Assembly: GCF_904426505.1 (NCBI RefSeq) | Contig: NZ_CAJGBN010000012.1 | Location: forward strand, 186,001-250,000 | Source: Rubrivivax sp. A210 | GTDB taxonomy: Bacteria > Pseudomonadota > Gammaproteobacteria > Burkholderiales > Burkholderiaceae_C | DNA: 64,000 nucleotides | Direction: 5' to 3' | Shown here: piece by piece, positions 1-64,000 of the stretch | Numbering within the stretch: position 1 is the stretch's first letter | How the letters are laid out: the number at the start of each line of letters is the position of its first letter | The notes under the pieces: generated by a model | The model's database searches: none | Seen by the model: the letters and a program-made list of their open reading frames with translations, nothing else | Told to the model about the DNA's origin: nothing | Program-made: the position numbers and the translations under genes

Positions 1-291
1 CTGGATGAACGGGAACATCAGCGTCTGCGCGCCGGCGTCGAGCACGCGCTTGACGGTGACGGTGTCGTTCCAGGGCACGCGCACCAGCGGCACCATCTTG
101 GTATTGCCCACGGCCTGCAGCAGGTGTACCAGGTCCATCAGGTCCACCGGCGTGTGCTCCATGTCGAGCACGCCCCAGTCGAATCCGGCCAGGCCCACGG
201 CTTCGGCCACCATGGGGCTGGCCGACAGCACCCAGGTGCCTATGGGGGCCTTGGAGCCGCGTGCGCGCAGCAGCTGGTTGAAGGGGTTCAC
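1..291 (-). CDS. HpcH/HpaI-family aldolase (partial, N-terminal 97 residues)
   Basis: This is the N-terminus of a class II, metal-dependent 2-keto-3-deoxy aldolase of the HpcH/HpaI family. These enzymes cleave 2-keto-3-deoxy acids to pyruvate (or an analogue) plus an aldehyde. The start is a GTG read on the minus strand, giving VNPFNQLL; no ATG start is available there. Visible family motifs are APIGTWV, FDWGVLDMEHTP (active-site region), VPLVRVPWND and the metal/pyruvate-site stretch VLDAGAQTLMFP. The frame is open to the left edge, so the remaining roughly 150 residues are outside the window. It is divergent from the sulfolactate operon. KDSG aldolase of the sulfo-Entner-Doudoroff pathway belongs to this family, so a link is possible but unproven. 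4-hydroxy-2-oxoheptanedioate aldolase is the default name. Confidence 0.88.
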   Translation of the reverse strand, partial: MNPFNQLLRARGSKAPIGTWVLSASPMVAEAVGLAGFDWGVLDMEHTPVDLMDLVHLLQAVGNTKMVPLVRVPWNDTVTVKRVLDAGAQTLMFPFIQ

Positions 292-398
292 GTCAGCCTC
301 CGGTTTCAGTGGATGATGGATTCTGACCCAGACAGCCGCCGCTCCGGTGCCCGCGCGGGGCGCCAGAATACGCCCCGCCCTAGCGATCAGGAGAGACG

Positions 399-680
399 AT
401 GATTCACTTCGTGTTGCACGACGCCCGCGACAGCGTGGCCGTGGTGGTGGTGGAAGGCGTGCAGGCCGGCATGGCGCTGAACGGCTGGATCATGGACGAG
501 GACCGCATGGTCGGCGTGCAGGCCCGCCAGGACATCCCCATCGGCCACAAGGTGGCCCTGGTCGACCTGAGTCCGGGCGACACCGTCCACAAGTACGGCA
601 TCGACATCGGCCGCGTGGTCGCACCCATCAAGGCCGGCGAGCACGCCCACGTCCACAACATCAAGACCAAGCGCTGGTAA
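399..680 (+). CDS. suyA: (R)-sulfolactate sulfo-lyase small subunit (UxaA N-terminal/SAF domain)
   Basis: The 93-residue protein is a stand-alone SAF domain of the UxaA/altronate dehydratase N-terminal family. It has the typical pattern IPIGHKVAL, a central YGIDIG and a terminal [10 protein letters not shown]. In the family the small and large parts together form an iron-dependent lyase. The split two-gene form with a subunit of about 93 residues is the form known for SuyAB, which releases sulfite from (R)-3-sulfolactate to give pyruvate. An AGGAG ribosome site precedes the ATG, and the gene ends 4 nt before suyB. UxaA itself is normally one fused chain. The sulfolactate assignment rests mainly on the neighbours; another sugar-acid or hydroxyacid lyase remains possible. 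Confidence 0.78.
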
Positions 681-684
681 GGCC

Positions 685-1860
685 ATGAGCATCATCGACA
701 AGCAGACCACCTTCCTGGGCTACCGGCGCGAGAACGGCCGCGTGGGCGTGCGCAACCACGTCATCGTGCTGCCGCTGGACGATCTGTCCAATGCCGCGGC
801 GGAGGCGGTGGCGCACAACATCAAGGGGGCGATGGCCATTCCCCACCCCTACGGCCGGCTGCAGTTCGGCGCCGACCTGGAGTTGCATTTCCGCACCCTC
901 ATCGGCACCGGCTGCAACCCCAACGTGGCGGCAGTCGTCGTCATCGGCATCGAGGATGGCTGGACGCAGAAGGTGGTCGACGGCATCAAGGCCACCGGCA
1001 AGCCGGTGGCCGGCTTCGGCATCGAGGGCCACGGCGACCACGCCACCATCCTGCGCGCCAGCCAGGCGGCGCGCGGGTTCGTGCAGTGGGCCAGCGAGAA
1101 GCAGCGCGAGGTCTGCCCCATCCACGAACTGTGGGTGAGCACCAAGTGCGGCGAGAGCGACACCACCAGCGGCTGCGGCGCCAACCCCACGGTGGGCGAC
1201 GCCTTCGACAAGCTGCACGCGCTGGGCAACTACCTGTGCTTCGGCGAAACCACCGAACTCACCGGCGGCGAGCACATCGTGGCCGCGCGCTGCGCCAATG
1301 ACGCGGTGCGCGAGCGCTTCCAGTTCATGTTCGACCGTTACCAGGCGGTGATCGAGCGCCACAAGACCAGCGATCTTTCCGACAGCCAGCCCACCAAGGG
1401 CAATATCGCCGGCGGCCTGACCACCATCGAGGAAAAGGCGCTGGGCAATATCCAGAAGATCGGCAAGAAGTGCACCGTGGACGGCGTCATCGACAAGGCC
1501 GAGCCACCCACCCACCCGGGCCTGTGGTTCATGGACAGTTCCAGCGCCGCGGCCGAGATGGTGACGCTGTGCGCGGCCAGCGGCTACGTGGTTCACTTCT
1601 TCCCCACCGGCCAGGGCAATGTGATCGGCAACCCCATCCTGCCGGTCATCAAGATCTGCGCCAATCCGCGCACGGTGAGGTTGATGAGCGAGCACATCGA
1701 CGTCGACAGCTCGGGCCTGCTGCAGCGCGAAATCACGCTCGGCCAGGCCGGTGACCAGTTGCTGCAATGCATGCTGCGCACCGCCAACGGCCGCCTCACC
1801 GCGGCGGAGGCCCTGGGCCACCGCGAGTTCGTGCTGACCCGCCTCTACGAGAGCGCCTGA
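685..1860 (+). CDS. suyB: (R)-sulfolactate sulfo-lyase large subunit (UxaA C-terminal family)
   Basis: The 391-residue protein covers the UxaA/GarD C-terminal catalytic domain. It begins with [14 protein letters not shown], typical of the family, and carries the conserved cysteine-rich block [16 protein letters not shown] (about residues 154-169), where the iron site is expected. [18 protein letters not shown] towards the C-terminus is also characteristic. With SuyA it would cleave (R)-sulfolactate to pyruvate and sulfite in the cytoplasm. Altronate or galactarate dehydratases are close relatives. The choice of SuyB follows from the separate small subunit and the following slcC- and comC-like genes, an arrangement reported for Chromohalobacter and other sulfolactate degraders. 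It is 17 nt upstream of the next gene. Confidence 0.78.
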
Positions 1861-1877
1861 AAAAAGGAGCGAACAAG

Positions 1878-2804
1878 ATGGCCCGCATCGTCATCACTGA
1901 GCCCATGGACGAGCGCGCGGTGGCGCGCCTGCGCGCCGCGCACGACGTCTTCCACGACCCGCATCTGGTGGACGACGCACCGCGCCTGCTGCAGCTGGCC
2001 GGCGGCGCCGATGCCCTGATCGTGCGCAACCGCACCCAGGTGCGCGGCGCGCTGCTGCAGGCGCTGGCGCGCTGCCGTGTCGTCGGCCGCCTGGGCGTGG
2101 GCATGGACAACATCGACATGGACGGCTGCGCGGCGCGCGGCATGCAGGTGTTTCCGGCCACCGGCGCCAATGCGCTCAGCGTGGCCGAGTACGTCGTCAC
2201 CGCGGCCCTGCTGCTGCTGCGCGGCGCCTACCAGGCCAGTGCCGCTGTGAGCGGTGGGCAATGGCCGCGCGCCGCACTCTCCAACGGGCGCGAGGTGGCC
2301 GGCAAGACCCTGGGCCTGGTGGGCTTCGGCTCCATCGGCCAGACCACGGCGCGGCTGGCGCGCGGCCTGGGCATGGAGGTCAGCGCCTTCGACGCCATGA
2401 TGGACGAGGACCACCCGGCCTTCGCCCAGGGCGGCGTGCGCTGCGCCGGGCTCGAGGAGGTGCTGACCACCGCCGACGTCGTGAGCCTGCATGTACCGCT
2501 GCTGGGCAGCACGCGCGGCCTGCTCGACGCGGCGCGCATCGCGGCCATGAAGCCCGGCGCCGTGCTCGTCAACACCGCACGCGGCGGCATCGTCGACGAG
2601 CTGGCGGTGGCGGCGGCGCTGAAGAGCGGCCACCTGGGCGGCGCCGCGCTGGACGTCTTCGAGGCGGAACCGCAACCCGCCGCGCCGCATTTCGAGGGCT
2701 GCCCGAACCTGCTGCTGACGCCGCATGTGGCCGGCGTGACGCAGGAGTCGAACGACCGCGTCAGCGGCCTCATCGCCGACCGCGTGCTGCAAGCCCTGCG
2801 ATGA
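1878..2804 (+). CDS. slcC: (S)-sulfolactate dehydrogenase-like D-2-hydroxyacid dehydrogenase
   Basis: This 308-residue NAD-dependent dehydrogenase belongs to the D-isomer-specific 2-hydroxyacid (PGDH/SerA) family. The Rossmann motif GFGSIG is at residues 149-154, and the catalytic triad reads as Arg235 (NTARGG), Glu264 (FEAEP) and His283 (LTPHVAG). The ATG at 1878 is chosen because AAGGAG stands about 10 nt upstream; an earlier in-frame start would overlap suyB by about 90 nt. In sulfolactate degraders SlcC oxidises (S)-sulfolactate to 3-sulfopyruvate, and the N-terminal RNRTQVRG and RLGVGMDNID resemble that enzyme. The stop overlaps the next ATG (ATGA). A general hydroxypyruvate or phosphoglycerate dehydrogenase role cannot be excluded from sequence alone. 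Confidence 0.75.
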   Translation: MARIVITEPMDERAVARLRAAHDVFHDPHLVDDAPRLLQLAGGADALIVRNRTQVRGALLQALARCRVVGRLGVGMDNIDMDGCAARGMQVFPATGANALSVAEYVVTAALLLLRGAYQASAAVSGGQWPRAALSNGREVAGKTLGLVGFGSIGQTTARLARGLGMEVSAFDAMMDEDHPAFAQGGVRCAGLEEVLTTADVVSLHVPLLGSTRGLLDAARIAAMKPGAVLVNTARGGIVDELAVAAALKSGHLGGAALDVFEAEPQPAAPHFEGCPNLLLTPHVAGVTQESNDRVSGLIADRVLQALR

Positions 2805-3814
2805 AGGTCGCCATCGCCGCGCTCGAGGCCCTGGTCGCGCGGCAGCTGCAGCGCGCCGGCGCCCACGCTGAGATGGCCGCGGCCACGGCGCGCGCCCTGG
2901 TGCTGGCCGAGGCCCAGGGCCTGGGCTCGCACGGCCTGGTGCGCGTGGCGCAGTACGCCACCCATTTGCGCAACGGCCGTGTCGATGGCGACGCGCGGCC
3001 GGCGCTGCGCCAGCGCAAAGGCGGCGCCATGGTCGTCGACGCGGCCGAGGGCCTGGCCTTCGGCGCCTGCGCGTTGGCAGTGGACGAGGCCATCGCCGCG
3101 GCGCGCGAGCACGGCGTGGCGGTGTCCGGCGTCGTGCGCAGCCACCATGCCGGCGTGCTGGCAGACCACCTGCGCCCCGTGGCCGCGGCCGGCCTGGTCG
3201 GCCTGGCTTTTGCCAACTCACCCGCCGCGCTGCCGGCCGCCGGTGGCCGCCACGCCGTGTTCGGCACCAACCCGCTGGCGGCGGCATTCCCCCGCGCCGC
3301 CGCGGCGCCGCTGCTGATCGACCTCAGCCTCAGCGAGGTGGCGCGCGGCAAGCTGATGCTGGCGGCCAAGGAGGGCCGCTCCATCCCCGAGGGCTGGGCG
3401 CTGGACGCCGAAGGCCGGCCCACCACCGACCCGCGCGCCGGCCTGGCCGGCAGCATGCTGCCGGTGGGCGCTGCCACCTCAAGCAAAGGCGCGATGCTGG
3501 CCCTGGTGGTGGAACTGCTGGTCACGGCGTTGATGGGCGCCCGCTTCGGCTATGAGGCGTCGAGCTTCTTCGTCGACGAGGGTGACCGCCCCGGCATCGG
3601 CCAGGCCTTCATCGTCATCGACCCCGGCGCGCTGGCCGGCCAGGCCACTTACCTGGCGCGCGTCGAGGTGCTGGTGGCCGAGATGCTCAGCGACGAGGGT
3701 GTGCGCCTGCCGGGGGCGCGGCGCGAGGTCCTGCTGGAGCGCGCCCACGCCGAGGGCGTGAACGTCGATGATGCCCTGCTGGCGAGCTGGGGGGCCGATC
3801 CGACGGCCGCCTGA
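2801..3814 (+). CDS. comC: (R)-sulfolactate dehydrogenase-like protein (malate/L-lactate dehydrogenase family)
   Basis: The 337-residue protein belongs to the NAD(P)-dependent malate/L-sulfolactate dehydrogenase family (MDH type 2, not Rossmann-type). Motifs seen are SHG at 43-45, RSHHAG with the probable catalytic His116, and FGTNPLA at 154-160. ComC enzymes reduce sulfopyruvate to sulfolactate. Paired with SlcC of the opposite stereospecificity, it would convert (S)- to (R)-sulfolactate, which SuyAB then cleaves. The ATG overlaps the slcC stop by 4 nt, so the two are probably translationally coupled. The gene ends 9 nt from the convergent GGDEF gene. Ureidoglycolate or malate dehydrogenase activity is the main alternative. 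Confidence 0.75.
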   Translation: MKVAIAALEALVARQLQRAGAHAEMAAATARALVLAEAQGLGSHGLVRVAQYATHLRNGRVDGDARPALRQRKGGAMVVDAAEGLAFGACALAVDEAIAAAREHGVAVSGVVRSHHAGVLADHLRPVAAAGLVGLAFANSPAALPAAGGRHAVFGTNPLAAAFPRAAAAPLLIDLSLSEVARGKLMLAAKEGRSIPEGWALDAEGRPTTDPRAGLAGSMLPVGAATSSKGAMLALVVELLVTALMGARFGYEASSFFVDEGDRPGIGQAFIVIDPGALAGQATYLARVEVLVAEMLSDEGVRLPGARREVLLERAHAEGVNVDDALLASWGADPTAA

Positions 3815-3823
3815 ACGGCGAGC

Positions 3824-4726
3824 TCAGCGGGCCTCGTCGTTGGCCGCCGTGCCGGCGCCGCCTTCGCTGCGCCCCGCGTACTGGCGCACGCCCGCCGTCG
3901 CCACCCAGCCGGCCTGGGCGGCGGCGCGCTGCAGCAGCGAGCGCGCGTTCTTGCCGTGCTCCGGGTAGATGGCCAGGCCCACGGCGGCACGCAGGCTGCA
4001 GGTCTCGCCCGCCACCACCAGCGGCTGGTGCAGCGAGCGCGTGAGCTTGTGTACCACGCGTTCGCCGTCGCCGCGGTTCTCCATCCGGCCCAGCAGCACG
4101 GCAAAGGCATCGCGGCCGAGCGCGGCCACCACGTCGCTGGCGCGCAGGCCGCTGCGCAGCCGCACAGCAAGCTTTCGCCGCAGCAGCCGTGCCGCCACCT
4201 CGCCCAGGCGGGCCGCGGCCGCGTCCAGGCCTTCCAGCCGCAGCACGATCAGCCCCATGGGCACGGGCTCGCGGTCGCGCAGGGCCAGCAGCTGGCTCAT
4301 GTGTTCGATCAGCTGAGCCTCATGCGGCAGGCCGGTGCCGAGATCAGTGGCATAGGCGGTGCGCGCGGCACGCTCCAGCCGCTTGCGCTCCACCGCGTGA
4401 CGGATGGCACGCCGCAGCGCTTCGACACCCTCTGCCTCTGCAACGATGGCCTCGGTGCCGGCGCGCAGCAATGCCGCCTCGAGCGCATCGTCGGCCACGG
4501 CGGCCAGCACCACCACGGCATGGTCGACGGCGGCCGCGGACAGCTCACCCTGTTCGGCCAGCGCCGCCATCTCGTCGCGCGTGGCGGCTTGCATCAGCAC
4601 GGCGTCATGCAGCGCGGGCCCGGCGCCCGGCGCGGTGAGGGCAATGGCAAAGCCGGCTGCCGCCAGCATGTCCTGGCGGCCGGCGGCGGCGCCCAGCAGC
4701 AGGAGGGTCAGGTTCTGGGATGACAT
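3824..4726 (-). CDS. Degenerate GGDEF-domain protein
   Basis: The 300-residue protein has a receiver-like N-terminal half without a clear phospho-acceptor pattern. A C-terminal domain is built like a diguanylate cyclase: DLGTGLPHEAQL near residue 128 corresponds to the D-LTGLPNR signature, and GRDAF at 204-208 stands where GGDEF is expected. Loss of the second Gly and of Glu makes cyclase activity unlikely, so it is probably a sensor or binding protein. Start MSSQNL at 4726 is preferred; an ATG 18 nt upstream is in frame but adds an unlikely MRHHGR extension. It is convergent with comC, and tRNA-Gly lies on the same strand about 60 nt upstream. Confidence 0.72.
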   Translation of the reverse strand: MSSQNLTLLLLGAAAGRQDMLAAAGFAIALTAPGAGPALHDAVLMQAATRDEMAALAEQGELSAAAVDHAVVVLAAVADDALEAALLRAGTEAIVAEAEGVEALRRAIRHAVERKRLERAARTAYATDLGTGLPHEAQLIEHMSQLLALRDREPVPMGLIVLRLEGLDAAAARLGEVAARLLRRKLAVRLRSGLRASDVVAALGRDAFAVLLGRMENRGDGERVVHKLTRSLHQPLVVAGETCSLRAAVGLAIYPEHGKNARSLLQRAAAQAGWVATAGVRQYAGRSEGGAGTAANDEAR

Positions 4727-4788
4727 GCGGCCATGATGGCGCAAAGAAAACCTGGATCAGGCGGCCTCGCCGCGTAAAGAAAAGCAGC

Positions 4789-4862
4789 TGGAGCGGGTGA
4801 AGGGAATCGAACCCTCGTATGAAGCTTGGGAAGCTGCCGTTCTGCCATTGAACTACACCCGC
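4789..4862 (-). tRNA. tRNA-Gly (anticodon CCC)
   Basis: Read on the minus strand, the 7-bp acceptor stem GCGGGTG/CACCCGC encloses a D-arm with TAGTTCAATGGCAGAAC, an anticodon arm whose seven-base loop TTCCCAA gives CCC, and a T-arm AGGGTTCGATTCCCT. The discriminator U is followed by an encoded CCA. The sequence closely parallels Escherichia coli glyU. It lies alone between the degenerate GGDEF gene and ahpC. Confidence 0.95.
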
Positions 4863-4941
4863 GCAGTGCCGAAGTTTATGCGATGGCGCGCCCGGCGCCG
4901 GCTGCACAGCGGCCCCGATGCCGGCAGCGGGGTTGGGGTCG

Positions 4942-4978
4942 ATAGACATTTCCAATGAAAAACATTGGATCAATGCAT
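4942..4978 (+). promoter_or_regulatory. Putative OxyR-binding site upstream of ahpC
   Basis: Four tetrads occur at the exact OxyR spacing: ATAG-N7-CAAT-N7-ATTG-N7-GCAT. The consensus is ATAG-N7-CTAT-N7-ATAG-N7-CTAT, so matches are 4, 3, 3 and 2 of 4. The block is markedly more AT-rich than its surroundings and ends 75 nt before the ahpC start. OxyR control of ahpCF is established in many proteobacteria; assignment here is inference from the spacing. Confidence 0.55.
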
Positions 4979-5053
4979 CCCGCAAATGCTGCATCGCACC
5001 CAGAATTGACCCCGTTGCATCCTTTCCCCACCACCCCAACCAAGGAGTCCCGC

Positions 5054-5617
5054 ATGTCCCTCATCAACACCCAAGTCCAGCCCTTCAAGACCCAGGCCTT
5101 CCACAACGGCAAGTTCATCGAAGTCACCGAGCAAAGCCTGAAGGGCAAGTGGTCGGTGCTGATCTTCATGCCGGCGGCCTTCACCTTCAACTGCCCGACC
5201 GAGATCGAGGACGCAGCCGACAACTACGCCGAGTTCCAGAAGGCCGGTACCGAGGTCTACATCGTCACCACCGACACCCACTTCTCGCACAAGGTGTGGC
5301 ACGAGACCAGCCCGGCCGTCGGCAAGGCCAAGTTCCCGCTCGTGGGCGACCCCACGCACACCCTGACCAACGCCTTCGGCGTGCACATCGCCGAGGAAGG
5401 CCTGGCGCTGCGCGGCACCTTCGTCGTCAACCCCGACGGCATCATCAAGACCATGGAAGTGCATTCCAACGAGATCGCCCGCGACGTCAAGGAAACGCTG
5501 CGCAAGCTCAAGGCCGCCCAGTACACAGCCAGCCACCCCGGCCAGGTGTGCCCGGCCAAGTGGAACGAAGGCGCCAAGACGCTGACGCCGTCGCTGGATC
5601 TGGTCGGCAAGATCTAA
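5054..5617 (+). CDS. ahpC: Alkyl hydroperoxide reductase subunit C (typical 2-Cys peroxiredoxin)
   Basis: The 187-residue peroxiredoxin reduces hydrogen peroxide, peroxynitrite and organic hydroperoxides in the cytoplasm. The peroxidatic cysteine is Cys47 in TFNCPTE, and the resolving cysteine is Cys166 in GQVCPAKW; both positions and the total length agree with the enterobacterial enzyme. The usual FVCPTE is FNCPTE here, a mild change next to the active site. The ATG at 5054 is chosen because AAGGAG lies about 8 nt upstream and the length becomes canonical. An in-frame ATG 99 nt upstream would start inside the OxyR-like region. ahpF follows after 147 nt. Confidence 0.97.
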   Translation: MSLINTQVQPFKTQAFHNGKFIEVTEQSLKGKWSVLIFMPAAFTFNCPTEIEDAADNYAEFQKAGTEVYIVTTDTHFSHKVWHETSPAVGKAKFPLVGDPTHTLTNAFGVHIAEEGLALRGTFVVNPDGIIKTMEVHSNEIARDVKETLRKLKAAQYTASHPGQVCPAKWNEGAKTLTPSLDLVGKI

Positions 5618-5630
5618 GCCACCAACCCTG

Positions 5631-5652
5631 CCCGGTGCCCCGCGGCACCGGG
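5631..5652 (+). terminator. GC-rich hairpin in the ahpC-ahpF gap
   Basis: A 9-bp perfect stem (CCCGGTGCC / GGCACCGGG) with a CCGC loop lies 13 nt after the ahpC stop. There is no long U tract, so it is more likely an attenuator or 3'-end stabiliser than a full terminator. Such a hairpin would fit the usual excess of AhpC over AhpF. Confidence 0.45.
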
Positions 5653-5764
5653 TTGCGACTCCCACGACAAGGCCTTCGGACCCTGTCGGCAGCGCCTGCA
5701 GCCGGACGCTGCCGACCGGGCCGGAACACCCACGCCCGCATCCAAGCCTCACCAGGAGAACACC

Positions 5765-7330
5765 ATGCTCGACAGCGCCATCCAGGGCCAGCTCAAGTCC
5801 TACCTCGAACGCCTGCAGCAGCCCATCGAGCTGGTGGCCAGCCTGGACGACCGCCCGGCCTCGGCCGAGATGCGCGAACTGCTGACCGAGATCGCGGCGC
5901 TGAACGACAAGGTCAGCGCCCGCTTCGACGGCAACGACGCCCGCCGCCCCTCGTTCCAGATCAGCCGCGCCGGCGCCGACATGGGCGTTCGCTTCGCTGC
6001 CATACCGATGGGCCACGAGTTCACCTCGCTGGTGCTGGCCCTGCTGCAGGCCGGCGGCCATCCGCCCAAGGTGGAAGCCGACGCCATCGAGCAGATTGCC
6101 TCGCTGGACGGCGACTTCGTCTTCGAGACCTATATGTCGCTGACCTGCCACAACTGCCCCGACGTGGTGCAGGCGCTCAACCTGATGGCCGTGATCAACC
6201 CGCGCGTGCGCCACGTCGCCATTGACGGCGGCCTGTTCCAGGCCGAGGTGGACGAGCGCCAGATCATGGCCGTGCCCACGGTCTACCTCAATGGCCAGCC
6301 GTTCGGCTCGGGCCGCATGGAGCTGGCCGAGATCCTGGCCAAGGTGGACACCGGCAGCGCGGCGCGCGACGCCGCCAAGCTGGGCGCCAAGGAAGATTTC
6401 GACGTGCTCATCGTCGGCGGCGGCCCGGCCGGCGCCGCGGCGGCGGTGTATGCGGCGCGCAAAGGCATACGCACCGGCGTGGTGGCCGAGCGCTTCGGCG
6501 GCCAGACCCTGGACACCCTGGGCATCGAGAACTACATCTCGGTGCTCGAAACCCAGGGGCCCAAGTTCGCCGCCGCGCTGGAGGCCCATGCCCGCGCCTA
6601 TGGCGTGGACATCATGAACGGCCAGCGCGTCACGGCGCTGCTGCCCGCGGCCGAGCCTGGCGGCAAGATCGAGGTCAGGCTCGAGAACGGCGCGCTGCTG
6701 CGTGGCCGCACGGTGATCCTGTCCACCGGCGCGCGCTGGCGCAATGTCAACGTGCCGGGCGAGGCCGAGTACCGCAACAAGGGTGTGGCCTACTGCCCGC
6801 ACTGCGACGGACCGCTGTTCAAGGGCCGCGATGTCGCCGTCATCGGCGGCGGCAATTCCGGCATCGAGGCCGCCATCGACCTCGCCGGCGTCGTGCGCCA
6901 TGTCACGGTGATCGAGTTTCTCGACCAGCTCAAGGCCGACGCCGTGCTGGTGAACAAGCTCAAGAGCCTGCCCAACGTGACCGTACACACCGGCGCCCAG
7001 ACCACCGAGATCACCGGCGACGGCCAGAAGGTCAACGGCCTGCGCTACAAGAACCGCGCCAGCGGCCAGGAGCACACCGTGGCGCTGGCCGGGGTCTTCG
7101 TGCAGATCGGCCTCGTGCCCAACACCGAATGGCTCAAGGGCACGGTGGAGCTGAGCAAGTACGGCGAGATCATCGTCGACGCACGCGGCGCCACCAGCCT
7201 GCCGGGTGTGTTTGCCGCCGGCGACGCCACCACCGTGCCCTACAAGCAGATCGTCATCGCCGCCGGCGACGGCGCGAAGGCGGCGCTGTCGGCCTTTGAC
7301 CACCTGATCCGCACGCCGCAGGCGGCCTGA
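5765..7330 (+). CDS. ahpF: Alkyl hydroperoxide reductase subunit F
   Basis: The 521-residue FAD-containing disulfide reductase passes electrons from NADH to AhpC. The N-terminal double-thioredoxin-like domain has the redox pair Cys128/Cys131 (TCHNCPD). The thioredoxin-reductase-like core has an FAD-binding GGGPAG near residues 219-224, a second dinucleotide motif GGGNSG, and the redox pair Cys344/Cys347 (YCPHCDG). The end has [14 protein letters not shown], the conserved FAD site. Length and Cys spacing match E. coli AhpF almost residue for residue. AGGAGAACACC precedes the ATG. It is presumably co-transcribed with ahpC from the OxyR-controlled promoter. Confidence 0.97.
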
Positions 7331-7338
7331 GCGGTATT

Positions 7339-7361
7339 GCCGGCGCCGCCGGGGCGCCGGC
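7339..7361 (+). terminator. Terminator-like hairpin after ahpF
   Basis: A 9-bp perfect stem GCCGGCGCC / GGCGCCGGC with a five-base loop starts 9 nt after the ahpF stop and is followed by TTCAGTTTCTG, a weak T-rich tail. It is a plausible intrinsic terminator for the ahpCF transcript. Confidence 0.55.
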
Positions 7362-7392
7362 TTCAGTTTCTGCGCCAGCGGCCGAAATCAGG

Positions 7393-7424
7393 CCTTGAGG
7401 GCCCACGTTGTCGGGCCCTGAAGG
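7393..7424 (+). promoter_or_regulatory. Hairpin sequestering the Shine-Dalgarno of the chemoreceptor gene
   Basis: The arms CCTTGAGGGCCC (7393-7404) and GGGCCCTGAAGG (7413-7424) pair over 12 positions with one G-G mismatch, around an 8-nt loop. The 3' arm ends in AAGG, which is the only Shine-Dalgarno-like sequence, 8 nt before the ATG at 7433. The 5' arm CCTT pairs exactly with it, so translation should be limited unless the stem opens. This is sequence-based inference with no known riboswitch match. Confidence 0.5.
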
Positions 7425-7432
7425 TTTGCACC

Positions 7433-9196
7433 ATGAAACTCGCCCGGTTCAGCGTCACCCAGCGGCTGGCCTTCGCTTTCAGCATCGTGCTGCTGATCTC
7501 GATCGCCGTGGCCGTGTTCTCGATCAGCAAGCTCGATCACATCGAGCGCAATCTCGACGACGTGGTGAGCAACAACCTCAAGGTCTCGTCCACCAACACG
7601 CTGGTGGACGCGGTCAGCATGACCGGGGTCTCGCTGCGCAACATCGTGCTGACCGAGGACAAGGCCAGGATCGACGCCGCCGTGGCGGCAATGAAGAAGG
7701 CCCAGGCCCACTACGACGAGCACTGGGCCGAACTGCTCAAGGCCCCGGCCGGGCAGCGCGGCAAGGCCTTGCGCGACAAGATAGCCGCGGCGCGCGCCGT
7801 GGCCCTGCCGCTGGACCAGAAGGCACTGGAACTCGCGCTGGCCGGCAAGCGGCCCGAAGCCATCGCGCTGATGATGGGCGAGGGCCATGCCGCCAACGCG
7901 GCGCTGATCGGGGCACTGGAAGAAGACATCAGCATGCTCGAGGGCCAGAGCACGACCAGCTTCGAGGACGCGCAGCAGGAATACGAGCAGGCCCGCCTGA
8001 TGCTGATCGTGGCCAACCTGGTCGGCGTCGTGGTGGCCGTGGGCCTGGGCTGGCTGGTGACGCGCTCGATCACGCGCCAGCTGGGCGCCGAGCCGGGCGC
8101 GGTGGTCGACCTGGTGCAGGGCGTGGCCCAGGGCAACCTGAGCCAGGACATCCGGCTGCAGCCTGGCGACCGCAGCAGCCTCGTGGCGCATGTCAAGGCC
8201 ATGCAGGAAGCCCTGGTCAAGGTGGTGGCCGGCGTGCGCGAGAACGCCGAGAGCGTGGCCACCGCCAGCAGCGAGATCTCGCAGGGCAATGCCGACCTCA
8301 GCCAGCGCACCGAGCAGCAGGCCTCGGCGCTGGAAGAGACCGCAGCCTCGATGGAAGAGCTGGGCGCGGCCGTGAAGCAGAACGCCGACCACGCGCGCCA
8401 GGCCAACCAGCTGGCCCAGGGTGCTTCGGAGGTGGCCACCCAGGGCGGCGCGGTGGTGGGCGAGGTGGTGGAGACGATGAAGTCCATCAACGACAGCTCG
8501 CGCCGCATCGCCGACATCATCGGCGTCATCGATGGCATCGCCTTCCAGACCAATATCCTGGCGCTGAACGCCGCCGTCGAGGCAGCCCGCGCTGGCGAGC
8601 AGGGGCGCGGCTTTGCCGTCGTCGCCGGCGAGGTGCGCAGCCTGGCCCACCGCTCGGCCGACGCCGCACGCGAGATCAAGACCCTCATCAACACCAGCGT
8701 CGAGCGCGTCGAGCAGGGCTCGGCCCTGGTCGACCGCGCCGGCGCGACCATGAGCCAGGTGGTGACCTCGATCCGCCGCGTCACCGACATCATGAGCGAG
8801 ATCAGCGCCGCCAGCACCGAGCAGAGCCGCGGCGTGGCCCAGGTCGGCGAGGCCATCTCGCAGATGGACCAGGTGACGCAGCAGAACGCCGCCCTGGTGG
8901 AGCAGAGCGCCGCCGCCTCCGACAGCCTCAAGCAGCAGGCTGCCCAGCTGGTGCAGGCGATGGCCGTGTTCCGCGTCACCCAGGGCGGGCAGGCGCGGGC
9001 AAGCCACGCCGCGGCCCACGCCGCCCCGCCCCCGCGTCCGGCGCCGGCCAGCCCGCGCGAAGCCGCCAAGACGGTGATTGCCAAGGCCAAGACGCAGTCG
9101 ACGCAGGCACCCCAGGCCGCCGCGCCGGTCAGGACCAACCCCGCCGCCAAGGCCGAGCCGCCTGCCCAGAGCAACGACGAATGGGAAACCTTCTGA
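7433..9196 (+). CDS. Methyl-accepting chemotaxis protein
   Basis: The 587-residue inner-membrane chemoreceptor signals to CheA/CheW. Transmembrane helix 1 is at about residues 10-30. A periplasmic four-helix-bundle (MCP-type) sensor domain reaches about residue 185, and helix 2 (LMLIVANLVGVVVAVGLGWL) is at about 188-207. A HAMP domain follows, then the signalling hairpin, whose tip reads GIAFQTNILALNAAVEAARA. The C-terminal tail is an Ala/Pro-rich linker ending in DEWETF, a NWETF-like pentapeptide that in other receptors docks CheR and CheB. Start 7433 begins MKLARFS with an ordinary signal-anchor. The preceding hairpin may control its translation. The ligand is not predictable. Confidence 0.93.
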   Translation: MKLARFSVTQRLAFAFSIVLLISIAVAVFSISKLDHIERNLDDVVSNNLKVSSTNTLVDAVSMTGVSLRNIVLTEDKARIDAAVAAMKKAQAHYDEHWAELLKAPAGQRGKALRDKIAAARAVALPLDQKALELALAGKRPEAIALMMGEGHAANAALIGALEEDISMLEGQSTTSFEDAQQEYEQARLMLIVANLVGVVVAVGLGWLVTRSITRQLGAEPGAVVDLVQGVAQGNLSQDIRLQPGDRSSLVAHVKAMQEALVKVVAGVRENAESVATASSEISQGNADLSQRTEQQASALEETAASMEELGAAVKQNADHARQANQLAQGASEVATQGGAVVGEVVETMKSINDSSRRIADIIGVIDGIAFQTNILALNAAVEAARAGEQGRGFAVVAGEVRSLAHRSADAAREIKTLINTSVERVEQGSALVDRAGATMSQVVTSIRRVTDIMSEISAASTEQSRGVAQVGEAISQMDQVTQQNAALVEQSAAASDSLKQQAAQLVQAMAVFRVTQGGQARASHAAAHAAPPPRPAPASPREAAKTVIAKAKTQSTQAPQAAAPVRTNPAAKAEPPAQSNDEWETF

Positions 9197-9248
9197 TCCC
9201 CCAGCCTCGCCAGGCCCGCCCGGCGCAGGATTTTTCCGGAGCCCACTG

Positions 9249-9587
9249 ATGATGAAGACCACCCTCCTGGCCGCTGCCGTGGCCGCCGCCCTCGCCTTCG
9301 CCCTGCCGGCCCAGGCCGCCCCCGATGCCGCCGCGGCCAGCGCGCTGTCCAGCGCCAGCGGCTGCTCCAAGTGCCACACCGTCGACAAGGGCAAGCGCGG
9401 CCCGTCCTACAAGCAGATCGCCGCCAAGTACAAGGGCCAGGCCGACGCCGTGGCCAAGCTCTCGGACATGGTCACCAAGACGCCCAAGGTGAAGTACGAG
9501 AACGGCGACGAGGAAGAGCACAAGGCGCTCAACACCAAGGACGCGGCCAAGGTGCGCAACCTGGTCGAGTGGGTGCTGGCGCAGTAG
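9249..9587 (+). CDS. Class I c-type cytochrome, periplasmic
   Basis: The 112-residue protein starts with a Sec signal peptide ([18 protein letters not shown], likely cut after AQA). It has one haem-binding CSKCH at residues 39-43. The mature part is small, lysine-rich and cytochrome c551/552-like; a distal Met ligand is probably the one in LSDMVTK. Two tandem ATG codons at 9249 and 9252 are equally possible starts. It follows the chemoreceptor by about 50 nt on the same strand and may share its transcript. The electron partner is not indicated by context. Confidence 0.85.
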
Positions 9588-9592
9588 GCCAC

Positions 9593-9612
9593 CCGCCCGG
9601 GGCCTGGGGCGG
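9593..9612 (+). terminator. Weak terminator-like hairpin after cytochrome c
   Basis: CCGCCC (9593-9598) can pair with GGGCGG (9607-9612) around an 8-nt loop just after the cytochrome stop codon. There is no T tract, so the assignment is tentative. Confidence 0.3.
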
Positions 9613-9630
9613 CGCGACCCGCGGCGCAGG

Positions 9631-9636
9631 CACAAT
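9631..9636 (+). promoter_or_regulatory. Candidate -10 element for trmB (CACAAT)
   Basis: CACAATCGCCGCCCG runs directly into the trmB ATG at 9646. A start site 6-7 nt after the hexamer would leave a 5' leader of only 3-4 nt, so the transcript would be nearly leaderless. The same CAAT/AAAT-plus-CGC context occurs before several other genes of this window. No convincing -35 was seen. Confidence 0.4.
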
Positions 9637-9645
9637 CGCCGCCCG

Positions 9646-10347
9646 ATGGAAGACCGCCCCGACCCCCTTGACCCTCGTGACAGGCCCATACGCAGCTTCG
9701 TGCTGCGCCCCGGCCGCATCGGCCCCGGCCAGCAGCGTGCGCTGGCCGAGCTGGGCCCGCGCTACCTGCTGCCCTATGCGCCGCAGGCGCTGGACCTGGC
9801 CGCCACCTTCGGCCGCAGCGCCCCGACGGTGCTGGAGATCGGCTTCGGCATGGGCGACGCCACCGCCCAGGTGGCCGCGGCCCAGCCTCAGACTGATTTC
9901 ATCGGCGTGGAGGTCCACCCGCCCGGCGTGGGCGCGCTGCTGCAGCGCATCGCCGAGCGCCAGCTCGCCAATCTGCGCATCGTGCAGTTCGACGCCGTGC
10001 CGGTGCTGCAGCAGATGATCGCGCCGGCCACGCTGGCCGGCGCCCATGTCTGGTTTCCCGACCCCTGGCACAAGACCAAGCACCACAAGCGGCGCCTGAT
10101 CCAGCCGCCCTTCGCCGCCCTGCTGGCCAGCCGGCTGGCGGCGGGCGGCTACCTGCACTGCGCCACCGACTGGCAGCCCTACGCCGAGCAGATGCTGGAA
10201 GTGCTCTCAGCCGTGCCCGGCCTCGTCAACACGGCCGGTGCCGGCTATGCGCCACGCCCCGCGTGGCGGCCACTGACCAAGTTCGAGCAGCGCGGCCTGC
10301 GCCTGGGCCACGGCGTCTGGGACCTGGTCTTCAAGCGCTCCAGCTGA
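9646..10347 (+). CDS. trmB: tRNA (guanine-N7-)-methyltransferase
   Basis: The 233-residue SAM-dependent enzyme methylates G46 in the tRNA variable loop. The N-terminal [18 protein letters not shown], the SAM-binding LEIGFGMGD near residues 65-73, the family signature [16 protein letters not shown] and the terminal TKFEQRG all identify TrmB. The start has no obvious Shine-Dalgarno but a -10-like CACAAT just upstream. The 3' end overlaps the convergent uppP gene by 17 nt. Confidence 0.96.
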
Positions 10348-11188
10348 CCCAGCCGCCCCAGGCGGTGGCCAGCACGATGGCACCGAAGGCGATGCGGTAC
10401 CAGGCGAAGACCGTGAAGTCGTGCGTCGAGACATAGCGGATCAGCCAGCGTATGCACAGCAGCGCGCTGAAGAAGGACACCACCAGGCCCACCGCGAACA
10501 TCGGCAGGTCGCTCGCGTGCAGCGCGGCGCGCTCCTTCCACACCGAGTAGGCGCCAGCCGCCATCAGCGTGGGGATACCGAGGTAGAAGCTGAACTCGGT
10601 GGCGCACTGGCGCGAGAAGCCGAAGACCATGGCGCCGATGATGGTGGCGCCCGAACGGCTGGTGCCGGGTATCAGCGCCAGGCACTGCATGCAGCCCACC
10701 TTGAGCGCATCCAGCGCCGTCATGTCGTCCACCGATTCGACGCGCGCACGCCGCGTGCCCTGCAGGTCGCGCTCGCCGTAGCGGCGCCGGTGCCAAGTCT
10801 CGACGAAGAGGATGACGACGCCGCCGACGATGAAGGCCATCGCCACCGGCACCGGGTGAAAGAGGTGCAGCTTGACCACCTTGCCGAAGGCCAGCCCCAG
10901 CACCGCCGCGGGCATGAAAGCGATGAGCAGGTTGCGCACGAAGCGCTGCGCCACCGGGTCGTGCGCGACGCCGGCCACGGTGCCTATAAGGCGCCGCCGG
11001 TACTCCCAGATCACCGCAAACATGGCGCCGGTCTGGATCGCGATGTCGAAGACCTTGGCCGCCTCGCCCGTGAAGCCCATCAGCGAGCCGGCCAGGATCA
11101 GGTGCCCGGTGGAGGAAATGGGCAGGAACTCGGTGAGCCCCTCCACCACGCCCATGAGGGCGGCCTTGATCAGCAGGATGGGGTCCAA
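10331..11188 (-). CDS. uppP: Undecaprenyl-diphosphatase
   Basis: The 285-residue integral membrane phosphatase recycles undecaprenyl pyrophosphate for peptidoglycan and O-antigen synthesis and can give bacitracin resistance. Both family motifs are present: [14 protein letters not shown] near the N-terminus and [10 protein letters not shown] in the second half, together with about eight hydrophobic segments. The TTG at 11188 ([17 protein letters not shown]) is chosen as start because it gives the canonical N-terminus and length. The nearest in-frame ATG is 105 nt further upstream and would add a non-homologous, Pro/Arg-rich extension. It converges on trmB with a 17-nt overlap. Confidence 0.94.
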
Positions 11189-11335
11189 GGGGCAGGCTCC
11201 GGGCGGTCGGCAAAGCGGCGGATCATAGCGGCCAGGGGTGACAGGCTCCCCGCACCGCAGCCCGCCCACGCCGCGCCGGCCGCGGTGCGCCATCCAGGCG
11301 CCACTTGACCCGCCAACCCCGCCCAGCCTATGATT

Positions 11336-11349
11336 ACTGACCAGTCAGT
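11336..11349 (+). promoter_or_regulatory. Putative TetR operator (inverted repeat)
   Basis: ACTGAC-CA-GTCAGT is a perfect 6-bp inverted repeat with a 2-nt spacer, lying 10 nt before the ATG at 11360. Similar TGACTGACTGGTCAGT-like palindromes are common ahead of TetR-RND efflux operons. It lies inside the alternative N-terminal extension, which supports the downstream start. Autorepression is inferred. Confidence 0.55.
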
Positions 11350-11359
11350 CATTAAATTG

Positions 11360-12028
11360 ATGCCTCTTCTCACCAAAGTCGCCGACGGCGGCATCCGTCA
11401 GCGCCGCAAGCAAGCCCGCCCCCAGGAATTGCTGGATGCCGCGCTGGCCGTCTTCGTCGCCAAGGGCTTTGCCGCCACGCGCACCGAAGAGGTGGCGCAG
11501 CGCGCCGGCGTCTCCAAGGGCACGCTCTACCTCTACTACCCGAGCAAGGAAGAGCTGTTCAAGGCGGTCGTGAGGCAGAACCTGTCGACGCTGATCGCCG
11601 AGGGCCAGGAACTGGTGAACTGCCACCGCGGCAGCGCCGCCTCGCTGATCGAGGAGTTGCTGCGCGTCTGGTGGGAGCGCTTCGGCAGCACGCCGGCCGC
11701 CGGCATCCACAAGATCGTGCTCGCCGAGGTGCGCAACTTCCCCGAGCTGGCGCAGTTCTACAGCGACGAGGTCATCATTCCCGCCGACCGCCTGTTCTGC
11801 AGCGCGGTGCAGCGCGGCATCGACAGCGGCGAGTTCCGCCCCCTGCCGTTGCACGACGTGGCGCATGCGCTGATCGCGCCACTGATCTTCACGGCCATCG
11901 AATGCCATTCCTTCGGCGCCTGTCCGATTCAGGGGATGGAGCCGGTCGATCCCCGTCAGCGTCTGCAGGTCCATCTCGATCTGCTGCTGCGCGGCCTGGT
12001 GACACGCGACGCAGGATCGAGCTCATGA
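11360..12028 (+). CDS. TetR/AcrR-family transcriptional repressor
   Basis: The 222-residue protein has an N-terminal TetR helix-turn-helix (RPQELLDAALAVFVAKGFAA, then VAQRAGVSKGTLYLYYPSKEELF) and a C-terminal ligand domain of the TetR_C type seen in efflux regulators. The ATG at 11360 is favoured over one at 11330 because the latter would put the coding sequence across the ACTGAC-CA-GTCAGT palindrome. It is the first gene of a regulator-adaptor-pump operon, its stop overlapping the adaptor ATG by 4 nt, and it probably represses the operon until a toxic ligand binds. Confidence 0.92.
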   Translation: MPLLTKVADGGIRQRRKQARPQELLDAALAVFVAKGFAATRTEEVAQRAGVSKGTLYLYYPSKEELFKAVVRQNLSTLIAEGQELVNCHRGSAASLIEELLRVWWERFGSTPAAGIHKIVLAEVRNFPELAQFYSDEVIIPADRLFCSAVQRGIDSGEFRPLPLHDVAHALIAPLIFTAIECHSFGACPIQGMEPVDPRQRLQVHLDLLLRGLVTRDAGSSS

Positions 12029-13215
12029 CCCGCCGCCTGCGCTGGAGCCTGGCCGGGGTGGCGCTGCTCGCGGTCGTGGCCGCACTGATGGTGTTGCGCC
12101 GCGGGCCGGGCGCCGCAGCCGCGCGCACCGCAGCGTCGGCGTCGGCAGCCGCTTCGGCGCCTGCGGCCGCCATCGAGCTGGCCGAGGGCGACGTGGCGCG
12201 CGCCGCGGCGGGCGAGCTGGTCACGCTGCTGCAGGTCTCGGGCGGGCTGCGCGCTGTCAACAGCGCCTTCGTCAAGGCCAAGGTGGCGGCCGAGCTGGCC
12301 GAACTGGGCGTGCGCGAGGGCGACGCGGTGGCGGCCGGCCAGCTGATCGGCCGCCTCGACGCCACCGAGTTCCGCTGGCGTCTGCGCCAGGCCGAGGACC
12401 AGGCCGCCGCGGCCCAGGCCCAGCTCGACATCGCCCAGCGCACGCTGGCCAACAACAAGGCCCTCGTCGCCCAGGGCTTCATCTCGCGCAATGCGCTGGA
12501 CACGGCCGAGAGCAGCGCCGCCGGCGCAACCGCCTCGCTGCAGGCAGCGCGGGCCGCGGCCGAGCTGGCGCGCAAGGCAGTGGCCGACAGCGAGATCCGC
12601 GCCCCCATCGCCGGCCTGGTGGCGCAACGCCTGGCCCAGCCGGGCGAGCGCGTGCCGGTGGACGGCCGCATCGTCGAGATCGTTGATCTGTCGCGCATCG
12701 AGCTCGAAGCCGCGGTGGCACCCGAGGACATCCTCGGCCTGCGCGTCGGCCAGGCCGCCCGCGTACAGGTCGACGGCCTGGCCGAGGCACTGCCGGCGCG
12801 CGTGGTGCGCATCAACCCGGCGGCCCAGGCCGGCACGCGCTCGGTGCTGGCCTATCTGGAACTGGCGCCGGGCACGGCACGCAGCGCCGGCCTGCGCCAG
12901 GGCCTGTTCGCGCGTGCCGCCATCGAGCTGCAGCGCCGCCAGGCGCTGGTGATGCCGGCTTCGGCGCTGCGCGTCGACCAGGCCCAGCCCTATGCGCTGG
13001 CGGTGGAGGGCGGCAAGGTGGTGCAGCGCGTGCTGCGCACCGGCGCACGCGGCGAAGTACCGATTGCCGGCCGGCCCGAGGCCGCGGTGGAGATCATCGA
13101 CGGCCTGGCCGCTGGCGCCACCGTGCTGCGCGCCACCGTGGGCGCGCTGCGCGATGGCACGCCAGTGACGCTGGCCGCTGCGGCCCCCGCCAATACCGCT
13201 TCGGCGCCGCGCTGA
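12025..13215 (+). CDS. RND efflux periplasmic adaptor (membrane fusion protein)
   Basis: The 396-residue HlyD/AcrA-type adaptor bridges an RND pump to an outer-membrane channel. It has an N-terminal membrane anchor (residues about 8-24), an Ala-rich linker, a split lipoyl domain (VREGDAVAAGQLIGRLD ... ADSEIRAPIAGLVAQRLAQPG) around an alpha-helical hairpin of about 80 residues, then beta-barrel and membrane-proximal domains. No lipobox is seen, so it is anchored by the N-terminal helix. Its ATG overlaps the TetR stop and the pump gene follows after 6 nt, so the genes are one operon. Confidence 0.93.
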   Translation: MTRRLRWSLAGVALLAVVAALMVLRRGPGAAAARTAASASAAASAPAAAIELAEGDVARAAAGELVTLLQVSGGLRAVNSAFVKAKVAAELAELGVREGDAVAAGQLIGRLDATEFRWRLRQAEDQAAAAQAQLDIAQRTLANNKALVAQGFISRNALDTAESSAAGATASLQAARAAAELARKAVADSEIRAPIAGLVAQRLAQPGERVPVDGRIVEIVDLSRIELEAAVAPEDILGLRVGQAARVQVDGLAEALPARVVRINPAAQAGTRSVLAYLELAPGTARSAGLRQGLFARAAIELQRRQALVMPASALRVDQAQPYALAVEGGKVVQRVLRTGARGEVPIAGRPEAAVEIIDGLAAGATVLRATVGALRDGTPVTLAAAAPANTASAPR

Positions 13216-13221
13216 GCTGCC

Positions 13222-16200
13222 ATGTGGTTCACCCGCGTCTCCATCGCCAATCCGGTGCTGGCCGTGATGGTGATGCTCGCCTTCGTCGTGCTGGGCCTGT
13301 TCAGCTACCAGCGCCTGTCGCTGGACCAGTTTCCCAACATCGACTTCCCCACCGTCGTGGTGAGCATCGACTACCCGGGCGCCAGCCCCGAGATCGTCGA
13401 GGCCGAGGTCACGCGCAAGATCGAGGAGGCAGTGAACACCGTCGCCGGCATCAGCGCGCTCAGCTCGCGCTCCTACGAGGGCACGGCCGTCGTCATCGTC
13501 GAGTTCAACCTCGATGTCGACGGCCGCAAGGCCGCCGACGACGTGCGCGAAAAGGTGGCGCTGATACGCCCGCTGCTGCGCGACGAGGTCAAGGAGCCGC
13601 GCATCTCGCGCTTCGACCCCGCCGCCCAGCCCATCTTCAACGTCGCGGTGATGGCCGCCGACGGCAAGCTGAGCCCGCAGGAGCTGACCACCTGGGCCAC
13701 CCAGGTGCTGCAGAAGAAGCTCGAGAACGTGCGTGGCGTCGGCGCCGTCAGCGTCATCGGCGGCGTGCAGCGGCAGGTGAACGTTTACCTGCGCCCGGCG
13801 GCGCTGGAGGCCGCCGGCATCGCCACTGAACAGGTGGCCGCCGCGCTGCGCAGCGAGAACCAGGAAGCGCCGCTGGGCGCCATCCGCTCGCGCGAGCAGG
13901 AACGCGTGCTGCAGATGGACGCCCGGCTCAAGACGCCGCGCGACTTTCGCGACATCGTGGTCGCGCGCAAGGGCAATGCCGTGGTCAAGCTGTGGCAGGT
14001 GGCCGATGTCGTCGACGGCCCGCAGGAGATCGAGAGCCTGGCGCTCTACAACGGCCAGCGCACGGTGCTGCTGAGCGTGCAGAAGAGCCAGGGCGAAAAC
14101 ACCATAGGCGTGGTCGACGGCCTGCGCAAGGCGCTGGCCGAGGCCCAGGCCGTGACGCCACCGGGCATCCGCACCGAGATCAACCGCGACAACTCGCGCG
14201 CCATCCGCGTCAGCGTGGCCAATGTCAAGCGCACGCTGTTCGAGGGCGCGGCGCTCACCGTGCTGATCGTCTTCCTCTTCCTCAATTCCTGGCGCAGCAC
14301 CGTCATCACCGGGCTCACGCTGCCGATCGCGCTCATCGGCACCTTTCTCTTCATGTACGTGTTCGGCTTCACCATCAACACCATCACGCTGATGGCGCTG
14401 AGCCTGTGCGTGGGCCTGCTGATCGACGACGCCATCGTCGTGCGCGAGAACATCGTGCGCCATGTGCAGATGGGCAAGAGCGCCCACGACGCCGCGCTGG
14501 CCGGCACCGACGAGATCGGCCTGGCCGTGCTGGCCACCACGATGTCCATCGTCGCCGTCTTCCTGCCCATAGGCTTCATGGGCGGCATCGTGGGCAAGTT
14601 CTTCCATGAATTCGGCATCACCATCGTCGCCGCGGTGCTGATCAGCATGTTCGTGAGCTTCACGCTCGACCCCATGCTCAGCAGCGTCTGGCACGACCCC
14701 GCGGCGGAGCACGGCTCGCACCTGGGCGACCGCCGCGTGACGCTGTATGACCGCACGCTGGGCCGCGTCACCGCCCTCTTCGACCGCCTGACCAGCTGGC
14801 TGTCGCGTGTCTACCAGCTCATCCTGGCCTGGGCCCTGGTACACCCGATCAAGACGGTGCTGATTGCCACCGCCACCTTCGTCGCCGCGCTGGCGCTGTT
14901 GGGCGCCATCGGCAAGGAGTTCGTGCCCAAGGCCGACTTCTCCGAGACCCAGATCAATTTCTACACCCCGGTGGGCTCGTCGCTGGAAGTGACCGAGATG
15001 CGCGCACGCCAGATCGACGCCGCGCTGCGCGAACTGCCCGAGGTGCGCCACACGGTGGCCACGCTGAACAGCGGCTTCGCCCAGGGCAAGATCTACGGCT
15101 CGGTCTATGTGCGCCTGGCCGACCGCAAGGACCGCAACCGCAGCGTCAGCGACCTCGTGGCACCCATGCGCGAGCGGCTGGCGCGCATACCCGGCATCAC
15201 CGTCACCAACATCGGCTCGGTCGACATCGGCGGCGGCAAGAGCATCATGTTCTCGCTGCAGGGGCCCGACCTGGCCCAGCTCGAGCGCCTGGCGGGCCAG
15301 ATCCTGCCGCGGCTGCGCAACATCCCCGGCCTCGTCGACCTGGACAGCACGCTCAAGCCCGACAAGCCGACGCTGGCCCTCACCGTCAAGCGCGACGCCG
15401 CCGCCGACCTGGGCCTCAACGTCGCCACGCTGGCATCCACCCTGCGCACCCTGGTGGCCGGGGTCTCGGTGGGCAACTGGCGCGCTGCCGACGGCGAGAA
15501 CTACGACGTGCGCCTGAGCCTGGCACCCGAGGCGCGCGACGCCGCCAGCGACCTCGCCCACCTGCCCCTGGTGGTGGGCAGCAACGCCGACGGCACGGCG
15601 CGCGTGGTGCGCCTGAACCAGGTGGCCGACCTGCGCGCCGCCACCGGCCCCAACCAGATCAACCGCCGCGACCTCAGCCGCGAGATCAATGTCGACGCCA
15701 ATGCCCTGGTGCGCAGCAGCGGCGAGGTCACCAACGATATCCGCGCCGTGCTCGACAGCACCGCCTTCCCGCCCGGCTACCGCTACAGCTTTGGCGGCAG
15801 CACCAAGAACATGACCGAATCCTTCCAGTACGCCGTGGGCGCGCTGGGCCTGGCCGTGGTCTTCATCTACATGATCCTGGCCAGCCAGTTCAAGAGCTTT
15901 CTGCAGCCCCTGGCGCTGATGAGCAGCCTGCCGCTCACGCTGATCGGCGTCGTCGGCGCGCTGATGGCCTTCCGCAGCACGCTCAACATGTTCTCCATCA
16001 TCGGCATCGTGATGCTGATGGGCCTGGTGACCAAGAACGCCATCCTCCTGATCGACTTCGCGATCCGCGCCCGCGAGGGCGGCATGGACCGCACCGCCGC
16101 CCTGCTGGAGGCCGCCCGCGTGCGCCTGCGCCCCATCCTGATGACGACCCTGGCCATGGTCTTCGGCATGGTGCCGCTGGCCTTTGCGCTCACCGAAGGC

Positions 16201-16368
16201 TCGGAGCAGCGCGCGCCCATGGGCCAGGCGGTGATAGGCGGCGTCATCACCTCGTCGCTGCTGACCCTGGTGGTCGTGCCCGTCGTCTACTGCTGGCTTG
16301 ACGACCTCGCCGCCTGGGCGCGGCGCGGCTTCCGCCGCAGCAGGAAACATGCAAGGGTGGCGGCCTAA
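13222..16368 (+). CDS. RND efflux pump, inner-membrane permease (HAE1 family)
   Basis: The 1048-residue proton-driven exporter has the AcrB layout: a first helix at about 10-30, a large periplasmic porter/docking domain, a helix block with the proton-relay pair Asp402-Asp403 (GLLIDDAIVV), a second periplasmic domain, and a final helix block with Lys938 (MGLVTKNAILLIDFA). All three relay residues are intact. It resembles the MdtB/MuxB-like branch more than AcrB, judged from the short N-terminus MWFTRVSIANPVLAVMVMLA. The substrate is not predictable. The operon lacks its own channel; the TolC-type protein at 17239 is a good candidate partner. Confidence 0.95.
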   Translation: MWFTRVSIANPVLAVMVMLAFVVLGLFSYQRLSLDQFPNIDFPTVVVSIDYPGASPEIVEAEVTRKIEEAVNTVAGISALSSRSYEGTAVVIVEFNLDVDGRKAADDVREKVALIRPLLRDEVKEPRISRFDPAAQPIFNVAVMAADGKLSPQELTTWATQVLQKKLENVRGVGAVSVIGGVQRQVNVYLRPAALEAAGIATEQVAAALRSENQEAPLGAIRSREQERVLQMDARLKTPRDFRDIVVARKGNAVVKLWQVADVVDGPQEIESLALYNGQRTVLLSVQKSQGENTIGVVDGLRKALAEAQAVTPPGIRTEINRDNSRAIRVSVANVKRTLFEGAALTVLIVFLFLNSWRSTVITGLTLPIALIGTFLFMYVFGFTINTITLMALSLCVGLLIDDAIVVRENIVRHVQMGKSAHDAALAGTDEIGLAVLATTMSIVAVFLPIGFMGGIVGKFFHEFGITIVAAVLISMFVSFTLDPMLSSVWHDPAAEHGSHLGDRRVTLYDRTLGRVTALFDRLTSWLSRVYQLILAWALVHPIKTVLIATATFVAALALLGAIGKEFVPKADFSETQINFYTPVGSSLEVTEMRARQIDAALRELPEVRHTVATLNSGFAQGKIYGSVYVRLADRKDRNRSVSDLVAPMRERLARIPGITVTNIGSVDIGGGKSIMFSLQGPDLAQLERLAGQILPRLRNIPGLVDLDSTLKPDKPTLALTVKRDAAADLGLNVATLASTLRTLVAGVSVGNWRAADGENYDVRLSLAPEARDAASDLAHLPLVVGSNADGTARVVRLNQVADLRAATGPNQINRRDLSREINVDANALVRSSGEVTNDIRAVLDSTAFPPGYRYSFGGSTKNMTESFQYAVGALGLAVVFIYMILASQFKSFLQPLALMSSLPLTLIGVVGALMAFRSTLNMFSIIGIVMLMGLVTKNAILLIDFAIRAREGGMDRTAALLEAARVRLRPILMTTLAMVFGMVPLAFALTEGSEQRAPMGQAVIGGVITSSLLTLVVVPVVYCWLDDLAAWARRGFRRSRKHARVAA

Positions 16369-16371
16369 AAT
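16366..16371 (+). promoter_or_regulatory. Candidate -10 element (TAAAAT) ahead of the methyltransferase gene
   Basis: TAAAATCGCGCCCGC spans the end of the RND gene and fits the A-A-AAT-CGC pattern found before trmB, tRNA-Arg and the phosphomannomutase gene. No clear -35 hexamer is seen 17 nt upstream. Confidence 0.35.
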
Positions 16372-16397
16372 CGCGCCCGCCGCATTCAGCCCAACCG

Positions 16398-17081
16398 ATG
16401 AAAGCCATGAACAACGAGATCGCCCGTTTCAACATGATCGAGCAGCAGATCCGCCCCTGGGATGTGCTCGATGCCGCCGTGCTGTCGCTGCTGTCCACCG
16501 TGCGCCGCGAGGATTTCGTGCCGCCCGCCCTGCGCGCGCTGGCCTTCGTCGACACCCAGGTGCCGCTGATCGCCGGCCAGCCCGGCGGGCCGGCCATGCT
16601 CGAGCCCAAGGTCGAGGCCCGGCTGCTGCAGGAACTGCAGGTGCAGCGCCACGAGAAGGTGCTCGAGATCGGCTGCGGCTCGGGCTTCATGGCCGCGCTG
16701 CTGGCCCACCGCGCCCAGCAGGTCTACACGCTGGAATGCCGGCCCGAACTGGCCCGCATGGGGCGCGACAACCTGCACCGCAACGGCATCCTCAACGCCA
16801 CCGTGGTCGAAGTCTCGGCCGCCGCCGGCACGCTGGGCCTGCCGGCCGAGGCGCCCTTCGACGCCATCCTGCTCTCGGGCTCGGTCCCCGAGGTGCCGCG
16901 CGAACTGCTGCAGCAGCTCAAGCCGGGCGGCCGCCTGGCCGCCGTCGTGGGCGAGGAGCCCGTGATGCGCGCACGCCTGTACACCCGCACGGGCGAAGCC
17001 TCATGGTCCGAGGCCGACCTCTTCGACACCGTGGCGCCGCGGCTCGACGGCTTTGCCGAGCCGACGCGCTTCCGCTTCTGA
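16398..17081 (+). CDS. pcm: Protein-L-isoaspartate O-methyltransferase family protein
   Basis: The 227-residue cytoplasmic SAM-dependent methyltransferase is of the PIMT family, which repairs isoaspartyl residues in aged proteins. The N-terminal MIEQQIRPWDVLD and the SAM-binding LEIGCGSGFMAALLA (about 95-109) are characteristic, followed by LKPGGRLAAVVG. Many betaproteobacteria carry this variant next to tolC, as here. An alternative in-frame ATG lies 9 nt downstream and would give MNNEIARFN; either is possible. Confidence 0.9.
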   Translation: MKAMNNEIARFNMIEQQIRPWDVLDAAVLSLLSTVRREDFVPPALRALAFVDTQVPLIAGQPGGPAMLEPKVEARLLQELQVQRHEKVLEIGCGSGFMAALLAHRAQQVYTLECRPELARMGRDNLHRNGILNATVVEVSAAAGTLGLPAEAPFDAILLSGSVPEVPRELLQQLKPGGRLAAVVGEEPVMRARLYTRTGEASWSEADLFDTVAPRLDGFAEPTRFRF

Positions 17082-17238
17082 ATCGCCGCATGGCCAACGC
17101 CGTCCATCGCCCGGAACGCGCGACTGATCGCAGTCCCTGCGCAGGCCGTCGCAAGGCGGCGGCAGCGTCGGCGTGGCAGCGATAAAAACCGCGGCGGCGC
17201 CGACGCCCGGCGCACCTGATCACTCCAAGGAACCCCGC

Positions 17239-18573
17239 ATGCCCGCCTCCCTCCCCCGCCGGCCCCGTTTGTCTGCGCTGCTGGCCGCCCTCACGCTGGC
17301 CACCCTGCCCGGCCTGGCCGGCGCGCAGAGCCTGCGCGAGCTGTACGAGGCGGCGCGCGCCTTCGACGCCACCTACCTGGCGGCCAAGGACAACGCGCGG
17401 TCGGCCGAATTCCGAGCCGCCCAGAGCGACGCGCTGGCACGGCCGTCGGCGGTGGCCACCGGGGGGGCCTCGACGACGCAGACCGACCTGCCCCGCAGCA
17501 GCGGCCTGCGCAACAGCGACAGCCTCTCGGCCGCCATCAACGGCCGCTACCCGCTGATCAACCGCGCCAACGGCGTCACCATCGAGCAGGCGCGCAAGAG
17601 CCTGGTCTCGGCCCAGGCCGATCTCGACGCCGCCGAGCAGGATCTCATCCTGCGCGTCACCCAGGCCTATTTCGACGTGCTGGCGGCGCAGGACGCGCTC
17701 GCCACCACGCGCGCCAACAAGGCCGCCACCACCGAGCAGCTGGCTTCGGCCAAGCGCAATTTCGAGGTCGGCACCGCCACCATCACCGACACGCGCGAGG
17801 CCCAGGCCCGCTTCGACCTCGGCACGGCCCAGGAACTGGCGGCCGAGAACGACCTGCTCACCAAGCGCATCGCGCTCGACACCCTGGTCGGCCGCAACCA
17901 TGTCGAACCCAGGCCCCTGGCCCTGCCGCCGGTGCTGCCCGCGGTGACGCCGGCCAACCCCGAGGAATGGGTCACCACGGCCGACCAGCAGCATCCCACG
18001 GTGCGCCGCGCCCGCGTCGGCCTGGAAGTGGCGGTGCTCGAAACCGCCAAGGCGCGCGCCGCCGACGCGCCCACGCTGGACGCCGTGGCCTCGGTGGGTG
18101 GCAACAACGCACGCGGCTCCGCAGTGGCACTCAGTGGCACCAGCACCTCGGCCAGCATCGGCGTGCAGTTCAACTGGCCGCTCTACACCGGCGGCGCGAC
18201 GCAGAACCGCATCAAGGAAACGCTGGCGCTGGAAGACAAGTCGCGCAACGACCTTGAGGCGGCGCGCCGCGCCGTCGCCCAGGGCACGCGCGTGGCGTAC
18301 TTCGGCGTGCAGTCGGGGCTGGCCCAGGTCAAGGCGCTGGAGGCGGCCGAGTCGTCGACCAAGCTGGCGCTCGAAGCCACCCAGCTGGGCTACAAGGTGG
18401 GCGTGCGCGTCAACCTCGACGTGCTGAATGCCCAACGCGATCTCTACAGCACCCAGCGCGACCTGGCCCGTGCGCGCTACGACGTGCTGGTGGGCAGCCT
18501 TCGCCTGCGCCAGGCCTCGGGCCAGCTGGCGCCGGCCGACATCGACAGCGTCAACCGCCTGCTGGCACCCTGA
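17239..18573 (+). CDS. tolC: TolC-family outer-membrane channel protein
   Basis: The 444-residue protein has a cleavable signal peptide (LLAALTLATLPGLAGAQS) and the two tandem outer-membrane-efflux repeats of TolC, about 35-225 and 245-440. Each repeat has long coiled-coil helices; YFDVLAAQDAL and GYKVGVRVNLDVLNAQRDLY are typical. It is a trimeric exit duct for RND pumps and type I secretion and probably serves the RND pair upstream. AAGGAACCCCGC precedes the start. The 157-nt gap from pcm holds no gene. The end overlaps convergent waaA by 23 nt. Confidence 0.93.
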   Translation: MPASLPRRPRLSALLAALTLATLPGLAGAQSLRELYEAARAFDATYLAAKDNARSAEFRAAQSDALARPSAVATGGASTTQTDLPRSSGLRNSDSLSAAINGRYPLINRANGVTIEQARKSLVSAQADLDAAEQDLILRVTQAYFDVLAAQDALATTRANKAATTEQLASAKRNFEVGTATITDTREAQARFDLGTAQELAAENDLLTKRIALDTLVGRNHVEPRPLALPPVLPAVTPANPEEWVTTADQQHPTVRRARVGLEVAVLETAKARAADAPTLDAVASVGGNNARGSAVALSGTSTSASIGVQFNWPLYTGGATQNRIKETLALEDKSRNDLEAARRAVAQGTRVAYFGVQSGLAQVKALEAAESSTKLALEATQLGYKVGVRVNLDVLNAQRDLYSTQRDLARARYDVLVGSLRLRQASGQLAPADIDSVNRLLAP

Positions 18574-19891
18574 GCGCCGGCTGCGCAGGCAGCCGCGCCA
18601 GAATTTCATTCGCCATGCGCGCCGCGGCGCCGCGGTGGGCGGCGGCAAAGGCCAGCGCACGCTGCGAGGCCGCTTCGCGTTCCGGGCCTGTCGCCAGCGT
18701 CAGCGCCAGTGCCACGCCCTCCTGAATGCCGCCGGCACGGCGCGCCGCACCGGCTTGCAGCGCCAACTCGGCTGCCTGCTCGAAATTGAAGGTGTGCGGC
18801 CCCATCACCACCGGGCAGGCGCAGGCAGCCAGCTCGATCAGGTTCTGGCCGCCCAGCGGCGCCCAGCTGCCGCCCAGCAGCGCCACGTCAGCCAGCGCCG
18901 CATAAAGCGCCATCTCGCCCAGCGTGTCGCCCAGCCAGACATCGGCTGCGGCGGCCTCGGGCGGCGGCACTTCTTTGCCCCAGCCGCTGCGGCGCAGTGA
19001 CGAGAGACCGCTGTCGGCCAGGAACTGCGCCACCTCGTCGAAGCGCTGTGGATGGCGCGGCACCAGCAGCAGCAGCGGGCGCGGGGCGGGCAACGCGCGC
19101 CAGGCCCGCAGCAGCGGCATTTCCTCGCCCTCGCGCGTGCTGGCCGCCAGCACGACGGCGCGGCCCAGCGATTGACGCCAGCGCCGGCCGCGCTCCACCA
19201 GTTCGGCTGGCGGCGCCAGGTCGTACTTGAGGTTGCCCAGCACCTCCGCGTCAAGCGCGCCCGAGGCGCGCAGCCGCGCCGCGTCGGCCTCGGTCTGGGC
19301 CAGCGCGCAGGCAAATCCGGCCAGTGCCGGGTGCAGCAGGGCCGCCAAGCGCTCGCCCTTGGCGCGGCTGCGCTCCGACAGCCGCGCATTGGCCAGCACC
19401 ATGGGCACTCCGGCGGCACGCGCGCCAGCCATCAGATTGGGCCAGATCTCGGTTTCCATCACCACGCCCAGCGCCGGGCGGTGGGCGTGCAGAAAACGCC
19501 GCACGGCCCCCGGCGTGTCATAGGGCAGCCAGGCCTGGCCGTCGCCCTCGCGCAGCAGCGCGGCACCGGCGGCGCGGCCGGTGGCCGTGCCGTGGGTGAG
19601 CAGCAATCGCAACCCCGGCCGCTGCGCGCGCAGCGCATCGATGAGGGCCGCGGCGGCCCGCGTCTCGCCCAGCGACACCGCGTGCAGCCACAGCCGGCCC
19701 GGCGGCACCGTGCCATCCAGGCCGCCCAGGCGCTCAATCCAGTGGCTGCGGTAGACCGGCTCGGCACGGCCGCGCCACCACAGGCGGGCCAGGTAGAACG
19801 GCGTGGCCAGGCGCAGCAGCAGCGAGTAGGCCGAGCGCGCCAAGCCAGCGGCCCATCGCGGCGCCGGGCCGGGCGCCAGGCCTCGGGTCAC
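18551..19891 (-). CDS. waaA: 3-deoxy-D-manno-octulosonic acid (Kdo) transferase
   Basis: The 446-residue GT30 glycosyltransferase transfers Kdo from CMP-Kdo to lipid IVA at the inner-membrane cytoplasmic face, an essential step in lipopolysaccharide core synthesis. It has an N-terminal membrane-associated helix (SAYSLLLRLATPFYLARLWW), the GT30 motifs AVSLGETRAA and VMETEIWPNL, and the C-terminal CMP-site GGSWAPLGGQNLIE. The GTG at 19891 is chosen as start: it lies 2 nt after the stop of the upstream mutase gene, giving tight coupling and a normal length. Its 3' end overlaps tolC. Confidence 0.95.
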   Translation of the reverse strand: MTRGLAPGPAPRWAAGLARSAYSLLLRLATPFYLARLWWRGRAEPVYRSHWIERLGGLDGTVPPGRLWLHAVSLGETRAAAALIDALRAQRPGLRLLLTHGTATGRAAGAALLREGDGQAWLPYDTPGAVRRFLHAHRPALGVVMETEIWPNLMAGARAAGVPMVLANARLSERSRAKGERLAALLHPALAGFACALAQTEADAARLRASGALDAEVLGNLKYDLAPPAELVERGRRWRQSLGRAVVLAASTREGEEMPLLRAWRALPAPRPLLLLVPRHPQRFDEVAQFLADSGLSSLRRSGWGKEVPPPEAAAADVWLGDTLGEMALYAALADVALLGGSWAPLGGQNLIELAACACPVVMGPHTFNFEQAAELALQAGAARRAGGIQEGVALALTLATGPEREAASQRALAFAAAHRGAAARMANEILARLPAQPALRVPAGG

Positions 19892-19893
19892 GC

Positions 19894-21297
19894 TCAGTGC
19901 GCCGCCGCGGCCACCTGGGCGTCGGGCTTGACGGCGCGCAGCGCCGCCATCAGGCCGGATTCGATGCGCTGCAGCGCCGCGGCCGTGTGGCCCTCGAAGC
20001 GCAGCACCAGCATGGGCGTGGTGTTGCTGGCGCGGATGAGACCGAAGCCGTCGGCGAAGTCCACGCGCAGGCCATCGATCGTGCCGACATCCCCGCCCGC
20101 GAAGGCCAGGCGGCCGTCGGCGGCGCGCGCCAGCAGTTCGGCCACGACGCTGTGCTGCTCGCCCTCGGCGCAGGCCACGTTGAGCTCGGGCGTGGCATGG
20201 CTGGTGGGCAGGGCGTCGAGCAGGGCGCTGGGGTCGGCCTGGCGCGACAGGATCTCGAGCAGGCGCGCCGCCGTGTACATGGCGTCGTCGAAGCCGTACC
20301 AACGCTCGCCGAAGAAGAGGTGGCCGCTCATCTCGCCGGCCATGGGCGCGCCGGTTTCGCGCAGCTTGGCCTTCACCAGCGAATGGCCGGTCTTCCACAT
20401 CAGCGGCACGCCGCCAGCCTCGCGGATGGCCACGGGCAGGCGCTGCGAGCACTTGACGTCGAAGATGATGGTGGCGCCGGGGTGGCGCTGCAGGATGTCG
20501 CGCGCAAACAGCATGATCTGCCGGTCGGGGTAGATGATGTTGCCGCCGCGCGTGACCACGCCCAGGCGGTCGCCATCGCCGTCGAAGGCGAGGCCGATCT
20601 CGGCCTCGGTGGCGTGTACCACCTTGATCAGGTCGGCCAGGTTCTCGGGCTTGCTGGGGTCGGGGTGGTGGTTGGGGAAGTCGCCGTCGACGCGGCTGTA
20701 GAGATCGATGACCTCGCAGCCCAGCGCGCGCAGGATGGCCGGCGCGCTGGCGCCGGGAATGCCGTTGCCGCTGTCGACGACGATCTTCATGGGCCGCGCC
20801 AGGCGGCAGTCGCTGGTGATGCGGTGGGCGTACTCGGGCACGATGTCCATGCGCGCGGCGCGGCCCGGGCGCTGCACCCAGTCTTCGGCCTCGATGCGGC
20901 GGCGCAGCTTCTGGATGTCCTCGCCGTGGATGGCGCGGCTGGCCAGCACCATCTTGAAGCCGTTGTAGTCCTTGGGGTTGTGGCTGCCGGTGACCTGGAT
21001 GCCGCTGGTGCAGCCATGGGCGCCGCGCGTGGCCGCCACGTAATAGAGCATGGGCGTGGTCACGGCGCCGAGGTCGACCACGTCCAGCCCGGTGCTCACC
21101 AGACCGCGCACCAGCGCCGCTGCCAGCGCCGGGCCCGAGACGCGCCCGTCACGGCCCACCGCCACCGCGCGCTCGCCCAGCGCCAGCGCCTCGCTGCCGA
21201 AGGCGCGGCCCAGGGCTTCGGCAAAGGCCTCGTCGATGTTGCGGCCGACGACGCCGCGGATGTCATAGGCCTTGAAGACAGAGGGATCGAGCTGCAT
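19894..21297 (-). CDS. Phosphomannomutase/phosphoglucomutase
   Basis: The 467-residue alpha-D-phosphohexomutase of the AlgC/ManB type interconverts hexose-6- and hexose-1-phosphates for lipopolysaccharide and exopolysaccharide precursors. The phosphoserine loop is VTGSHNPKDYNG with Ser105, the Mg-binding loop is DGDGDRLG, and the sugar-binding loop is GEMSGHLFF. The C-terminal phosphate-binding loop reads RASNTTP, as in AlgC. The start MQLDPSVFKAYDIRG is canonical. It is the first gene of the waaA transcription unit, with a TACAAT hexamer on the minus strand at 21327-21332 as promoter candidate. Confidence 0.94.
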   Translation of the reverse strand: MQLDPSVFKAYDIRGVVGRNIDEAFAEALGRAFGSEALALGERAVAVGRDGRVSGPALAAALVRGLVSTGLDVVDLGAVTTPMLYYVAATRGAHGCTSGIQVTGSHNPKDYNGFKMVLASRAIHGEDIQKLRRRIEAEDWVQRPGRAARMDIVPEYAHRITSDCRLARPMKIVVDSGNGIPGASAPAILRALGCEVIDLYSRVDGDFPNHHPDPSKPENLADLIKVVHATEAEIGLAFDGDGDRLGVVTRGGNIIYPDRQIMLFARDILQRHPGATIIFDVKCSQRLPVAIREAGGVPLMWKTGHSLVKAKLRETGAPMAGEMSGHLFFGERWYGFDDAMYTAARLLEILSRQADPSALLDALPTSHATPELNVACAEGEQHSVVAELLARAADGRLAFAGGDVGTIDGLRVDFADGFGLIRASNTTPMLVLRFEGHTAAALQRIESGLMAALRAVKPDAQVAAAAH

Positions 21298-21326
21298 GGA
21301 CGGCAAGGGTTTGGAGGGTGTGGACG

Positions 21327-21332
21327 ATTGTA
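21327..21332 (-). promoter_or_regulatory. Candidate -10 element (TACAAT) for the mutase-waaA operon
   Basis: On the minus strand CTACAATCGTC stands 30 nt upstream of the mutase ATG and matches the TACAATCGC element before tRNA-Arg. No strong -35 hexamer is evident. Confidence 0.4.
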
Positions 21333-21472
21333 GGCAGCGGGCCTGCAGCAGCGGCGCTCGCGCCGGGTTGCACTGCGGCCGCGGCGCGGCCTGCCCGCGC
21401 AGCGCCGATGGTCTTGGCGCTGGCGCCACCGCGGGTGTATCTTGGACGGCCCGCCTTGAACCAGGAGTTGCC

Positions 21473-22063
21473 ATGCACCGCGATGCTGCCCTGCCCACCT
21501 TCCGGCTGGATGCCGGTATCTCGCTGGCCCAGGCCTCGCCCTGGAACGACCACGCGGTCACCTTGGCCTCGCCGGCACTCGAGGTCGTGACCGACCTCAG
21601 CCAGGTCAAGGCCGCCACGGTGGCACCGAGTGCCACGCTGGCCCAGGCCGAGCAGATGATGATCTTCCAGGGCGTGCGCCTGCTCTTCGTCGTCAACGAA
21701 ATGCCCTTCGTCGAGGGGCTCATCACCAGCACCGACCTGCACGGCGACCGGCAGTTGCGCCGGGTACACGACGCCCATCTGCGCTACGACGATCTCGTCG
21801 TCGCCGACGTGATGACGGCGCTAGCCCAGATCGACGCCATCGACTTCGACGCACTGGCCCATGCCAGCGTCGGCAAGCTGATCGCCACGCTCGAGCGTTT
21901 CGGCCGCAACCACATGCTGGTGGTGCAGCGGGCCAGCGCCGAGGCGCCGCGGCGCGTGCGCGGCATCGTCTCGCGCGCCCAGATCGAGCGCCAACTGGGC
22001 AAGCCCATCGAGATCACGCCCATCGCCAGCAGCTTCTCCGAGATCGAGCGCGCGCTGTCTTAA
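21473..22063 (+). CDS. CBS-domain protein
   Basis: The 196-residue cytoplasmic protein consists of two CBS motifs forming one Bateman module (about residues 45-105 and 112-180), preceded by a short N-terminal segment. CBS pairs bind adenosyl nucleotides and regulate partner proteins; no catalytic domain is attached, so its target is unknown. AGGAGTTGCC precedes the ATG. It is divergent from the mutase gene and shares the bases TTAA with the end of the convergent TctC gene at 22060. Confidence 0.85.
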   Translation: MHRDAALPTFRLDAGISLAQASPWNDHAVTLASPALEVVTDLSQVKAATVAPSATLAQAEQMMIFQGVRLLFVVNEMPFVEGLITSTDLHGDRQLRRVHDAHLRYDDLVVADVMTALAQIDAIDFDALAHASVGKLIATLERFGRNHMLVVQRASAEAPRRVRGIVSRAQIERQLGKPIEITPIASSFSEIERALS

Positions 22064-23028
22064 GTGTCCAGCTCGATCTTGCGCTCTCGCGCCAGCGCGG
22101 TCCAGCGGGCGATGTCGGCGCGCATGAACTGGCCAAAGGCCTCGGGAGACATGGCTGTCGGCTCCACCGCCTCGGCGGCCAGCCGCTCGCGCAGTTCGGG
22201 CGCGGCCAGCACCTGGGCCAGGCTGTCGTTGAGCGTCTTGAGCACTGGCGCCGGCAGGCCGGCCGGTGCCACCACGCCATACCACTGCTGGGCATCGAAG
22301 CCGGCCAGGCCGGCCTCGACCAGCGTCGGCACGTCTTTCAGCACCGGGTGGCGGGCCATGCCGGTGACGGCCAGCGCACGCACGCGGCCGCTGCGGATGT
22401 GCGGCAGGGCCGCCGCCAGGCCGGGAAACATGGCCTGGGTCTGGCCACCCAGCAGATCGCTGAAGGCGGGCGCGATGCCGCGGTAGGGCAGGTGTACGGC
22501 GAAGGTGCCGGTGGCCTGCTTGAAGAGTTCCATCGTCAGGTGCGTCAGCGAGCCCTGGCCGGCCGAGCCGTAGCTCACGCGGCCTGGATTCGCGCGCAGG
22601 TAGGCGATGAACTCGGCCACGGTGGCCACCGGCAGGCTGGCCTGGACGACCAGCACATTGGGCGTGCTGCCAATCATGCCCACCGGCGTGAAGTCCTTCA
22701 CCGCGTCATAGGGCAGCTTGCTGCGCGTGGCCGGGCTGGTGCCGTGCGTGGCGACATAGCCCTGGAGCAAGGTGTAGCCATCGGGCGCCGCCTTGGCCGT
22801 GGTCTGGCAGGCGATGGCGCCACCGCCGCCACCGATGTTCTCGACCACGAAGCTCTGGCCCAGCAGCCGGGCCCAGCGTTCGGTGACCGTGCGGCCGACG
22901 AGATCGCTGCCGCCGCCGGCGGCCACCGGCACGATGTAGCGCAGCGGCCGTGACGGAAAGGCCTGGGCGTGCAGCGGCGGCAGGGCCAGGGCCAGCGGTG
23001 CGGCGGCAAGAAGTTGGCGGCGGCGCAT
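22060..23028 (-). CDS. TctC/Bug-family periplasmic solute-binding protein
   Basis: The 322-residue protein has a signal peptide (LLAAAPLALALPPLHAQA) and the two-lobed Bug fold of the tripartite tricarboxylate transporter receptors. Motifs: YIVPVAAGGGSDLVGRTV, VVENIGGGGGAIACQ, APDGYTLL and VSYGSAGQGSLTHL. These proteins bind carboxylates or amides and usually work with TctA/TctB membrane subunits, which are absent here. It lies 14 nt downstream of the ModA-like gene in a same-strand group with another TctC protein. It may feed a distant TctAB pair or act as a sensor component. Confidence 0.93.
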   Translation of the reverse strand: MRRRQLLAAAPLALALPPLHAQAFPSRPLRYIVPVAAGGGSDLVGRTVTERWARLLGQSFVVENIGGGGGAIACQTTAKAAPDGYTLLQGYVATHGTSPATRSKLPYDAVKDFTPVGMIGSTPNVLVVQASLPVATVAEFIAYLRANPGRVSYGSAGQGSLTHLTMELFKQATGTFAVHLPYRGIAPAFSDLLGGQTQAMFPGLAAALPHIRSGRVRALAVTGMARHPVLKDVPTLVEAGLAGFDAQQWYGVVAPAGLPAPVLKTLNDSLAQVLAAPELRERLAAEAVEPTAMSPEAFGQFMRADIARWTALARERKIELDT

Positions 23029-23042
23029 GGCGTGCTCCTGGT

Positions 23043-23735
23043 TCAGAACTCGAAACCGGCGCCGGCCCGCAGCGCCTGCGTCGCCGGCCCGCCCAGCAGG
23101 GCCAGCAAGGCCGCGGCCTCCGCGGACGCGGAAGGGCTGAGCACTGCGGTGTAGGCCGTGGCCAGTTCGAACTGCGGCGGCAGCAGGCCGACCAGCACCA
23201 CGCCCTCGGTGTAGAGGATTTCCGTGACCTGGGTGCAACCGATGGCCCCGTCCGATGCGTCGGCCGCCAGTTCGCGCATCGCCGTAGCGCCATTGGGAAA
23301 GGTGCGAAAGCGCGGCTGCAGTTCGTCGTGGATGGCCAGTTCGCGCAGCACGCGGGCGAAGTGGATGCCGGCCGTGGCGCGTTCGGGGTCGGGGAAGTAG
23401 ATCGCCGAGGCCGCGCGCAGGACCGCCGTCAGGGCCGCCGGCGTGGCGACATCAGGCAGCAAGCGGCCGCTGCGCACCGCAACGCCGGTGCGCACCCGGC
23501 CCAGCGGCGCGCGGGCATCGGCGCGCAAGCGGCCCTCGGCCGCCAGCGCCTCGACCATGGCCGCGGTGCTGACCATCAGCTCGCAGGGCTCGCCGGCCAG
23601 CAGCGCCTCTTTCATGGCGCCGACGGCGCCGAAGCGGCCCTGCAGCTTGACGCCATGCGCGGCCTCGAAATCGGCCTGCAGCGCGCGCATCACGCCCTGG
23701 GCGGCGCCGGCACAGAGGAAATGAAGAGTCTTCAT
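23043..23735 (-). CDS. ModA-like substrate-binding-domain protein
   Basis: The 230-residue protein has the type 2 periplasmic-binding fold of the ModA/SBP_bac_11 family: LHFLCAGAAQGVMRAL at the start, GAVGAMKEALLAGEPCELMV, and a hinge near AIYFPDPERATAGIHFARVL. No hydrophobic signal peptide is visible, so it is either cytoplasmic or its start is misjudged; no better upstream start was found. No ModB or ModC permease genes are adjacent. It is sandwiched between two TctC genes on the same strand, which suggests joint regulation. The ligand is unknown; molybdate itself is unlikely given the context. Confidence 0.7.
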   Translation of the reverse strand: MKTLHFLCAGAAQGVMRALQADFEAAHGVKLQGRFGAVGAMKEALLAGEPCELMVSTAAMVEALAAEGRLRADARAPLGRVRTGVAVRSGRLLPDVATPAALTAVLRAASAIYFPDPERATAGIHFARVLRELAIHDELQPRFRTFPNGATAMRELAADASDGAIGCTQVTEILYTEGVVLVGLLPPQFELATAYTAVLSPSASAEAAALLALLGGPATQALRAGAGFEF

Positions 23736-23826
23736 GCGGTGGGTGAGAGTCCGTGTCGGTGGCGGGTTGGAGGCCGGCGGGCAGCCCAGGCCGTTCGACG
23801 CATTCGACCTGCTCGGTTTACTCGGC

Positions 23827-24804
23827 TTACTCGGCCTTTGCGCCCGAGATCTTCACGATGTGGGCCCACTTGGCGATGTCGTCGGCCACGTAGCGCGCGA
23901 ACTCGTCGACGCCCATCGTCAGCGGCGTCGTGCCCTGGGCCGCCCAGGCCCGCCGCACCTCGGGGTTGGCGGTGACCTTGCCGACCTCGGCATTGAGCCG
24001 CGCCACCACGGCCGCCGGCGTGCCGCGCGGTGCCATCAGGCCCAGCCATATCGTCGCCTCGTAGCCAGGCACGCCGGCCTCGGCCAGCGTCGGCACCTCG
24101 GGCAGCACAGCCGAGCGCGTCTTGCCACTGGTGGCCAGGGCGCGCACCTTGCCGGTCTTGATGTGCTCGGCCATGGTCGGGATGGCGTCGAACATCATCT
24201 CGAGCTGGCCGCCCAGCACATCGGTGCGCGCGCCGGCGCTGCCCTTGTAGGGGATGTGGACGATGGCCACGCCGGCCATGACCTTGAACAGCTCGCCAGC
24301 CATGTGGTACGGCGTGCCGGGGCCCGACGACGCATAGGACATGCCGCCCGGCTTCGCCTTGGCCGCCTTGATGAGTTCATCCAGCGTCTGGAAGGGCAGG
24401 CCGGCCTGGGTGACCAGCACGAGATCGGAGCAATTGATGGGCGCGACAGGCACGAAGTCGCGCGTCAGCACGAAGGGCTTGCTGGGGATCAGCGATTCGT
24501 TGACCGTGTGCGTGTTCGACATCAGCAGCAGCGTGCAGCCGTCGGGCGCCGCCTTGGCCACCGCGTCCGTGCCGATGACCGAGCCGCCGCCAGGGCGGTT
24601 GTCGACGACGAAGTTCTGGCCCAGGGCCTCCTGCAGCCGCTGGGCGAGAAAGCGCCCGTAGACATCGGCCGAGCCGCCGGGCGCAAAGGGCACGACGATG
24701 CGAACGGTGCGCGAGGGGCAGTCCTGGGCGTGCGCCGCCGAAGCGGCCGCAAGCGCAGCCCAGGCCATCGCCAACAGGATGCGGAACTTCGATTTCCGGT
24801 TCAT
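23827..24804 (-). CDS. TctC/Bug-family periplasmic solute-binding protein
   Basis: The 325-residue protein has a signal peptide (ILLAMAWAALAAASAAHAQ) and the Bug motifs IVVPFAPGGSADVYGR, VVDNRPGGGSVIG, APDGCTLLL and MSYASSGPGTPYHM. It lies downstream of the GntR regulator on the same strand (61-nt gap with an unusually AT-rich stretch at about 24826-24849), so it may be the regulated target. TctA and TctB are absent nearby. The stop region shows a 9-nt tandem duplication (GCCGAGTAA twice) that creates two in-frame stops. Confidence 0.93.
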   Translation of the reverse strand: MNRKSKFRILLAMAWAALAAASAAHAQDCPSRTVRIVVPFAPGGSADVYGRFLAQRLQEALGQNFVVDNRPGGGSVIGTDAVAKAAPDGCTLLLMSNTHTVNESLIPSKPFVLTRDFVPVAPINCSDLVLVTQAGLPFQTLDELIKAAKAKPGGMSYASSGPGTPYHMAGELFKVMAGVAIVHIPYKGSAGARTDVLGGQLEMMFDAIPTMAEHIKTGKVRALATSGKTRSAVLPEVPTLAEAGVPGYEATIWLGLMAPRGTPAAVVARLNAEVGKVTANPEVRRAWAAQGTTPLTMGVDEFARYVADDIAKWAHIVKISGAKAE

Positions 24805-24865
24805 GCATGTCTCCTGTCTGGCGCTAATTGGATTGAATTGGTTTAATCGGTTGCGCCACCACCCG

Positions 24866-25537
24866 CTAGTAACCCAGCATATTGGTACGCACATGGACCA
24901 GGTGGTCGAGGCAGAGCTTGCGCGCCAGCGGGGCGTCGCGCTCGCGCAGCGCCGCCACCAGGGCGCGGTGCTCCTGCTGGTATTCAAGCCGGCGTTCGGG
25001 CGTCGCGCTGCGGCGCTTGAGCATGCCCCACTCGCCCTGGGCGCGCGCCTCGTTCATGAGGCGGAAGATGCCGCGGATGAAGCCGTTGTGCGCCGCCTCG
25101 GCAATGGCCTCGTGCAGTGCGGCGTCCCAGCGCTCGAACTCCTCCAGTTCGCGCGCCGCCTCGGCATGGGCATTGCACTCGTCCATGCACTCGAAATCGG
25201 CAGCCGTGGCATTGCCGATGACCATCTCGATCAATGCCGGCTCGAGCACCAGGCGCGCGCTCATCAGTTCGGCCGGGCTGACAGCCTCGCCACTGACCGC
25301 TGGCAACAGGTCGGCCAGGGCCTCGTGTACGCGCTCGCTGACATAGGTGCCGCTGCCCACGGTCTGGGTGATGAGGCGGCGCCGCTTCAGATCGAGCAGC
25401 ACGCGGCGCACGGTGGATCGGCCAAGGCCGTAGTGCTCGCTCAGCGCGCGCTCGGTGGGCAGGCGATGGCCGGCCCGCCAGACGCGGGTGCGCAGCTTGT
25501 CCAGAATGTCTTCGCGAAGATTGAAGGCGGGGTCCAT
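24866..25537 (-). CDS. GntR-family regulator, FadR subgroup
   Basis: The 223-residue regulator has an N-terminal winged helix (RLPTERALSEHYGLGRSTVRRVLLDL, about residues 24-49) and an all-helical FCD effector domain (about 85-215) with the metal/carboxylate ligand pattern typical of FadR-type proteins. Such regulators respond to small organic acids. It is divergent from the FAH-hydrolase gene (70-nt gap) and upstream of a TctC gene, so it probably controls uptake and breakdown of an unidentified carboxylate. The last codons overlap nothing. Confidence 0.9.
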   Translation of the reverse strand: MDPAFNLREDILDKLRTRVWRAGHRLPTERALSEHYGLGRSTVRRVLLDLKRRRLITQTVGSGTYVSERVHEALADLLPAVSGEAVSPAELMSARLVLEPALIEMVIGNATAADFECMDECNAHAEAARELEEFERWDAALHEAIAEAAHNGFIRGIFRLMNEARAQGEWGMLKRRSATPERRLEYQQEHRALVAALRERDAPLARKLCLDHLVHVRTNMLGY

Positions 25538-25607
25538 GGCTGGCAATGGTATCCTTTTGGGCGATCTTGGTCGGAACCGGCATCCCCCCCAAACGAAGGA
25601 GCCCAGC

Positions 25608-26468
25608 GTGCGCATCGCCACCCTCCAACACCATGGCCGGCGCCGCATCGGCCGCCTCACCGCCGATCTGGAGGCGGTCGAACTGTTCGAGGTCGACGGC
25701 TGCCGCGGCGCGCTCGAACTCATCGAGCACGGCCTGCCTGCGCTCAGCGGCGAGCGCGTGGCACTGGCCGGCGCCCGCCTGCTGGCGCCGCTGCCCAGAC
25801 CGCGCCGCAACATCTTCTGCGTCGGCCGCAACTACCACGCCCACGCCAAGGAACTGCGCGAAACGGTGTTCAAGGACAACGCCCCGAAGGTCGACGCCTG
25901 GCCCATCGTCTTCTCCAAGGTGCCCGAATGCGTGGTCGGGCCGGGCGACCCCGTGCGCCTGCCCAGTGCGATCTCGCGCCAGATCGACTACGAGGCCGAG
26001 CTGGCCATCGTCATCGGCCACGGCGGCTGCAATATCGCGCGAGCCGATGCGATGAAGCATGTCTGGGGCTGGACCATCGTCAACGACGTGACGGCGCGCG
26101 ATGTGCAGATGCGCCACGGCCAGTGGCACCTGGGCAAGAGCTTCGACACCTTCTGCCCCATGGGGCCCTGGATCGTCACCGCCGACGAACTCGATGGCCG
26201 CGACACCCGCGTGCGCTGCTGGGTCAACGGCGAGCCGCGCCAGGATGCGCGCACCACCGACCTGATCTTCGACATCCCGACGCTGATCGAAACCTGCTCG
26301 CGCGGCATCTCGCTGGTGCCGGGCGACGTCATCGCCACCGGCACGCCGGCCGGCGTGGGCATGGGCCTGAACCCGCCGCGCTGGCTGGCCCATGGCGACG
26401 TGGTGCGCATCGAGATCGACGGCATCGGCGTGCTCGAGAACCGTTTCGTCGAGGAGGACCGCGCATGA
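25608..26468 (+). CDS. Fumarylacetoacetate hydrolase (FAH)-family protein
   Basis: The 286-residue protein has the FAH fold: RNIFCVGRNYHAHAKE, then the metal-binding Glu/Asp residues in DYEAELAIVIG, GWTIVNDVTARDVQ, and the closing VIATGTPAGVGMG. Members hydrolyse C-C bonds or hydrate/decarboxylate 2-oxo acids in aromatic degradation. The GTG at 25608 (VRIATLQHHG) is chosen because AAGGAG stands 9 nt upstream and the product has the usual length; upstream in-frame starts would run into the divergent regulator. It overlaps the following TctC gene by 4 nt (ATGA). Confidence 0.9.
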   Translation: MRIATLQHHGRRRIGRLTADLEAVELFEVDGCRGALELIEHGLPALSGERVALAGARLLAPLPRPRRNIFCVGRNYHAHAKELRETVFKDNAPKVDAWPIVFSKVPECVVGPGDPVRLPSAISRQIDYEAELAIVIGHGGCNIARADAMKHVWGWTIVNDVTARDVQMRHGQWHLGKSFDTFCPMGPWIVTADELDGRDTRVRCWVNGEPRQDARTTDLIFDIPTLIETCSRGISLVPGDVIATGTPAGVGMGLNPPRWLAHGDVVRIEIDGIGVLENRFVEEDRA

Positions 26469-27442
26469 AGCGCCGAAATCTCATCCAGCACGCCGCCGCC
26501 GCGTGGCTGCTGGCCGCCGCCACGGCCGCGTCGGCGCAGGGCGGCTGGCCTGAGAAGCCCATCACCATGATCGTGCCTTTCCCGCCCGGCGGCGTGGCCG
26601 ACACGGTGGCGCGGCCCGTGGCCGAGGCGCTGAGCCGCGAACTGAGGCAGCCGGTGGTGGTGGAAAACCGCGTCGGCGCCGGTGGCGCCCTCGGCATGGG
26701 CACGGTGGCGCGCGCCACGCCCGACGGCTACACGGTGCTGATGACGCTGTCGTCGATCTCCATCCTGCCCGAGGCCGACCGCATCCTCGGCCGCAAGCCG
26801 GCCTATGCGCTGAACCAGTTGAAGCCCATCGCCCGCTACACGGCCGACCCGACGGTGCTGGTGGTGCGCGCCGATGCGCCCTGGAAGACGCTGGCCGACT
26901 TCATCGCCGACGCCAGGACGCGGCCCGGCAAGTACAACTACGGCAGCTCGGGCAACTACGGCACCATGCATGTGCCGATGGAGATGCTGAAGGCCAGCGC
27001 GGGCTTCCGCATGACCCACATCCCCTACACCGGCGCCGGCCCGGCCGTGCTGGCCCTGCTGGGCGGCCAGGTCGACGCGGTGTCCAGCGGGCCGGCCAGC
27101 GTGATGCAGCACATCAAGGCCGGCAAGCTGCGGGCGCTGGCCCACTGGGGTGAGAAGCCGCTGGCCGCCCTGCCCGACCTGCCCAGCCTCAGGCAGGCCG
27201 GCTACGGCGCCAGCTTCGCCCAATGGTCGGCCCTCTTCGTGCCGGCCGGCACGCCCGACGAGGTGGTGGCAAAGCTGCGCGCAGCCGCCGCCAAGGCCGC
27301 GCACGACCCGCAGGTGGTGCAGACCATCAACCGTGCCGGCAGCCCGCTGGAATACCTGGACGCGCCCGAATTCCAGGCCTATTGGGATGCCGACGCGGCG
27401 CTGATGGTCGAGGCCGTGCGGCGCATCGGCAAGGTCGAGTAA
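26465..27442 (+). CDS. TctC/Bug-family periplasmic solute-binding protein
   Basis: The 325-residue protein begins with a signal peptide (AAAAWLLAAATAASAQGG) and contains MIVPFPPGGVADTVARPV, VVENRVGAGGALGMG, TPDGYTVLM and YNYGSSGNYGTMHV, all typical of Bug receptors. Translational coupling to the FAH-family gene implies that it captures the substrate or precursor of that hydrolase. It is the third Bug protein within 5.4 kb, and again no TctAB genes are present. Confidence 0.93.
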   Translation: MKRRNLIQHAAAAWLLAAATAASAQGGWPEKPITMIVPFPPGGVADTVARPVAEALSRELRQPVVVENRVGAGGALGMGTVARATPDGYTVLMTLSSISILPEADRILGRKPAYALNQLKPIARYTADPTVLVVRADAPWKTLADFIADARTRPGKYNYGSSGNYGTMHVPMEMLKASAGFRMTHIPYTGAGPAVLALLGGQVDAVSSGPASVMQHIKAGKLRALAHWGEKPLAALPDLPSLRQAGYGASFAQWSALFVPAGTPDEVVAKLRAAAAKAAHDPQVVQTINRAGSPLEYLDAPEFQAYWDADAALMVEAVRRIGKVE

Positions 27443-27445
27443 GGC

Positions 27446-28030
27446 TCAGCCCAGGCCGCGCTGCTTGATCAGCGCCAGCGCCGGCCTGAACTGCGCATCG
27501 GTGCAGGCCTCCAGCCATTCGAAGGCCACCATCTCGGCGCCGACGATCACGGCGCCGGCACCCTCCAGGCGGCGCATCGCAAGCCCGTGGTCTTGGGCGC
27601 AGCGCGAGCCGCAGGCGTCGGCGACGACATGCACATTGAAGCCGGCGCGGCGCAGGCCCAGCACCGTCTGCAGCAGGCAGACATGGGCCTCGCAGCCGGC
27701 CACGACCACCTCGCGCGCCTGCGGCGCCGCCGCGCGCAGCGCCGGCACCAGGCCGTCGCGGCAGGCATCGAAATGCATCTTCGGCAGCGTCGTGTCGCAA
27801 AGTTCGCGCAGCGCCGCGACATTGGGGCCCAGGCCGGCAGGGTTCTGCTCGGTGCCCATGACGGCCAGGCCCAGCAGGCGCGCCAGCCGGGCCAGGAAGA
27901 TGGCCTCCGCCACCGCCTGCGCGCCACCATGGATGGCCGGCATCAGGCGCTGCTGGTAGTCCACCAGCAGCAGCAGGCCCTGGCGGCGGCCGACCGGCCG
28001 CAGTGCGAAGGGGGTCAGTGCCTCGTCCAT
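27446..28030 (-). CDS. Isochorismatase-family cysteine hydrolase
   Basis: The 194-residue protein has the isochorismatase/nicotinamidase-like fold with the catalytic triad Asp24 (LVDYQQ), Lys84 (LPKMHF) and Cys118 (GCEAHVC). Members hydrolyse amides, N-carbamoyl compounds or vinyl ethers; the YcaC-like subgroup has unknown substrates. Start MDEALTPFALR at 28030 is used; an ATG 96 nt upstream would overlap the divergent HpaB-like gene. Its end is 3 nt from the convergent TctC gene. Confidence 0.88.
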   Translation of the reverse strand: MDEALTPFALRPVGRRQGLLLLVDYQQRLMPAIHGGAQAVAEAIFLARLARLLGLAVMGTEQNPAGLGPNVAALRELCDTTLPKMHFDACRDGLVPALRAAAPQAREVVVAGCEAHVCLLQTVLGLRRAGFNVHVVADACGSRCAQDHGLAMRRLEGAGAVIVGAEMVAFEWLEACTDAQFRPALALIKQRGLG

Positions 28031-28101
28031 GCCCCAGGAATGTACGCTTGACCCGGCCCGCGGCCCTTGCCTATGGTGGCCCGGCCAACCCGGAGACCGA
28101 C

Positions 28102-29742
28102 ATGCCCGCCGCCGAAGCCGCCCCACCCGCCACCGCCCACCTGATGCGCGGCGCCGACTACCGCGAATCGCTGCGCCGGCTGAAGCCCATGGTCTACCTC
28201 GATGGCCGCCAAGTCGAATCGGTGGCCGACGAGCCGGCGCTGCAGCCCGGCATCAATGCCCTGGCCTACAGCTACGACGCCGCCCACGACGCCGCACTGG
28301 CACCGCTGATGCTGGCGCGCCAGAGCGGGCGCAGCCTGCCGGTGAACCGCATGCTGCACATCGACGAATCGTCCGGCGACCTGCTCAACAAGCTCGAGGC
28401 GGTGCGCATCCTGTGCCAGGAAACCGGCTGTGCCCAACGCTACCTGGCCCACGACGCGCTCGGTGCCCTGGCCCAGGTGACGGCGACCATCGACGACGCG
28501 CGTGGTGGCTGCGAGCACCGCGACCGCTTCCAGGCCTATCTGCAGCACGTCCAGGACGGCGACCTCGCCCTGGGCATCGCGATGACCGACGCCAAGGGCG
28601 AGCGCGCCAAGCGCCCGCACGAGCAATCCGTGCGCGACAGCCATGTCCACATCGTCGAACGCAGCGCCCGTGGCATCGTGGTCTCTGGCTGCAAGGCCAT
28701 CGTCACCGGCGCGCCCTATATGCACGAGCTGCTGGTGATGCCGGGCCGCGCGCTCACCGAGGCCGACGCCGACTTCGCGGTCTGCTGCGCCATCCCCGTC
28801 GACGCCCCCGGCCTGACCCTGGTGACGCGACCGGCGGGCCGCCCGGGCGAGAAGCCAGAGCACGGGGCGCCGCTGTTCTCGCGCCGCTACGGCCAGGCGA
28901 CGGCCGTGCTCATCCTCGACCGCGTCTTCGTGCCCTGGGAGCGCGTCTTCTATGCCGGCGCATGGGAGCACTCGGCCGTGCTCACGCACAGCTATGCCAC
29001 CCACCACCGCCACAGTTGCATCGCGGCGCGCGCCGGCTTCGGCGACCTGCTGATTGGCGCCAGCGCGCTGATGTGCGAGGCCAATGGCCTGGACCCCGTC
29101 GTTACGTCCAGCCTGCGCGAGCCGCTGGTGGAACTGATCAAGATCACCGAGGGCTTCTATGCCTGCGGCGTGGCCGCCAGCGTCTATGCCACGCGCGATG
29201 TACACAGTGGCAGCTTCATGCCCGAGCCGGTCTACGCCAACATCGGCAAGCTGCTGCTGGCCACGCAGATCTACGACATGCACCGCCTGGCACACGAGGT
29301 CTCGGGCGGCCTCATCGTCGCCCTGCCCGGCCCCGACGAAGACCACAACCCGGCCACCGCGGCCACGCTCTCTGAGGTGCTGCGCGCCAACCCCGCCGTG
29401 CCCTATGACAAGCGCATCGAGGTGGCGCGCTTCATCGAAGATTTGACCGCTTCCTACCAAGGCGGCTGGTACTCGGTGATCAGCCTGCACGGCGGCGGAT
29501 CGCCAGCGGCGATGAAGCAGGAGATCTGGCGCCGCTACCCGGTGGGCGACAAGGTCGATCTGGTGGAGCGCCTGCTCGACCGCGGCGTGCTTGCCGCGGA
29601 GAGCAAAGCGGGCGAAGCGGGCCGCGCCATCACACGCAACCGCCAGCCCGGGCGTTGCTGCGACGCCGGCTGCAGCGCACCGGGCCAGGCCCTCATGGTC
29701 GACCTGCCGGCGCCGCGGCGGCGCCCGCGCAGCGCCAGCTGA
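28102..29742 (+). CDS. 4-hydroxyphenylacetate 3-hydroxylase / 4-hydroxybutyryl-CoA dehydratase-like flavoprotein
   Basis: The 546-residue protein belongs to the HpaB family with the acyl-CoA-dehydrogenase fold. The pattern YRESLRRLKPMVYLDG, AMTDAKGERAKRPHEQ, VERSARGIVVSGCKAIVTG and the C-terminal LHGGGSPAAMKQEI most resembles the AbfD (4-hydroxybutyryl-CoA dehydratase) branch. The [4Fe-4S] ligands of AbfD are only partly kept: the His (His302) and one Cys (Cys110) align, while the other two cysteines read as Tyr114 and Ala309. It may therefore be an FAD enzyme without a cluster, or a monooxygenase needing a flavin reductase. No reductase gene is adjacent. A C-terminal tail beyond about residue 500 is rich in Arg/Ala and looks unrelated. 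Confidence 0.72.
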   Translation: MPAAEAAPPATAHLMRGADYRESLRRLKPMVYLDGRQVESVADEPALQPGINALAYSYDAAHDAALAPLMLARQSGRSLPVNRMLHIDESSGDLLNKLEAVRILCQETGCAQRYLAHDALGALAQVTATIDDARGGCEHRDRFQAYLQHVQDGDLALGIAMTDAKGERAKRPHEQSVRDSHVHIVERSARGIVVSGCKAIVTGAPYMHELLVMPGRALTEADADFAVCCAIPVDAPGLTLVTRPAGRPGEKPEHGAPLFSRRYGQATAVLILDRVFVPWERVFYAGAWEHSAVLTHSYATHHRHSCIAARAGFGDLLIGASALMCEANGLDPVVTSSLREPLVELIKITEGFYACGVAASVYATRDVHSGSFMPEPVYANIGKLLLATQIYDMHRLAHEVSGGLIVALPGPDEDHNPATAATLSEVLRANPAVPYDKRIEVARFIEDLTASYQGGWYSVISLHGGGSPAAMKQEIWRRYPVGDKVDLVERLLDRGVLAAESKAGEAGRAITRNRQPGRCCDAGCSAPGQALMVDLPAPRRRPRSAS

Positions 29743-29748
29743 ACCCCG

Positions 29749-29973
29749 CTAATTGAAGCGGCAGGCCCCGGGCCCGTCGGGGTGTCCGCAACTGCCACAG
29801 GGGCTGGCGGCGGCCATCGCCGCCTCGGGCGCGGCGGTGGCGGTAGCAAACACCGACAACTGCTTGGCGAGCGACACCGAATGGCAGGCCGGGCACTCGG
29901 GCACGGTGTCTGAACGCACAAAGGCCTCGAACTCGCGTCCGCAATCCTGGCAGGCATATTCGTAGATGGGCAT
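29749..29973 (-). CDS. FmdB-family zinc-ribbon protein
   Basis: The 74-residue protein begins MPIYEYACQDCG, the signature of FmdB-type putative regulatory proteins, with a CxxC-x15-CxxC zinc ribbon (Cys8, Cys11, Cys27, Cys30). A second Cys-rich tail, SPCGSCGHPDGPGACRF, follows. FmdB was linked to formamidase/amidase gene control; the molecular role is unclear. It is convergent with the HpaB-like gene (6-nt gap). Confidence 0.88.
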   Translation of the reverse strand: MPIYEYACQDCGREFEAFVRSDTVPECPACHSVSLAKQLSVFATATAAPEAAMAAASPCGSCGHPDGPGACRFN

Positions 29974-30089
29974 GGCGGGGCTCCGGTGGGATGGGCCTAT
30001 TTTCGGCCATCGCGCGGGCGGCGCGGAACGGGGCTGAAGCGGCCCGGACGACAGGTCCGAAAACGGCCAGTCGAACACCCCCTTCGGCC

Positions 30090-30095
30090 TATCAT
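30090..30095 (+). promoter_or_regulatory. Candidate -10 element (TATCAT) for the alkylation-repair operon
   Basis: CCTATCATGGCCGC precedes the ATG at 30102 directly, so transcription would start at or within 1-2 nt of the start codon. No Shine-Dalgarno is present. A leaderless message is therefore likely, which is inference. Confidence 0.35.
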
Positions 30096-30101
30096 GGCCG
30101 C

Positions 30102-31550
30102 ATGGTCCTCGACGCCGATTCCGCCTACCTGGCCCTCAAGGCGCGCGATGCCCGCTTCGATGGGCGGCTCTTCGTCGGCGTCACCTCCACCGGCGTCTAC
30201 TGCCGCCCGGTCTGCCGCGTGCGCACGCCGCGGCGCGAGAACTGCCGCTTCTTCGACAGCCGCGCCCAGGCCGAGGCGGCGCGCTTCCGCCCCTGCTTGA
30301 AGTGCAGGCCCGAGATCGCGCCCGGCCTGTCGCACACCGATTCATCGCGCAGCCTGGCCGACAGCGCCGCCCGCCTCATCGAGCAGTCCGTCCACCAGGG
30401 CGAGCCGGCGCGGCTGCCGGCGCTGGCGGCCCGCCTGGGCGTGACCGACCGCCATCTGCGGCGCATCTTCCAGGCCGCGCAAGGCGTGTCGCCACACGAC
30501 TACCTCAACACCCAGCGCCTGCTGCTGGCCAAGCACCTGCTCACCGACACCGCGCTGCCGGTGACCCAGGTGGCGCTGGCCAGCGGCTTCGAAAGCCTGC
30601 GCCGCTTCAATGCCGCCTTTGCCGAGCACTACCGCCTCAATCCGACCCAATTGCGGCGGGCGCGCGGCGAGCCGGCGACGCGGGCCGCGACACCGCTGCG
30701 CCTGGCTTACCGGCCGCCGCTGGATGAGCAGGCCCTGCTGGACTTCTTCGCGCGGCGGCCGCTGCGCGGTGTCGAGCAGGTCGAGGGCCTCAGCCTGCGC
30801 CGCACCCTGGCCTGGACGCAGCAGGGGCGGCGCCTGGCCGGCTGGTTCGAGGCCCGATTCGTGCCGGATCGCCACGAGGTCCATGTCCACGCCGCGCCCG
30901 CCCTGGCCCCGGTGCTGGGCGCGGTGCTGCAGGGCGTGCGTCAGCTCTTCGACCTGGATGCCGACCCGGCCCTGATCGACCCCGTGTTGGCGAGCATGCC
31001 GCTGCCGGCACTGCCGGGCCTGCGCCTGCCCGGCAGCGTGGACGGCTTCGAGCTGGCGGTGCGCGTGATCCTGGGCCAGCAGGTCACGGTCAAGGCCGCG
31101 TGTACGCTCGCGCAGCGCCTGGTCGACCGCTTCGGCGAGCCGGTCGAGACGCCCTTCCCGGCCCTGACCCATCTGTTCCCGCAAGCCGCCACGCTGGCCA
31201 CGGCCGACCCGGCCACCATCGGTGAGCTGGGCATCGTGCGCCAGCGCGTCGGCGCTCTGCAGGCCCTGGCCGCGGCGCTGGCCGAGGGCCGGCTGAGCCT
31301 GCAGCGCGGCACACCGTTGGCACCTACGATGGACGCGCTGCGCGCCCTGCCCGGCATCGGCGAATGGACGGCCCAGCTGATCGCGATGCGGGCCCTGGCC
31401 TGGCCCGATGCCTGGCCGGCTGCCGACATCGGCCTGATGAAGGCGCTCGGCACTCGGGATCAAGCCGAAATCACCGCCCGCGCCGAGGCCTGGCGCCCCT
31501 GGCGCGCCTATGCCGTGATGCGGCTGTGGCACCAACTGGAGCAAGCATGA
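30102..31550 (+). CDS. Bifunctional AdaA-type regulator / AlkA DNA-3-methyladenine glycosylase
   Basis: The 482-residue fusion has three parts. Residues 1-80 form the Ada N-terminal zinc domain with Cys34, Cys38, Cys65 and Cys68; Cys34 is the expected acceptor of methyl groups from phosphotriesters. Residues 85-190 carry an AraC-type double helix-turn-helix. Residues 195-482 are an AlkA-type glycosylase with the helix-hairpin-helix LPGIGEWTAQLIAMRAL and catalytic Asp442 (WPAADIGL). It should sense DNA methylation, activate its operon and excise 3-methyladenine. The Ada C-terminal O6-methylguanine domain is missing and is supplied by the adjacent ogt gene. A similar AdaA-AlkA plus Ogt pair occurs in mycobacteria. 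Confidence 0.93.
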   Translation: MVLDADSAYLALKARDARFDGRLFVGVTSTGVYCRPVCRVRTPRRENCRFFDSRAQAEAARFRPCLKCRPEIAPGLSHTDSSRSLADSAARLIEQSVHQGEPARLPALAARLGVTDRHLRRIFQAAQGVSPHDYLNTQRLLLAKHLLTDTALPVTQVALASGFESLRRFNAAFAEHYRLNPTQLRRARGEPATRAATPLRLAYRPPLDEQALLDFFARRPLRGVEQVEGLSLRRTLAWTQQGRRLAGWFEARFVPDRHEVHVHAAPALAPVLGAVLQGVRQLFDLDADPALIDPVLASMPLPALPGLRLPGSVDGFELAVRVILGQQVTVKAACTLAQRLVDRFGEPVETPFPALTHLFPQAATLATADPATIGELGIVRQRVGALQALAAALAEGRLSLQRGTPLAPTMDALRALPGIGEWTAQLIAMRALAWPDAWPAADIGLMKALGTRDQAEITARAEAWRPWRAYAVMRLWHQLEQA

Positions 31551-32065
31551 TGAAGACCCACGACCAGCCCGTCGCCGCCCAGGGCCGCATCGAGACCCCG
31601 CTGGGCCCGCTAACGCTGTGGGCCAGCGCACGCGGCCTGATGGCGGTGCTGTTCGACGCCCAGAAGCACCATCCTGGCGACAGCGCCGCGCCGCTGGACC
31701 CGCATCACCCGCACATCGCGCTCGCGGCGCAGGAACTGAACGAATACTTCGCCGGCAGCCGGCGGCAGTTCGCCGTGCCGCTGGACCCGCAGGGCACGCC
31801 CTTCCAGCAAGCGGTGTGGCAGGCCCTGCTCGAAATCGAGTGCGGCGCGCTCAGCAGCTATGGCGAGGTGGCGCGGCGCGTCGGCCGCCCGGCTGCGGTG
31901 CGCGCCGTCGGCGCCGCCGTGGGCCGCAACCCGCTGTCCATCATCGTGCCCTGCCACCGTGTCGTCGGCAGCGACGGCTCGCTCACCGGCTATGCCGGCG
32001 GCCTGCCGCGCAAGCGCGCACTGCTGGCGCTGGAAGGCGCACTGAGCGCCGAGCTGGCGGCATGA
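31547..32065 (+). CDS. ogt: Methylated-DNA--protein-cysteine methyltransferase
   Basis: The 172-residue suicide protein removes methyl groups from O6-methylguanine. The acceptor is Cys136 in IIVPCHRVVG, and the C-terminal domain begins with GTPFQQAVWQALLEIECG and has the recognition stretch YGEVARRVGRPAAVRAVGAAVGRNP. Two consecutive ATG codons (31547 and 31550) are possible starts; both overlap the stop of the AdaA-AlkA gene. It is in an operon with that gene and with the EamA permease that follows (4-nt overlap). Confidence 0.95.
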   Translation: MMKTHDQPVAAQGRIETPLGPLTLWASARGLMAVLFDAQKHHPGDSAAPLDPHHPHIALAAQELNEYFAGSRRQFAVPLDPQGTPFQQAVWQALLEIECGALSSYGEVARRVGRPAAVRAVGAAVGRNPLSIIVPCHRVVGSDGSLTGYAGGLPRKRALLALEGALSAELAA

Positions 32066-32973
32066 TTGCCAGGGCCGCCATGAGCCGGCGCGATCTTGGC
32101 GCCCTGGTGCTGCTGGGCGCGCTGTGGGGCGGCTCCTTCCTCTTCATGCGCGCCGGCGCACTGGACTTCGGGCCCGCGGCGCTGGTCTTCGTGCGCGTCG
32201 CCGGCGCAGCCCTGCTGCTGCTGCCGCTGCTGGCCTGGCAGGGCCAGCTCGGCGCGCTGCGCCTGCACTGGCGCGCCATCGCCGTGGTCGGCCTTGTCAA
32301 CTCGGCCCTGCCCTTTGTGCTCTTCATGGTGGCGGCGCTGGCGCTGTCGGCCGGGCTGATGGCCATCTTCAATGCCACGGCGCCGATCTGGGCGGCGCTG
32401 ATCGCCCGCCTGTGGCTGGGCGAGCAACTGGACCGCAGCCGCTGGCTGGGCCTGGCCATCGGCGTGGCCGGCGTGGTGGCGCTGAGCTGGGACAAGGCCG
32501 ATCTGCAGCCCCAGGCCCAGGGCGTGAGCGCGGCGGTGGGCATTGCCGCCTGCGTGGCCGCGGCAATGTTCTATGGCCTGGCCGCCAACTACTCGCGCCG
32601 GCGCCTGGCCGGTGTGCCACCGCTGGCGGTGGCCGCCGGCAGCCAGGTTGGTGCGGCGCTGCTGATGGCGGGGCCGGCGCTCGTGACCTGGCCCGCGGTG
32701 AACCCGGGCCCGGCCGCCTGGGCCGGCGCGGCGGTGCTGGCCCTGGCCTGCACGGGCCTGGCCTATGTGCTGTATTTCAGACTCATCGCCAGCGCCGGTG
32801 CAGCCAACGCGATTGCCGTGACCTTTCTGATCCCGGGCTTTGCCATGTTCTGGGGCTGGCTGGTGCTGGGCGAGGTGCCGGGCTCAGGCATGCTGGCCGG
32901 CGGCGCGGTGATCCTGCTCGGCACCGCGCTCGCCACCGGCGTCATCAGGCTGCCGCCCAAGGCGGCCACCTGA
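32062..32973 (+). CDS. EamA-family (DMT) permease
   Basis: The 303-residue integral membrane protein has about ten hydrophobic segments and two EamA repeats (about residues 12-145 and 160-295), the pattern of the drug/metabolite transporter superfamily. LLGALWGGSFLFMRAG near the N-terminus and GWLVLGEVPGSGMLAGGAVILLG near the end are typical. The exported metabolite is unknown. The start overlaps ogt, so it belongs to the alkylation-repair transcript, which is unusual. It abuts the convergent cytochrome gene with no gap. Confidence 0.9.
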   Translation: MIARAAMSRRDLGALVLLGALWGGSFLFMRAGALDFGPAALVFVRVAGAALLLLPLLAWQGQLGALRLHWRAIAVVGLVNSALPFVLFMVAALALSAGLMAIFNATAPIWAALIARLWLGEQLDRSRWLGLAIGVAGVVALSWDKADLQPQAQGVSAAVGIAACVAAAMFYGLAANYSRRRLAGVPPLAVAAGSQVGAALLMAGPALVTWPAVNPGPAAWAGAAVLALACTGLAYVLYFRLIASAGAANAIAVTFLIPGFAMFWGWLVLGEVPGSGMLAGGAVILLGTALATGVIRLPPKAAT

Positions 32974-33630
32974 TCAACGGAACTTGCTTTGCGGCACGGT
33001 GCGCAGATCGCCGGGCAGCGAGCCCAGGTAGGCCGCGATGGCCTTGAGTTCGGCGTGTTTGAACTGCTTCACCTGGCCGGCCATGATGGCGTTGCCACGG
33101 CCGATGTTGGCGTTGCCCTCGGTGCCGTAAGCATTGAGCGCGGCATAGAGGTAGTCGCCGTGCTGGCCGGCCAGCTTGGGGTAGGCCGGGTCTATCGGCT
33201 TGCTGTAATTGGTGCCGTGGCAGGAGACGCAGGCGCCCTTGGCCAGCAGCGCGGCCACATCGGCCGGCGGCGTGGCCGCGGTGTCGGCCACGGTCTTGGC
33301 CGGTGCAGCGCCATGCTTTTCGTAGAAGGCGGCCAGGTCGGCCATGTCCTGGTCGCTCAGCGAGGCGGCGATGGCGCGCATCGTGGGATGCTTGCGCTCG
33401 CCCTTCTTGTAGGCGGTGAGCGCGCCGGCAATGTACTTGGCGCCCTGGCCCGAGATCATCGGCACCTTGTGGACCTGCGGGAAGGTGGCCTGGTAGCCGG
33501 GTATGCCATGGCAGCCTATGCACATGGCCGCCTTCTTCTCGCCAGCATTGGCATCCTGGGCCTGGGCGCCAGAGACCGCGGCGGCGGTCGAGACCAGGGT
33601 GGCCAGCATCAGGTTGGTCGCTTTGATCAT
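32974..33630 (-). CDS. Dihaem cytochrome c (c4-like), periplasmic
   Basis: The 218-residue protein has a signal peptide (LMLATLVSTAAAVSGAQAQ) and two class I cytochrome domains, each with a haem-binding motif: CIGCH at residues 37-41 and CVSCH at 134-138. Likely distal Met ligands lie in KVPMISGQ, HPTMRAIA and NAIMAGQVKQF. It resembles cytochrome c4 or the c-type subunits that deliver electrons to terminal oxidases. It has its own promoter with a perfect TATAAT on the minus strand (33702-33707). Confidence 0.9.
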   Translation of the reverse strand: MIKATNLMLATLVSTAAAVSGAQAQDANAGEKKAAMCIGCHGIPGYQATFPQVHKVPMISGQGAKYIAGALTAYKKGERKHPTMRAIAASLSDQDMADLAAFYEKHGAAPAKTVADTAATPPADVAALLAKGACVSCHGTNYSKPIDPAYPKLAGQHGDYLYAALNAYGTEGNANIGRGNAIMAGQVKQFKHAELKAIAAYLGSLPGDLRTVPQSKFR

Positions 33631-33701
33631 CGCTCGCAGGGGGTTGGGGCTGAGGATAGGCAGCCGGGCCTCTCAACCCGCGCTGCCGCGCAAAGCGGGC
33701 G

Positions 33702-33723
33702 ATTATAGGGGCGCCTATATACT
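33702..33723. promoter_or_regulatory. Overlapping divergent core promoters with inverted repeat
   Basis: TATAGG-GGCG-CCTATA (33704-33719) is an inverted repeat. On the minus strand TATAAT (complement of 33702-33707) is a consensus -10 for the cytochrome gene. On the plus strand TATACT (33718-33723) is a good -10 for the moxR gene. The two hexamers are only about 10 nt apart, so polymerase binding may be mutually exclusive. Confidence 0.5.
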
Positions 33724-33766
33724 GCCCCGAGACCCCCCAAGCACAGGCCAAGGCCACCCCCCGACG

Positions 33767-34621
33767 ATGAAATTCCAAGGCTCGGACCAGTACGTCGCCA
33801 CGCCCGATCTGATGCTGGCCGTCAACGCCGCCGTCACCCTCAAGCGCCCGCTGCTCGTCAAGGGCGAACCCGGCACCGGCAAGACCATGCTGGCCGAGGA
33901 AGTGGCCCGCGCGCTGAACATGCCGCTGCTGCAGTGGCACATCAAGAGCACGACCAAGGCGCAGCAAGGCCTCTACGAATACGACGCCGTGAGCCGGCTG
34001 CGCGACAGCCAGCTGGCGGGCGTCGAAGGCGGGGACAAGGTCAAGAACATCCACAACTACATCGTCAAGGGCGTGCTGTGGCAGGCCTTCACGGCCGAAC
34101 AGCCGGTGGCGCTGCTGATCGACGAGGTCGACAAGGCCGACATCGAGTTTCCCAACGACCTGCTGCGCGAACTCGACCGCATGGAGTTCTACGTCTACGA
34201 GACGCGCGAGCTGGTGCAGGCGCGCCACCGGCCGCTGGTCTTCATCACCAGCAACAACGAGAAGGAACTGCCCGACGCCTTCCTGCGCCGCTGCTTCTTC
34301 CACTACATCAAGTTCCCCGACGCCGACACCATGCGCGCCATCGTCGACGTGCATTTCCCCGGCCTCAAGCGCGAGCTGCTGGCGGCGGCGATGAAGACCT
34401 TCTACGACGTGCGCAACCTGCCCGGGCTGAAGAAGAAGCCATCGACGAGCGAGCTGCTCGACTGGCTCAAGCTGCTGGTGGCCGAGGACATTCCGCTCGA
34501 GGCGCTGCAGAGCAAGGATGACAAGGTCGCGGTGCCGCCCCTGGTGGGCGCCCTGCTCAAGAACGAGCAGGACGTGACGCTGTTCGAGAAGCTGGTCTTC
34601 ATGCAGAAGCACGGACGCTGA
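33767..34621 (+). CDS. MoxR-family AAA+ ATPase
   Basis: The 284-residue ATPase has a Walker A motif GEPGTGKT at residues 33-40, Walker B ALLIDEVDKAD and sensor 1 VFITSNNEKELPDAFLRRC. MoxR proteins act as chaperones or metal-insertion factors together with a VWA-domain partner. The likely partner is encoded at 37353, separated by two inserted genes. The stop overlaps the next start codon by one base (TGATG). Confidence 0.93.
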   Translation: MKFQGSDQYVATPDLMLAVNAAVTLKRPLLVKGEPGTGKTMLAEEVARALNMPLLQWHIKSTTKAQQGLYEYDAVSRLRDSQLAGVEGGDKVKNIHNYIVKGVLWQAFTAEQPVALLIDEVDKADIEFPNDLLRELDRMEFYVYETRELVQARHRPLVFITSNNEKELPDAFLRRCFFHYIKFPDADTMRAIVDVHFPGLKRELLAAAMKTFYDVRNLPGLKKKPSTSELLDWLKLLVAEDIPLEALQSKDDKVAVPPLVGALLKNEQDVTLFEKLVFMQKHGR

Positions 34622-35214
34622 TGGCCTGGCCCGATGCGGTGACGCTCACCGGGCCGCATGCGCGGCTCGAACCCCTCTCGCCCGCCCACCATGAGGGCCT
34701 GTGCACCGCCACACGCGACGGCGAGCTGTGGAAGCTCTGGTACACGGCTGTGCCCGCGCCCGAGGGCATGGCCTCCGAGATCGCCCGCCGGCTGGCACTG
34801 CAGGCCGCCGGATCCATGCTGCCCTTCACGGTGTTCGACGCCACCGGAACCATCGTCGGCATGACCACCTACATGAACATCGACGCCGTGCACCGCCGCG
34901 TCGAGATCGGCAGCACCTGGACCGCCGCCGGCGCCCAGCGCGGCCCGCTCAACACCCAGTGCAAGCGCCTGCTGCTGGGCCACGCCTTCGAGGCGCTGGA
35001 CTGCATCGCGGTGGAGTTCCGCACCCACCGCCTCAACACCCAGAGCCGGCGCGCCATCGAGCGCCTGGGCGCCCAGCTCGACGGCATGCTGCGCGCCCAC
35101 CAGCGCAGCCCCAACGGCACGCTGCGCGACACTGCCGTCTACAGCATCACCGCGGCCGAATGGCCTGCGGTCAAGGCCCATCTCGACTGGCAGCTGGCCA
35201 AACCGCGTTCATAG
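34621..35214 (+). CDS. GNAT-family N-acetyltransferase (RimJ/RimL-like)
   Basis: The 197-residue protein has the GNAT layout of the RimJ/RimL/ribosomal-alanine branch: LTGPHARLEPLSPAHHEGL at the start, a TVFDATGTIVGMTTYMNID beta strand pair, RRVEIGSTW, and NTQSRRAIERLGAQLDGMLR as the acetyl-CoA-binding and final helix. The substrate (protein N-terminus, amino acid or drug) is unknown. Its ATG overlaps the MoxR stop, so the two are co-translated. Confidence 0.88.
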   Translation: MAWPDAVTLTGPHARLEPLSPAHHEGLCTATRDGELWKLWYTAVPAPEGMASEIARRLALQAAGSMLPFTVFDATGTIVGMTTYMNIDAVHRRVEIGSTWTAAGAQRGPLNTQCKRLLLGHAFEALDCIAVEFRTHRLNTQSRRAIERLGAQLDGMLRAHQRSPNGTLRDTAVYSITAAEWPAVKAHLDWQLAKPRS

Positions 35215-35244
35215 CCGATTCGGCCGCTCCCGGAGACTGCATCC

Positions 35245-37284
35245 ATGGCCCGCAAGAAGCCCATCACCGTCGAAGACCTGTGGCAGATCGAGCGCCTGGG
35301 CGTGCCCAGCCTCTCGCCCGACGGCGCGCAAGCCGTGGTGGCACTGTCGCGCCACTCGATGGAAGAGAACAAGGCCGCCTCGTCGCTGTGGCTGCTGTCA
35401 ACCCTGGGCGGCCGGCCTCGGCCGCTGACGCACTGCGGCGACAAGGACGGCGCGCCGCGCTGGAGCCCCCACGGCGACCTCATCGCCTTTACCGCCAAGC
35501 GCGAGCAGCAAGGCCGCAAGGACGACGAGAGCCAGCTCTACCTGATCGCCCCCGACGGCGGCGAAGCCCGCCGCGCCGCCGAGGTGGCCACCGGCGTCGA
35601 GGCCTTCCGCTGGTGCCCCGAGGGCCGGCGCATCGTCTTCGTCTCCTGGGTCTGGCCGGGCCTGAAGGGCGCCAAGACCCAGGCCGCCGCGCACAAGGCC
35701 TGGAAGGAGCGCAAGGAGACCGGCTGCGCTACCAGCGAAGCGCAATACCGCCACTGGGACCGCACCCTGCCGCCCGGCCGCGTGGCCCACCTGCACCTGC
35801 TGGAGCTGGGCCGCGGCAACGCGCCGGCCAAGGTGCGCGATCTCTTCGAGGGCACGGCCTTCGAGCTGGGCCGCGCCGACCCCGACGCCAACCACTTCGA
35901 CATCAGCCCCGACGGAAGGCGCCTGGTCTTCGCCTTCGACCCCGCGCCCGAGAAGCGCGGCGACGGCCGCTTCGCGCTGGCCGAAATGGACATCGCCAGC
36001 CGCAAGGTGACGGTGATCGCACGCGATGCCGAATGGGACTTCGCCACGCCGCGCTACAGCCCGGCCGGCGACCGCATCGCCTTCACCGCCAGTCACCAGC
36101 AGCGCAAGCACACCATGCCGGCCCAGCTGGCGGTGTGGGAGCGTGACGGCGGCGCCTGGGAAGTGCAGAGCGCCGAGTGGGACCACGAAGTGCACGCGCC
36201 GCTGCAGTGGGAAGACGACGGCCAGGCCCTGCTCTTCTGCGCCGAGCAAAAGGGCCGCAACCATCTGTGGCGTTTCGACCTGCCCGACCGCCGCGCCGAG
36301 GTGGTGGTGGCCGGCGGCTGGGTGGGCGGCTTCGACAAGGCCGCCGGCACCCTGGTGACGCTGGCCGACAGCGCCCTGCACCCGGCGCAGATCAGCGTGT
36401 ACGCGGCCGGCCAGGCGCCACAGCGCATCGAGAGCTTCAACGACGAGCTGATGGACAAGCTGTCGCTGGGCCAGGTCGACGAGGTCTGGTTCGAAGGCGC
36501 ACGCGCCCTGCCCGATGCCACCGCGGGCGACCCGGTGCAGATGTGGCTGGTCTACCCGCCCGGCTTCGACCCCAAGAAGAAGTACCCGGTGCTGCACAAC
36601 ATCCACGGCGGGCCGCACACCGGGCCCGGCGACAACTGGCACTACCGCTGGAACACCCAGGTCTTCGCGGCCCAGGGCTATGTCGTGGCCAGCGTCAACT
36701 ACCACGGCTCCTCGGGCTTCGGGTACGCCTTCCTCGACAGCATCACGCACCGCTGGGGCGAGTTGGAACTGCAGGACATCGAGGCCAGCACCGACTGGCT
36801 GCTGAAGAAGCGCTGGGTCGACAGGAAGCGCGTCTTCGCCGCCGGCGGCAGCTATGGCGGCTACATGGTGGCCTGGATGAACGGCCATGTCGCGCCCGGC
36901 CGCTACCAGGCCTACATCTGCCACGCCGGCTGCTTCGACTGGGTGGGCATGTTCGCCGACGACGCCTGGGTCTGGCATGCCAAGGAACTGGGCGCCTGGT
37001 ACTGGGACGACATGGCGCGCCTGCTGGCGCAGAGCCCGCATGCCTTTGCCGGCGCGATGGCGACGCCGACGCTGGTGATCCATGGCGCGCTCGACTACCG
37101 CGTGCCCGACGCCCAGGGCCTGGCCTACTACAACACGCTCAAGGCACGCGGCATCGACGCGCGGCTGCTGTGGTTTCCGGACGAAAACCACTGGGTGCTC
37201 AAGCCGCGCAACAGCCGCCAGTGGTACGGCGAGTTCTTCGCCTGGCTGGCCCGCCACGACAAGGGCCCCCCAAAGGCGGGCTGA
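35245..37284 (+). CDS. S9-family peptidase (prolyl oligopeptidase / acylaminoacyl-peptidase type)
   Basis: The 679-residue serine peptidase has an N-terminal WD40-like beta-propeller (about 20-400, with repeated SPDG/SPxGD strands) and a C-terminal alpha/beta hydrolase domain. The catalytic triad reads Ser536 (GGSYGGYM), Asp617 (HGALDYRVP) and His649 (DENHWV). No signal peptide is seen, so it is cytoplasmic. Such enzymes cleave short peptides. It has a 30-nt gap after the GNAT gene and stands between the MoxR and VWA genes, with no known functional link. Confidence 0.94.
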   Translation: MARKKPITVEDLWQIERLGVPSLSPDGAQAVVALSRHSMEENKAASSLWLLSTLGGRPRPLTHCGDKDGAPRWSPHGDLIAFTAKREQQGRKDDESQLYLIAPDGGEARRAAEVATGVEAFRWCPEGRRIVFVSWVWPGLKGAKTQAAAHKAWKERKETGCATSEAQYRHWDRTLPPGRVAHLHLLELGRGNAPAKVRDLFEGTAFELGRADPDANHFDISPDGRRLVFAFDPAPEKRGDGRFALAEMDIASRKVTVIARDAEWDFATPRYSPAGDRIAFTASHQQRKHTMPAQLAVWERDGGAWEVQSAEWDHEVHAPLQWEDDGQALLFCAEQKGRNHLWRFDLPDRRAEVVVAGGWVGGFDKAAGTLVTLADSALHPAQISVYAAGQAPQRIESFNDELMDKLSLGQVDEVWFEGARALPDATAGDPVQMWLVYPPGFDPKKKYPVLHNIHGGPHTGPGDNWHYRWNTQVFAAQGYVVASVNYHGSSGFGYAFLDSITHRWGELELQDIEASTDWLLKKRWVDRKRVFAAGGSYGGYMVAWMNGHVAPGRYQAYICHAGCFDWVGMFADDAWVWHAKELGAWYWDDMARLLAQSPHAFAGAMATPTLVIHGALDYRVPDAQGLAYYNTLKARGIDARLLWFPDENHWVLKPRNSRQWYGEFFAWLARHDKGPPKAG

Positions 37285-37352
37285 TCCCCGGCCGCGCCGT
37301 CGCTGGAGGGTCCGCAACGGCACAATGCGCCCACAAGCCCATCGCGCCCGCC

Positions 37353-38525
37353 ATGCTCATCGACTTCTTCTACACGCTGCGTTCGGCCAAGCTCAAGGTG
37401 TCGGTGAAGGAATTCCTGATGCTGCTCGAGGCCATGAAGGCGGGCGTGGCCGGCACTTCGGTCGACGACTTCTACTACCTGGCGCGCGCCTCGCTGGTCA
37501 AGGACGAGGCGCATTTCGACAAGTTCGACCGCGCCTTCGCCGCCTACTTCAAGGGCGTGGAGCTGCTCACCGACTTCACGCAGGAACTGCCGCTCGAATG
37601 GCTGCGCAAGACGCTCGAGCTCGAGCTGAGCGAGGCCGACAAAGCCGCCATCGAGAAGATGGGCTGGGACGAGCTGATGGAAACGCTGAAGAAGCGCTTC
37701 GAAGAGCAGAAAGAGCGCCACGAAGGCGGCAGCAAGATGATAGGCACGGGCGGCACCAGCCCCTTCGGCGCCTACGGCGTTAACCCGCAGGGCATACGCA
37801 TAGGCCAGGACAAGAGCCGCAACAAGAGCGCGGTAAAGGTGTGGGACCAGCGCGCCTACAAGGACTACGACGACACCAAGGAACTGGGCACGCGCAACAT
37901 CAAGGTGGCGCTGCGCCGGCTGCGCCGCTTTGCGCGCGAGGGCGCGGCCGATGAGCTGGACCTGGACGACACCATCCACAGCACCGCCGCCAACGCCGGC
38001 ATGCTGGACATCAAGATGGTGCCCGAGCGCCACAACCGCGTGAAGGTGCTGTTGCTGATGGACGTGGGCGGCACAATGGACGAGCACATCCACCGCGTCG
38101 AAGAGCTGTTCAGCGCCACCAAGACCGAGTTCAAGCACCTTGAGTTCTATTACTTCCACAACTGCGTCTACGACTTCATGTGGAAGAACAACAAGCGCCG
38201 CTTCAGCGAGAAGCACCCCACCTGGGACGTGATCCGCAAGTACAACAAGGACTACAAGCTCATCTTCGTCGGCGACGCCACCATGAGCCCCTACGAAGTC
38301 CTGCAGCCCGGCGGCAGCGTCGAATACAACAACGAGGAGCCGGGCGCGGCCTGGCTGCAGCGCCTGACCCAGGCCTTTCCGCGCTTTGCCTGGATCAATC
38401 CCGAGCCCCAGGGCGTGTGGCAGTACCGCCAAAGCATCTCCATCGTGCAGCAGCTGATGAACCAGCGCATGTTCCCGCTCACGCTGGCAGGGCTTGAAGG
38501 CGCGATGCGCTTGCTCAGCAAATGA
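37353..38525 (+). CDS. VWA-domain protein (CoxE-like)
   Basis: The 390-residue protein has a helical N-terminal part and a C-terminal von Willebrand A domain of the CoxE type. The metal-site motif is DVGGTM at 237-242, where canonical MIDAS has DxSxS; Gly in place of the first Ser is usual in this subgroup. It ends with a helix bundle typical for MoxR partners. A linker of about 40 residues contains GTGGTSPFGAYGVNPQGIRIG. Its role would be substrate recruitment for the MoxR ATPase. CACAAT lies 33-28 nt upstream of the ATG as a -10 candidate. The stop overlaps the tamA start by 4 nt. Confidence 0.9.
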   Translation: MLIDFFYTLRSAKLKVSVKEFLMLLEAMKAGVAGTSVDDFYYLARASLVKDEAHFDKFDRAFAAYFKGVELLTDFTQELPLEWLRKTLELELSEADKAAIEKMGWDELMETLKKRFEEQKERHEGGSKMIGTGGTSPFGAYGVNPQGIRIGQDKSRNKSAVKVWDQRAYKDYDDTKELGTRNIKVALRRLRRFAREGAADELDLDDTIHSTAANAGMLDIKMVPERHNRVKVLLLMDVGGTMDEHIHRVEELFSATKTEFKHLEFYYFHNCVYDFMWKNNKRRFSEKHPTWDVIRKYNKDYKLIFVGDATMSPYEVLQPGGSVEYNNEEPGAAWLQRLTQAFPRFAWINPEPQGVWQYRQSISIVQQLMNQRMFPLTLAGLEGAMRLLSK

Positions 38526-40363
38526 GGCGGGCCGCCGCGGTGGCGGCCTGGATCGCACGGTCCTTTGCACTGGCCGCGGCTCTGGCCCTGGGTGGCTGCG
38601 CCACGGTCAACAACGCACTTGACGCCGTCGGCGTCGGCGCCCCCCAGCCGCCCGCGCCACCGCCGCTGCTGCGCGTGGACTTCGACGCACCGCCCGAGCT
38701 CAAGCCCCTGCTCGAACAACACCTCGACCTGGTGCGCCTGGGCCACCTGGCGCGCGCCGACATCGATGACACCGAGTGGCAGCGCCTGATCGACGCCGCC
38801 CCGGCCCAGGTGCGCGAGCTGCTGCAGACCGAAGGCCATTTCAAGCCCGATGTCAAGCTCGAGCGCCCCGAGTCGGCCGCCGTGCGCTTGCTCGTCAAGC
38901 CGGGCCCGCAGGCCACCATTGCGCGCTTCAATCTTGAGGCCGAAGGGGCGCTAGGCCGCGACGCCGCCGCTGGTGACGCCGACGCGCAGGCCCTGCTGGC
39001 CCAGTTGCGCGGCAGCTGGGAGCTGCCGGTGGGCAGCGCCTTCCGCAACGCCGCCTGGAGCGACGCCAAGTCGGCCACGCTGGCACGCCTGCGCGCCGCC
39101 GGCTATGCCACCGCGGCCTGGCTGGGCACGGGCGCTGAGGTCGATGTCGAGGCCGACACCGTGCGCCTCTTCGCCGTCGTCGACAGCGGGCCGCTGTTCC
39201 GCTTCGGCCGCCTCGAGGTCGAAGGCCTGGAGCGCCAGGACGAGAAGACGGTGCGCAACCTGCTCGGCGCACGCGAAGCAACACCCTTGAGCGAGGCCCG
39301 GCTGCTGGACTTTCAGGAGCGCCTGCAGAAATCGGGCCTGTTCGAGAGCATCGGCGTCACCCTCGACACCGACCCGGCCCAGGCCAACCAGGCGCGCGTG
39401 CTGGTGAAGCTGCGCGAATCGGCGTTGCAGGTCTACACCTTCGGCATCGGCGTCAGCGCCAACACCGGCCCGCGCGCCTCGGTCGAGCATCTCTACCGCC
39501 GCGTCTTCGGCTACCCGGCCTCGTCAAGGCTGAAGATCGAGGTCGGCAAGAAGCGCCAGGCCTGGGACGGCGAGATCAGCTCGCACGCGCTCGACGGCCT
39601 GCACCGCAACCTGGTGGGCGCCGCGGTCGAGCGCCTGGCCTCCAGCACCGACGTCGTGCTCTCGCAGCGCGCCCGTGTCGGCCGCGCCCAGGATACGCAG
39701 CGCTTCGAACGCCTGTACTTCGTCGAGGCCGAGCGCTCGCGCCGCACAACCGACACCTCCGATCCGAACAAGGCCTTCGCGCTCTCGCTCAATGCGCGCG
39801 GCGGCTGGCGCGAGCTCGACAGCCTGGTGCTGCCCACCCAGGGGGGCAGCCTCTCGGTGCAACTGGGCGTCGGGCGCTCGCACGGCACCGACGCCGTGGC
39901 CGGCTATTTCCAGCGCGCCTACGGCAAGCTCACGGTCTACCAACCCCTGGGCCAGAGCTGGTACGGCCAGGCTCGGGTCGAAGCCGGCCAGGTCTTTCTG
40001 CGCAGCAACATGGTGGTTACCGAATCGCAGCAGTGGCGCGCCGGCGGCGACGATTCGGTGCGCGGCTACGGCTACCGCAGCCTCGGGCCCGTCGTCGATG
40101 GCGTGGTCGGCAGCGGCAACGCCATCTTCACCAGCAGCGTCGAGCTGGCGCGTCCCTTTTCCAATGCCCTGCCCTCGGTGTGGGGCGCGGTCTTCGTCGA
40201 CGCCGGCAATGTCGCCGACCGCCTGGGCAACATCAGGCCGGTGGTCGGCTATGGCGTGGGCGTGCGCTGGCGCAGCCCGGTGGGGCCGCTGCGGCTGGAC
40301 TATGCCTATGGCCGCGAGGTGCGCCAGTCGCGCTTTCACTTCAGCGTCGGAATTTCCTTCTGA
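38522..40363 (+). CDS. tamA: TamA-like outer-membrane assembly protein (Omp85 family), putative lipoprotein
   Basis: The 613-residue protein has N-terminal POTRA domains (about 45-330; FRFGRLEVEGLERQDEKTVRNLLG is a typical POTRA) and a 16-strand Omp85 barrel ending in an aromatic, FHFSVGISF. The barrel lock motif reads DDSVRGYGYRSLGP. With TamB it assembles autotransporters and other outer-membrane proteins. The N-terminus (positively charged, hydrophobic core, LALGGC with Cys26) looks like a lipoprotein signal, unlike E. coli TamA. It overlaps the VWA gene upstream and tamB downstream, and all three are probably one transcript. Confidence 0.9.
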   Translation: MRRAAAVAAWIARSFALAAALALGGCATVNNALDAVGVGAPQPPAPPPLLRVDFDAPPELKPLLEQHLDLVRLGHLARADIDDTEWQRLIDAAPAQVRELLQTEGHFKPDVKLERPESAAVRLLVKPGPQATIARFNLEAEGALGRDAAAGDADAQALLAQLRGSWELPVGSAFRNAAWSDAKSATLARLRAAGYATAAWLGTGAEVDVEADTVRLFAVVDSGPLFRFGRLEVEGLERQDEKTVRNLLGAREATPLSEARLLDFQERLQKSGLFESIGVTLDTDPAQANQARVLVKLRESALQVYTFGIGVSANTGPRASVEHLYRRVFGYPASSRLKIEVGKKRQAWDGEISSHALDGLHRNLVGAAVERLASSTDVVLSQRARVGRAQDTQRFERLYFVEAERSRRTTDTSDPNKAFALSLNARGGWRELDSLVLPTQGGSLSVQLGVGRSHGTDAVAGYFQRAYGKLTVYQPLGQSWYGQARVEAGQVFLRSNMVVTESQQWRAGGDDSVRGYGYRSLGPVVDGVVGSGNAIFTSSVELARPFSNALPSVWGAVFVDAGNVADRLGNIRPVVGYGVGVRWRSPVGPLRLDYAYGREVRQSRFHFSVGISF

Positions 40364-43300
40364 TGGCAGAAGCGGCCCCCGCTCCACCGCCGCCCGGGCC
40401 ACCGGCTCCGCCCGGGCCGCTGGGCCTGTGCCTGCAGCTGCTGTCCATGCCGGCCCTGGTGCTGCTGCTGCTGGCCCTGGTGGCGGGCGCAGGCTATGCC
40501 GGCGCACGCTGGCTGCTGGCCAGCGACGAAGGCGCGCGCTGGCTGCTGGCCCACCAGCCCTGGGTGGAAGCCCGCGGCTTCGAGGGCAGCCTGCTGGGCG
40601 GCCAGTGGCGGGCCGAACGGCTGGTGGTGCGCTGGGCCGGTGGCCAGCAGTCGGCCACCCTCGAAGGCCTGGACGCCGGGGGCATGGCCTGGCAATGGCG
40701 GCCTCCAGGCCAGGGCTGGGTCGGGCTCGGTATCGAGCAGCTCACCGTCAAGCGCATCGTCGTCGACACCGGCCCCAGCAACGACCTGCCGCTGGTGGCG
40801 CCGCGCGACCTGGGCCTGCCCTTCAGCCTGCGCCTGGCCGAGGGCCGCGTCGAGCAACTGGTGGTCGACCGCTATGCGCCGGTGCAAGGCCTCGTGGTCG
40901 CCGAGCTGGCGCTGGAAGGGCGTGCCGGCGCACCGCACCGCGTGATCAGTGCCAGCGCCCAGTGGCAGGGCCTGGCCATCACGGCCGGCGCGGCCATCGC
41001 CCACGAGGCGCCGCTGGCAGTGACGCTGGATGCCACGCTGCGGCCACTGGCCGGCGGCGACGCCCCCGCCTGGGCCGCGGTGCTGCGCGGGCGCGGCCCG
41101 CTGGCACGGCTGGCGGCCAGCGCGGTGCTGCGCGGCGTGCCCCAAGGCGGGCGCGAGGCGCCGGCGGCCGATCTGCGCGCCACGCTGCGGCCCTTCGAGG
41201 CCTGGCCCATGGACGCCCTGCACGCCGAGACCCAGGCCCTGGACCTCTCGGCACTCGCCACCCAGCTGCCGCAGACGCGCCTTTCCGGCCACATCGATCT
41301 GGCCGCGCCCGCCTTGGCAGCGCCGACGCGCGCCACGGTGCAGATAACGAATTCCCAGCCCGGGCGCTGGAACGAGCGCCGCCTGCCGCTGCGCCGCCTG
41401 ACGGCCGAACTTCGCGGCCAGCTCGACCGCCACGACCGCATCGAGGTGCAGAGCTTCGCGCTCGATCTGGCCGACGCCACGCGCACCGCCGGCCGCCTGC
41501 GCGGCAGCGCCACCTGGCACGGCCCGCTGCTCGAGTTCAAGGCCCGGCTCGACGAGCTGGCGCCGCAGCGCCTGGACGGCCGCGCCGCGGCCCTGCTGCT
41601 CAGCGGCCCCGTCGAAGCCCGCCTGCGCGGCCTGCCTTCGCCCGACCCGGCTGCCACGGCCAGCGCAACGCCGCTGCACATCGACTGGCGCCTGGACCTC
41701 GAAGGCCGCTTCGAGGCCGCGCCGCAGCCGGTGCGCCTGGCGATGGAAGGCAGCGCCGACGACCAGCGGCTCGAACTGAAGTCCGTGCGCGCCAGTGCCG
41801 GCCCGGCCAGCGCCACCATGAAGGCGCTGCTGCAGCGCGTGGCGCGCAAGGACTGGCAGCTCGAGACCCAGGGCAACCTGGTCGACTTCGACCCGCTGGC
41901 CTGGTGGCCGGGCGAAGCCGGTTCGGTCTGGCGCAACACACGCCATCGCCTATCGGCCGACTGGCAGTTCGGCCTGCGCCTGCCCGCCGATGCCGACCGC
42001 CTGCCGGCGCTGGCTCTGGCCCAGCGCGCGGTAGGCAATGGCAGCCTGCGCATCCACGATTCGCTGCTGGCCGGCGTGCCGCTGGCCGGCGAGCTGGCCC
42101 TGGGCTACACCCAGACGGCGGCGCCGACGCCGGCCTCGCTGCGCGCCGATCTGCGCCTGGGCGGCAACCAGCTCACGCTGGACGGCCGGGGCGACCCCAC
42201 CGGCCCCGGCGCAGCCGACCACCTGCGCCTGGACATCAAGGCCGAAAGGCTCAATGCGCTGGCGCCGCTGGCGCGCCTGCACCCGGTGCTGGCCGACTGG
42301 ATGCCGCGCCAGGGCACGGTGCAGGCCGGCATCGCCGCCGATGGCCGCTGGCCGGCGCTGCGCAGCGAAGGCAATGCCTATGTCGCGCAGCTGGCCGCGG
42401 GCTCACTGCAGCTGGCGCGCGGCCAGGCCGCCTGGCGCATGGACGGCAGCGGCAACCAGCCGCTGTCGCTGCTGCTCGACCTGGCCGGCCTGCAGCTTGG
42501 CAACCAGCGCGCCGATCACCTGCGCGCCGAACTGCGCGGCACGCTGGCCGACCACCGCATCGAGCTTTCGGGTGCGCTGCCGCTGCTGCCACCCAGCGCC
42601 GCCGTGCGCCTGCTGGGCGTGCAAGCACAGTCGGGCACACGCGCGCAGCTGCAGGCCCAGGGCGGCTGGGAGCGTGACGCGGCCGGCGGCGGCCGCTGGC
42701 GGGCCCGCATCGAGCGCCTGGCCGTCGGCTCCTGGGACGGCAGCGTCGGCGACGCGCCCTCGGCCTCCAACTGGGCCGAGGCGCGCGGCCTGCGCGCCGA
42801 ACTGCAGTTCGGCGCCGACGGCAGCCTGGCCACGCTGCGCGCCGATGCCGGCCGCCTGCAGCTGACCGACGCGCTGGCGCTGCGCTGGGACGAGGTGCGC
42901 GCCGACCTGCGCGGCGAGCACGCGCGGATCGACCTGCACGCCAACATCGAGCCCTTCGCGCTGGCACCGCTGCTGGCGCGGCTGCAGCCGACCATGGGCT
43001 GGCAGGGTGACATGCGGCTGGCAGCACGCGTCGACATCAGCGCCGCCGAGCGCTTCTCGGCCGACCTGGTGTTCGAGCGCAGCGAAGGCGACCTGCACGT
43101 CGACGGGCCCGACGGGCTGCAACTGCTGGGTCTGACCGACCTGCGCGTCAAGGTGGCCGTACACGACGGCGAATGGGTCGTCACGCCGCAGTTCAGAGGC
43201 CGCAGCCTGGGCGACATCGGCGGCACGCTGCGCGTCCACAGCAGCCCTGAGCGGCGCTGGCCCGCGCCCGAAGACCGCATCGAGGGCGAGGTGCAGGCGC

Positions 43301-44640
43301 GCGTGGCCGACATCGGCATCTGGCGCGCCTGGATACCGCCCGGCTGGCAGCTCGGCGGCGAACTGCGTGTGGCGGCCGGTCTCGGTGGCAGCTTTGGCGC
43401 GCCGCTGTACAGCGGCACGCTGGGTGCCACGGGCCTGAGCGTGCGCAACCTGCTCGAGGGCGTCAATCTCAGCGACGGCCAGGTGGGCGTGCGGCTGGAT
43501 GGCGACAGCGCCCGGGTCGAGCGCTTCACGTTGCGCGGCGGCGACGGCAGCCTCAGCGTCAGCGGCGGCGCCACACTGGGCGCCACGCCGCAGGCCCGGC
43601 TGCAGATCAAGGCCGAGCGCTTCCGCCTGCTCGGCCGCGTCGACCGCCTGCTTATCGCCAGCGGCCGGGCCGAGCTGCACTTGGCCGCCGACAGCGGCCG
43701 ACTGGACGGTGCCTTCACGGTCGACGAAGGCCTCTTCGATGCCAGCCGCAGCAGCGCGCCGACGCTGGACAGCGACGTCACGCTGCGACGCCCCGGCGCG
43801 CAGGAAGACCTCGACACCGAGGCCGCCGCGCCGCGCGCCAGCCGCGCCTTCGCGCTCAGCGTCGACGTCGACCTCGGCGAGCGCCTGCGCGTGCGCGGCC
43901 GCGGCCTGGACACCGTGCTGCGCGGCCGCCTGCACCTGGGCACGCGCTCCGGCCAGCTGGCCGTGGACGGCACCATCGCCACCGAACGTGGCACCTATGC
44001 CGCCTACGGCCAGAAGCTCGACATCGAGCGCGGCATCCTGGCCTTCAGCGGGCCTTCCGGCGACCCGCGCATGGACGTGCTGGCCCTGCGCCCCAACCTC
44101 GACGTGCGCGTCGGCGTGCTCATCACCGGCAGCGTGCAGACGCCACGCGTGCGCCTGTATTCCGAGCCCGAGATGAGCGACACCGACAAGCTCTCGTGGC
44201 TGATGCTGGGCCGCGCTCCCGACAGCCTGGGCCGCAGCGACACCACCCTGCTGCAGCGCGCCGCCGTGGCCCTGCTCGCGGGCGAGGGCGAGGCGCCCAC
44301 CGACGCGTTGCTGCGCCGCCTGGGGCTGGACGAGCTCTCGCTGCACCAGAGCGACGGCGACACGCGCGAGACCGTGGTCACGCTGGGCAAGCAGTTGTCG
44401 CGGCGCTGGTATGTGGGCTACGAGCGCGGCGTCAATGCCACCGCCGGCACCTGGCAGCTCATCTACCGGCTGGCCCAGCGCTTCACGCTGCGCCTGCAGA
44501 GCGGGCTGGAAAACTCCTTCGACGTGATCTGGGTGCTGCGCCTGGGCGAGACAAGGGCCGCGCCCGCAGCGGCCACACCTTCGGCGACGGCATCGCCGCC
44601 GGCATCGGCCGCATCGGCGGCACGAAAAGGCAGCCCTTGA
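40363..44640 (+). CDS. tamB: TamB-like translocation and assembly module protein (DUF490)
   Basis: The 1425-residue protein has one N-terminal membrane anchor (MPALVLLLLALVAGAGYAGA, about residues 28-47) followed by a very long repetitive beta-structure that forms the periplasm-spanning hydrophobic groove of the AsmA-like/TamB family. The C-terminal DUF490 domain includes GTIATERGTYAAYGQKLDIERG and ends with RLGETRAAPAA. It links the inner membrane to TamA and is proposed to move lipids or proteins. The ATG shares its A with the tamA stop codon (TGATG). The ending Ala/Pro/Ser-rich tail is low complexity. Confidence 0.92.
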   Translation: MAEAAPAPPPPGPPAPPGPLGLCLQLLSMPALVLLLLALVAGAGYAGARWLLASDEGARWLLAHQPWVEARGFEGSLLGGQWRAERLVVRWAGGQQSATLEGLDAGGMAWQWRPPGQGWVGLGIEQLTVKRIVVDTGPSNDLPLVAPRDLGLPFSLRLAEGRVEQLVVDRYAPVQGLVVAELALEGRAGAPHRVISASAQWQGLAITAGAAIAHEAPLAVTLDATLRPLAGGDAPAWAAVLRGRGPLARLAASAVLRGVPQGGREAPAADLRATLRPFEAWPMDALHAETQALDLSALATQLPQTRLSGHIDLAAPALAAPTRATVQITNSQPGRWNERRLPLRRLTAELRGQLDRHDRIEVQSFALDLADATRTAGRLRGSATWHGPLLEFKARLDELAPQRLDGRAAALLLSGPVEARLRGLPSPDPAATASATPLHIDWRLDLEGRFEAAPQPVRLAMEGSADDQRLELKSVRASAGPASATMKALLQRVARKDWQLETQGNLVDFDPLAWWPGEAGSVWRNTRHRLSADWQFGLRLPADADRLPALALAQRAVGNGSLRIHDSLLAGVPLAGELALGYTQTAAPTPASLRADLRLGGNQLTLDGRGDPTGPGAADHLRLDIKAERLNALAPLARLHPVLADWMPRQGTVQAGIAADGRWPALRSEGNAYVAQLAAGSLQLARGQAAWRMDGSGNQPLSLLLDLAGLQLGNQRADHLRAELRGTLADHRIELSGALPLLPPSAAVRLLGVQAQSGTRAQLQAQGGWERDAAGGGRWRARIERLAVGSWDGSVGDAPSASNWAEARGLRAELQFGADGSLATLRADAGRLQLTDALALRWDEVRADLRGEHARIDLHANIEPFALAPLLARLQPTMGWQGDMRLAARVDISAAERFSADLVFERSEGDLHVDGPDGLQLLGLTDLRVKVAVHDGEWVVTPQFRGRSLGDIGGTLRVHSSPERRWPAPEDRIEGEVQARVADIGIWRAWIPPGWQLGGELRVAAGLGGSFGAPLYSGTLGATGLSVRNLLEGVNLSDGQVGVRLDGDSARVERFTLRGGDGSLSVSGGATLGATPQARLQIKAERFRLLGRVDRLLIASGRAELHLAADSGRLDGAFTVDEGLFDASRSSAPTLDSDVTLRRPGAQEDLDTEAAAPRASRAFALSVDVDLGERLRVRGRGLDTVLRGRLHLGTRSGQLAVDGTIATERGTYAAYGQKLDIERGILAFSGPSGDPRMDVLALRPNLDVRVGVLITGSVQTPRVRLYSEPEMSDTDKLSWLMLGRAPDSLGRSDTTLLQRAAVALLAGEGEAPTDALLRRLGLDELSLHQSDGDTRETVVTLGKQLSRRWYVGYERGVNATAGTWQLIYRLAQRFTLRLQSGLENSFDVIWVLRLGETRAAPAAATPSATASPPASAASAARKGSP

Positions 44641-44661
44641 CGGCCCTCTTCGCGGCCTGAC

Positions 44662-44677
44662 CCCGGGCCGGCCCGGG
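44662..44677 (+). terminator. Perfect 16-bp palindrome after tamB
   Basis: CCCGGGCCGGCCCGGG lies 21 nt after the tamB stop and can form a 6-bp G/C stem with a 4-nt loop. The T tract is absent. It may mark the 3' end of the long VWA-tamAB transcript. Confidence 0.4.
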
Positions 44678-44746
44678 TTACACCCTTGCCTGTGCCGCAT
44701 CAAGAGGCTCGCGCACCGCGCCCGCCTGCGGCACAAGGAGAAGACC

Positions 44747-45670
44747 TTGACGAACCCCCATCCGCTGGACCAGGCCGTGGCCGCCGCACGGCTGCACGCC
44801 TTGCTCGACCGCTGCCCGGTAGCCGCCGCCTATGTACAGGCACAGCGCTTCACCGCCGTGGGTGCGCAGATGAACCAGCTTTTCGGCTGCGCTGACGAAG
44901 CCGGCCTGGCCGGCGAGCCCACCCGCGCGGTACACGGCTCGGACGCCTGCCATGCCGGCGTGCAGCAGCGCATGGCCGAGGCCTATGCCCGCCAGCACCC
45001 CTTCACCGAAGAGATCGAGTACGCGCGCCGCGACGGCAGCCGCTTCTGGGGCCGTCTGCGCGCAATGCCGCTGGACTGGGCCGACGCCAGCGGCGAGGCG
45101 CTGTGGCTCATCGACGACGTGAGCGCCGAGCGCCGCCAGCGCGAACACCCCACCTGGGCCTCGTCCCACGACGACCTCACCGAGTTGTGCAACCGGCGCG
45201 AGTTCGAACGCCGCCTGGCCGACCACGTCGGCAGCCGCCGCCACGAGCCGGTCTCGGTGCTGCACATCGATCTCGACCGCTTCGCCCTGGTCACCGAGCA
45301 GTTCGGCCAAGCCGGCGGCGACCACGCGTTGTTCGAGATCGCCACCCTGCTGCAGGCCAAGGTGCGCGCCTCCGACATCGTGGCGCGTCTCGAGGCCGAC
45401 CACTTCGCGGTGCTGCTGCCGGCCTGCGACGAGCACTGGGCGCAGCTCATCGCCGACAAGCTGCGCCTGGCCATTGGCCAGTTCCGCGTGCGCTGGGGCG
45501 ACAAGCGGGCGCGCGTGCCGGCCTGCGTGGGCGTCGTGCAGCTCAGCCCGGCCATGGCCGCTGCAGAAGAAGTGCTCGCAGCTGCCGCCGCGGCCTGCCG
45601 CGAGGCCAAGGAAGCCGGCCGCAACTGCGTGCGCGTACACCGCGCCACCGAACCCGCCCCGTCGGCATGA
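44747..45670 (+). CDS. PAS plus degenerate GGDEF-domain protein
   Basis: The 307-residue protein has a PAS domain (about residues 15-130, with VHGSDACHAG and EIEYARRDGSRFWGRLRAMPL) and a C-terminal GGDEF-like domain. The signature DDLTELCNRREFERRL is near the usual D-LTGLxNR, but the active-site loop reads EADHF (216-220) in place of GGDEF, so cyclase activity is very unlikely. The start is a TTG with AAGGAG placed 6 nt upstream; no ATG fits the frame. It is a probable c-di-GMP- or GTP-sensing signalling protein. tRNA-Arg follows. Confidence 0.82.
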   Translation: MTNPHPLDQAVAAARLHALLDRCPVAAAYVQAQRFTAVGAQMNQLFGCADEAGLAGEPTRAVHGSDACHAGVQQRMAEAYARQHPFTEEIEYARRDGSRFWGRLRAMPLDWADASGEALWLIDDVSAERRQREHPTWASSHDDLTELCNRREFERRLADHVGSRRHEPVSVLHIDLDRFALVTEQFGQAGGDHALFEIATLLQAKVRASDIVARLEADHFAVLLPACDEHWAQLIADKLRLAIGQFRVRWGDKRARVPACVGVVQLSPAMAAAEEVLAAAAAACREAKEAGRNCVRVHRATEPAPSA

Positions 45671-45701
45671 CAAGGCTGCCGGCCGCGGCGCTCCGGCCTC
45701 C

Positions 45702-45707
45702 TACAAT
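45702..45707 (+). promoter_or_regulatory. Candidate -10 element (TACAAT) for tRNA-Arg
   Basis: CTACAATCGCGCCCG ends 2 nt before the mature tRNA 5' end (45717). Initiation would fall about 3 nt upstream of the tRNA. The -35 region is not recognisable. Confidence 0.45.
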
Positions 45708-45716
45708 CGCGCCCGC

Positions 45717-45791
45717 CTCTCCGTAGTTCAATGGATAGAACGGGCGCCTCCTAAGCGCCAGATACAGGTTCGATTCCTGTCGGAGGGACCA
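45717..45791 (+). tRNA. tRNA-Arg (anticodon CCT)
   Basis: The acceptor stem CTCTCCG/CGGAGGG (one G-U pair) encloses a D-arm with TAGTTCAATGGATAGAAC, an anticodon stem GGCGC/GCGCC with the loop CTCCTAA (anticodon CCT), and a T-arm ACAGGTTCGATTCCTGT. Discriminator A and an encoded CCA follow. tRNA-Arg(CCT) genes are frequent integration sites for islands, and the eCIS cluster begins about 200 nt downstream. No integrase or partial 3' tRNA repeat is visible inside the window. Confidence 0.95.
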
Positions 45792-45861
45792 GGCACAAGG
45801 CCCTCAGCCCCCGCCGGCCCCAGGCCTCACCCTCTCCCTAACTTGAGGCGTGAAGCGCTCC

Positions 45862-45876
45862 GTGACATGGGTCACA
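45862..45876 (+). promoter_or_regulatory. CRP-like palindrome upstream of the eCIS operon
   Basis: GTGAC-ATGG-GTCAC is a perfect 5-bp inverted repeat. Read as GTGA-N6-TCACA it matches 9 of the 10 fixed positions of the CRP/Vfr consensus TGTGA-N6-TCACA. It lies 111 nt upstream of the first eCIS start, in the 207-nt gap after tRNA-Arg. Regulation by a CRP-family protein is inference. Confidence 0.45.
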
Positions 45877-45972
45877 CTCAAATAGACTCGTGACGCTGGC
45901 TGCCCGCCCTGGGCGCCGCAAGGCACCCACCGGGTCGGTTGCCTAGACAAGGCGCTAGCTGAGGAGCGGGAC

Positions 45973-46002
45973 ATGGGGCAGACAGGGCCGGTGTCGGCAT
46001 GA
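45973..46002 (+). CDS. Nine-codon leader ORF coupled to the eCIS cap gene
   Basis: GAGGAG, 6 nt upstream, is an excellent Shine-Dalgarno for the ATG at 45973. The ORF encodes MGQTGPVSA and stops at a TGA that overlaps the ATG of the cap gene (ATGA). The cap ATG itself has no Shine-Dalgarno in the preceding 20 nt. Ribosomes would therefore reach the operon by termination-reinitiation. It was inferred from sequence only; the peptide may have no function of its own. Confidence 0.4.
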   Translation: MGQTGPVSA

Positions 46003-46583
46003 TCGCCGAGGTCTTCAAGTTCCTGCGGGAACACCTGAACGAGGCCCTCCCACGCGATTCAGCGGGCGGCGCCGTCGAAGACCTTTTCGTCTACGTCGGC
46101 TCAGGCAAGGAAGACGCGGTCAGTTTCAAGGCCGATGCCGTGTCGCTGCTGCTGGTGCGCGTCGAGCAGGACGCCACGCTGCGTCCGCCCGATCTCTACA
46201 CGCGCATCTCGTCGGTGGGCTCGCACCAGAAGGTCGAACCCGAGATCCGCCTCAACCTCAGCCTGCTGCTGGTGGCGCGCTTCCCCGACGACTACCTGCA
46301 GGCGCTGCACCACCTGTCGCGCGTGATCCGGTATTTCCAGAACCACCGCGTCTTCAATCCGGCCAATGCGCCCGATCTGCCTGACGGCATATCGCAGTTG
46401 GTGTTGGAGCTCGTGACCCCCACCTTCTCGGAACAGAACGAGATCTGGGGCACGCTGCGCACCGCCTACCTGCCCAGCGCGATGTACAAGCTGCGCATGG
46501 TCGTTTTCCAGGACGACGAAGGCCAGCCGACCACGGCAGTCAAGGAACTCATGCAGAGCGTGACCCAGGTTCCGCAGACATGA
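45999..46583 (+). CDS. eCIS cap / tube-terminator protein (DUF4255, Pvc16/Afp16-like)
   Basis: The 194-residue protein belongs to DUF4255, the family of Afp16 and Pvc16, which cap the distal end of the contractile tube and sheath and set particle length. Characteristic parts are the N-terminal IAEVFKFLREHLNEAL, the central LNLSLLLVARFPDDYLQALHHLSRVIRYFQNHRVF and SEQNEIWGTLRTAYLPSAMYKLRMV. In Afp/PVC clusters the cap gene is last, whereas here it opens the operon, an order also known from other eCIS lineages. Its start is coupled to a 9-codon leader and its end overlaps the next gene by 4 nt (ATGA). Confidence 0.87.
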   Translation: MIAEVFKFLREHLNEALPRDSAGGAVEDLFVYVGSGKEDAVSFKADAVSLLLVRVEQDATLRPPDLYTRISSVGSHQKVEPEIRLNLSLLLVARFPDDYLQALHHLSRVIRYFQNHRVFNPANAPDLPDGISQLVLELVTPTFSEQNEIWGTLRTAYLPSAMYKLRMVVFQDDEGQPTTAVKELMQSVTQVPQT

Positions 46584-47665
46584 AATTCCTGGCCCTCTTC
46601 GGCGTGCGCCTGCGGCACGAAGGCTACCCGGCGGGGGTTCGCCCCGACGCCGCGCTGGCGCCCTCCGAAGCCACGCGCCGCCTGCTGGCCCGCTACCGCC
46701 TGCGCCTGCAGGAGCAGCCCGACGGCCTGACGGTCTGGGCCATGGCCCGCCCAGATGGCAAGGCGCCCCTGCTGCCTCTGGCGCGTGCCGAGGTCTTCGG
46801 CTTCGAGTTGCGCGCGCATTCAGCCGAGTTCGCACTCGCCACCGACATGGCCGAACTTTCGGCCATGGCCGATCCGGTCTACAGCAATGCCGCGCTGGGC
46901 GCGAACGACGCGCGCACGCTCGTGCCCGCCGACCGCAAGAACTGGCACATCCAGGCCGTGGACGCGCCCGCCGACGGCACATCGACACGGCGCGTGCTGG
47001 CCGCGCAGCCCCTTCCCGCCGGCGATGCGCAGCGGCCACCCCGGGCATCGGACATCAGCGTCACTGCAGAGTTAGGCACTGCGCGCGTCACCGCCTACGA
47101 CGCCGCCACGCGCACCGCCACCCTCCAGGCCTCGAGCGGCGCCCAGGGCCTGGCGCTGCGCTACCGCACCCTTGCCCCGGTGCGGCGTGACACGCTGGCC
47201 GAGGTGCAGGTGGTCGTCAACCGCTCGTTGCCGGCCCCGGGCAGCGCCGATGCCGATTTCGAGATCCGATTCAAGGCGCGCGCCGTGCATTGGGCCTACT
47301 ACCTGGTGACCGACCAGCCCGGAGACTTCGCCATCATCGATGCCGATGCGGCTGCGCCCATCGTCTTCGGTGCGCAAAGCACCACCTTGCTCAATGGGGC
47401 CGCCGATGCATCCGATCCTCAGGCCGCGGCCCTGGCCGCGCAATACCCCGGGCAGCGGCGCATCCGCTTCCTGTCGGACCAGCCCGTGCCCTGCGGCAGC
47501 AGCCCGCGCAAGGGCCTGGCCCTCTTCCAGGGCGGCCAGCGCGTGCTCGGGCCGCTGCCCAATGCCTCGCTCACGCGGCCGACCCGCTTCATGCGCGCCA
47601 CAGCTGGCGCTCCTCAGGACCAGGACGGCATCTGCCAGGTCCTCAAGTATCTGAAGTCCCGCTAA
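46580..47665 (+). CDS. Uncharacterised eCIS-operon protein (361 residues)
   Basis: I do not recognise this family. The protein has no signal peptide or membrane segment. The first 120 residues are mixed and Arg-rich (RRLLARYRLRLQEQPDG); the rest looks beta-rich, with two regions resembling stacked beta strands (about 150-210 and 215-270). A Cys in VPCGSSPRKGLALFQGG near residue 310 and a C-terminal CQVLKYLKSR are notable. It overlaps the cap gene and precedes the sheath gene by 25 nt, so it is surely part of the operon. A structural or assembly role at the cap-sheath end is a guess from position. Confidence 0.75.
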   Translation: MKFLALFGVRLRHEGYPAGVRPDAALAPSEATRRLLARYRLRLQEQPDGLTVWAMARPDGKAPLLPLARAEVFGFELRAHSAEFALATDMAELSAMADPVYSNAALGANDARTLVPADRKNWHIQAVDAPADGTSTRRVLAAQPLPAGDAQRPPRASDISVTAELGTARVTAYDAATRTATLQASSGAQGLALRYRTLAPVRRDTLAEVQVVVNRSLPAPGSADADFEIRFKARAVHWAYYLVTDQPGDFAIIDADAAAPIVFGAQSTTLLNGAADASDPQAAALAAQYPGQRRIRFLSDQPVPCGSSPRKGLALFQGGQRVLGPLPNASLTRPTRFMRATAGAPQDQDGICQVLKYLKSR

Positions 47666-47690
47666 CGCTCAACCAAGGGAAACGCGCAAC

Positions 47691-49364
47691 ATGGCCACCT
47701 ACAGAACCCCCGGCGTCTACGTCGAAGAGATCTCCACCCTGCCGCCGTCGGTGGCCGAAGTGGCCACCGCGGTGCCGGCCTTCATCGGCTACACCGAGAC
47801 CGGTCCGGCCGACAGCGGTGACCCGCATGTGGTGCGCGTGGCCACGATGCTCGAGTTCGAGAGTGCCTTTGGGGGCCCGCAGGCGATCAAGTTCAACGTC
47901 AACGAGCCGGCCGCGTCCGACCCCGGCGCAGGCCCCACGGTGCAGATGGTGGCGCCCGCCAACGGCTTCTCGCTCTATTACGCGATGAGCCTGTATTTCC
48001 GCAATGGCGGCGGGCCTTGCTATGTGGTGTCAGTGGGCAACTACAAGGCGACGCCGAGCAAGGCGCGCTACTCGGCCGGCCTGCTGGCGCTGGAGCGCGA
48101 GGACGAACCGACACTGATCGTGCTCAGCGATGCGGCCAGCGTGCTCACGTCCACCGACTACTACGCCCTGTGCGGCGAGGCGCTGATGCAATGCCGCAAG
48201 CTCGGCGACCGCTTCACCATCCTCGACATCCCCAAGGGTGACTGGCAGGGCTTCCGCAACGACAGCAACCTCTCGGCCAACCTGATGTACGGCGCGGCCT
48301 ACCACCCCTATCTGCAAAGCTCGATCTCCTACGACGTCGCCGATGGCGACGTCACCATCAAGCGTGCCGTCCAGGCCAGCAGCAATGTCACCGGCAACCT
48401 GCCCCTGGGCGGCGCCAACGGCATCAGCGTCAGCTTCACCGGCGCCGCCGGCAGCAGCGCCGGCGTGGCCGTCACCTTCGGTACACAGGAAGCTTCTGCC
48501 AGCTTCACGGTGGCGGCAGGCACGCTGACCCTCAGCGACGTGAATGGCCAGACCGGCGACAGCATCGCCACCGCCTGGGCCACCTGGAAGCTGACCAACA
48601 ACGCGGCCGGCTTCGACATCGCCAAGAACGGCGACGGCTCGGCCGCCATTGCCACCGCCGACCTGCCGGCTGCGGCCATTCCTTTGCCGGCCCCCAACGC
48701 CGGCACCGACACGCTGGCAACCATCAAGAACCGTGAGACCGGGCTGTACAACAAGGCCAAGGCCGCGCTGTCGGAGCAGCGCGTGGTGCTGCCGCCGAGC
48801 GCGGCTATGGCCGGCATCTATGCCCGCGTCGACCGCGAGCGCGGTGTCTGGAAGGCGCCGGCCAATGTCGGCGTGCTGGCAGTGCTGGGGCCGGTGTCCA
48901 AGATCACCGACGATGACCAGGATCGCCTCAACGTCGATGCCACTGCCGGCAAGTCGATCAACGCCATCCGTGCGTTCACCGGCAAGGGCACGTTGGTGTG
49001 GGGCGCGCGCACCCTGGCAGGCAATGACAACGAATGGCGCTACGTGCCGGTGCGGCGCCTCTTCATCACCATCGAAGAGTCAGCCAAGAAGGCCAGTGCC
49101 TTCGCGGTGTTCGAGCCCAATGACCAGACCACCTGGCTCAAGGTCAAGGCCATGATCGAGAGCTATCTCTACGGCCTGTGGGAGGCCGGCGCGCTGGCCG
49201 GGGCCAAGCCCGAGGCCGCCTATTTCGTGCATGTGGGTCTGGGCACCACGATGACGCCGCAAGACGTGCTCGAGGGCCGCATGATCGTCGAGATCGGCAT
49301 TGCCGCGGTACGCCCGGCGGAATTCATCATCCTGCGCTTCTCGCACAAGCTGCAGACGGCCTGA
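47691..49364 (+). CDS. eCIS contractile sheath protein (Afp2/Pvc2-like)
   Basis: The 557-residue protein has the phage-tail-sheath N-terminus TYRTPGVYVEEISTLPPSVAEV and a C-terminal sheath domain ending in VEIGIAAVRPAEFIILRFSHKLQTA, the strand exchanged between subunits. VPVRRLFITIEESAKKASAFAVFEPND matches the conserved core. Between about residues 208 and 343 is a Gly/Ala/Thr-rich beta insertion not found in the shortest sheaths; it would face the particle outside. The operon has one sheath gene, while Afp and PVC have three. AAGGGA precedes the ATG. Confidence 0.95.
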   Translation: MATYRTPGVYVEEISTLPPSVAEVATAVPAFIGYTETGPADSGDPHVVRVATMLEFESAFGGPQAIKFNVNEPAASDPGAGPTVQMVAPANGFSLYYAMSLYFRNGGGPCYVVSVGNYKATPSKARYSAGLLALEREDEPTLIVLSDAASVLTSTDYYALCGEALMQCRKLGDRFTILDIPKGDWQGFRNDSNLSANLMYGAAYHPYLQSSISYDVADGDVTIKRAVQASSNVTGNLPLGGANGISVSFTGAAGSSAGVAVTFGTQEASASFTVAAGTLTLSDVNGQTGDSIATAWATWKLTNNAAGFDIAKNGDGSAAIATADLPAAAIPLPAPNAGTDTLATIKNRETGLYNKAKAALSEQRVVLPPSAAMAGIYARVDRERGVWKAPANVGVLAVLGPVSKITDDDQDRLNVDATAGKSINAIRAFTGKGTLVWGARTLAGNDNEWRYVPVRRLFITIEESAKKASAFAVFEPNDQTTWLKVKAMIESYLYGLWEAGALAGAKPEAAYFVHVGLGTTMTPQDVLEGRMIVEIGIAAVRPAEFIILRFSHKLQTA

Positions 49365-49414
49365 CGGCCGGAGCCGCCAACCGCCCCCCACCCTGAACAA
49401 CGAGGCGAACCACC

Positions 49415-49882
49415 ATGGCTCTCACCAAAGACCAGATCAAGACCACCTACCCGCTGCCGGTCTACAACTACCGCGTCGAGATCGACGGCAAGGCCGTCGC
49501 CTTCTCCGAGGTCTCGGGCCTGAGCGTCGGCTACGAGACCAGCACCTATGTCGAAAGCCCGACCTCGGGCGTGGGCCCGCGGCGCATGGTGATGCCGGGC
49601 CAGCGCAAGACGGCCACCGTCACGATGAAGAAGGGCGTGGTCACTGGCGTCAGCGTGCCGACACTGTTTGCCTGGATCAACTCGATCCAGCTCAACCGCG
49701 TCGACAAGAAGGATGTCTACATCCGCCTGTGCGACGAGTCCGGCGCCGCGGTCGTGAGTTGGAAGCTGATCAACGCCTTCCCGACCAAGCTCGACGCCCC
49801 CAGCTTCACCGCCAGTTCCAACGACGTCGCGGTCGAGAGCATGGAGTTGACGGCCGACGGCGTGGTCATCGAGCAAGCCTGA
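49415..49882 (+). CDS. eCIS inner-tube protein (Afp1/Pvc1-like)
   Basis: The 155-residue tail-tube protein shows YPLPVYNYRVEIDGKAVAFSEV, SEVSGLSVGYETSTYVES, MKKGVVTGVS and the closing SFTASSNDVAVESMELTADG, the pattern of Hcp-like tubes in T4 gp19/Afp1 relatives. It would stack as hexameric rings inside the sheath. It is 50 nt after the sheath gene, the usual order, and is probably the major tube subunit because it has the most generic sequence of the three paralogues. Confidence 0.93.
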   Translation: MALTKDQIKTTYPLPVYNYRVEIDGKAVAFSEVSGLSVGYETSTYVESPTSGVGPRRMVMPGQRKTATVTMKKGVVTGVSVPTLFAWINSIQLNRVDKKDVYIRLCDESGAAVVSWKLINAFPTKLDAPSFTASSNDVAVESMELTADGVVIEQA

Positions 49883-49922
49883 CCCCGCTGCTGCCAGGCA
49901 GAACCCGGCCGGACCCAGCCCC

Positions 49923-50366
49923 ATGGCGGAATCAGCAGCAGCCCAGAGGTCGAAGTACCCGGTCGCGAGCTACAACTTCCGTGTCACCGTGGGCGACACG
50001 ACGATGAGCTTCACCGAGGTGTCGGGCCTGGTGCGCGAGTACCAGACGCTGAGCTACCGCCACGGCCTGAGCTTTCTCGAGGGCGAGGAGATCGTCAAGT
50101 TTCGCCACGACAAGTACGTGTCGCTGACGATGAAGAAGGGCGTCGTCGCTGGCGCCATCGCGCTGTATCAATGGCTGGAAGGCAGCGAGCGCAAGAGCCT
50201 CAGTGTGAGCCTGTGCGACGAGAAGGGCGACGCAGTGGTCACCTGGCAGATCAAGAAGGCCTTGCTCGTCAAGCTCGATGCCCCGGCGCTGCAGGCCAGC
50301 TCCAACGAGGCCGCCATCGAGACGCTGACGCTGATGGCATCGGGCATCTCGGTCGAGCACCATTGA
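49923..50366 (+). CDS. eCIS inner-tube protein, second paralogue (Afp1/Afp5-like)
   Basis: The 147-residue paralogue shares YPVASYNFRVTVGDTTMSFTEV, FTEVSGLVREYQTL, MKKGVVAGAIALYQWL and LQASSNEAAIETLTLMASG with the preceding tube protein. It could be an alternative tube subunit or the tube initiator that sits on the baseplate (Afp5 role). The 40-nt gap to the preceding gene and 13-nt gap to the next show it is in the operon. Confidence 0.9.
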   Translation: MAESAAAQRSKYPVASYNFRVTVGDTTMSFTEVSGLVREYQTLSYRHGLSFLEGEEIVKFRHDKYVSLTMKKGVVAGAIALYQWLEGSERKSLSVSLCDEKGDAVVTWQIKKALLVKLDAPALQASSNEAAIETLTLMASGISVEHH

Positions 50367-50379
50367 GGCGGCCTCGGGC

Positions 50380-50826
50380 ATGAGCGATCCCATCCTCGGC
50401 ATGCGCTTCGGCGTGCTCTTCCTGGCGGGCGGGGTCGTGCCCAATCCGCTGGACATCCGCTTCCAAAAGGTTTCGGGCCTGTCGGCCGAGGTCGAGACCG
50501 AGTCGATCAGCGAAGGCGGCCAAAACCTCTACACCCAGCGCCTGCCCAAGGGCGTGAAGTACGGCAACCTGGTGCTCACGCGCGGCATGGTCATTGGCTC
50601 GCCGCTCAACCTCGAATTCAACGCCACGCTGTCACTCTTCAAGTTCGCCACCTCCACCGTCATGGTCACCCTGCTCGCCGAGGACATGGCGCCCCTGGCC
50701 GCCTGGCTTTTTCTCAAGGCCTATCCGGTGAAGTGGTCAACCTCGGAACTCAGCGCCAGCGAGCCTTCGCTGGTGATTGACACGATGGAACTGGCCTACA
50801 CCCGCATGCAGGTGCTGAGGATATGA
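50380..50826 (+). CDS. eCIS tube-initiator-like protein (Afp5/Pvc5-like)
   Basis: The 148-residue protein is a diverged tube-fold member: ILGMRFGVLFLAGGVVPNPLDIRFQKVSG, then VKYGNLVLTRGMV and YPVKWSTSELSASEPSLVIDTMELAY. In other clusters this variant starts tube assembly on the hub. It lacks the MKKGVV loop shared by the two preceding paralogues, supporting a separate position. Its stop overlaps the start of a 25-codon ORF by 4 nt. Confidence 0.87.
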   Translation: MSDPILGMRFGVLFLAGGVVPNPLDIRFQKVSGLSAEVETESISEGGQNLYTQRLPKGVKYGNLVLTRGMVIGSPLNLEFNATLSLFKFATSTVMVTLLAEDMAPLAAWLFLKAYPVKWSTSELSASEPSLVIDTMELAYTRMQVLRI

Positions 50827-50900
50827 ACGCCAGCCACTGCGACCGGGCGATGGCAGTCCTCACTGCGCGGCAGGCGGCCCGTGCCGCAGGCGGAGGCTGA
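50823..50900 (+). CDS. 25-residue ORF between tube and DUF5908 genes
   Basis: The ATG overlaps the tube-initiator stop (ATGA) and the ORF encodes MNASHCDRAMAVLTARQAAR followed by AAGGG, ending at a TGA one base before the DUF5908 ATG (TGAGATG). The geometry favours translational coupling. It may be a true micro-protein or only a ribosome relay; nothing in the sequence gives a function. Confidence 0.3.
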   Translation: MNASHCDRAMAVLTARQAARAAGGG

Positions 50901-50901
50901 G

Positions 50902-51093
50902 ATGCCGGTCGAGATCAGGGAACTGGTGATACGCGCCGTCGTCGACCGGGGCCAGGACGCGCCTGTCAGCGACGAAGGCGTGAGTGTGAGCGCATCGCCC
51001 GGCGGCGGCAGCACTGGCGCCGATTTCGACGCCCTCGTGCAGGCCTGTGTGGCACAGGTGCTGCGCATCCTGGAGCACAAGAGAGAGCGCTGA
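50902..51093 (+). CDS. DUF5908 small eCIS protein (Afp6/Pvc6-like)
   Basis: The 63-residue protein begins MPVEIRELVIRAVV, the hallmark of DUF5908, followed by a Gly/Ser linker and a terminal helix LVQACVAQVLRILEHKRER. Members are encoded between tube-initiator and LysM genes in eCIS clusters (Afp6/Pvc6 position); their role is unknown. The ATG at 50902 is chosen over a GTG 21 nt upstream because GGAGG stands 6 nt before it. Confidence 0.85.
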   Translation: MPVEIRELVIRAVVDRGQDAPVSDEGVSVSASPGGGSTGADFDALVQACVAQVLRILEHKRER

Positions 51094-51095
51094 GC

Positions 51096-51830
51096 ATGTC
51101 GCTGCTGAACCTGTTCAAGCTCGAGAAGCTGCGCATCGAGGGCTTCAAGGCCGAGGGCCGCGGAGCCTCCGACTTCGTGGGCGAAATGGAGTTGATGTTC
51201 AACCCCACGACGCTGCAGGAAAAGCACGCCGTCACCTACCAGTCGGCCCGCATTCAGGCCATCAACTCGGCCGGCAAGCCCGCGCTCTACAGCCACACGC
51301 CACCGGGCGACCTGAGCTTCCAGTTCCTGCTTGACGGCACCGGCGTCAACTTCATGGGCGTAGAGCAGTTGGCGCGCACCATCAGCGGCGCCAGCGTCAA
51401 GAAGGACATCGCCAAGTTCAAGAAGCTCTGCCTCGAGATGAACGGCGACATCCACCAACCCAACTTCCTGAAGATCAGCTGGGGCGACTTCAAGTTCTCC
51501 TGCCGCCTGGCCAACCTCGACATCACCTACAAGCTGTTCGACGAATCCGGCGATCCGTTGCGCGCCGATCTGAGCGTCAAGTTCGTCAAGGACAAGAGTG
51601 CCAAGACCATCGCGCTCGAATCCGACAAGAAGTCGCCTGACCTGACCCACCTGCGCACCGTCAAGGCCGGCGACACGCTGCCGCTGCTGTGCAAGGAGAT
51701 CTACGGCTCCTCGGCCCACTACCTGCGCGTGGCGGCCGACAACCGCCTCGACGATTTTCGCAACCTGGTGCCGGGCCAGCAGTTGCGCTTCGCGCCGCTG
51801 CCGCGCAGCAACGACCCGGCGCGCGGCTGA
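51096..51830 (+). CDS. eCIS tube-baseplate adaptor with LysM domain (Afp7/Pvc7-like)
   Basis: The 244-residue protein combines a tube-adaptor domain (about 10-180, with MFNPTTLQEKHAVTYQ and ISWGDFKFSCRLANLDITYKL) and a C-terminal LysM module (about 188-240: RTVKAGDTLPLLCKEIYG, then NRLDDFRNLVPGQQL). It corresponds to T4 gp53-like and Afp7 proteins that join the tube to the spike hub and baseplate. It lies 2 nt after the DUF5908 gene and 2 nt before the spike gene, so the order matches other eCIS. Confidence 0.92.
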   Translation: MSLLNLFKLEKLRIEGFKAEGRGASDFVGEMELMFNPTTLQEKHAVTYQSARIQAINSAGKPALYSHTPPGDLSFQFLLDGTGVNFMGVEQLARTISGASVKKDIAKFKKLCLEMNGDIHQPNFLKISWGDFKFSCRLANLDITYKLFDESGDPLRADLSVKFVKDKSAKTIALESDKKSPDLTHLRTVKAGDTLPLLCKEIYGSSAHYLRVAADNRLDDFRNLVPGQQLRFAPLPRSNDPARG

Positions 51831-51832
51831 CC

Positions 51833-53500
51833 ATGCCCTCCTCCCCCAGCCTCGCATCGGACATGGGCGTCGTCACGGCAACCATACTCAGCGAGGGCAC
51901 GGCCCTTGACCATACCTGCGCGGTCGTGGCCATCGACATCCGGCGCGAGGCCAACCGCATCCCGCGCGCCACCCTGGTGCTGATGGACGGCGACGCGACG
52001 ACCGGCGATTTCGCCGTCAGCAGCAGCACCAGGTTCGAGCCCGGCCGGCTGATCGAGATCAAGCTGCGCTACGAGGGGGGATCGGGCGGGGACAACACGG
52101 TCTTCAAGGGCCCCGTCGTGCGCCATGCCATCGAGGCCCATGGCGGCGGCTCGGCGCTGCGCGTCGAGATGCGCGATGCCGCCATCCGCCTGGCCCAGGG
52201 CCGCAAGAGCGCCGTCTATCGCGACAAGACCGATGCCGACGTGGCCGGCGCAATCATCAGCGCGGCCGGCCTTAGAAAGGGCGAGATCACCGCCACCAAG
52301 ACCACCCATCCTGAACTGGTGCAGCACGCCTGTTCCGACTGGGACTTCATCGCCGCTCGCGCCGATGCCAATGGCCTGCTGGTGGTGGCCGAAGACGGCA
52401 AGCTGTCGCTCGCCAAGCCCGAGCTGTCGGGCAGCGCCGTGCTCACCGTCGAATACGGCATGGACATCCACGACCTCGAGTTCGAGCTCGACGCCGCGAG
52501 CCAGTTCGACGATGTCCAGGGCCAGGCCTGGGATCTCAAGGAACAGAAGCCCACCGCGGCGGTCAAGGCCAAGAGCCTCGACCTCGCCCAAGGCAATCTC
52601 AAGGGCGACAAGATGGCGCAGGCGCTGAGCAACCCGCCGCTGCTGCTCAGCCATCCGGTGCCGGTGATGCCCGACGAGTTGCAGGCCTGGGCCGATGCCC
52701 GCCTGCAGCGCAGCCGCATGGCCATGATCCGCGGCCGCGTGACCGTGCAGGGTACGGCCCTGCCCCAGCTGCTTGACCTCATCGAGATCAAGGGCGTCGG
52801 CGACCGCTTCAATGGCAAGGCCCTGGTCACCGGCCTGTCGCACCGCGTCGACCAAGGCAACTGGCGCACCGACATCCAGATCGGCCTTTCGCCGCGCCGC
52901 TTCTGCGAAGAGGACGGCCTGCTCGACGCGCCCGCCGCCGGCCTGCTGCCGGCCGTGGGCGGGCTGCAGATCGGCGTCGTCGCCGCCTTCAAGGAAGACC
53001 CCGACAAGCAACTGCGCGTCCAGGTCGAACTCGTCGGCCTCGGCAGCGAGGCCGGGCCCGTGTGGGCGCGCCTGGCGGTGCCCGACGGCGGCAAGGCGCG
53101 CGGTTTCTTCTTCCGCCCCGAACCGGGCGACGAGGTCGTGGTCGGCTTCTTCAATCAAGACCCGCGCCAGCCGGTCATCCTGGGCTCGCTCTACGGCTCC
53201 AAGAACACGGCACCGAAGGATTTGGTCGCCACCGAGGACAACCTGGCCAAGGGCATCGTCTCGCGCGCCGGCACCAAGATTCTCTTCACGGACGCCGACA
53301 AGCCCAAGCTGACGCTGGAAACACCGGCCAAGAACACCATCGTGCTCGACGACGACCAGGAGGCCATCGTCATCACCGACAAGCACGGCAACAAGATCAC
53401 CCTCGACAAGGACGGCATCACCATCGACAGCGCCAAAGACCTGAAATTCAGCGCCAAAGGCAATGTCGAGATCAAGGGCCAGAAGGTCGACGTCAAGTAA
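51833..53500 (+). CDS. VgrG-like central spike protein (Afp8/Pvc8-like)
   Basis: The 555-residue protein has the gp27-like hub domains (about 1-360), an OB-fold gp5-like domain (about 375-460: LQIGVVAAFKEDPDKQLRVQVEL, PEPGDEVVVGFFNQDPRQPVILG) and a C-terminal beta-helix with stepwise repeats such as NTIVLDDDQEAIVITDKHGN and KITLDKDG, ending KGQKVDVK. A trimer forms the membrane-piercing needle and docks the PAAR-like tip encoded downstream. No extra catalytic domain is fused, so the toxin payload must be separate. Confidence 0.94.
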   Translation: MPSSPSLASDMGVVTATILSEGTALDHTCAVVAIDIRREANRIPRATLVLMDGDATTGDFAVSSSTRFEPGRLIEIKLRYEGGSGGDNTVFKGPVVRHAIEAHGGGSALRVEMRDAAIRLAQGRKSAVYRDKTDADVAGAIISAAGLRKGEITATKTTHPELVQHACSDWDFIAARADANGLLVVAEDGKLSLAKPELSGSAVLTVEYGMDIHDLEFELDAASQFDDVQGQAWDLKEQKPTAAVKAKSLDLAQGNLKGDKMAQALSNPPLLLSHPVPVMPDELQAWADARLQRSRMAMIRGRVTVQGTALPQLLDLIEIKGVGDRFNGKALVTGLSHRVDQGNWRTDIQIGLSPRRFCEEDGLLDAPAAGLLPAVGGLQIGVVAAFKEDPDKQLRVQVELVGLGSEAGPVWARLAVPDGGKARGFFFRPEPGDEVVVGFFNQDPRQPVILGSLYGSKNTAPKDLVATEDNLAKGIVSRAGTKILFTDADKPKLTLETPAKNTIVLDDDQEAIVITDKHGNKITLDKDGITIDSAKDLKFSAKGNVEIKGQKVDVK

Positions 53501-53560
53501 GGCCTTCCGGCCAGCCCATCCGGCACCCATCAGCCCCACCTGAAGAAGAGCCCCCGAACC

Positions 53561-53734
53561 ATGCAGGACATCAAGCTCAACCTGGCCATTGAAGACGTGA
53601 ACCTCATCCTCGAAGGCCTGGGCAACATGCCCTATGCCAAGGTCTACACCCTGGTGGCCAAGATCCAGGAACAGGCAGCCCGTCAGCTCGAGGCGGCGCG
53701 CCCCGCCGCCACACCGACGGGCGCCGGGGGCTGA
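53561..53734 (+). CDS. 57-residue conserved-looking small eCIS protein
   Basis: The product starts MQDIKLNLAIEDVNLILEGL, followed by GNMPYAKVYTLVAKIQEQAA and an Ala/Pro-rich tail. The core DVNLILEGLGNMPYAKVY resembles small helical proteins of phage and tail-like clusters, where it appears near baseplate genes; no function is known to me. It has a plausible Shine-Dalgarno (GAAGAAGAG) and lies 60 nt after the spike gene and 4 nt before the gp25-like gene. Two amphipathic helices are predicted by eye. Confidence 0.75.
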   Translation: MQDIKLNLAIEDVNLILEGLGNMPYAKVYTLVAKIQEQAARQLEAARPAATPTGAGG

Positions 53735-53738
53735 CGCC

Positions 53739-54155
53739 ATGTCCGACGAGGCCAGCTTCCTCGGCGCCGGCTGGGCCTGGCCGCCCGCCTTCGGGCCGGC
53801 GGGCAGCACGGTGGCCATGGTCGCCGGCAGCGACGACATCGCGCAAAGCCTGGCCATCCTGCTCACCACGCGGCGCGGCGAGCGCGTGATGCAGGACGAC
53901 TTCGGCTGCGAACTGAGCGAGTTCATGTTCGGCGAGATCAGCCAGGGCCTGATTGGGCGGGTGCGCGACGTCGTCGCCGACGCCATCCTGCACCATGAGC
54001 CGCGCATCAACCTGAACGGCGTCGAGATCTCGGACAGCGGCGCGCAGGCGGGCCTGCTGCTGATCGCCATCGACTACACGGTGCGGGCCACCAACTCCCG
54101 CTACAACATGGTCTACCCCTACTACCTCAACGAAGCCTCGGCGGCGGCGGGCTGA
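53739..54155 (+). CDS. eCIS baseplate wedge protein (gp25/Afp9-like)
   Basis: The 138-residue protein shows the gpW/gp25 family core: DDIAQSLAILLTTRRGERVMQ, the EPR-type motif in HHEPRINLNGVEIS and a final strand IAIDYTVRATNSRYNMVYPYY. In contractile systems gp25 contacts the sheath and nucleates its polymerisation from the baseplate. Gene order spike, small protein, gp25, tip, J matches eCIS organisation. Confidence 0.93.
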   Translation: MSDEASFLGAGWAWPPAFGPAGSTVAMVAGSDDIAQSLAILLTTRRGERVMQDDFGCELSEFMFGEISQGLIGRVRDVVADAILHHEPRINLNGVEISDSGAQAGLLLIAIDYTVRATNSRYNMVYPYYLNEASAAAG

Positions 54156-54161
54156 AGGGTC

Positions 54162-54593
54162 ATGGCGGACTTCATCCTCATCGACGGCGACACGGTCATC
54201 TTCATGCCCGCGTTCTCGCCCGCCATGGTGGTGGTGCAGCCCGGCAAGCTGGCCGGCAGCGGCCCGGCCACGATAGGCGGCAAGGCCATCTGCGTTGACG
54301 GCGACGAGCGCGACGTGCAGGTGGCAGGCTGCATGTACATGACGCCACAGTACTCGATACCCGGCAGTGGCACGCTCAAGATCGCCTCGCTGGCCGGCAA
54401 CCAGAAGGCCCAGAAGACCAACACCGGCGGCAAGGCCGTGCTGCTCAAGGGCGGCAACTTCACGGCCAAGTTCGAAGTCCAGAGCCCGGCCCAGCAGCCG
54501 GTACCGGCCTCGTCGCCCATCCCTGACGCCACGCCCCAGTACAGCGGCCAGGGCATGTTTGTCACTACCAACCTCAAATTCAAGGGCGCATAG
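54162..54593 (+). CDS. PAAR-like spike-tip protein (Afp10-like)
   Basis: The 143-residue protein has no classical PAAR repeats but contains the structure of PAAR-like proteins: IDGDTVIFMPAF, GKLAGSGPATIGGKAICVDGDE, then a Gly-rich YSIPGSGTLKIASL and a final strand. In Afp10 a comparable fold caps the needle. No C-terminal toxin extension is present. It is 6 nt after gp25 and 12 nt before the J gene. Confidence 0.78.
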   Translation: MADFILIDGDTVIFMPAFSPAMVVVQPGKLAGSGPATIGGKAICVDGDERDVQVAGCMYMTPQYSIPGSGTLKIASLAGNQKAQKTNTGGKAVLLKGGNFTAKFEVQSPAQQPVPASSPIPDATPQYSGQGMFVTTNLKFKGA

Positions 54594-54605
54594 CGCAGGC
54601 AACGC

Positions 54606-57600
54606 ATGGCTAACGGTCTGCCCTCTGCCAGCGCCATCGCGCGTGACGGCACCAGCCAGTCGGGACGGGTCTCGCGCGAGCTGGCCCCCGGCTTCGCCCT
54701 CGTCGACGAGCGCAGCACGCGCGACCTGCTGGCCTTCGCCCGCGCCCATGCCCGCGAGCTGCGCTATTTCGGCCTGGCCGACCCCGAGCAGACCGAGGGC
54801 GACTGGAGCGGCTTCATCGGTGACATCGACCTCGACGCAGCAGCCGCCTACGCGCAGGCGCCCGAGGCCTGGGACGAAGACCGCGCGGCACCCTTGGCGA
54901 GGCCGCATTTCGCGCTCTTCCTGGTCTTCCTGGAGCTGCTGGCCCGCGTGCGCGAGCAGATCAACACGTTCACCGGCCGTCACCTCGAGTTCCATTACCG
55001 CGATGTGCTGCGCATGGTGCGCAAGGCGGCGGTGCCCGACCGCGTGCATGTGCTGGTCGAGCTTGAAGCCGGCACGCCGCAACTGCTGCTCCCCGCTGCC
55101 ACCGCGCTGCGCGGCGGCGTCGACAACCTGGGCCGCGAACTGGTCTACCGCACCGAGCGCGAGATCGTCGCCAACCGGGTGCAGGTGGCCGCCCTGGCCT
55201 CGCTGCACGCCGAGATCCGCATCACCGGCATCGCCGAGGCCATAGACACCATCCTCGAATCGGTGCGGCGCAACAACACCGGGCTCAAGCAGGAAGGCTT
55301 TCTCGCCCTGCTGCGCATCGCGCTCGGCCAGCCCAATGCGGGCGACCCGCTGCCGGTGCCCATCTACAGCGGCGTGCCGGCCCCAAGCCCCCAGGGCGCC
55401 GTCGTCGCCGTAGTCGTCGATTTCGCCGCGCTGCTGCAGGTACAGAGGCTGGTCAATGTGGCCGAGCTCGCCCTGGGCATGCCGCACTTCGACGACCTGC
55501 GCCTGCTGATGCGGCTCAGGCAACTGCGCCAGCCCAAGAACGAGAGGGCCGACTGGACGCGCATCAACGCCATTCTCGAAGCTGCCGGCCGCATGCGCCT
55601 GGGCAACCCCAGCGCCAGCTTCGGCCTTGCGGATTCGGGCGACTTCATGCGCAACCTGGCCACCGTGCTCGGCAAGACCGACGCCGAAATGGCCGAGCTG
55701 TTCAACGGCCTGCTCGAGGTCAAGAGCATGGAGGACGCCTACGAGGTCTACCTCCACCGCAGCGATGTGCAGCGCTTCATCCGCAACCGCCTCTTCCTGT
55801 CGCTGGATGACTTCAAGGCGCTGATGCAGGCGAAGACGGTGATGGACAACCAGTGGGCCGAGATTGACCGCCTGCTGCAGGACGCCGGCCGCGTGAAGAA
55901 GGCCGACCCGCTGTTCGAGTTGCCCAAGGCCGTGCGCCTGCTGCACGACTTCGCCGCCAAGCTGGCGGCGGCGCTGGGCACGCCCGACTACACCGTGACC
56001 GGCGGGCTCGACGCCTGGTGGCAGTCGCTGCAGGACGTCGAACGCTGGTTCCGCATGCCGGCTGAGGCCTGCAAGTTCATGCTTGAGGTGGTCACGCGCA
56101 CGGGCCCGGCCGCCGCCGATCCCTGGGACTGGGCCCGTGTCGGCGAGATCCTCGCAGCGGCCCACGCCGAGTTGATCCATGCACGCCGCCGCAACGCCCT
56201 GCTCGATCTCGCCAGGGCCCAGCCCGCCGACCGGCTCGCGGCCCTGGCCGCGATGCTGGTGCGGGTGCTCGACACCAAGCCACCCGAAGGCGGTTCGCTC
56301 AAGACCTGGGTCGACGAGGCGCTGAAGACGCTGGAAGCGCTGAACGTGGGCGCCGACGCACTGCGCGACCTGGGCGCGGTCGCCGCCGGAACCGACACCG
56401 CGCCCGACTGGGCACGCTTCAGCCAGGTGCTCGAGGTGGCGCAGAGCAACCGCGAAGCCTTCAAGGTGCCGGTGGCCGAAAGGCTCGAATGGCGCAATCT
56501 CTACCCGGCCGCCGATGCGCGGGCGGTGCTGGCCCGCACGGCCCGTGATCAGGCCCTGCCGCGCTGGCGCACCTTTGGCGAGGGCGAAGTGGCACGCACG
56601 CCCGAGCCGGTGCCTGCGCCGGTGTTCGGCTGGGCCCTGGCCTCGCCGCTGCTGGCCCTGAGCGAGGGCCAGCGCACGGTGGCGCTGACGCTGGGCTATT
56701 CCAACGACCCGCTGGGTTTCGAACTCGCCAAGGTGCTGGCCCTGCTGGCACCCACCGTCAATGCGCAGCTGCTGGCCACCGTCATCCCCTTCCAGATCGA
56801 GCTGAGCACGGCCAAGGGTTGGATGCAGCCCGACAGCCAGACCCTGTCCTGGCTCAATGCCAACATGGACCACCCGCGCGTGGCGGGCGTCGACACCTCC
56901 AAGCTGCGCGCGTTGCAGCTGAATCTCGCCATCGCCAAGGGCAAGCCGGCGCTGGCGCCGCCCACGCGTGAACTGCACGGCATGGAAGCCGCAGCGCCGG
57001 TGCTGCGGCTGATGCTCAAGCCGGTGTGGAGCGAGGTCGAGAAGTGCTACCTGAGCCCCTACCCGGTGCTGCGCCGGCTGCTGCTGATGCGCGTGCGCTT
57101 GGGCGTGACGGCCTCCGGCATGCAAGGCCTGCAGATCCGCAACGACGAGACCGTGCTCGACGCCAAGAAGCCCTTCGAACCCTTCGGCATCCGCCCCGCC
57201 ACCGGCTCGCGCTTCACCGTCGGCCACCCCGAGATCGTCGGCAAACGGCTGGACACGCTGGCCTTCCGCATCACCTGGATGGGCGTGCCGCCGCTGCTGG
57301 CCACCCATTACGCCAACTACCCGGGCGCCCTTGCCAATGCCAGCTTCAAGGTGGCGGTGTGGCTCAACGAGGCCGGCGTACACAGGAAGGTGGGCGAGCC
57401 GGCGCTCTTCGCCACCACCGCCACCGACGAGGCCGTGCTCACGCTGGCCCCGCCCGCCGACCAGGGCAATCCGGGGGCAGCGCAGGCGGGCGCGGCCGAT
57501 GTCGGCGAGTGGAACCGCAACTTCATCTGGGAGCTGTCGGCACCCGATTTCCAGCATGCGGCCTACCCCGCGCTGGCGCTGCAGAAATCGCTGGAACTGG

Positions 57601-59069
57601 CCGCGGCCATCGCCAACAAGACCGGCACAACCACCGTCAACCCGGCCCTCTACCAGCTCAACCCGCCCTACACGCCCAAGGTCAAGAGCCTGAGCCTGGA
57701 CTACTCGGCCTCGGTCGACCTGACCCTGGATGCCGGGCCCGCTGCCGGCACCGCTACTGCCGAGCGCCTGTTCCACGTCGAGCCCTTCGGCTGGCGCGAA
57801 CTGCAGCGCCAGGCCACGCAGCCCGGTTGCCCTTGGCTGCCCCAGTACAGCCACGAGGGCGAGCTCTACATCGGCCTCGCCCAGGTCAATGCACTGCAGA
57901 ACGTCTCGCTGCTGTTCCAGGTGGCCGACGGCAGCGCCAACCCCGAACTCGCGCCCGAGCCGGTGCAGTGGAGCTATCTCAGCGGCGACCGCTGGCTCAC
58001 GCTGCACGAAGGTGGACTGCTCGCCGACGGCACGCGCGGCTTCATCAACTCCGGCATCGTCGAGTTCGCGCTCCAGCCGGCCAAGCCCAGCACGCTGCTG
58101 GCGCCCGGCCTGTACTGGCTGCGCGCCGCCATCACGCGCCGCGCCGGCAGCGTCTGCGACATGGTGGCCATCCACGCCAATGCGGTGGCCGCCCGCTTCG
58201 ACGACCAGGACAACGCCCCCGACCATCTGGCCGAGCCACTGCCCGCCAAGCGCATCAAGGCCCCGGTGGCGCCCGTGCCCGGCCTGCTGGGCCTGCAGCA
58301 GCCCTACACCTCCTTCGGCGGCAAGACGGCCGAGCGCGACGGCGATTTCCATGTGCGCGTGGCCGAACGCCTGCGCCACAAGCAGCGCGCGCTCACGCCC
58401 TGGGACTACGAGCGCCTGGTGCTCGAGCGCTTTCCGCACATCTTCAAGGTCAAGTGCCTGAGCGCCGATCCACAGGCCCACCCGCGCCAGGCCGGGCTGA
58501 TCGAGTTGGTCGTCATCCCCGACATCCGCAACCGCTTCCAGTACGACCCCTTCGAGCCCAAGGCGCCGGCCGATGTGATCCGCGACATCGAGACCTACCT
58601 GCAGGACAAGACGCCGCCCTGCGCCAGCGTCAAGGTGAAGAACGCGCACTACGTGCCGGTGAAGGTGCGCTGCGGCGTGCGCTTCGTGGCCGGCGCCGAC
58701 GAGGGTTTCAGCCGCCTGCGCCTGAACGAGGAACTGAACCGTTTCCTCTCGCCCTGGGCCTACCAGGAGGGCGAAGACCTGGTCATCGGCGGCAGCGTCT
58801 ATGCCAACAGCCTGATCAACTTCATCGAGCTGCGCGACTACGTCGACTACATCGCCGAGTTCAAGCTCTTCACCAGCGAGGACGAGGGCAAGACCTTCAA
58901 CATGCTGCCCGTCAGCGACAACTACCACGCCCGCGCCGGCCGGCCCGACGGCGTGCTGGTGGCCGCACACGAGCACGACTTCGACGTCATCACGCAGGCC
59001 GACTACCGCCTCGAAGGCCATGCCGGCATCAACTACATGAAGATCGAACTCGACTTCATGGTCGCCTGA
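54606..59069 (+). CDS. Giant baseplate J-like protein (Afp11-like)
   Basis: The 1487-residue protein has a C-terminal baseplate-J-like region (about 1230-1487: RALTPWDYERLVLERFPHIF, VKVRCGVRFVAGADEG, LNRFLSPWAYQEGEDLVIGG). The N-terminal third is helical with HDFAAKLAAALGTPDYTV, and the middle contains an Ala-rich DWARFSQVLEVAQSNREAF block. The C-terminal part is what phage gp6/J and Afp11 use for ring assembly. It is longer than I recall for Afp11/Pvc11, so the extra roughly 500 residues could hold a novel domain. No signal peptide is present. ATG follows the tip gene by 12 nt. Confidence 0.88.
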   Translation: MANGLPSASAIARDGTSQSGRVSRELAPGFALVDERSTRDLLAFARAHARELRYFGLADPEQTEGDWSGFIGDIDLDAAAAYAQAPEAWDEDRAAPLARPHFALFLVFLELLARVREQINTFTGRHLEFHYRDVLRMVRKAAVPDRVHVLVELEAGTPQLLLPAATALRGGVDNLGRELVYRTEREIVANRVQVAALASLHAEIRITGIAEAIDTILESVRRNNTGLKQEGFLALLRIALGQPNAGDPLPVPIYSGVPAPSPQGAVVAVVVDFAALLQVQRLVNVAELALGMPHFDDLRLLMRLRQLRQPKNERADWTRINAILEAAGRMRLGNPSASFGLADSGDFMRNLATVLGKTDAEMAELFNGLLEVKSMEDAYEVYLHRSDVQRFIRNRLFLSLDDFKALMQAKTVMDNQWAEIDRLLQDAGRVKKADPLFELPKAVRLLHDFAAKLAAALGTPDYTVTGGLDAWWQSLQDVERWFRMPAEACKFMLEVVTRTGPAAADPWDWARVGEILAAAHAELIHARRRNALLDLARAQPADRLAALAAMLVRVLDTKPPEGGSLKTWVDEALKTLEALNVGADALRDLGAVAAGTDTAPDWARFSQVLEVAQSNREAFKVPVAERLEWRNLYPAADARAVLARTARDQALPRWRTFGEGEVARTPEPVPAPVFGWALASPLLALSEGQRTVALTLGYSNDPLGFELAKVLALLAPTVNAQLLATVIPFQIELSTAKGWMQPDSQTLSWLNANMDHPRVAGVDTSKLRALQLNLAIAKGKPALAPPTRELHGMEAAAPVLRLMLKPVWSEVEKCYLSPYPVLRRLLLMRVRLGVTASGMQGLQIRNDETVLDAKKPFEPFGIRPATGSRFTVGHPEIVGKRLDTLAFRITWMGVPPLLATHYANYPGALANASFKVAVWLNEAGVHRKVGEPALFATTATDEAVLTLAPPADQGNPGAAQAGAADVGEWNRNFIWELSAPDFQHAAYPALALQKSLELAAAIANKTGTTTVNPALYQLNPPYTPKVKSLSLDYSASVDLTLDAGPAAGTATAERLFHVEPFGWRELQRQATQPGCPWLPQYSHEGELYIGLAQVNALQNVSLLFQVADGSANPELAPEPVQWSYLSGDRWLTLHEGGLLADGTRGFINSGIVEFALQPAKPSTLLAPGLYWLRAAITRRAGSVCDMVAIHANAVAARFDDQDNAPDHLAEPLPAKRIKAPVAPVPGLLGLQQPYTSFGGKTAERDGDFHVRVAERLRHKQRALTPWDYERLVLERFPHIFKVKCLSADPQAHPRQAGLIELVVIPDIRNRFQYDPFEPKAPADVIRDIETYLQDKTPPCASVKVKNAHYVPVKVRCGVRFVAGADEGFSRLRLNEELNRFLSPWAYQEGEDLVIGGSVYANSLINFIELRDYVDYIAEFKLFTSEDEGKTFNMLPVSDNYHARAGRPDGVLVAAHEHDFDVITQADYRLEGHAGINYMKIELDFMVA

Positions 59070-59106
59070 ACGCAGCACCAGCACCCGCACCCCACAAGGA
59101 CCCGAG

Positions 59107-61281
59107 ATGGACATCAAGAAATCCGATCGCACCGCGCTCAAGTCCTATTTCGTCAAGAACGCCGTCCCCACGGCCGGCAACTTCGCCGACCTCATCGACG
59201 GCATGCTCAACCAGAAGGAAGACGGCATCGCCAAGTTGGCCGGCGAGCCGCTGAGCCTGCAGGCCGACGGCGACGACAACAGCCAGAAGAAGGCCATCAA
59301 TTTCTACAAGTTCTTCGCCGACGCCAAGCCGGCCTGGACGATTGCCCTGCGCCCGCGCGCCAATCCCAATGACGCCGCCACCGCCCGCGCCGGCTTCAGC
59401 GTCAGCGACGGCGACGGCAACAGCCGCCTCTACATCGACCAGAACACCGGCAATGTCGGCGTCGGCACCGTTTCGCCGGAAGGCTACCGGCTGCATGTAG
59501 CCGGCGGCCCAGCCTTCGTCAATGGCGCCAACCTGATGGTGCTGGCCGAGAACGCCGGCCGCCTGCGCGTCGGCGCAGCCTGGGGCATGCCCGGGGTCTA
59601 TTCCGGCGACGACGGCGCCAAGCCGCTGATGCTGGGCGCGCCACCCGGACAGCGGGTGTTCCTCGGCTCGGGTGCCGGCGACGCCTACGTCGAGGGCGGC
59701 AGCGGAAATGCCTTCTTCAGGGGCAATCTCGGCGTCGGCACGCCAGCGCCAAACCACAAGTTCCACGTCGTCGCCCCCGATGCCGTGGGCCTGTTCGAAT
59801 CCAGCGGCAGCCAGGCCTTTCTGCGCATATCCACCAACGAAGGCTTGGGCAACCGGGTCGAGCTGGCCAATCGCCCCGGCGGCCGCCTGGCCCTGTGGAC
59901 AGCCGGCGGCAGCGACGTGCTCAGCATCCTGCGCGACGGCAGCGTGGGCATAGGCACCACCACGCCGGTGGGCCGGCTCGAGGTCAACGGCACGGCCAGC
60001 GTCAGCAATGGCGTCGGCTTTGCGGTGCGCAACGGCTTCATGGCGCCGGGCTCGCTGACGATAGGCGGCACCAATGCCAACTATGGCGGCGGCAATCTCT
60101 GGAGCCCCAGCACCGCTGGCCTGATGTTAGAGGCCCAGTCCAATACCGAGATCGCGGTACACGACGCCGGCACGCGGCTGACCAGCCTGATGTATTTCGA
60201 GGGCGACGCCATCAACCGCGTCACCATCGGGCGCGACATGGGGTGGGGCCCGCTCAACACGCTGCTGCTCAACGGCAATGTCGGCATCGGCAGCAATGCG
60301 CCGCGCGCCCGGCTCGAGGTGGCCGGCGGCGCGATCATGGCCAGCGCCGGCAGTTCGGGCGCGGCCGGCATCCAGTTCTCCCCCAACCCCGGGGGGGGCG
60401 GCGGCGACGAGGCCGGGCTGCGGTTCTTCGCCCGCACCAGCGAGCACTGCACGCTGGAACTCTTCGTCGGCAACGACCCCCAGGACCACATCGCGCTCAT
60501 TTCGTCCGGCAATGTCGGCATCGGCACCCGCGAGCCGGCCAACAAGCTCGATGTCGCTGGCGACGTGGCCATCCACGGCAAGCATGCCTTTCGCGGCTCC
60601 GACACCTGGCTGCGCATCAACCAGGACCGCGCCTTCACCTCGGGCACGCACGTCCCCGGGGTGCTCGCGCCCGAGTCGCTCAATGTCGGCGGCTGGAGCG
60701 GCTGGGGCAACCCCGGTGCCGGCAACGCCGCCATCACCGGCAACCTCGGTACCCGCGGCTGGTCGCCGACGCCGCGCACCAATGGCTGGGTCGGCGGCAT
60801 CCACACCTGGGACATCGAGGCCGAAGGCACGGTTTGGTCGCGCAACGGCTATCAGACCGGCCCGCGCGACCTGGCCGAGAACTACGCCTCGCTGCAGACG
60901 CTGGAGGCCGGCGAACTGGTCTCGCTGGACCCGGAAGCCGACCGCATCGTGCGCGCAATCAGTGCCAACGACCCGCTGCTGCTGGGCATTGTCTCCACCC
61001 AGCCCGGCTTCCTGCTCAACGTCGACCACGAGTTCCAGGGCGGCACGCTCTACCCCGTTGCACTGTGCGGTCGCGTGCCCTGCAAGGTGGTGGCCGAAAA
61101 CGGCGCCATCAAGCGCGGCGACCTGCTCACCTCTTCGTCGACGCCTGGCCACGCGATGCGGGCCACGCCGGTGGAGGTAGCCGGCCAGAGCTTCTACCGC
61201 CCCGGCACCATCATCGGCAAGGCGCTGGACCCGCTCACTGCGGACAAGGGGCTGATCGATGTCTTCGTCTTTTCGAGCTGA
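59107..61281 (+). CDS. Fibre-like protein with GNVGIGT-type repeats
   Basis: The 724-residue protein has a short N-terminal anchor (DIKKSDRTALKSYFVKNAVP) and a long beta-structured part with five repeats of the type GNVGIGT-P-LEV-G, near residues 116, 206, 278, 390 and 468. This pattern is common in trimeric phage and bacterial surface fibres. The last 130 residues (DLAENYASLQTLEAGELVSLD, GIVSTQPGF, GRVPCKVVAENGAIKRGDLL, STPGHAM, IIGKALDPL) resemble the C-terminal domain of fibres that act as intramolecular chaperones or autoproteases. A receptor-binding role is inferred. It sits between the two J-type genes, an unusual place. Confidence 0.8.
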   Translation: MDIKKSDRTALKSYFVKNAVPTAGNFADLIDGMLNQKEDGIAKLAGEPLSLQADGDDNSQKKAINFYKFFADAKPAWTIALRPRANPNDAATARAGFSVSDGDGNSRLYIDQNTGNVGVGTVSPEGYRLHVAGGPAFVNGANLMVLAENAGRLRVGAAWGMPGVYSGDDGAKPLMLGAPPGQRVFLGSGAGDAYVEGGSGNAFFRGNLGVGTPAPNHKFHVVAPDAVGLFESSGSQAFLRISTNEGLGNRVELANRPGGRLALWTAGGSDVLSILRDGSVGIGTTTPVGRLEVNGTASVSNGVGFAVRNGFMAPGSLTIGGTNANYGGGNLWSPSTAGLMLEAQSNTEIAVHDAGTRLTSLMYFEGDAINRVTIGRDMGWGPLNTLLLNGNVGIGSNAPRARLEVAGGAIMASAGSSGAAGIQFSPNPGGGGGDEAGLRFFARTSEHCTLELFVGNDPQDHIALISSGNVGIGTREPANKLDVAGDVAIHGKHAFRGSDTWLRINQDRAFTSGTHVPGVLAPESLNVGGWSGWGNPGAGNAAITGNLGTRGWSPTPRTNGWVGGIHTWDIEAEGTVWSRNGYQTGPRDLAENYASLQTLEAGELVSLDPEADRIVRAISANDPLLLGIVSTQPGFLLNVDHEFQGGTLYPVALCGRVPCKVVAENGAIKRGDLLTSSSTPGHAMRATPVEVAGQSFYRPGTIIGKALDPLTADKGLIDVFVFSS

Positions 61282-61308
61282 GTCCCGCCGCAGCCGGGGG
61301 ATCGCCGC

Positions 61309-63393
61309 ATGATCACAGCTGAAGGCTCCGTGGCAGGAGCGCCCATCGCCTGGGCGCCGGACTACGCCGCGCTGCGCGAGCAGGGCCTGGCCCTGGTGCA
61401 ACGCCTGGCCGGCCGCGAGTGGACCGACCACAATGCCCACGACCCCGGCATCACCATCCTCGAGCAGCTTTGCTATGCGCTCACCGACCTCGCCTACCGC
61501 GCCGGCTGGGATGTGCCCGATCTGCTGGCTGGCGGTGGCGGCGACCCCTATGCCAGCCTGGCCACGCCGGCCCAGGCCCTGCCCACAAGCCCGGTCACGC
61601 TGACCGACCTGCGCAAGCTGGTGCTCGACGTGCCCGGTGTCAAGAATGCCTGGATAGCCGTTGTCGACGAGGCCCAGGCCCGCTTCGATGCCGCCGACGG
61701 CGAGATCAGCGCGATGGCCGGCGCCCCGGGCGCGAGCGCAAGCCCCAATGTCTCGGAGATCCATCTGCGCGGCCTGCTGCGCGTGCAGATCGAGAAATCC
61801 AGCCTGGTCGACATTGACGGCGGCCTCATCCGCCGCGAGGCCACGAGGCGCCTGCTGCGCTGCCGCGGCTTGTGCCAGGATTTCGAGTCCATCCAGGTGC
61901 TCGAAGACCAGCCCATTCGCCTGGCGGCAACGCTGGAGATAGGCGCCGTTGCCGATGCCACTGCCCTGCTGGCGCGCGTCTACCAGGCCATTGCCAGCTA
62001 CCTCTCGCCCACCGTGCCCTTTCACAGCCTGGCCGAGATGCTGGCGCGCGGCCGGCGCGTGGACGAGATCTTCGAAGGCCCGCCGCTCGAGCACGGCTTC
62101 ATCGATACCGAGGAGATGAGTGCGGTCGAGCGGCGCAGCTCGGTGCGCATCTCCGACCTGATACGCGCGCTGATGGCCGTACACGGCATCGAGGCCGTCA
62201 AGAGCCTGCACTTCCTGGGCGCGGGCGGGCCCTTGCGCGACTGGCTGCTCAGTGTCGACGAAGGCCGCGTGCCGCGCTTCAACCTGCAGGATTCCGACAT
62301 CCGCCTTGAGCGCCGCGGCCTGCGCGTCGACCAGGGCATACAGGCTGCCGCACGCCGCCTCTATGCCGAGCTGGGCCTGGCGGCGAGCCCGGCGCCCATT
62401 GCCGCGGCCGAGCGCGACCTGCGCCCACGGCCGGGCCGCGACCGCGACGCAGCGAGCTACTTTCCGGTGCAGCAGCAGTTTCCGCTCGCCTGGGGCATCG
62501 GTGCGGCCGGCCTGGCCGATTCGGCGCCACCCGAGCGCCGTGCCCAGGCACGCCAGCTCAAGGCCTATCTGATGTTCTTCGAGCAGATCCTGGCCAATGA
62601 ATTCGCCCAGCTGGGCGGCGTGGCGCGGCTGTTCTCGGTCCATGACGAGACACCCGATTCCTACTTTTCGCAGCCCGTGCCCGACAGCGGCGCGCTGGGG
62701 CTGGAGGCCATACGCCGGCCGCGCCCGGCGGCCGAGCGCGCGGCGCTGCTGCAGGCCATCACCGAAGACCCCTGGCAAGCCCGCTCGGCGCGCGCCGGCC
62801 TCGAGCGCCGCGACCGCTTCCTCGACCACCTGCTGGCCCGCCACGGCGAACAGTTCCGCGACTACGCGCTGCTGCAGGCCGGCGCCTGGGGCGAGGACGG
62901 CGACCCGCTGGCCGAACGCATGGCGCGCGACAAGCGCGCCTTCCTGCGCGACTGGCCGCGCATCGCCCGCACGCGCGGCAGCGCCTTCGACTACCTGCAG
63001 CCCGCGGGCGACGACAACCTCGGCGGGCTCGAACTGGGGCTGCGCCGCAAGCTGGGCATCGCCACGGCCGAGGAACGCTTCCACCTCGTCGAGCACATCC
63101 TGCTGCGCCCCCTGGCCGGCGACCTCGCCCAGCGCGGGCCGCTGCTGCGCGCCGCGGCCAGCCGCGATCCCTACTCGCTGCAGTTCAGCCTCGTCTTCCC
63201 CGACTGGCCGGCACGCTACCAGGACGCCAATTTCCGCCAGTTCGTCGAGCAGACGGTGCGCGAGGAAACGCCGGCCCATCTCACTGCCCACCTGATCTGG
63301 CTGGATCGCCCGGCCATGCAGGCCTTCGAGGCCGCCCATGCGCAGTGGCTGGCGCAATGGCGCAGCCATCGCCTGGCTGACCTGGGGCTCTGA
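61309..63393 (+). CDS. Second baseplate protein (Afp12/gpI-like)
   Basis: The 694-residue protein carries the signature of baseplate assembly proteins near the N-terminus, EWTDHNAHDPGITILEQLCY at about residues 36-55, as in Afp12 and related J/I proteins. A helical middle (VRISDLIRALMAVHGIEAVKSL) and a C-terminal ERFHLVEHILLRPLAGD follow. It is expected to bind the J protein in the outer baseplate wedge. Its ATG follows the fibre gene by 27 nt and its stop is 2 nt before the next gene. Confidence 0.85.
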   Translation: MITAEGSVAGAPIAWAPDYAALREQGLALVQRLAGREWTDHNAHDPGITILEQLCYALTDLAYRAGWDVPDLLAGGGGDPYASLATPAQALPTSPVTLTDLRKLVLDVPGVKNAWIAVVDEAQARFDAADGEISAMAGAPGASASPNVSEIHLRGLLRVQIEKSSLVDIDGGLIRREATRRLLRCRGLCQDFESIQVLEDQPIRLAATLEIGAVADATALLARVYQAIASYLSPTVPFHSLAEMLARGRRVDEIFEGPPLEHGFIDTEEMSAVERRSSVRISDLIRALMAVHGIEAVKSLHFLGAGGPLRDWLLSVDEGRVPRFNLQDSDIRLERRGLRVDQGIQAAARRLYAELGLAASPAPIAAAERDLRPRPGRDRDAASYFPVQQQFPLAWGIGAAGLADSAPPERRAQARQLKAYLMFFEQILANEFAQLGGVARLFSVHDETPDSYFSQPVPDSGALGLEAIRRPRPAAERAALLQAITEDPWQARSARAGLERRDRFLDHLLARHGEQFRDYALLQAGAWGEDGDPLAERMARDKRAFLRDWPRIARTRGSAFDYLQPAGDDNLGGLELGLRRKLGIATAEERFHLVEHILLRPLAGDLAQRGPLLRAAASRDPYSLQFSLVFPDWPARYQDANFRQFVEQTVREETPAHLTAHLIWLDRPAMQAFEAAHAQWLAQWRSHRLADLGL

Positions 63394-63395
63394 CC

Positions 63396-64000
63396 ATGGC
63401 CGTCCCCTATCACGACGTTCCTGTGCGCAGTGCGCGCGACCGCGTCATCGACCTGCTTGGCATGGGTGACACCTACCCGCTGACCGACCTGAACGTGGTC
63501 GCCGACCAGCTCAAGGTGGCCTTCGGAGGCACCGCCAAGATCCCGATAGAAAACGCCCAGGACGGCATGAGCTACCAGCTCTGCGGCCCCAAGGGCGTGC
63601 CGCTGGGGCCTGCCTTCCGCGCCGACGGCGACGGCGGCACGCTGGTCATAGAGACGCCGGTGGTGAATGACGACGTCACCTACCGCATCCAGGTCGAGAA
63701 GAAGCATTCGCCCCTGCCGCTGGCGCCGCAGGGGCCGCGCCTGCTCGACGAGGTGGCGCCGGTCAAGGTCGGCATCGACACCACGCTGGTGATCGAGATC
63801 GTCGCGGCGCCGCTGCTCGACGCCGGCAAGGCCAAGCCCCAGCCCGCCGACCCGCGCATCGTGCCCTATGGCAGCAGCGTCGAGGTGCGCGTCAACAAGA
63901 GCCAGGAAGGCGTCGACTACGGGCTCATCCTCGACAACACCGAGCACCCCGATATCACCGCCTCGGGCAATCTCGGCGCCGTGCTGTTGAACACCGGCGC
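63396..64000 (+). CDS. Beta-rich eCIS-operon protein (5' part, cut by window end)
   Basis: The first 201 residues start MAVPYHDVPVRSARDRVIDL, then a possible helical linker, followed by repeated beta-strand stretches such as GTLVIETPVVNDDVTYRIQV and SSVEVRVNKSQEGVDYGLI. These look like Ig-like or carbohydrate-binding beta sandwiches in tandem. No stop is reached at the edge, so the protein is larger. I do not recognise the family. From position it could be a baseplate-attached spoke or adhesin. Confidence 0.7.
   Translation, partial: MAVPYHDVPVRSARDRVIDLLGMGDTYPLTDLNVVADQLKVAFGGTAKIPIENAQDGMSYQLCGPKGVPLGPAFRADGDGGTLVIETPVVNDDVTYRIQVEKKHSPLPLAPQGPRLLDEVAPVKVGIDTTLVIEIVAAPLLDAGKAKPQPADPRIVPYGSSVEVRVNKSQEGVDYGLILDNTEHPDITASGNLGAVLLNTG

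Follow-up and report, generated by a model that had tools for sequence, protein, structure and literature searches.

Which kind of contractile particle is encoded at the right-hand end of this window (the whole 64,000-nucleotide stretch of DNA that was analysed), and is its set of genes complete? An initial annotation had read the genes as an extracellular contractile injection system (eCIS) of Afp/PVC type in a betaproteobacterial genome. We find the locus very likely to be a complete, intact-looking contractile injection system (CIS) particle cluster on the chromosome, as judged from its genes a new family member in the AlgoCIS/tCIS branch (subtype Ib-like). Every part that the annotation had named was recovered where it had been placed or close by, together with a 57-aa gene that it had missed, and the tape measure and AAA+ ATPase that it had predicted to the right of position 64000 were both found there:

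45999..46583, + strand: cap protein (Cis16A/Alg16A type, 194 aa); Pfam Pvc16_N E 2e-29, best PDB match the AlgoCIS cap 7adz (E 1.1e-13)
46580..47665, + strand: cap adaptor (Cis16B/Alg16B type, 361 aa); profile against PDB
47691..49364, + strand: contractile sheath (557 aa), single copy in the operon; Pfam sheath domains, best PDB matches Alg2 7adz (7e-127) and All3325 (5.6e-122)
49415..49882, + strand: tube protein 1; Pfam Phage_T4_gp19 E 1.1e-34
49923..50366, + strand: tube protein 2; Pfam Phage_T4_gp19 E 2e-24
50380..50826, + strand: tube protein 3, by its position presumably of the baseplate-proximal tube type; Pfam Phage_T4_gp19 E 6.6e-27
50881..51093, + strand: DUF5908 small protein; Pfam PF19265 E 6.8e-16
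51096..51830, + strand: spike-tube adaptor (Afp7/Alg7 type); Pfam CIS_tube E 1.9e-44
51833..53500, + strand: VgrG-like spike (inferred start; longest ORF from 51689); Pfam Phage_base_V and Phage_GPD
53561..53734, + strand: 57-aa gene between spike and gp25; ORF
53739..54155, + strand: gp25-like sheath initiator (likely start; longest ORF from 53634); Pfam GPW_gp25 E 1.9e-22
54162..54593, + strand: PAAR-like spike tip; Pfam CIS_spike_tip E 1.7e-53
54606..59069, + strand: baseplate J protein 1 (J1, Alg11/Cis11 type) with a long N-terminal extension; PDB Alg11 1.5e-123, All3317 2.8e-105
59107..61281, + strand: tail fibre (724 aa), with an N-terminal baseplate-attachment part and phage-fibre-like repeats; PHROG tail fibre matches
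61309..63393, + strand: baseplate J protein 2 (J2, Alg12/Cis12 type), short form of 694 aa; PDB All3315 1.2e-94, Alg12 2.5e-90
63396..64000, on to 65483 in extended coordinates, + strand: separate 695-aa gene, fused to J2 in four relatives
right of 64000: tape measure; PF19268 E 1.5e-89
right of 64000: AAA+ ATPase; PF00004 E 6.6e-28
68906-69838 (extended), directly after the ATPase: 310-aa candidate cargo
69863-70282 (extended), after the 310-aa gene: 139-aa possible immunity gene

The eCIS core set (cap, sheath, tube, spike, tip, gp25, two J proteins, tape measure and AAA+ ATPase) lies in one cluster by Pfam and PDB-sequence matches, with the CIS-specific families PF19265, PF19266, PF19267 and PF19268 (Pfam) among its members, and this gene content agrees with the eCIS-class particle first proposed. 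The order resembles that of relatives, and all 19 genes checked are free of internal stops. Spacing in the operon is tight: the gaps of at most 60 nt claimed earlier hold if the 57-aa gene is counted, and otherwise the VgrG-gp25 gap is about 238 nt. The 57-aa gene has no family match and resembles, by eye, an 82-aa gene at the same place in the related system G716. What had been called a LysM adaptor is present as an adaptor (CIS_tube), but Pfam finds no LysM domain in it, that reading having been made by eye. From the position of the Alg6 plug, the DUF5908 protein may be a plug. J1 scored just below the Pfam cut-off for Baseplate_J (19.8 vs 21.1 bits), and J2 had no match in Pfam and one far below threshold in NCBIfam. 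A Barstar-like function in J1 was rejected, the score being below the cut-off for the whole protein and the N-terminal part alike. A consensus scan detected no promoter of the operon.

Sheath, tube and baseplate are homologous to contractile phage tails, and the sheath is of phage/CIS type by Pfam, as would also be expected of a prophage or tailocin remnant or part; we give this reading a practically negligible probability. Phage sheaths cover only about one third of the query (33-39% in the ten rows listed), none of the 261 matching phage records reaches 80%, and the families PF19265-PF19268 also speak against a prophage. The neighbours are non-phage: of 13 neighbouring reading frames searched with Pfam (5 + 8 frames), 12 have a non-phage family and one has none, with TamA/TamB-like, GGDEF, S41 protease, LOG, arginase, trypsin-like and FHA genes, and capsid, portal and terminase, already reported as lacking, were absent from all 13.

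The cluster is chromosomal; a tRNA-Arg gene and a conserved S41 protease gene flank the interval that it occupies, which is variable. PF19268 was found in 4 of 61 genomes and J2 homologues in 29 of 399 family genomes (own genome included in both counts), and the cluster was probably acquired horizontally by this Burkholderiaceae genome. We discarded tRNA-borne integration and retained the variable interval alone: downstream, neither strand repeats any 12-nt word of that gene exactly, and no integrase was seen in the cluster. The genome also carries a second, unlike CIS locus.

The label "Afp/PVC-type" (subtype Ia) did not survive comparison with solved structures: AlgoCIS and the Anabaena tCIS are far better matches for sheath, cap and both J proteins, and the second gene encodes a cap adaptor. 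Core families are common with Afp and PVC, and the Pvc3, Pvc2 and Afp sheaths match too, but at 257 bits (Pvc3) against 427 (Alg2) for the sheath, 172 bits at best (Photorhabdus chain 9qgl; Pvc11 149) against 417 (Alg11) for J1, and 99 bits (Pvc12) against 321 (All3315) for J2. Afp and PVC have several sheath genes, with the cap gene last; the cluster described here has a cap adaptor, one sheath gene and the cap first, and we consider an Afp/PVC-type system highly improbable. Cap-first order and the single sheath gene had been put forward as distinguishing marks; both are usual in the AlgoCIS/tCIS branch, judging from the gene order of relatives and the available part of PMC8894136.

The cap adaptor was identified with a profile built from the protein itself and four positional homologues (five rows), whose top three PDB matches were SalCis16b (5.4e-8), All3326 (0.055) and the AlgoCIS cap adaptor (0.41); the SalCis16b match is strong and the direct Alg16B match weak. 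The single sequence retrieved nothing relevant from the PDB, so that the five-row profile was needed, and in other systems this profile picks out the gene that lies between those for cap and sheath.

A rival reading is a particle that is membrane-anchored or acts in the cytoplasm (tCIS- or Streptomyces CIS-like), for the producer's own lysis or stress response, without release against a target. Two solved systems stand nearest to ours; the tCIS is one of them, and those of its genes that the available text names follow the same order. Its J2 extension (residues 610-1100) is tied there to thylakoid contact (PMC8894136). A J2 of 694 aa leaves no room for such an extension, a phage-like fibre is present, and the structural proteins have no transmembrane-like segment, the top 19-residue Kyte-Doolittle mean being 1.88 in a simple hydropathy scan that leaves amphipathic helices outside its scope. 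We regard an anchored or cytoplasmic particle as unlikely, and of the earlier "released or anchored" the second half is not favoured.

An unusual trait of the cluster is that one of its baseplate proteins is divided. The outer part of J2 is a gene of its own here and part of one fused ORF in the relatives L025, G445, G716 and G776; the joint between the J2 and 695-aa ORFs reads TGACCATG, and the two are in different frames. Because the 695-aa gene has its own start and the pair aligns in one run with the fused relatives, we read the split as a putative gene fission; a frameshift or sequencing error is a possible alternative. A short J2 followed directly by the tape measure occurs in G317 and G881, and a short J2 also in G293 and G352. 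Against solved chains, the 695-aa protein gave nothing relevant as a single sequence (one chance match, E 0.72) or as a profile, and the tape measure gave chance matches only. Fibre homologues were detected in 25 of 87 loci, with matches starting within the fibre's first 8 residues in 11 of the 12 listed.

With at least 577 related stretches confirmed by a single scan, this eCIS is one among many, and eCIS of Betaproteobacteria are already in print (PMC8213781, available part). The ATPase tree places the system with Rhodocyclaceae, Burkholderiaceae and two Bacteroidota systems, in a clade (SH-aLRT 99) formed with L025, L028, L042, G445, G716 and L064/G776. Among the matches listed, the nearest ATPase is that of L025 (Rhodocyclaceae MAG JAEUNM010000110.1), 63% identical over the best segment. 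The betaproteobacterial host proposed earlier agrees with the genome's place in the same family as G776. G445, G716 and G776 (Burkholderiaceae-family), with L025 the closest systems among those found, have the J1 extension in common with our system, J1 aligning along almost its full length, but lack a cap adaptor gene between cap and sheath.

Cargo had been expected beyond 64000, and a candidate gene is present there, with support up to candidate level. DUF4157 (eCIS_core) is a common but not universal eCIS marker; no DUF4157 protein is encoded at this locus, and the genome's only match belongs to the second CIS locus, which is on a different contig. In L025, in contrast, one cargo gene is of DUF4157 type and a further candidate cargo gene encodes 1647 aa. 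The 310-aa protein, whose gene overlaps the end of the ATPase gene, at its stop codon, by 4 nt, is the likeliest cargo. It has no known domain (Pfam, NCBIfam and PHROGs give weak scores on a glycine-rich stretch only), no match among plasmids, and a predicted fold that is unusable (single-sequence structure prediction, mean pLDDT 38.8). A search for homologues returned 13 of 399 order genomes including our own, and we rejected the other 12 because their matches, 42-127 residues long, without exception include the glycine-rich stretch. The 139-aa gene, plausibly an immunity gene, had one very weak match besides itself among 160 genomes (own included); a true immunity gene would point to bacterial targets.

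Near its N terminus the 310-aa protein carries the motif xYG[IL][DE]xLD, which among the frames scanned occurs otherwise only in both L025 candidate cargo genes and begins at residue 31-35; three proteins, from two genomes, thus define it. Within the same ATPase clade, L042 and G776 have candidate cargo genes that lack the motif, and G445, G716 and L028 have no clear cargo gene after the ATPase. By a published hydrophilicity criterion, the first 35 residues of the 310-aa protein are only mildly hydrophilic, below both L025 cargo genes. A machine-learning study detected, in its available part, no specific conserved signal sequence for eCIS cargo (PMC11297309), a PVC study grouped signal peptides by alignment (PMC11495950, available part), and our literature search found no printed motif of this kind in the portions of text accessible. 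It is an unlikely proposal that cargo of the betaproteobacterial branch is recognised by the branch's ATPase through this N-terminal tag without DUF4157, the 310-aa protein being a DUF4157-free antibacterial effector paired with the 139-aa immunity protein, and its C-terminal part a new effector domain also present in an exported PEP-CTERM-like protein. Cargo recognition is where this locus could matter: a short tag common to otherwise unlike cargo of one branch, if true, would make loading directly testable.

For assembly, loading, release and firing we infer a course by analogy with AlgoCIS. The particle would assemble in the cytoplasm from a gp25/J-protein baseplate, tube and sheath growing until they reach the length that the tape measure dictates, and cap and cap adaptor would close it. 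The AAA+ ATPase might load cargo into the tube via a disordered N terminus. Once the particle is released, the fibre would bind a target, the long J1 extension (a putative spike cage) would open, the sheath contract and the cargo be delivered.

Among known systems, Afp and PVC have the same core gene families as our locus and, as far as described in the sources available, a one-protein cap, unlike the cap with adaptor found here. The best PDB match is AlgoCIS for sheath, cap and J1, and tCIS for J2. The Anabaena tCIS (PMC8894136, available part) is alike in its cap pair All3327/All3326 and sheath All3325, and its order J1 (all3317), fibre (all3316), J2 (all3315) is that found here as far as named in the paper and PDB entries, our fibre occupying the position of Cis13/All3316 between the J genes; our J2 differs in having no recognisable membrane-anchoring extension, and our fibre in having no transmembrane-like segment. 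AlgoCIS (Algoriphagus machipongonensis, subtype Ib eCIS; PMC8894135 and PMC13314943, available parts) is alike in its short single-domain cap, cap adaptor, sheath, long J1 and J2, and its long J1 builds a spike cage according to the same texts; J1 has 1487 aa here against 1050 in Alg11. AlgoCIS is described in those parts with two DUF4157 cargo genes and the 1443-residue fibre Alg19, whereas our locus has no DUF4157 protein, a 724-aa fibre between the J genes, and a short J2 with its outer part in a separate gene. The sister systems that lack a cap adaptor are natural counterparts to the AlgoCIS cap-adaptor deletion.

The window corresponds to G000:C12:186001-250000 of the source genome (5.37 Mb, 72 contigs); we took the sequence to its right from the same contig and continued the window numbering along it, so that a position in this stretch (L004) plus 62999 gives the extended coordinate. 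The eCIS operon begins at 45999 and ends at about 70282 (extended), with every gene on the + strand, and no internal stop was present in the 19 operon genes checked. Pfam matches covered the cap, the sheath, three tubes, the CIS_tube adaptor, the VgrG-like spike, gp25, the spike tip and DUF5908, confirming the gene set of the initial annotation, and the tape measure and AAA+ ATPase that it had predicted right of the window were both found there by Pfam:

65500-67518 (extended), + strand, tape measure (PF19268)
end at 68909 (extended), + strand, AAA+ ATPase
53561-53734, + strand, 57-aa gene occupying the largest gap in the operon

A similar gene of 82 aa lies at the position of the 57-aa gene in genome G716. 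The N-terminal extension of J1, the first J-type baseplate protein (1487 aa), contains a weak Barstar-like match (window 54606-56400) under the family cut-off.

To place the locus, contigs were scanned with an ATPase profile, which confirmed at least 577 of at least 592 stretches, and the best 80 were combined with our own ATPase and 17 others into a tree of 98 rows, leaving out G637, G808, G752, G796, G317, G293, G352 and G372. L064 and G776, which are equal in length and have identical ATPases, were treated as one contig. In this quick tree, which carries quick supports only, our locus falls in a clade (SH-aLRT 99) with L025 (Rhodocyclaceae), L028 and L042 (Bacteroidota bins), G445, G716 and L064/G776; the second CIS locus of the source genome and a Chromobacterium row have long branches.

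J2, the second J-type baseplate protein (694 aa), is followed 2 nt past its stop by a separate 695-aa gene. Both parts form a single ORF (1189-1501 aa) in L025, L064/G776, G445 and G716, and in the two that we aligned, L025 and L064, the alignment is continuous across the junction; the outer J2 part was therefore either split off here or fused in the others. A short J2 with the tape measure immediately behind it occurs in G317 and G881.

The start of a 310-aa candidate cargo gene overlaps the ATPase stop codon (ATGA). Its product begins with a low-complexity N terminus, continues with a glycine-rich stretch of a kind that occurs in membrane-inserting proteins, and ends in a C-terminal part with one homologue in 159 other genomes of the family (G463, 39% identity, E 2.4e-11, with a PEP-CTERM-like end named by eye). 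Residues 35-42 read AYGIDSLD. A wide pattern, xYG[ILVM][DENQ]x[LIVMF]D, sought in the first 130 residues of ORFs of at least 100 aa, occurred in 5 of 4965 ORFs from one set of loci (the 310-aa gene, present in two loci and so counted twice, the pair of candidate cargo genes in L025 and one hydrophobic L056 protein), and a narrow one, xYG[IL][DE]xLD, in 6 of 7171 ORFs of at least 100 aa from 267 loci, representing three genes (our 310-aa gene, counted four times, and the L025 pair), a rarity that is no test because the patterns were chosen after seeing these three genes. Beyond the motif, BLAST gave no credible similarity among the three (best E 0.13). Of the two L025 products, one is 500 aa long and contains eCIS_core, and the other is 1647 aa long. 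The motif was absent from the L042 DUF4157 genes and from the G776 gene after the ATPase, and G445, G716 and L028 had no clear cargo gene after the ATPase. In the wider set, DUF4157 is the usual cargo marker: a regular expression for its core matched 61 ORFs, spread over 46 of 87 loci. Behind the candidate cargo lies a 139-aa gene with no family assigned; the DUF4157 cargo gene of L025 also has a small gene behind it. Effector-immunity pairs adjoining eCIS operons are described in PMC8213781, where most toxins tested lacked a visible immunity gene, so an immunity role for the 139-aa gene can be offered as a reasonable guess only.

The source genome's only eCIS_core (DUF4157) match is at C1:677370, and none is at our locus. 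The match belongs to the second of two further loci with a sheath gene:

G000:C1 about 126-134 kb (L009), minus strand, third sheath gene (about 478 aa) beside phage-tail-like genes
G000:C1 about 669287-694243 (L010 from 8288 on, L023 to 18244), second CIS locus

The second CIS locus encodes Pvc16_N, sheath, tube, AAA, base_V, gp25, Baseplate_J, DUF6519 and a 1419-aa eCIS_core protein, with CIS_tube below cut-off, and is unlike ours, the sheaths sharing 40% identity, confined to the C-terminal part. L009 appears to be a prophage or tailocin. Two or more eCIS operons in a single genome are on record for 146 genomes (PMC8213781).

Of 61 genomes from the genus and order, 4 contained PF19268; J2 homologues were present in 29 of 399 family genomes (E 1e-3), 12 of 399 order genomes and 4 of 398 phylum genomes (both E 1e-30), our genome included in each count. 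This scattered distribution is consistent with horizontal movement of the system, and PMC8213781 reports such movement for eCIS. Two eCIS-like clusters (L176, L177; sheath about 49% identical) lie on plasmids, one from Iodobacter fluviatilis and one from Chromobacterium violaceum (pChV1). CIS ATPase relatives are encoded at 32 loci from viral-collection contigs (L179-L210), and some of these may be CIS loci catalogued as viral.

In G007, G032 and G012 a TamB gene and tRNA-Arg(CCT) precede other genes, beyond which lies the S41 protease gene that our genome shares; in our genome the eCIS occupies the interval between the tRNA and the S41 gene. This interval (45717-45791 to 70513, extended) is a variable spot among species of the genus. 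In G019 unrelated genes, some integrase-like by eye, adjoin the S41 gene. G024 and G017 had no tRNA-Arg within the stretch examined, and no att-like repeat of the tRNA-Arg was seen.

The 361-aa second gene gave no relevant match on its own, and we built a cap-adaptor profile from it and the same-position genes of G770, G640, G808 and G752. Its three best PDB matches were all cap-adaptor proteins: SalCis16b (5.4e-8) and, weakly, All3326 (0.055) and Alg16B (0.41). The profile matched 9 of 15 clusters in the first set, five of them its own rows and so matching by construction, 5 of 7 clusters in the second, and 3 of 87 loci in the third, where a cap gene was visible in five. Among the 12 first-set clusters with a cap gene, those of G445, G716 and G776 (L150-L155) were unmatched, with no adaptor gene found by the profile between cap and sheath; these sister systems are natural counterparts of the cap-adaptor deletion in AlgoCIS, the Algoriphagus machipongonensis eCIS.

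By analogy with AlgoCIS, as described in PMC8894135 and PMC13314943, the particle would assemble in the cytoplasm and its tube would be loaded with cargo; fibres would then bind the target, the J1 cage would open, and iris expansion would precede sheath contraction. In PVC, cargo is loaded ATPase-dependently via a disordered N terminus (PMC11495950).

In PDB sequence searches, the sheath matched Alg2 (E 7e-127), All3325 of the Anabaena thylakoid-anchored tCIS (5.6e-122), 9r9h (2.8e-103), taken as SalCIS because the neighbour entry 9r9n names SalCis16b, and Pvc3 (3.4e-75). The cap matched AlgoCIS first (1.1e-13), then 9wt1 (an entry sharing the AlgoCIS sheath sequence), a 9r9n chain and All3327, with Afp16 and Pvc16 absent at E 1; J1 matched Alg11 (1.5e-123) and All3317, and J2 matched All3315 (1.2e-94) and Alg12. 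The label "Afp/PVC-type" thus named the wrong branch. Cap-first order and a single sheath gene, read initially as setting the locus apart, do differ from Afp and PVC, as does the cap pair, but these matches, with those of the cap-adaptor profile, indicate that all three features are typical of the AlgoCIS/tCIS branch. Beyond a small noteworthy remainder (the separate outer J2 part, the candidate cargo, which lacks DUF4157 and has a motif in common with L025, and two unlike CIS loci in one genome), the locus is a real, complete and well-kept eCIS-class locus and a further member of a kind already known.
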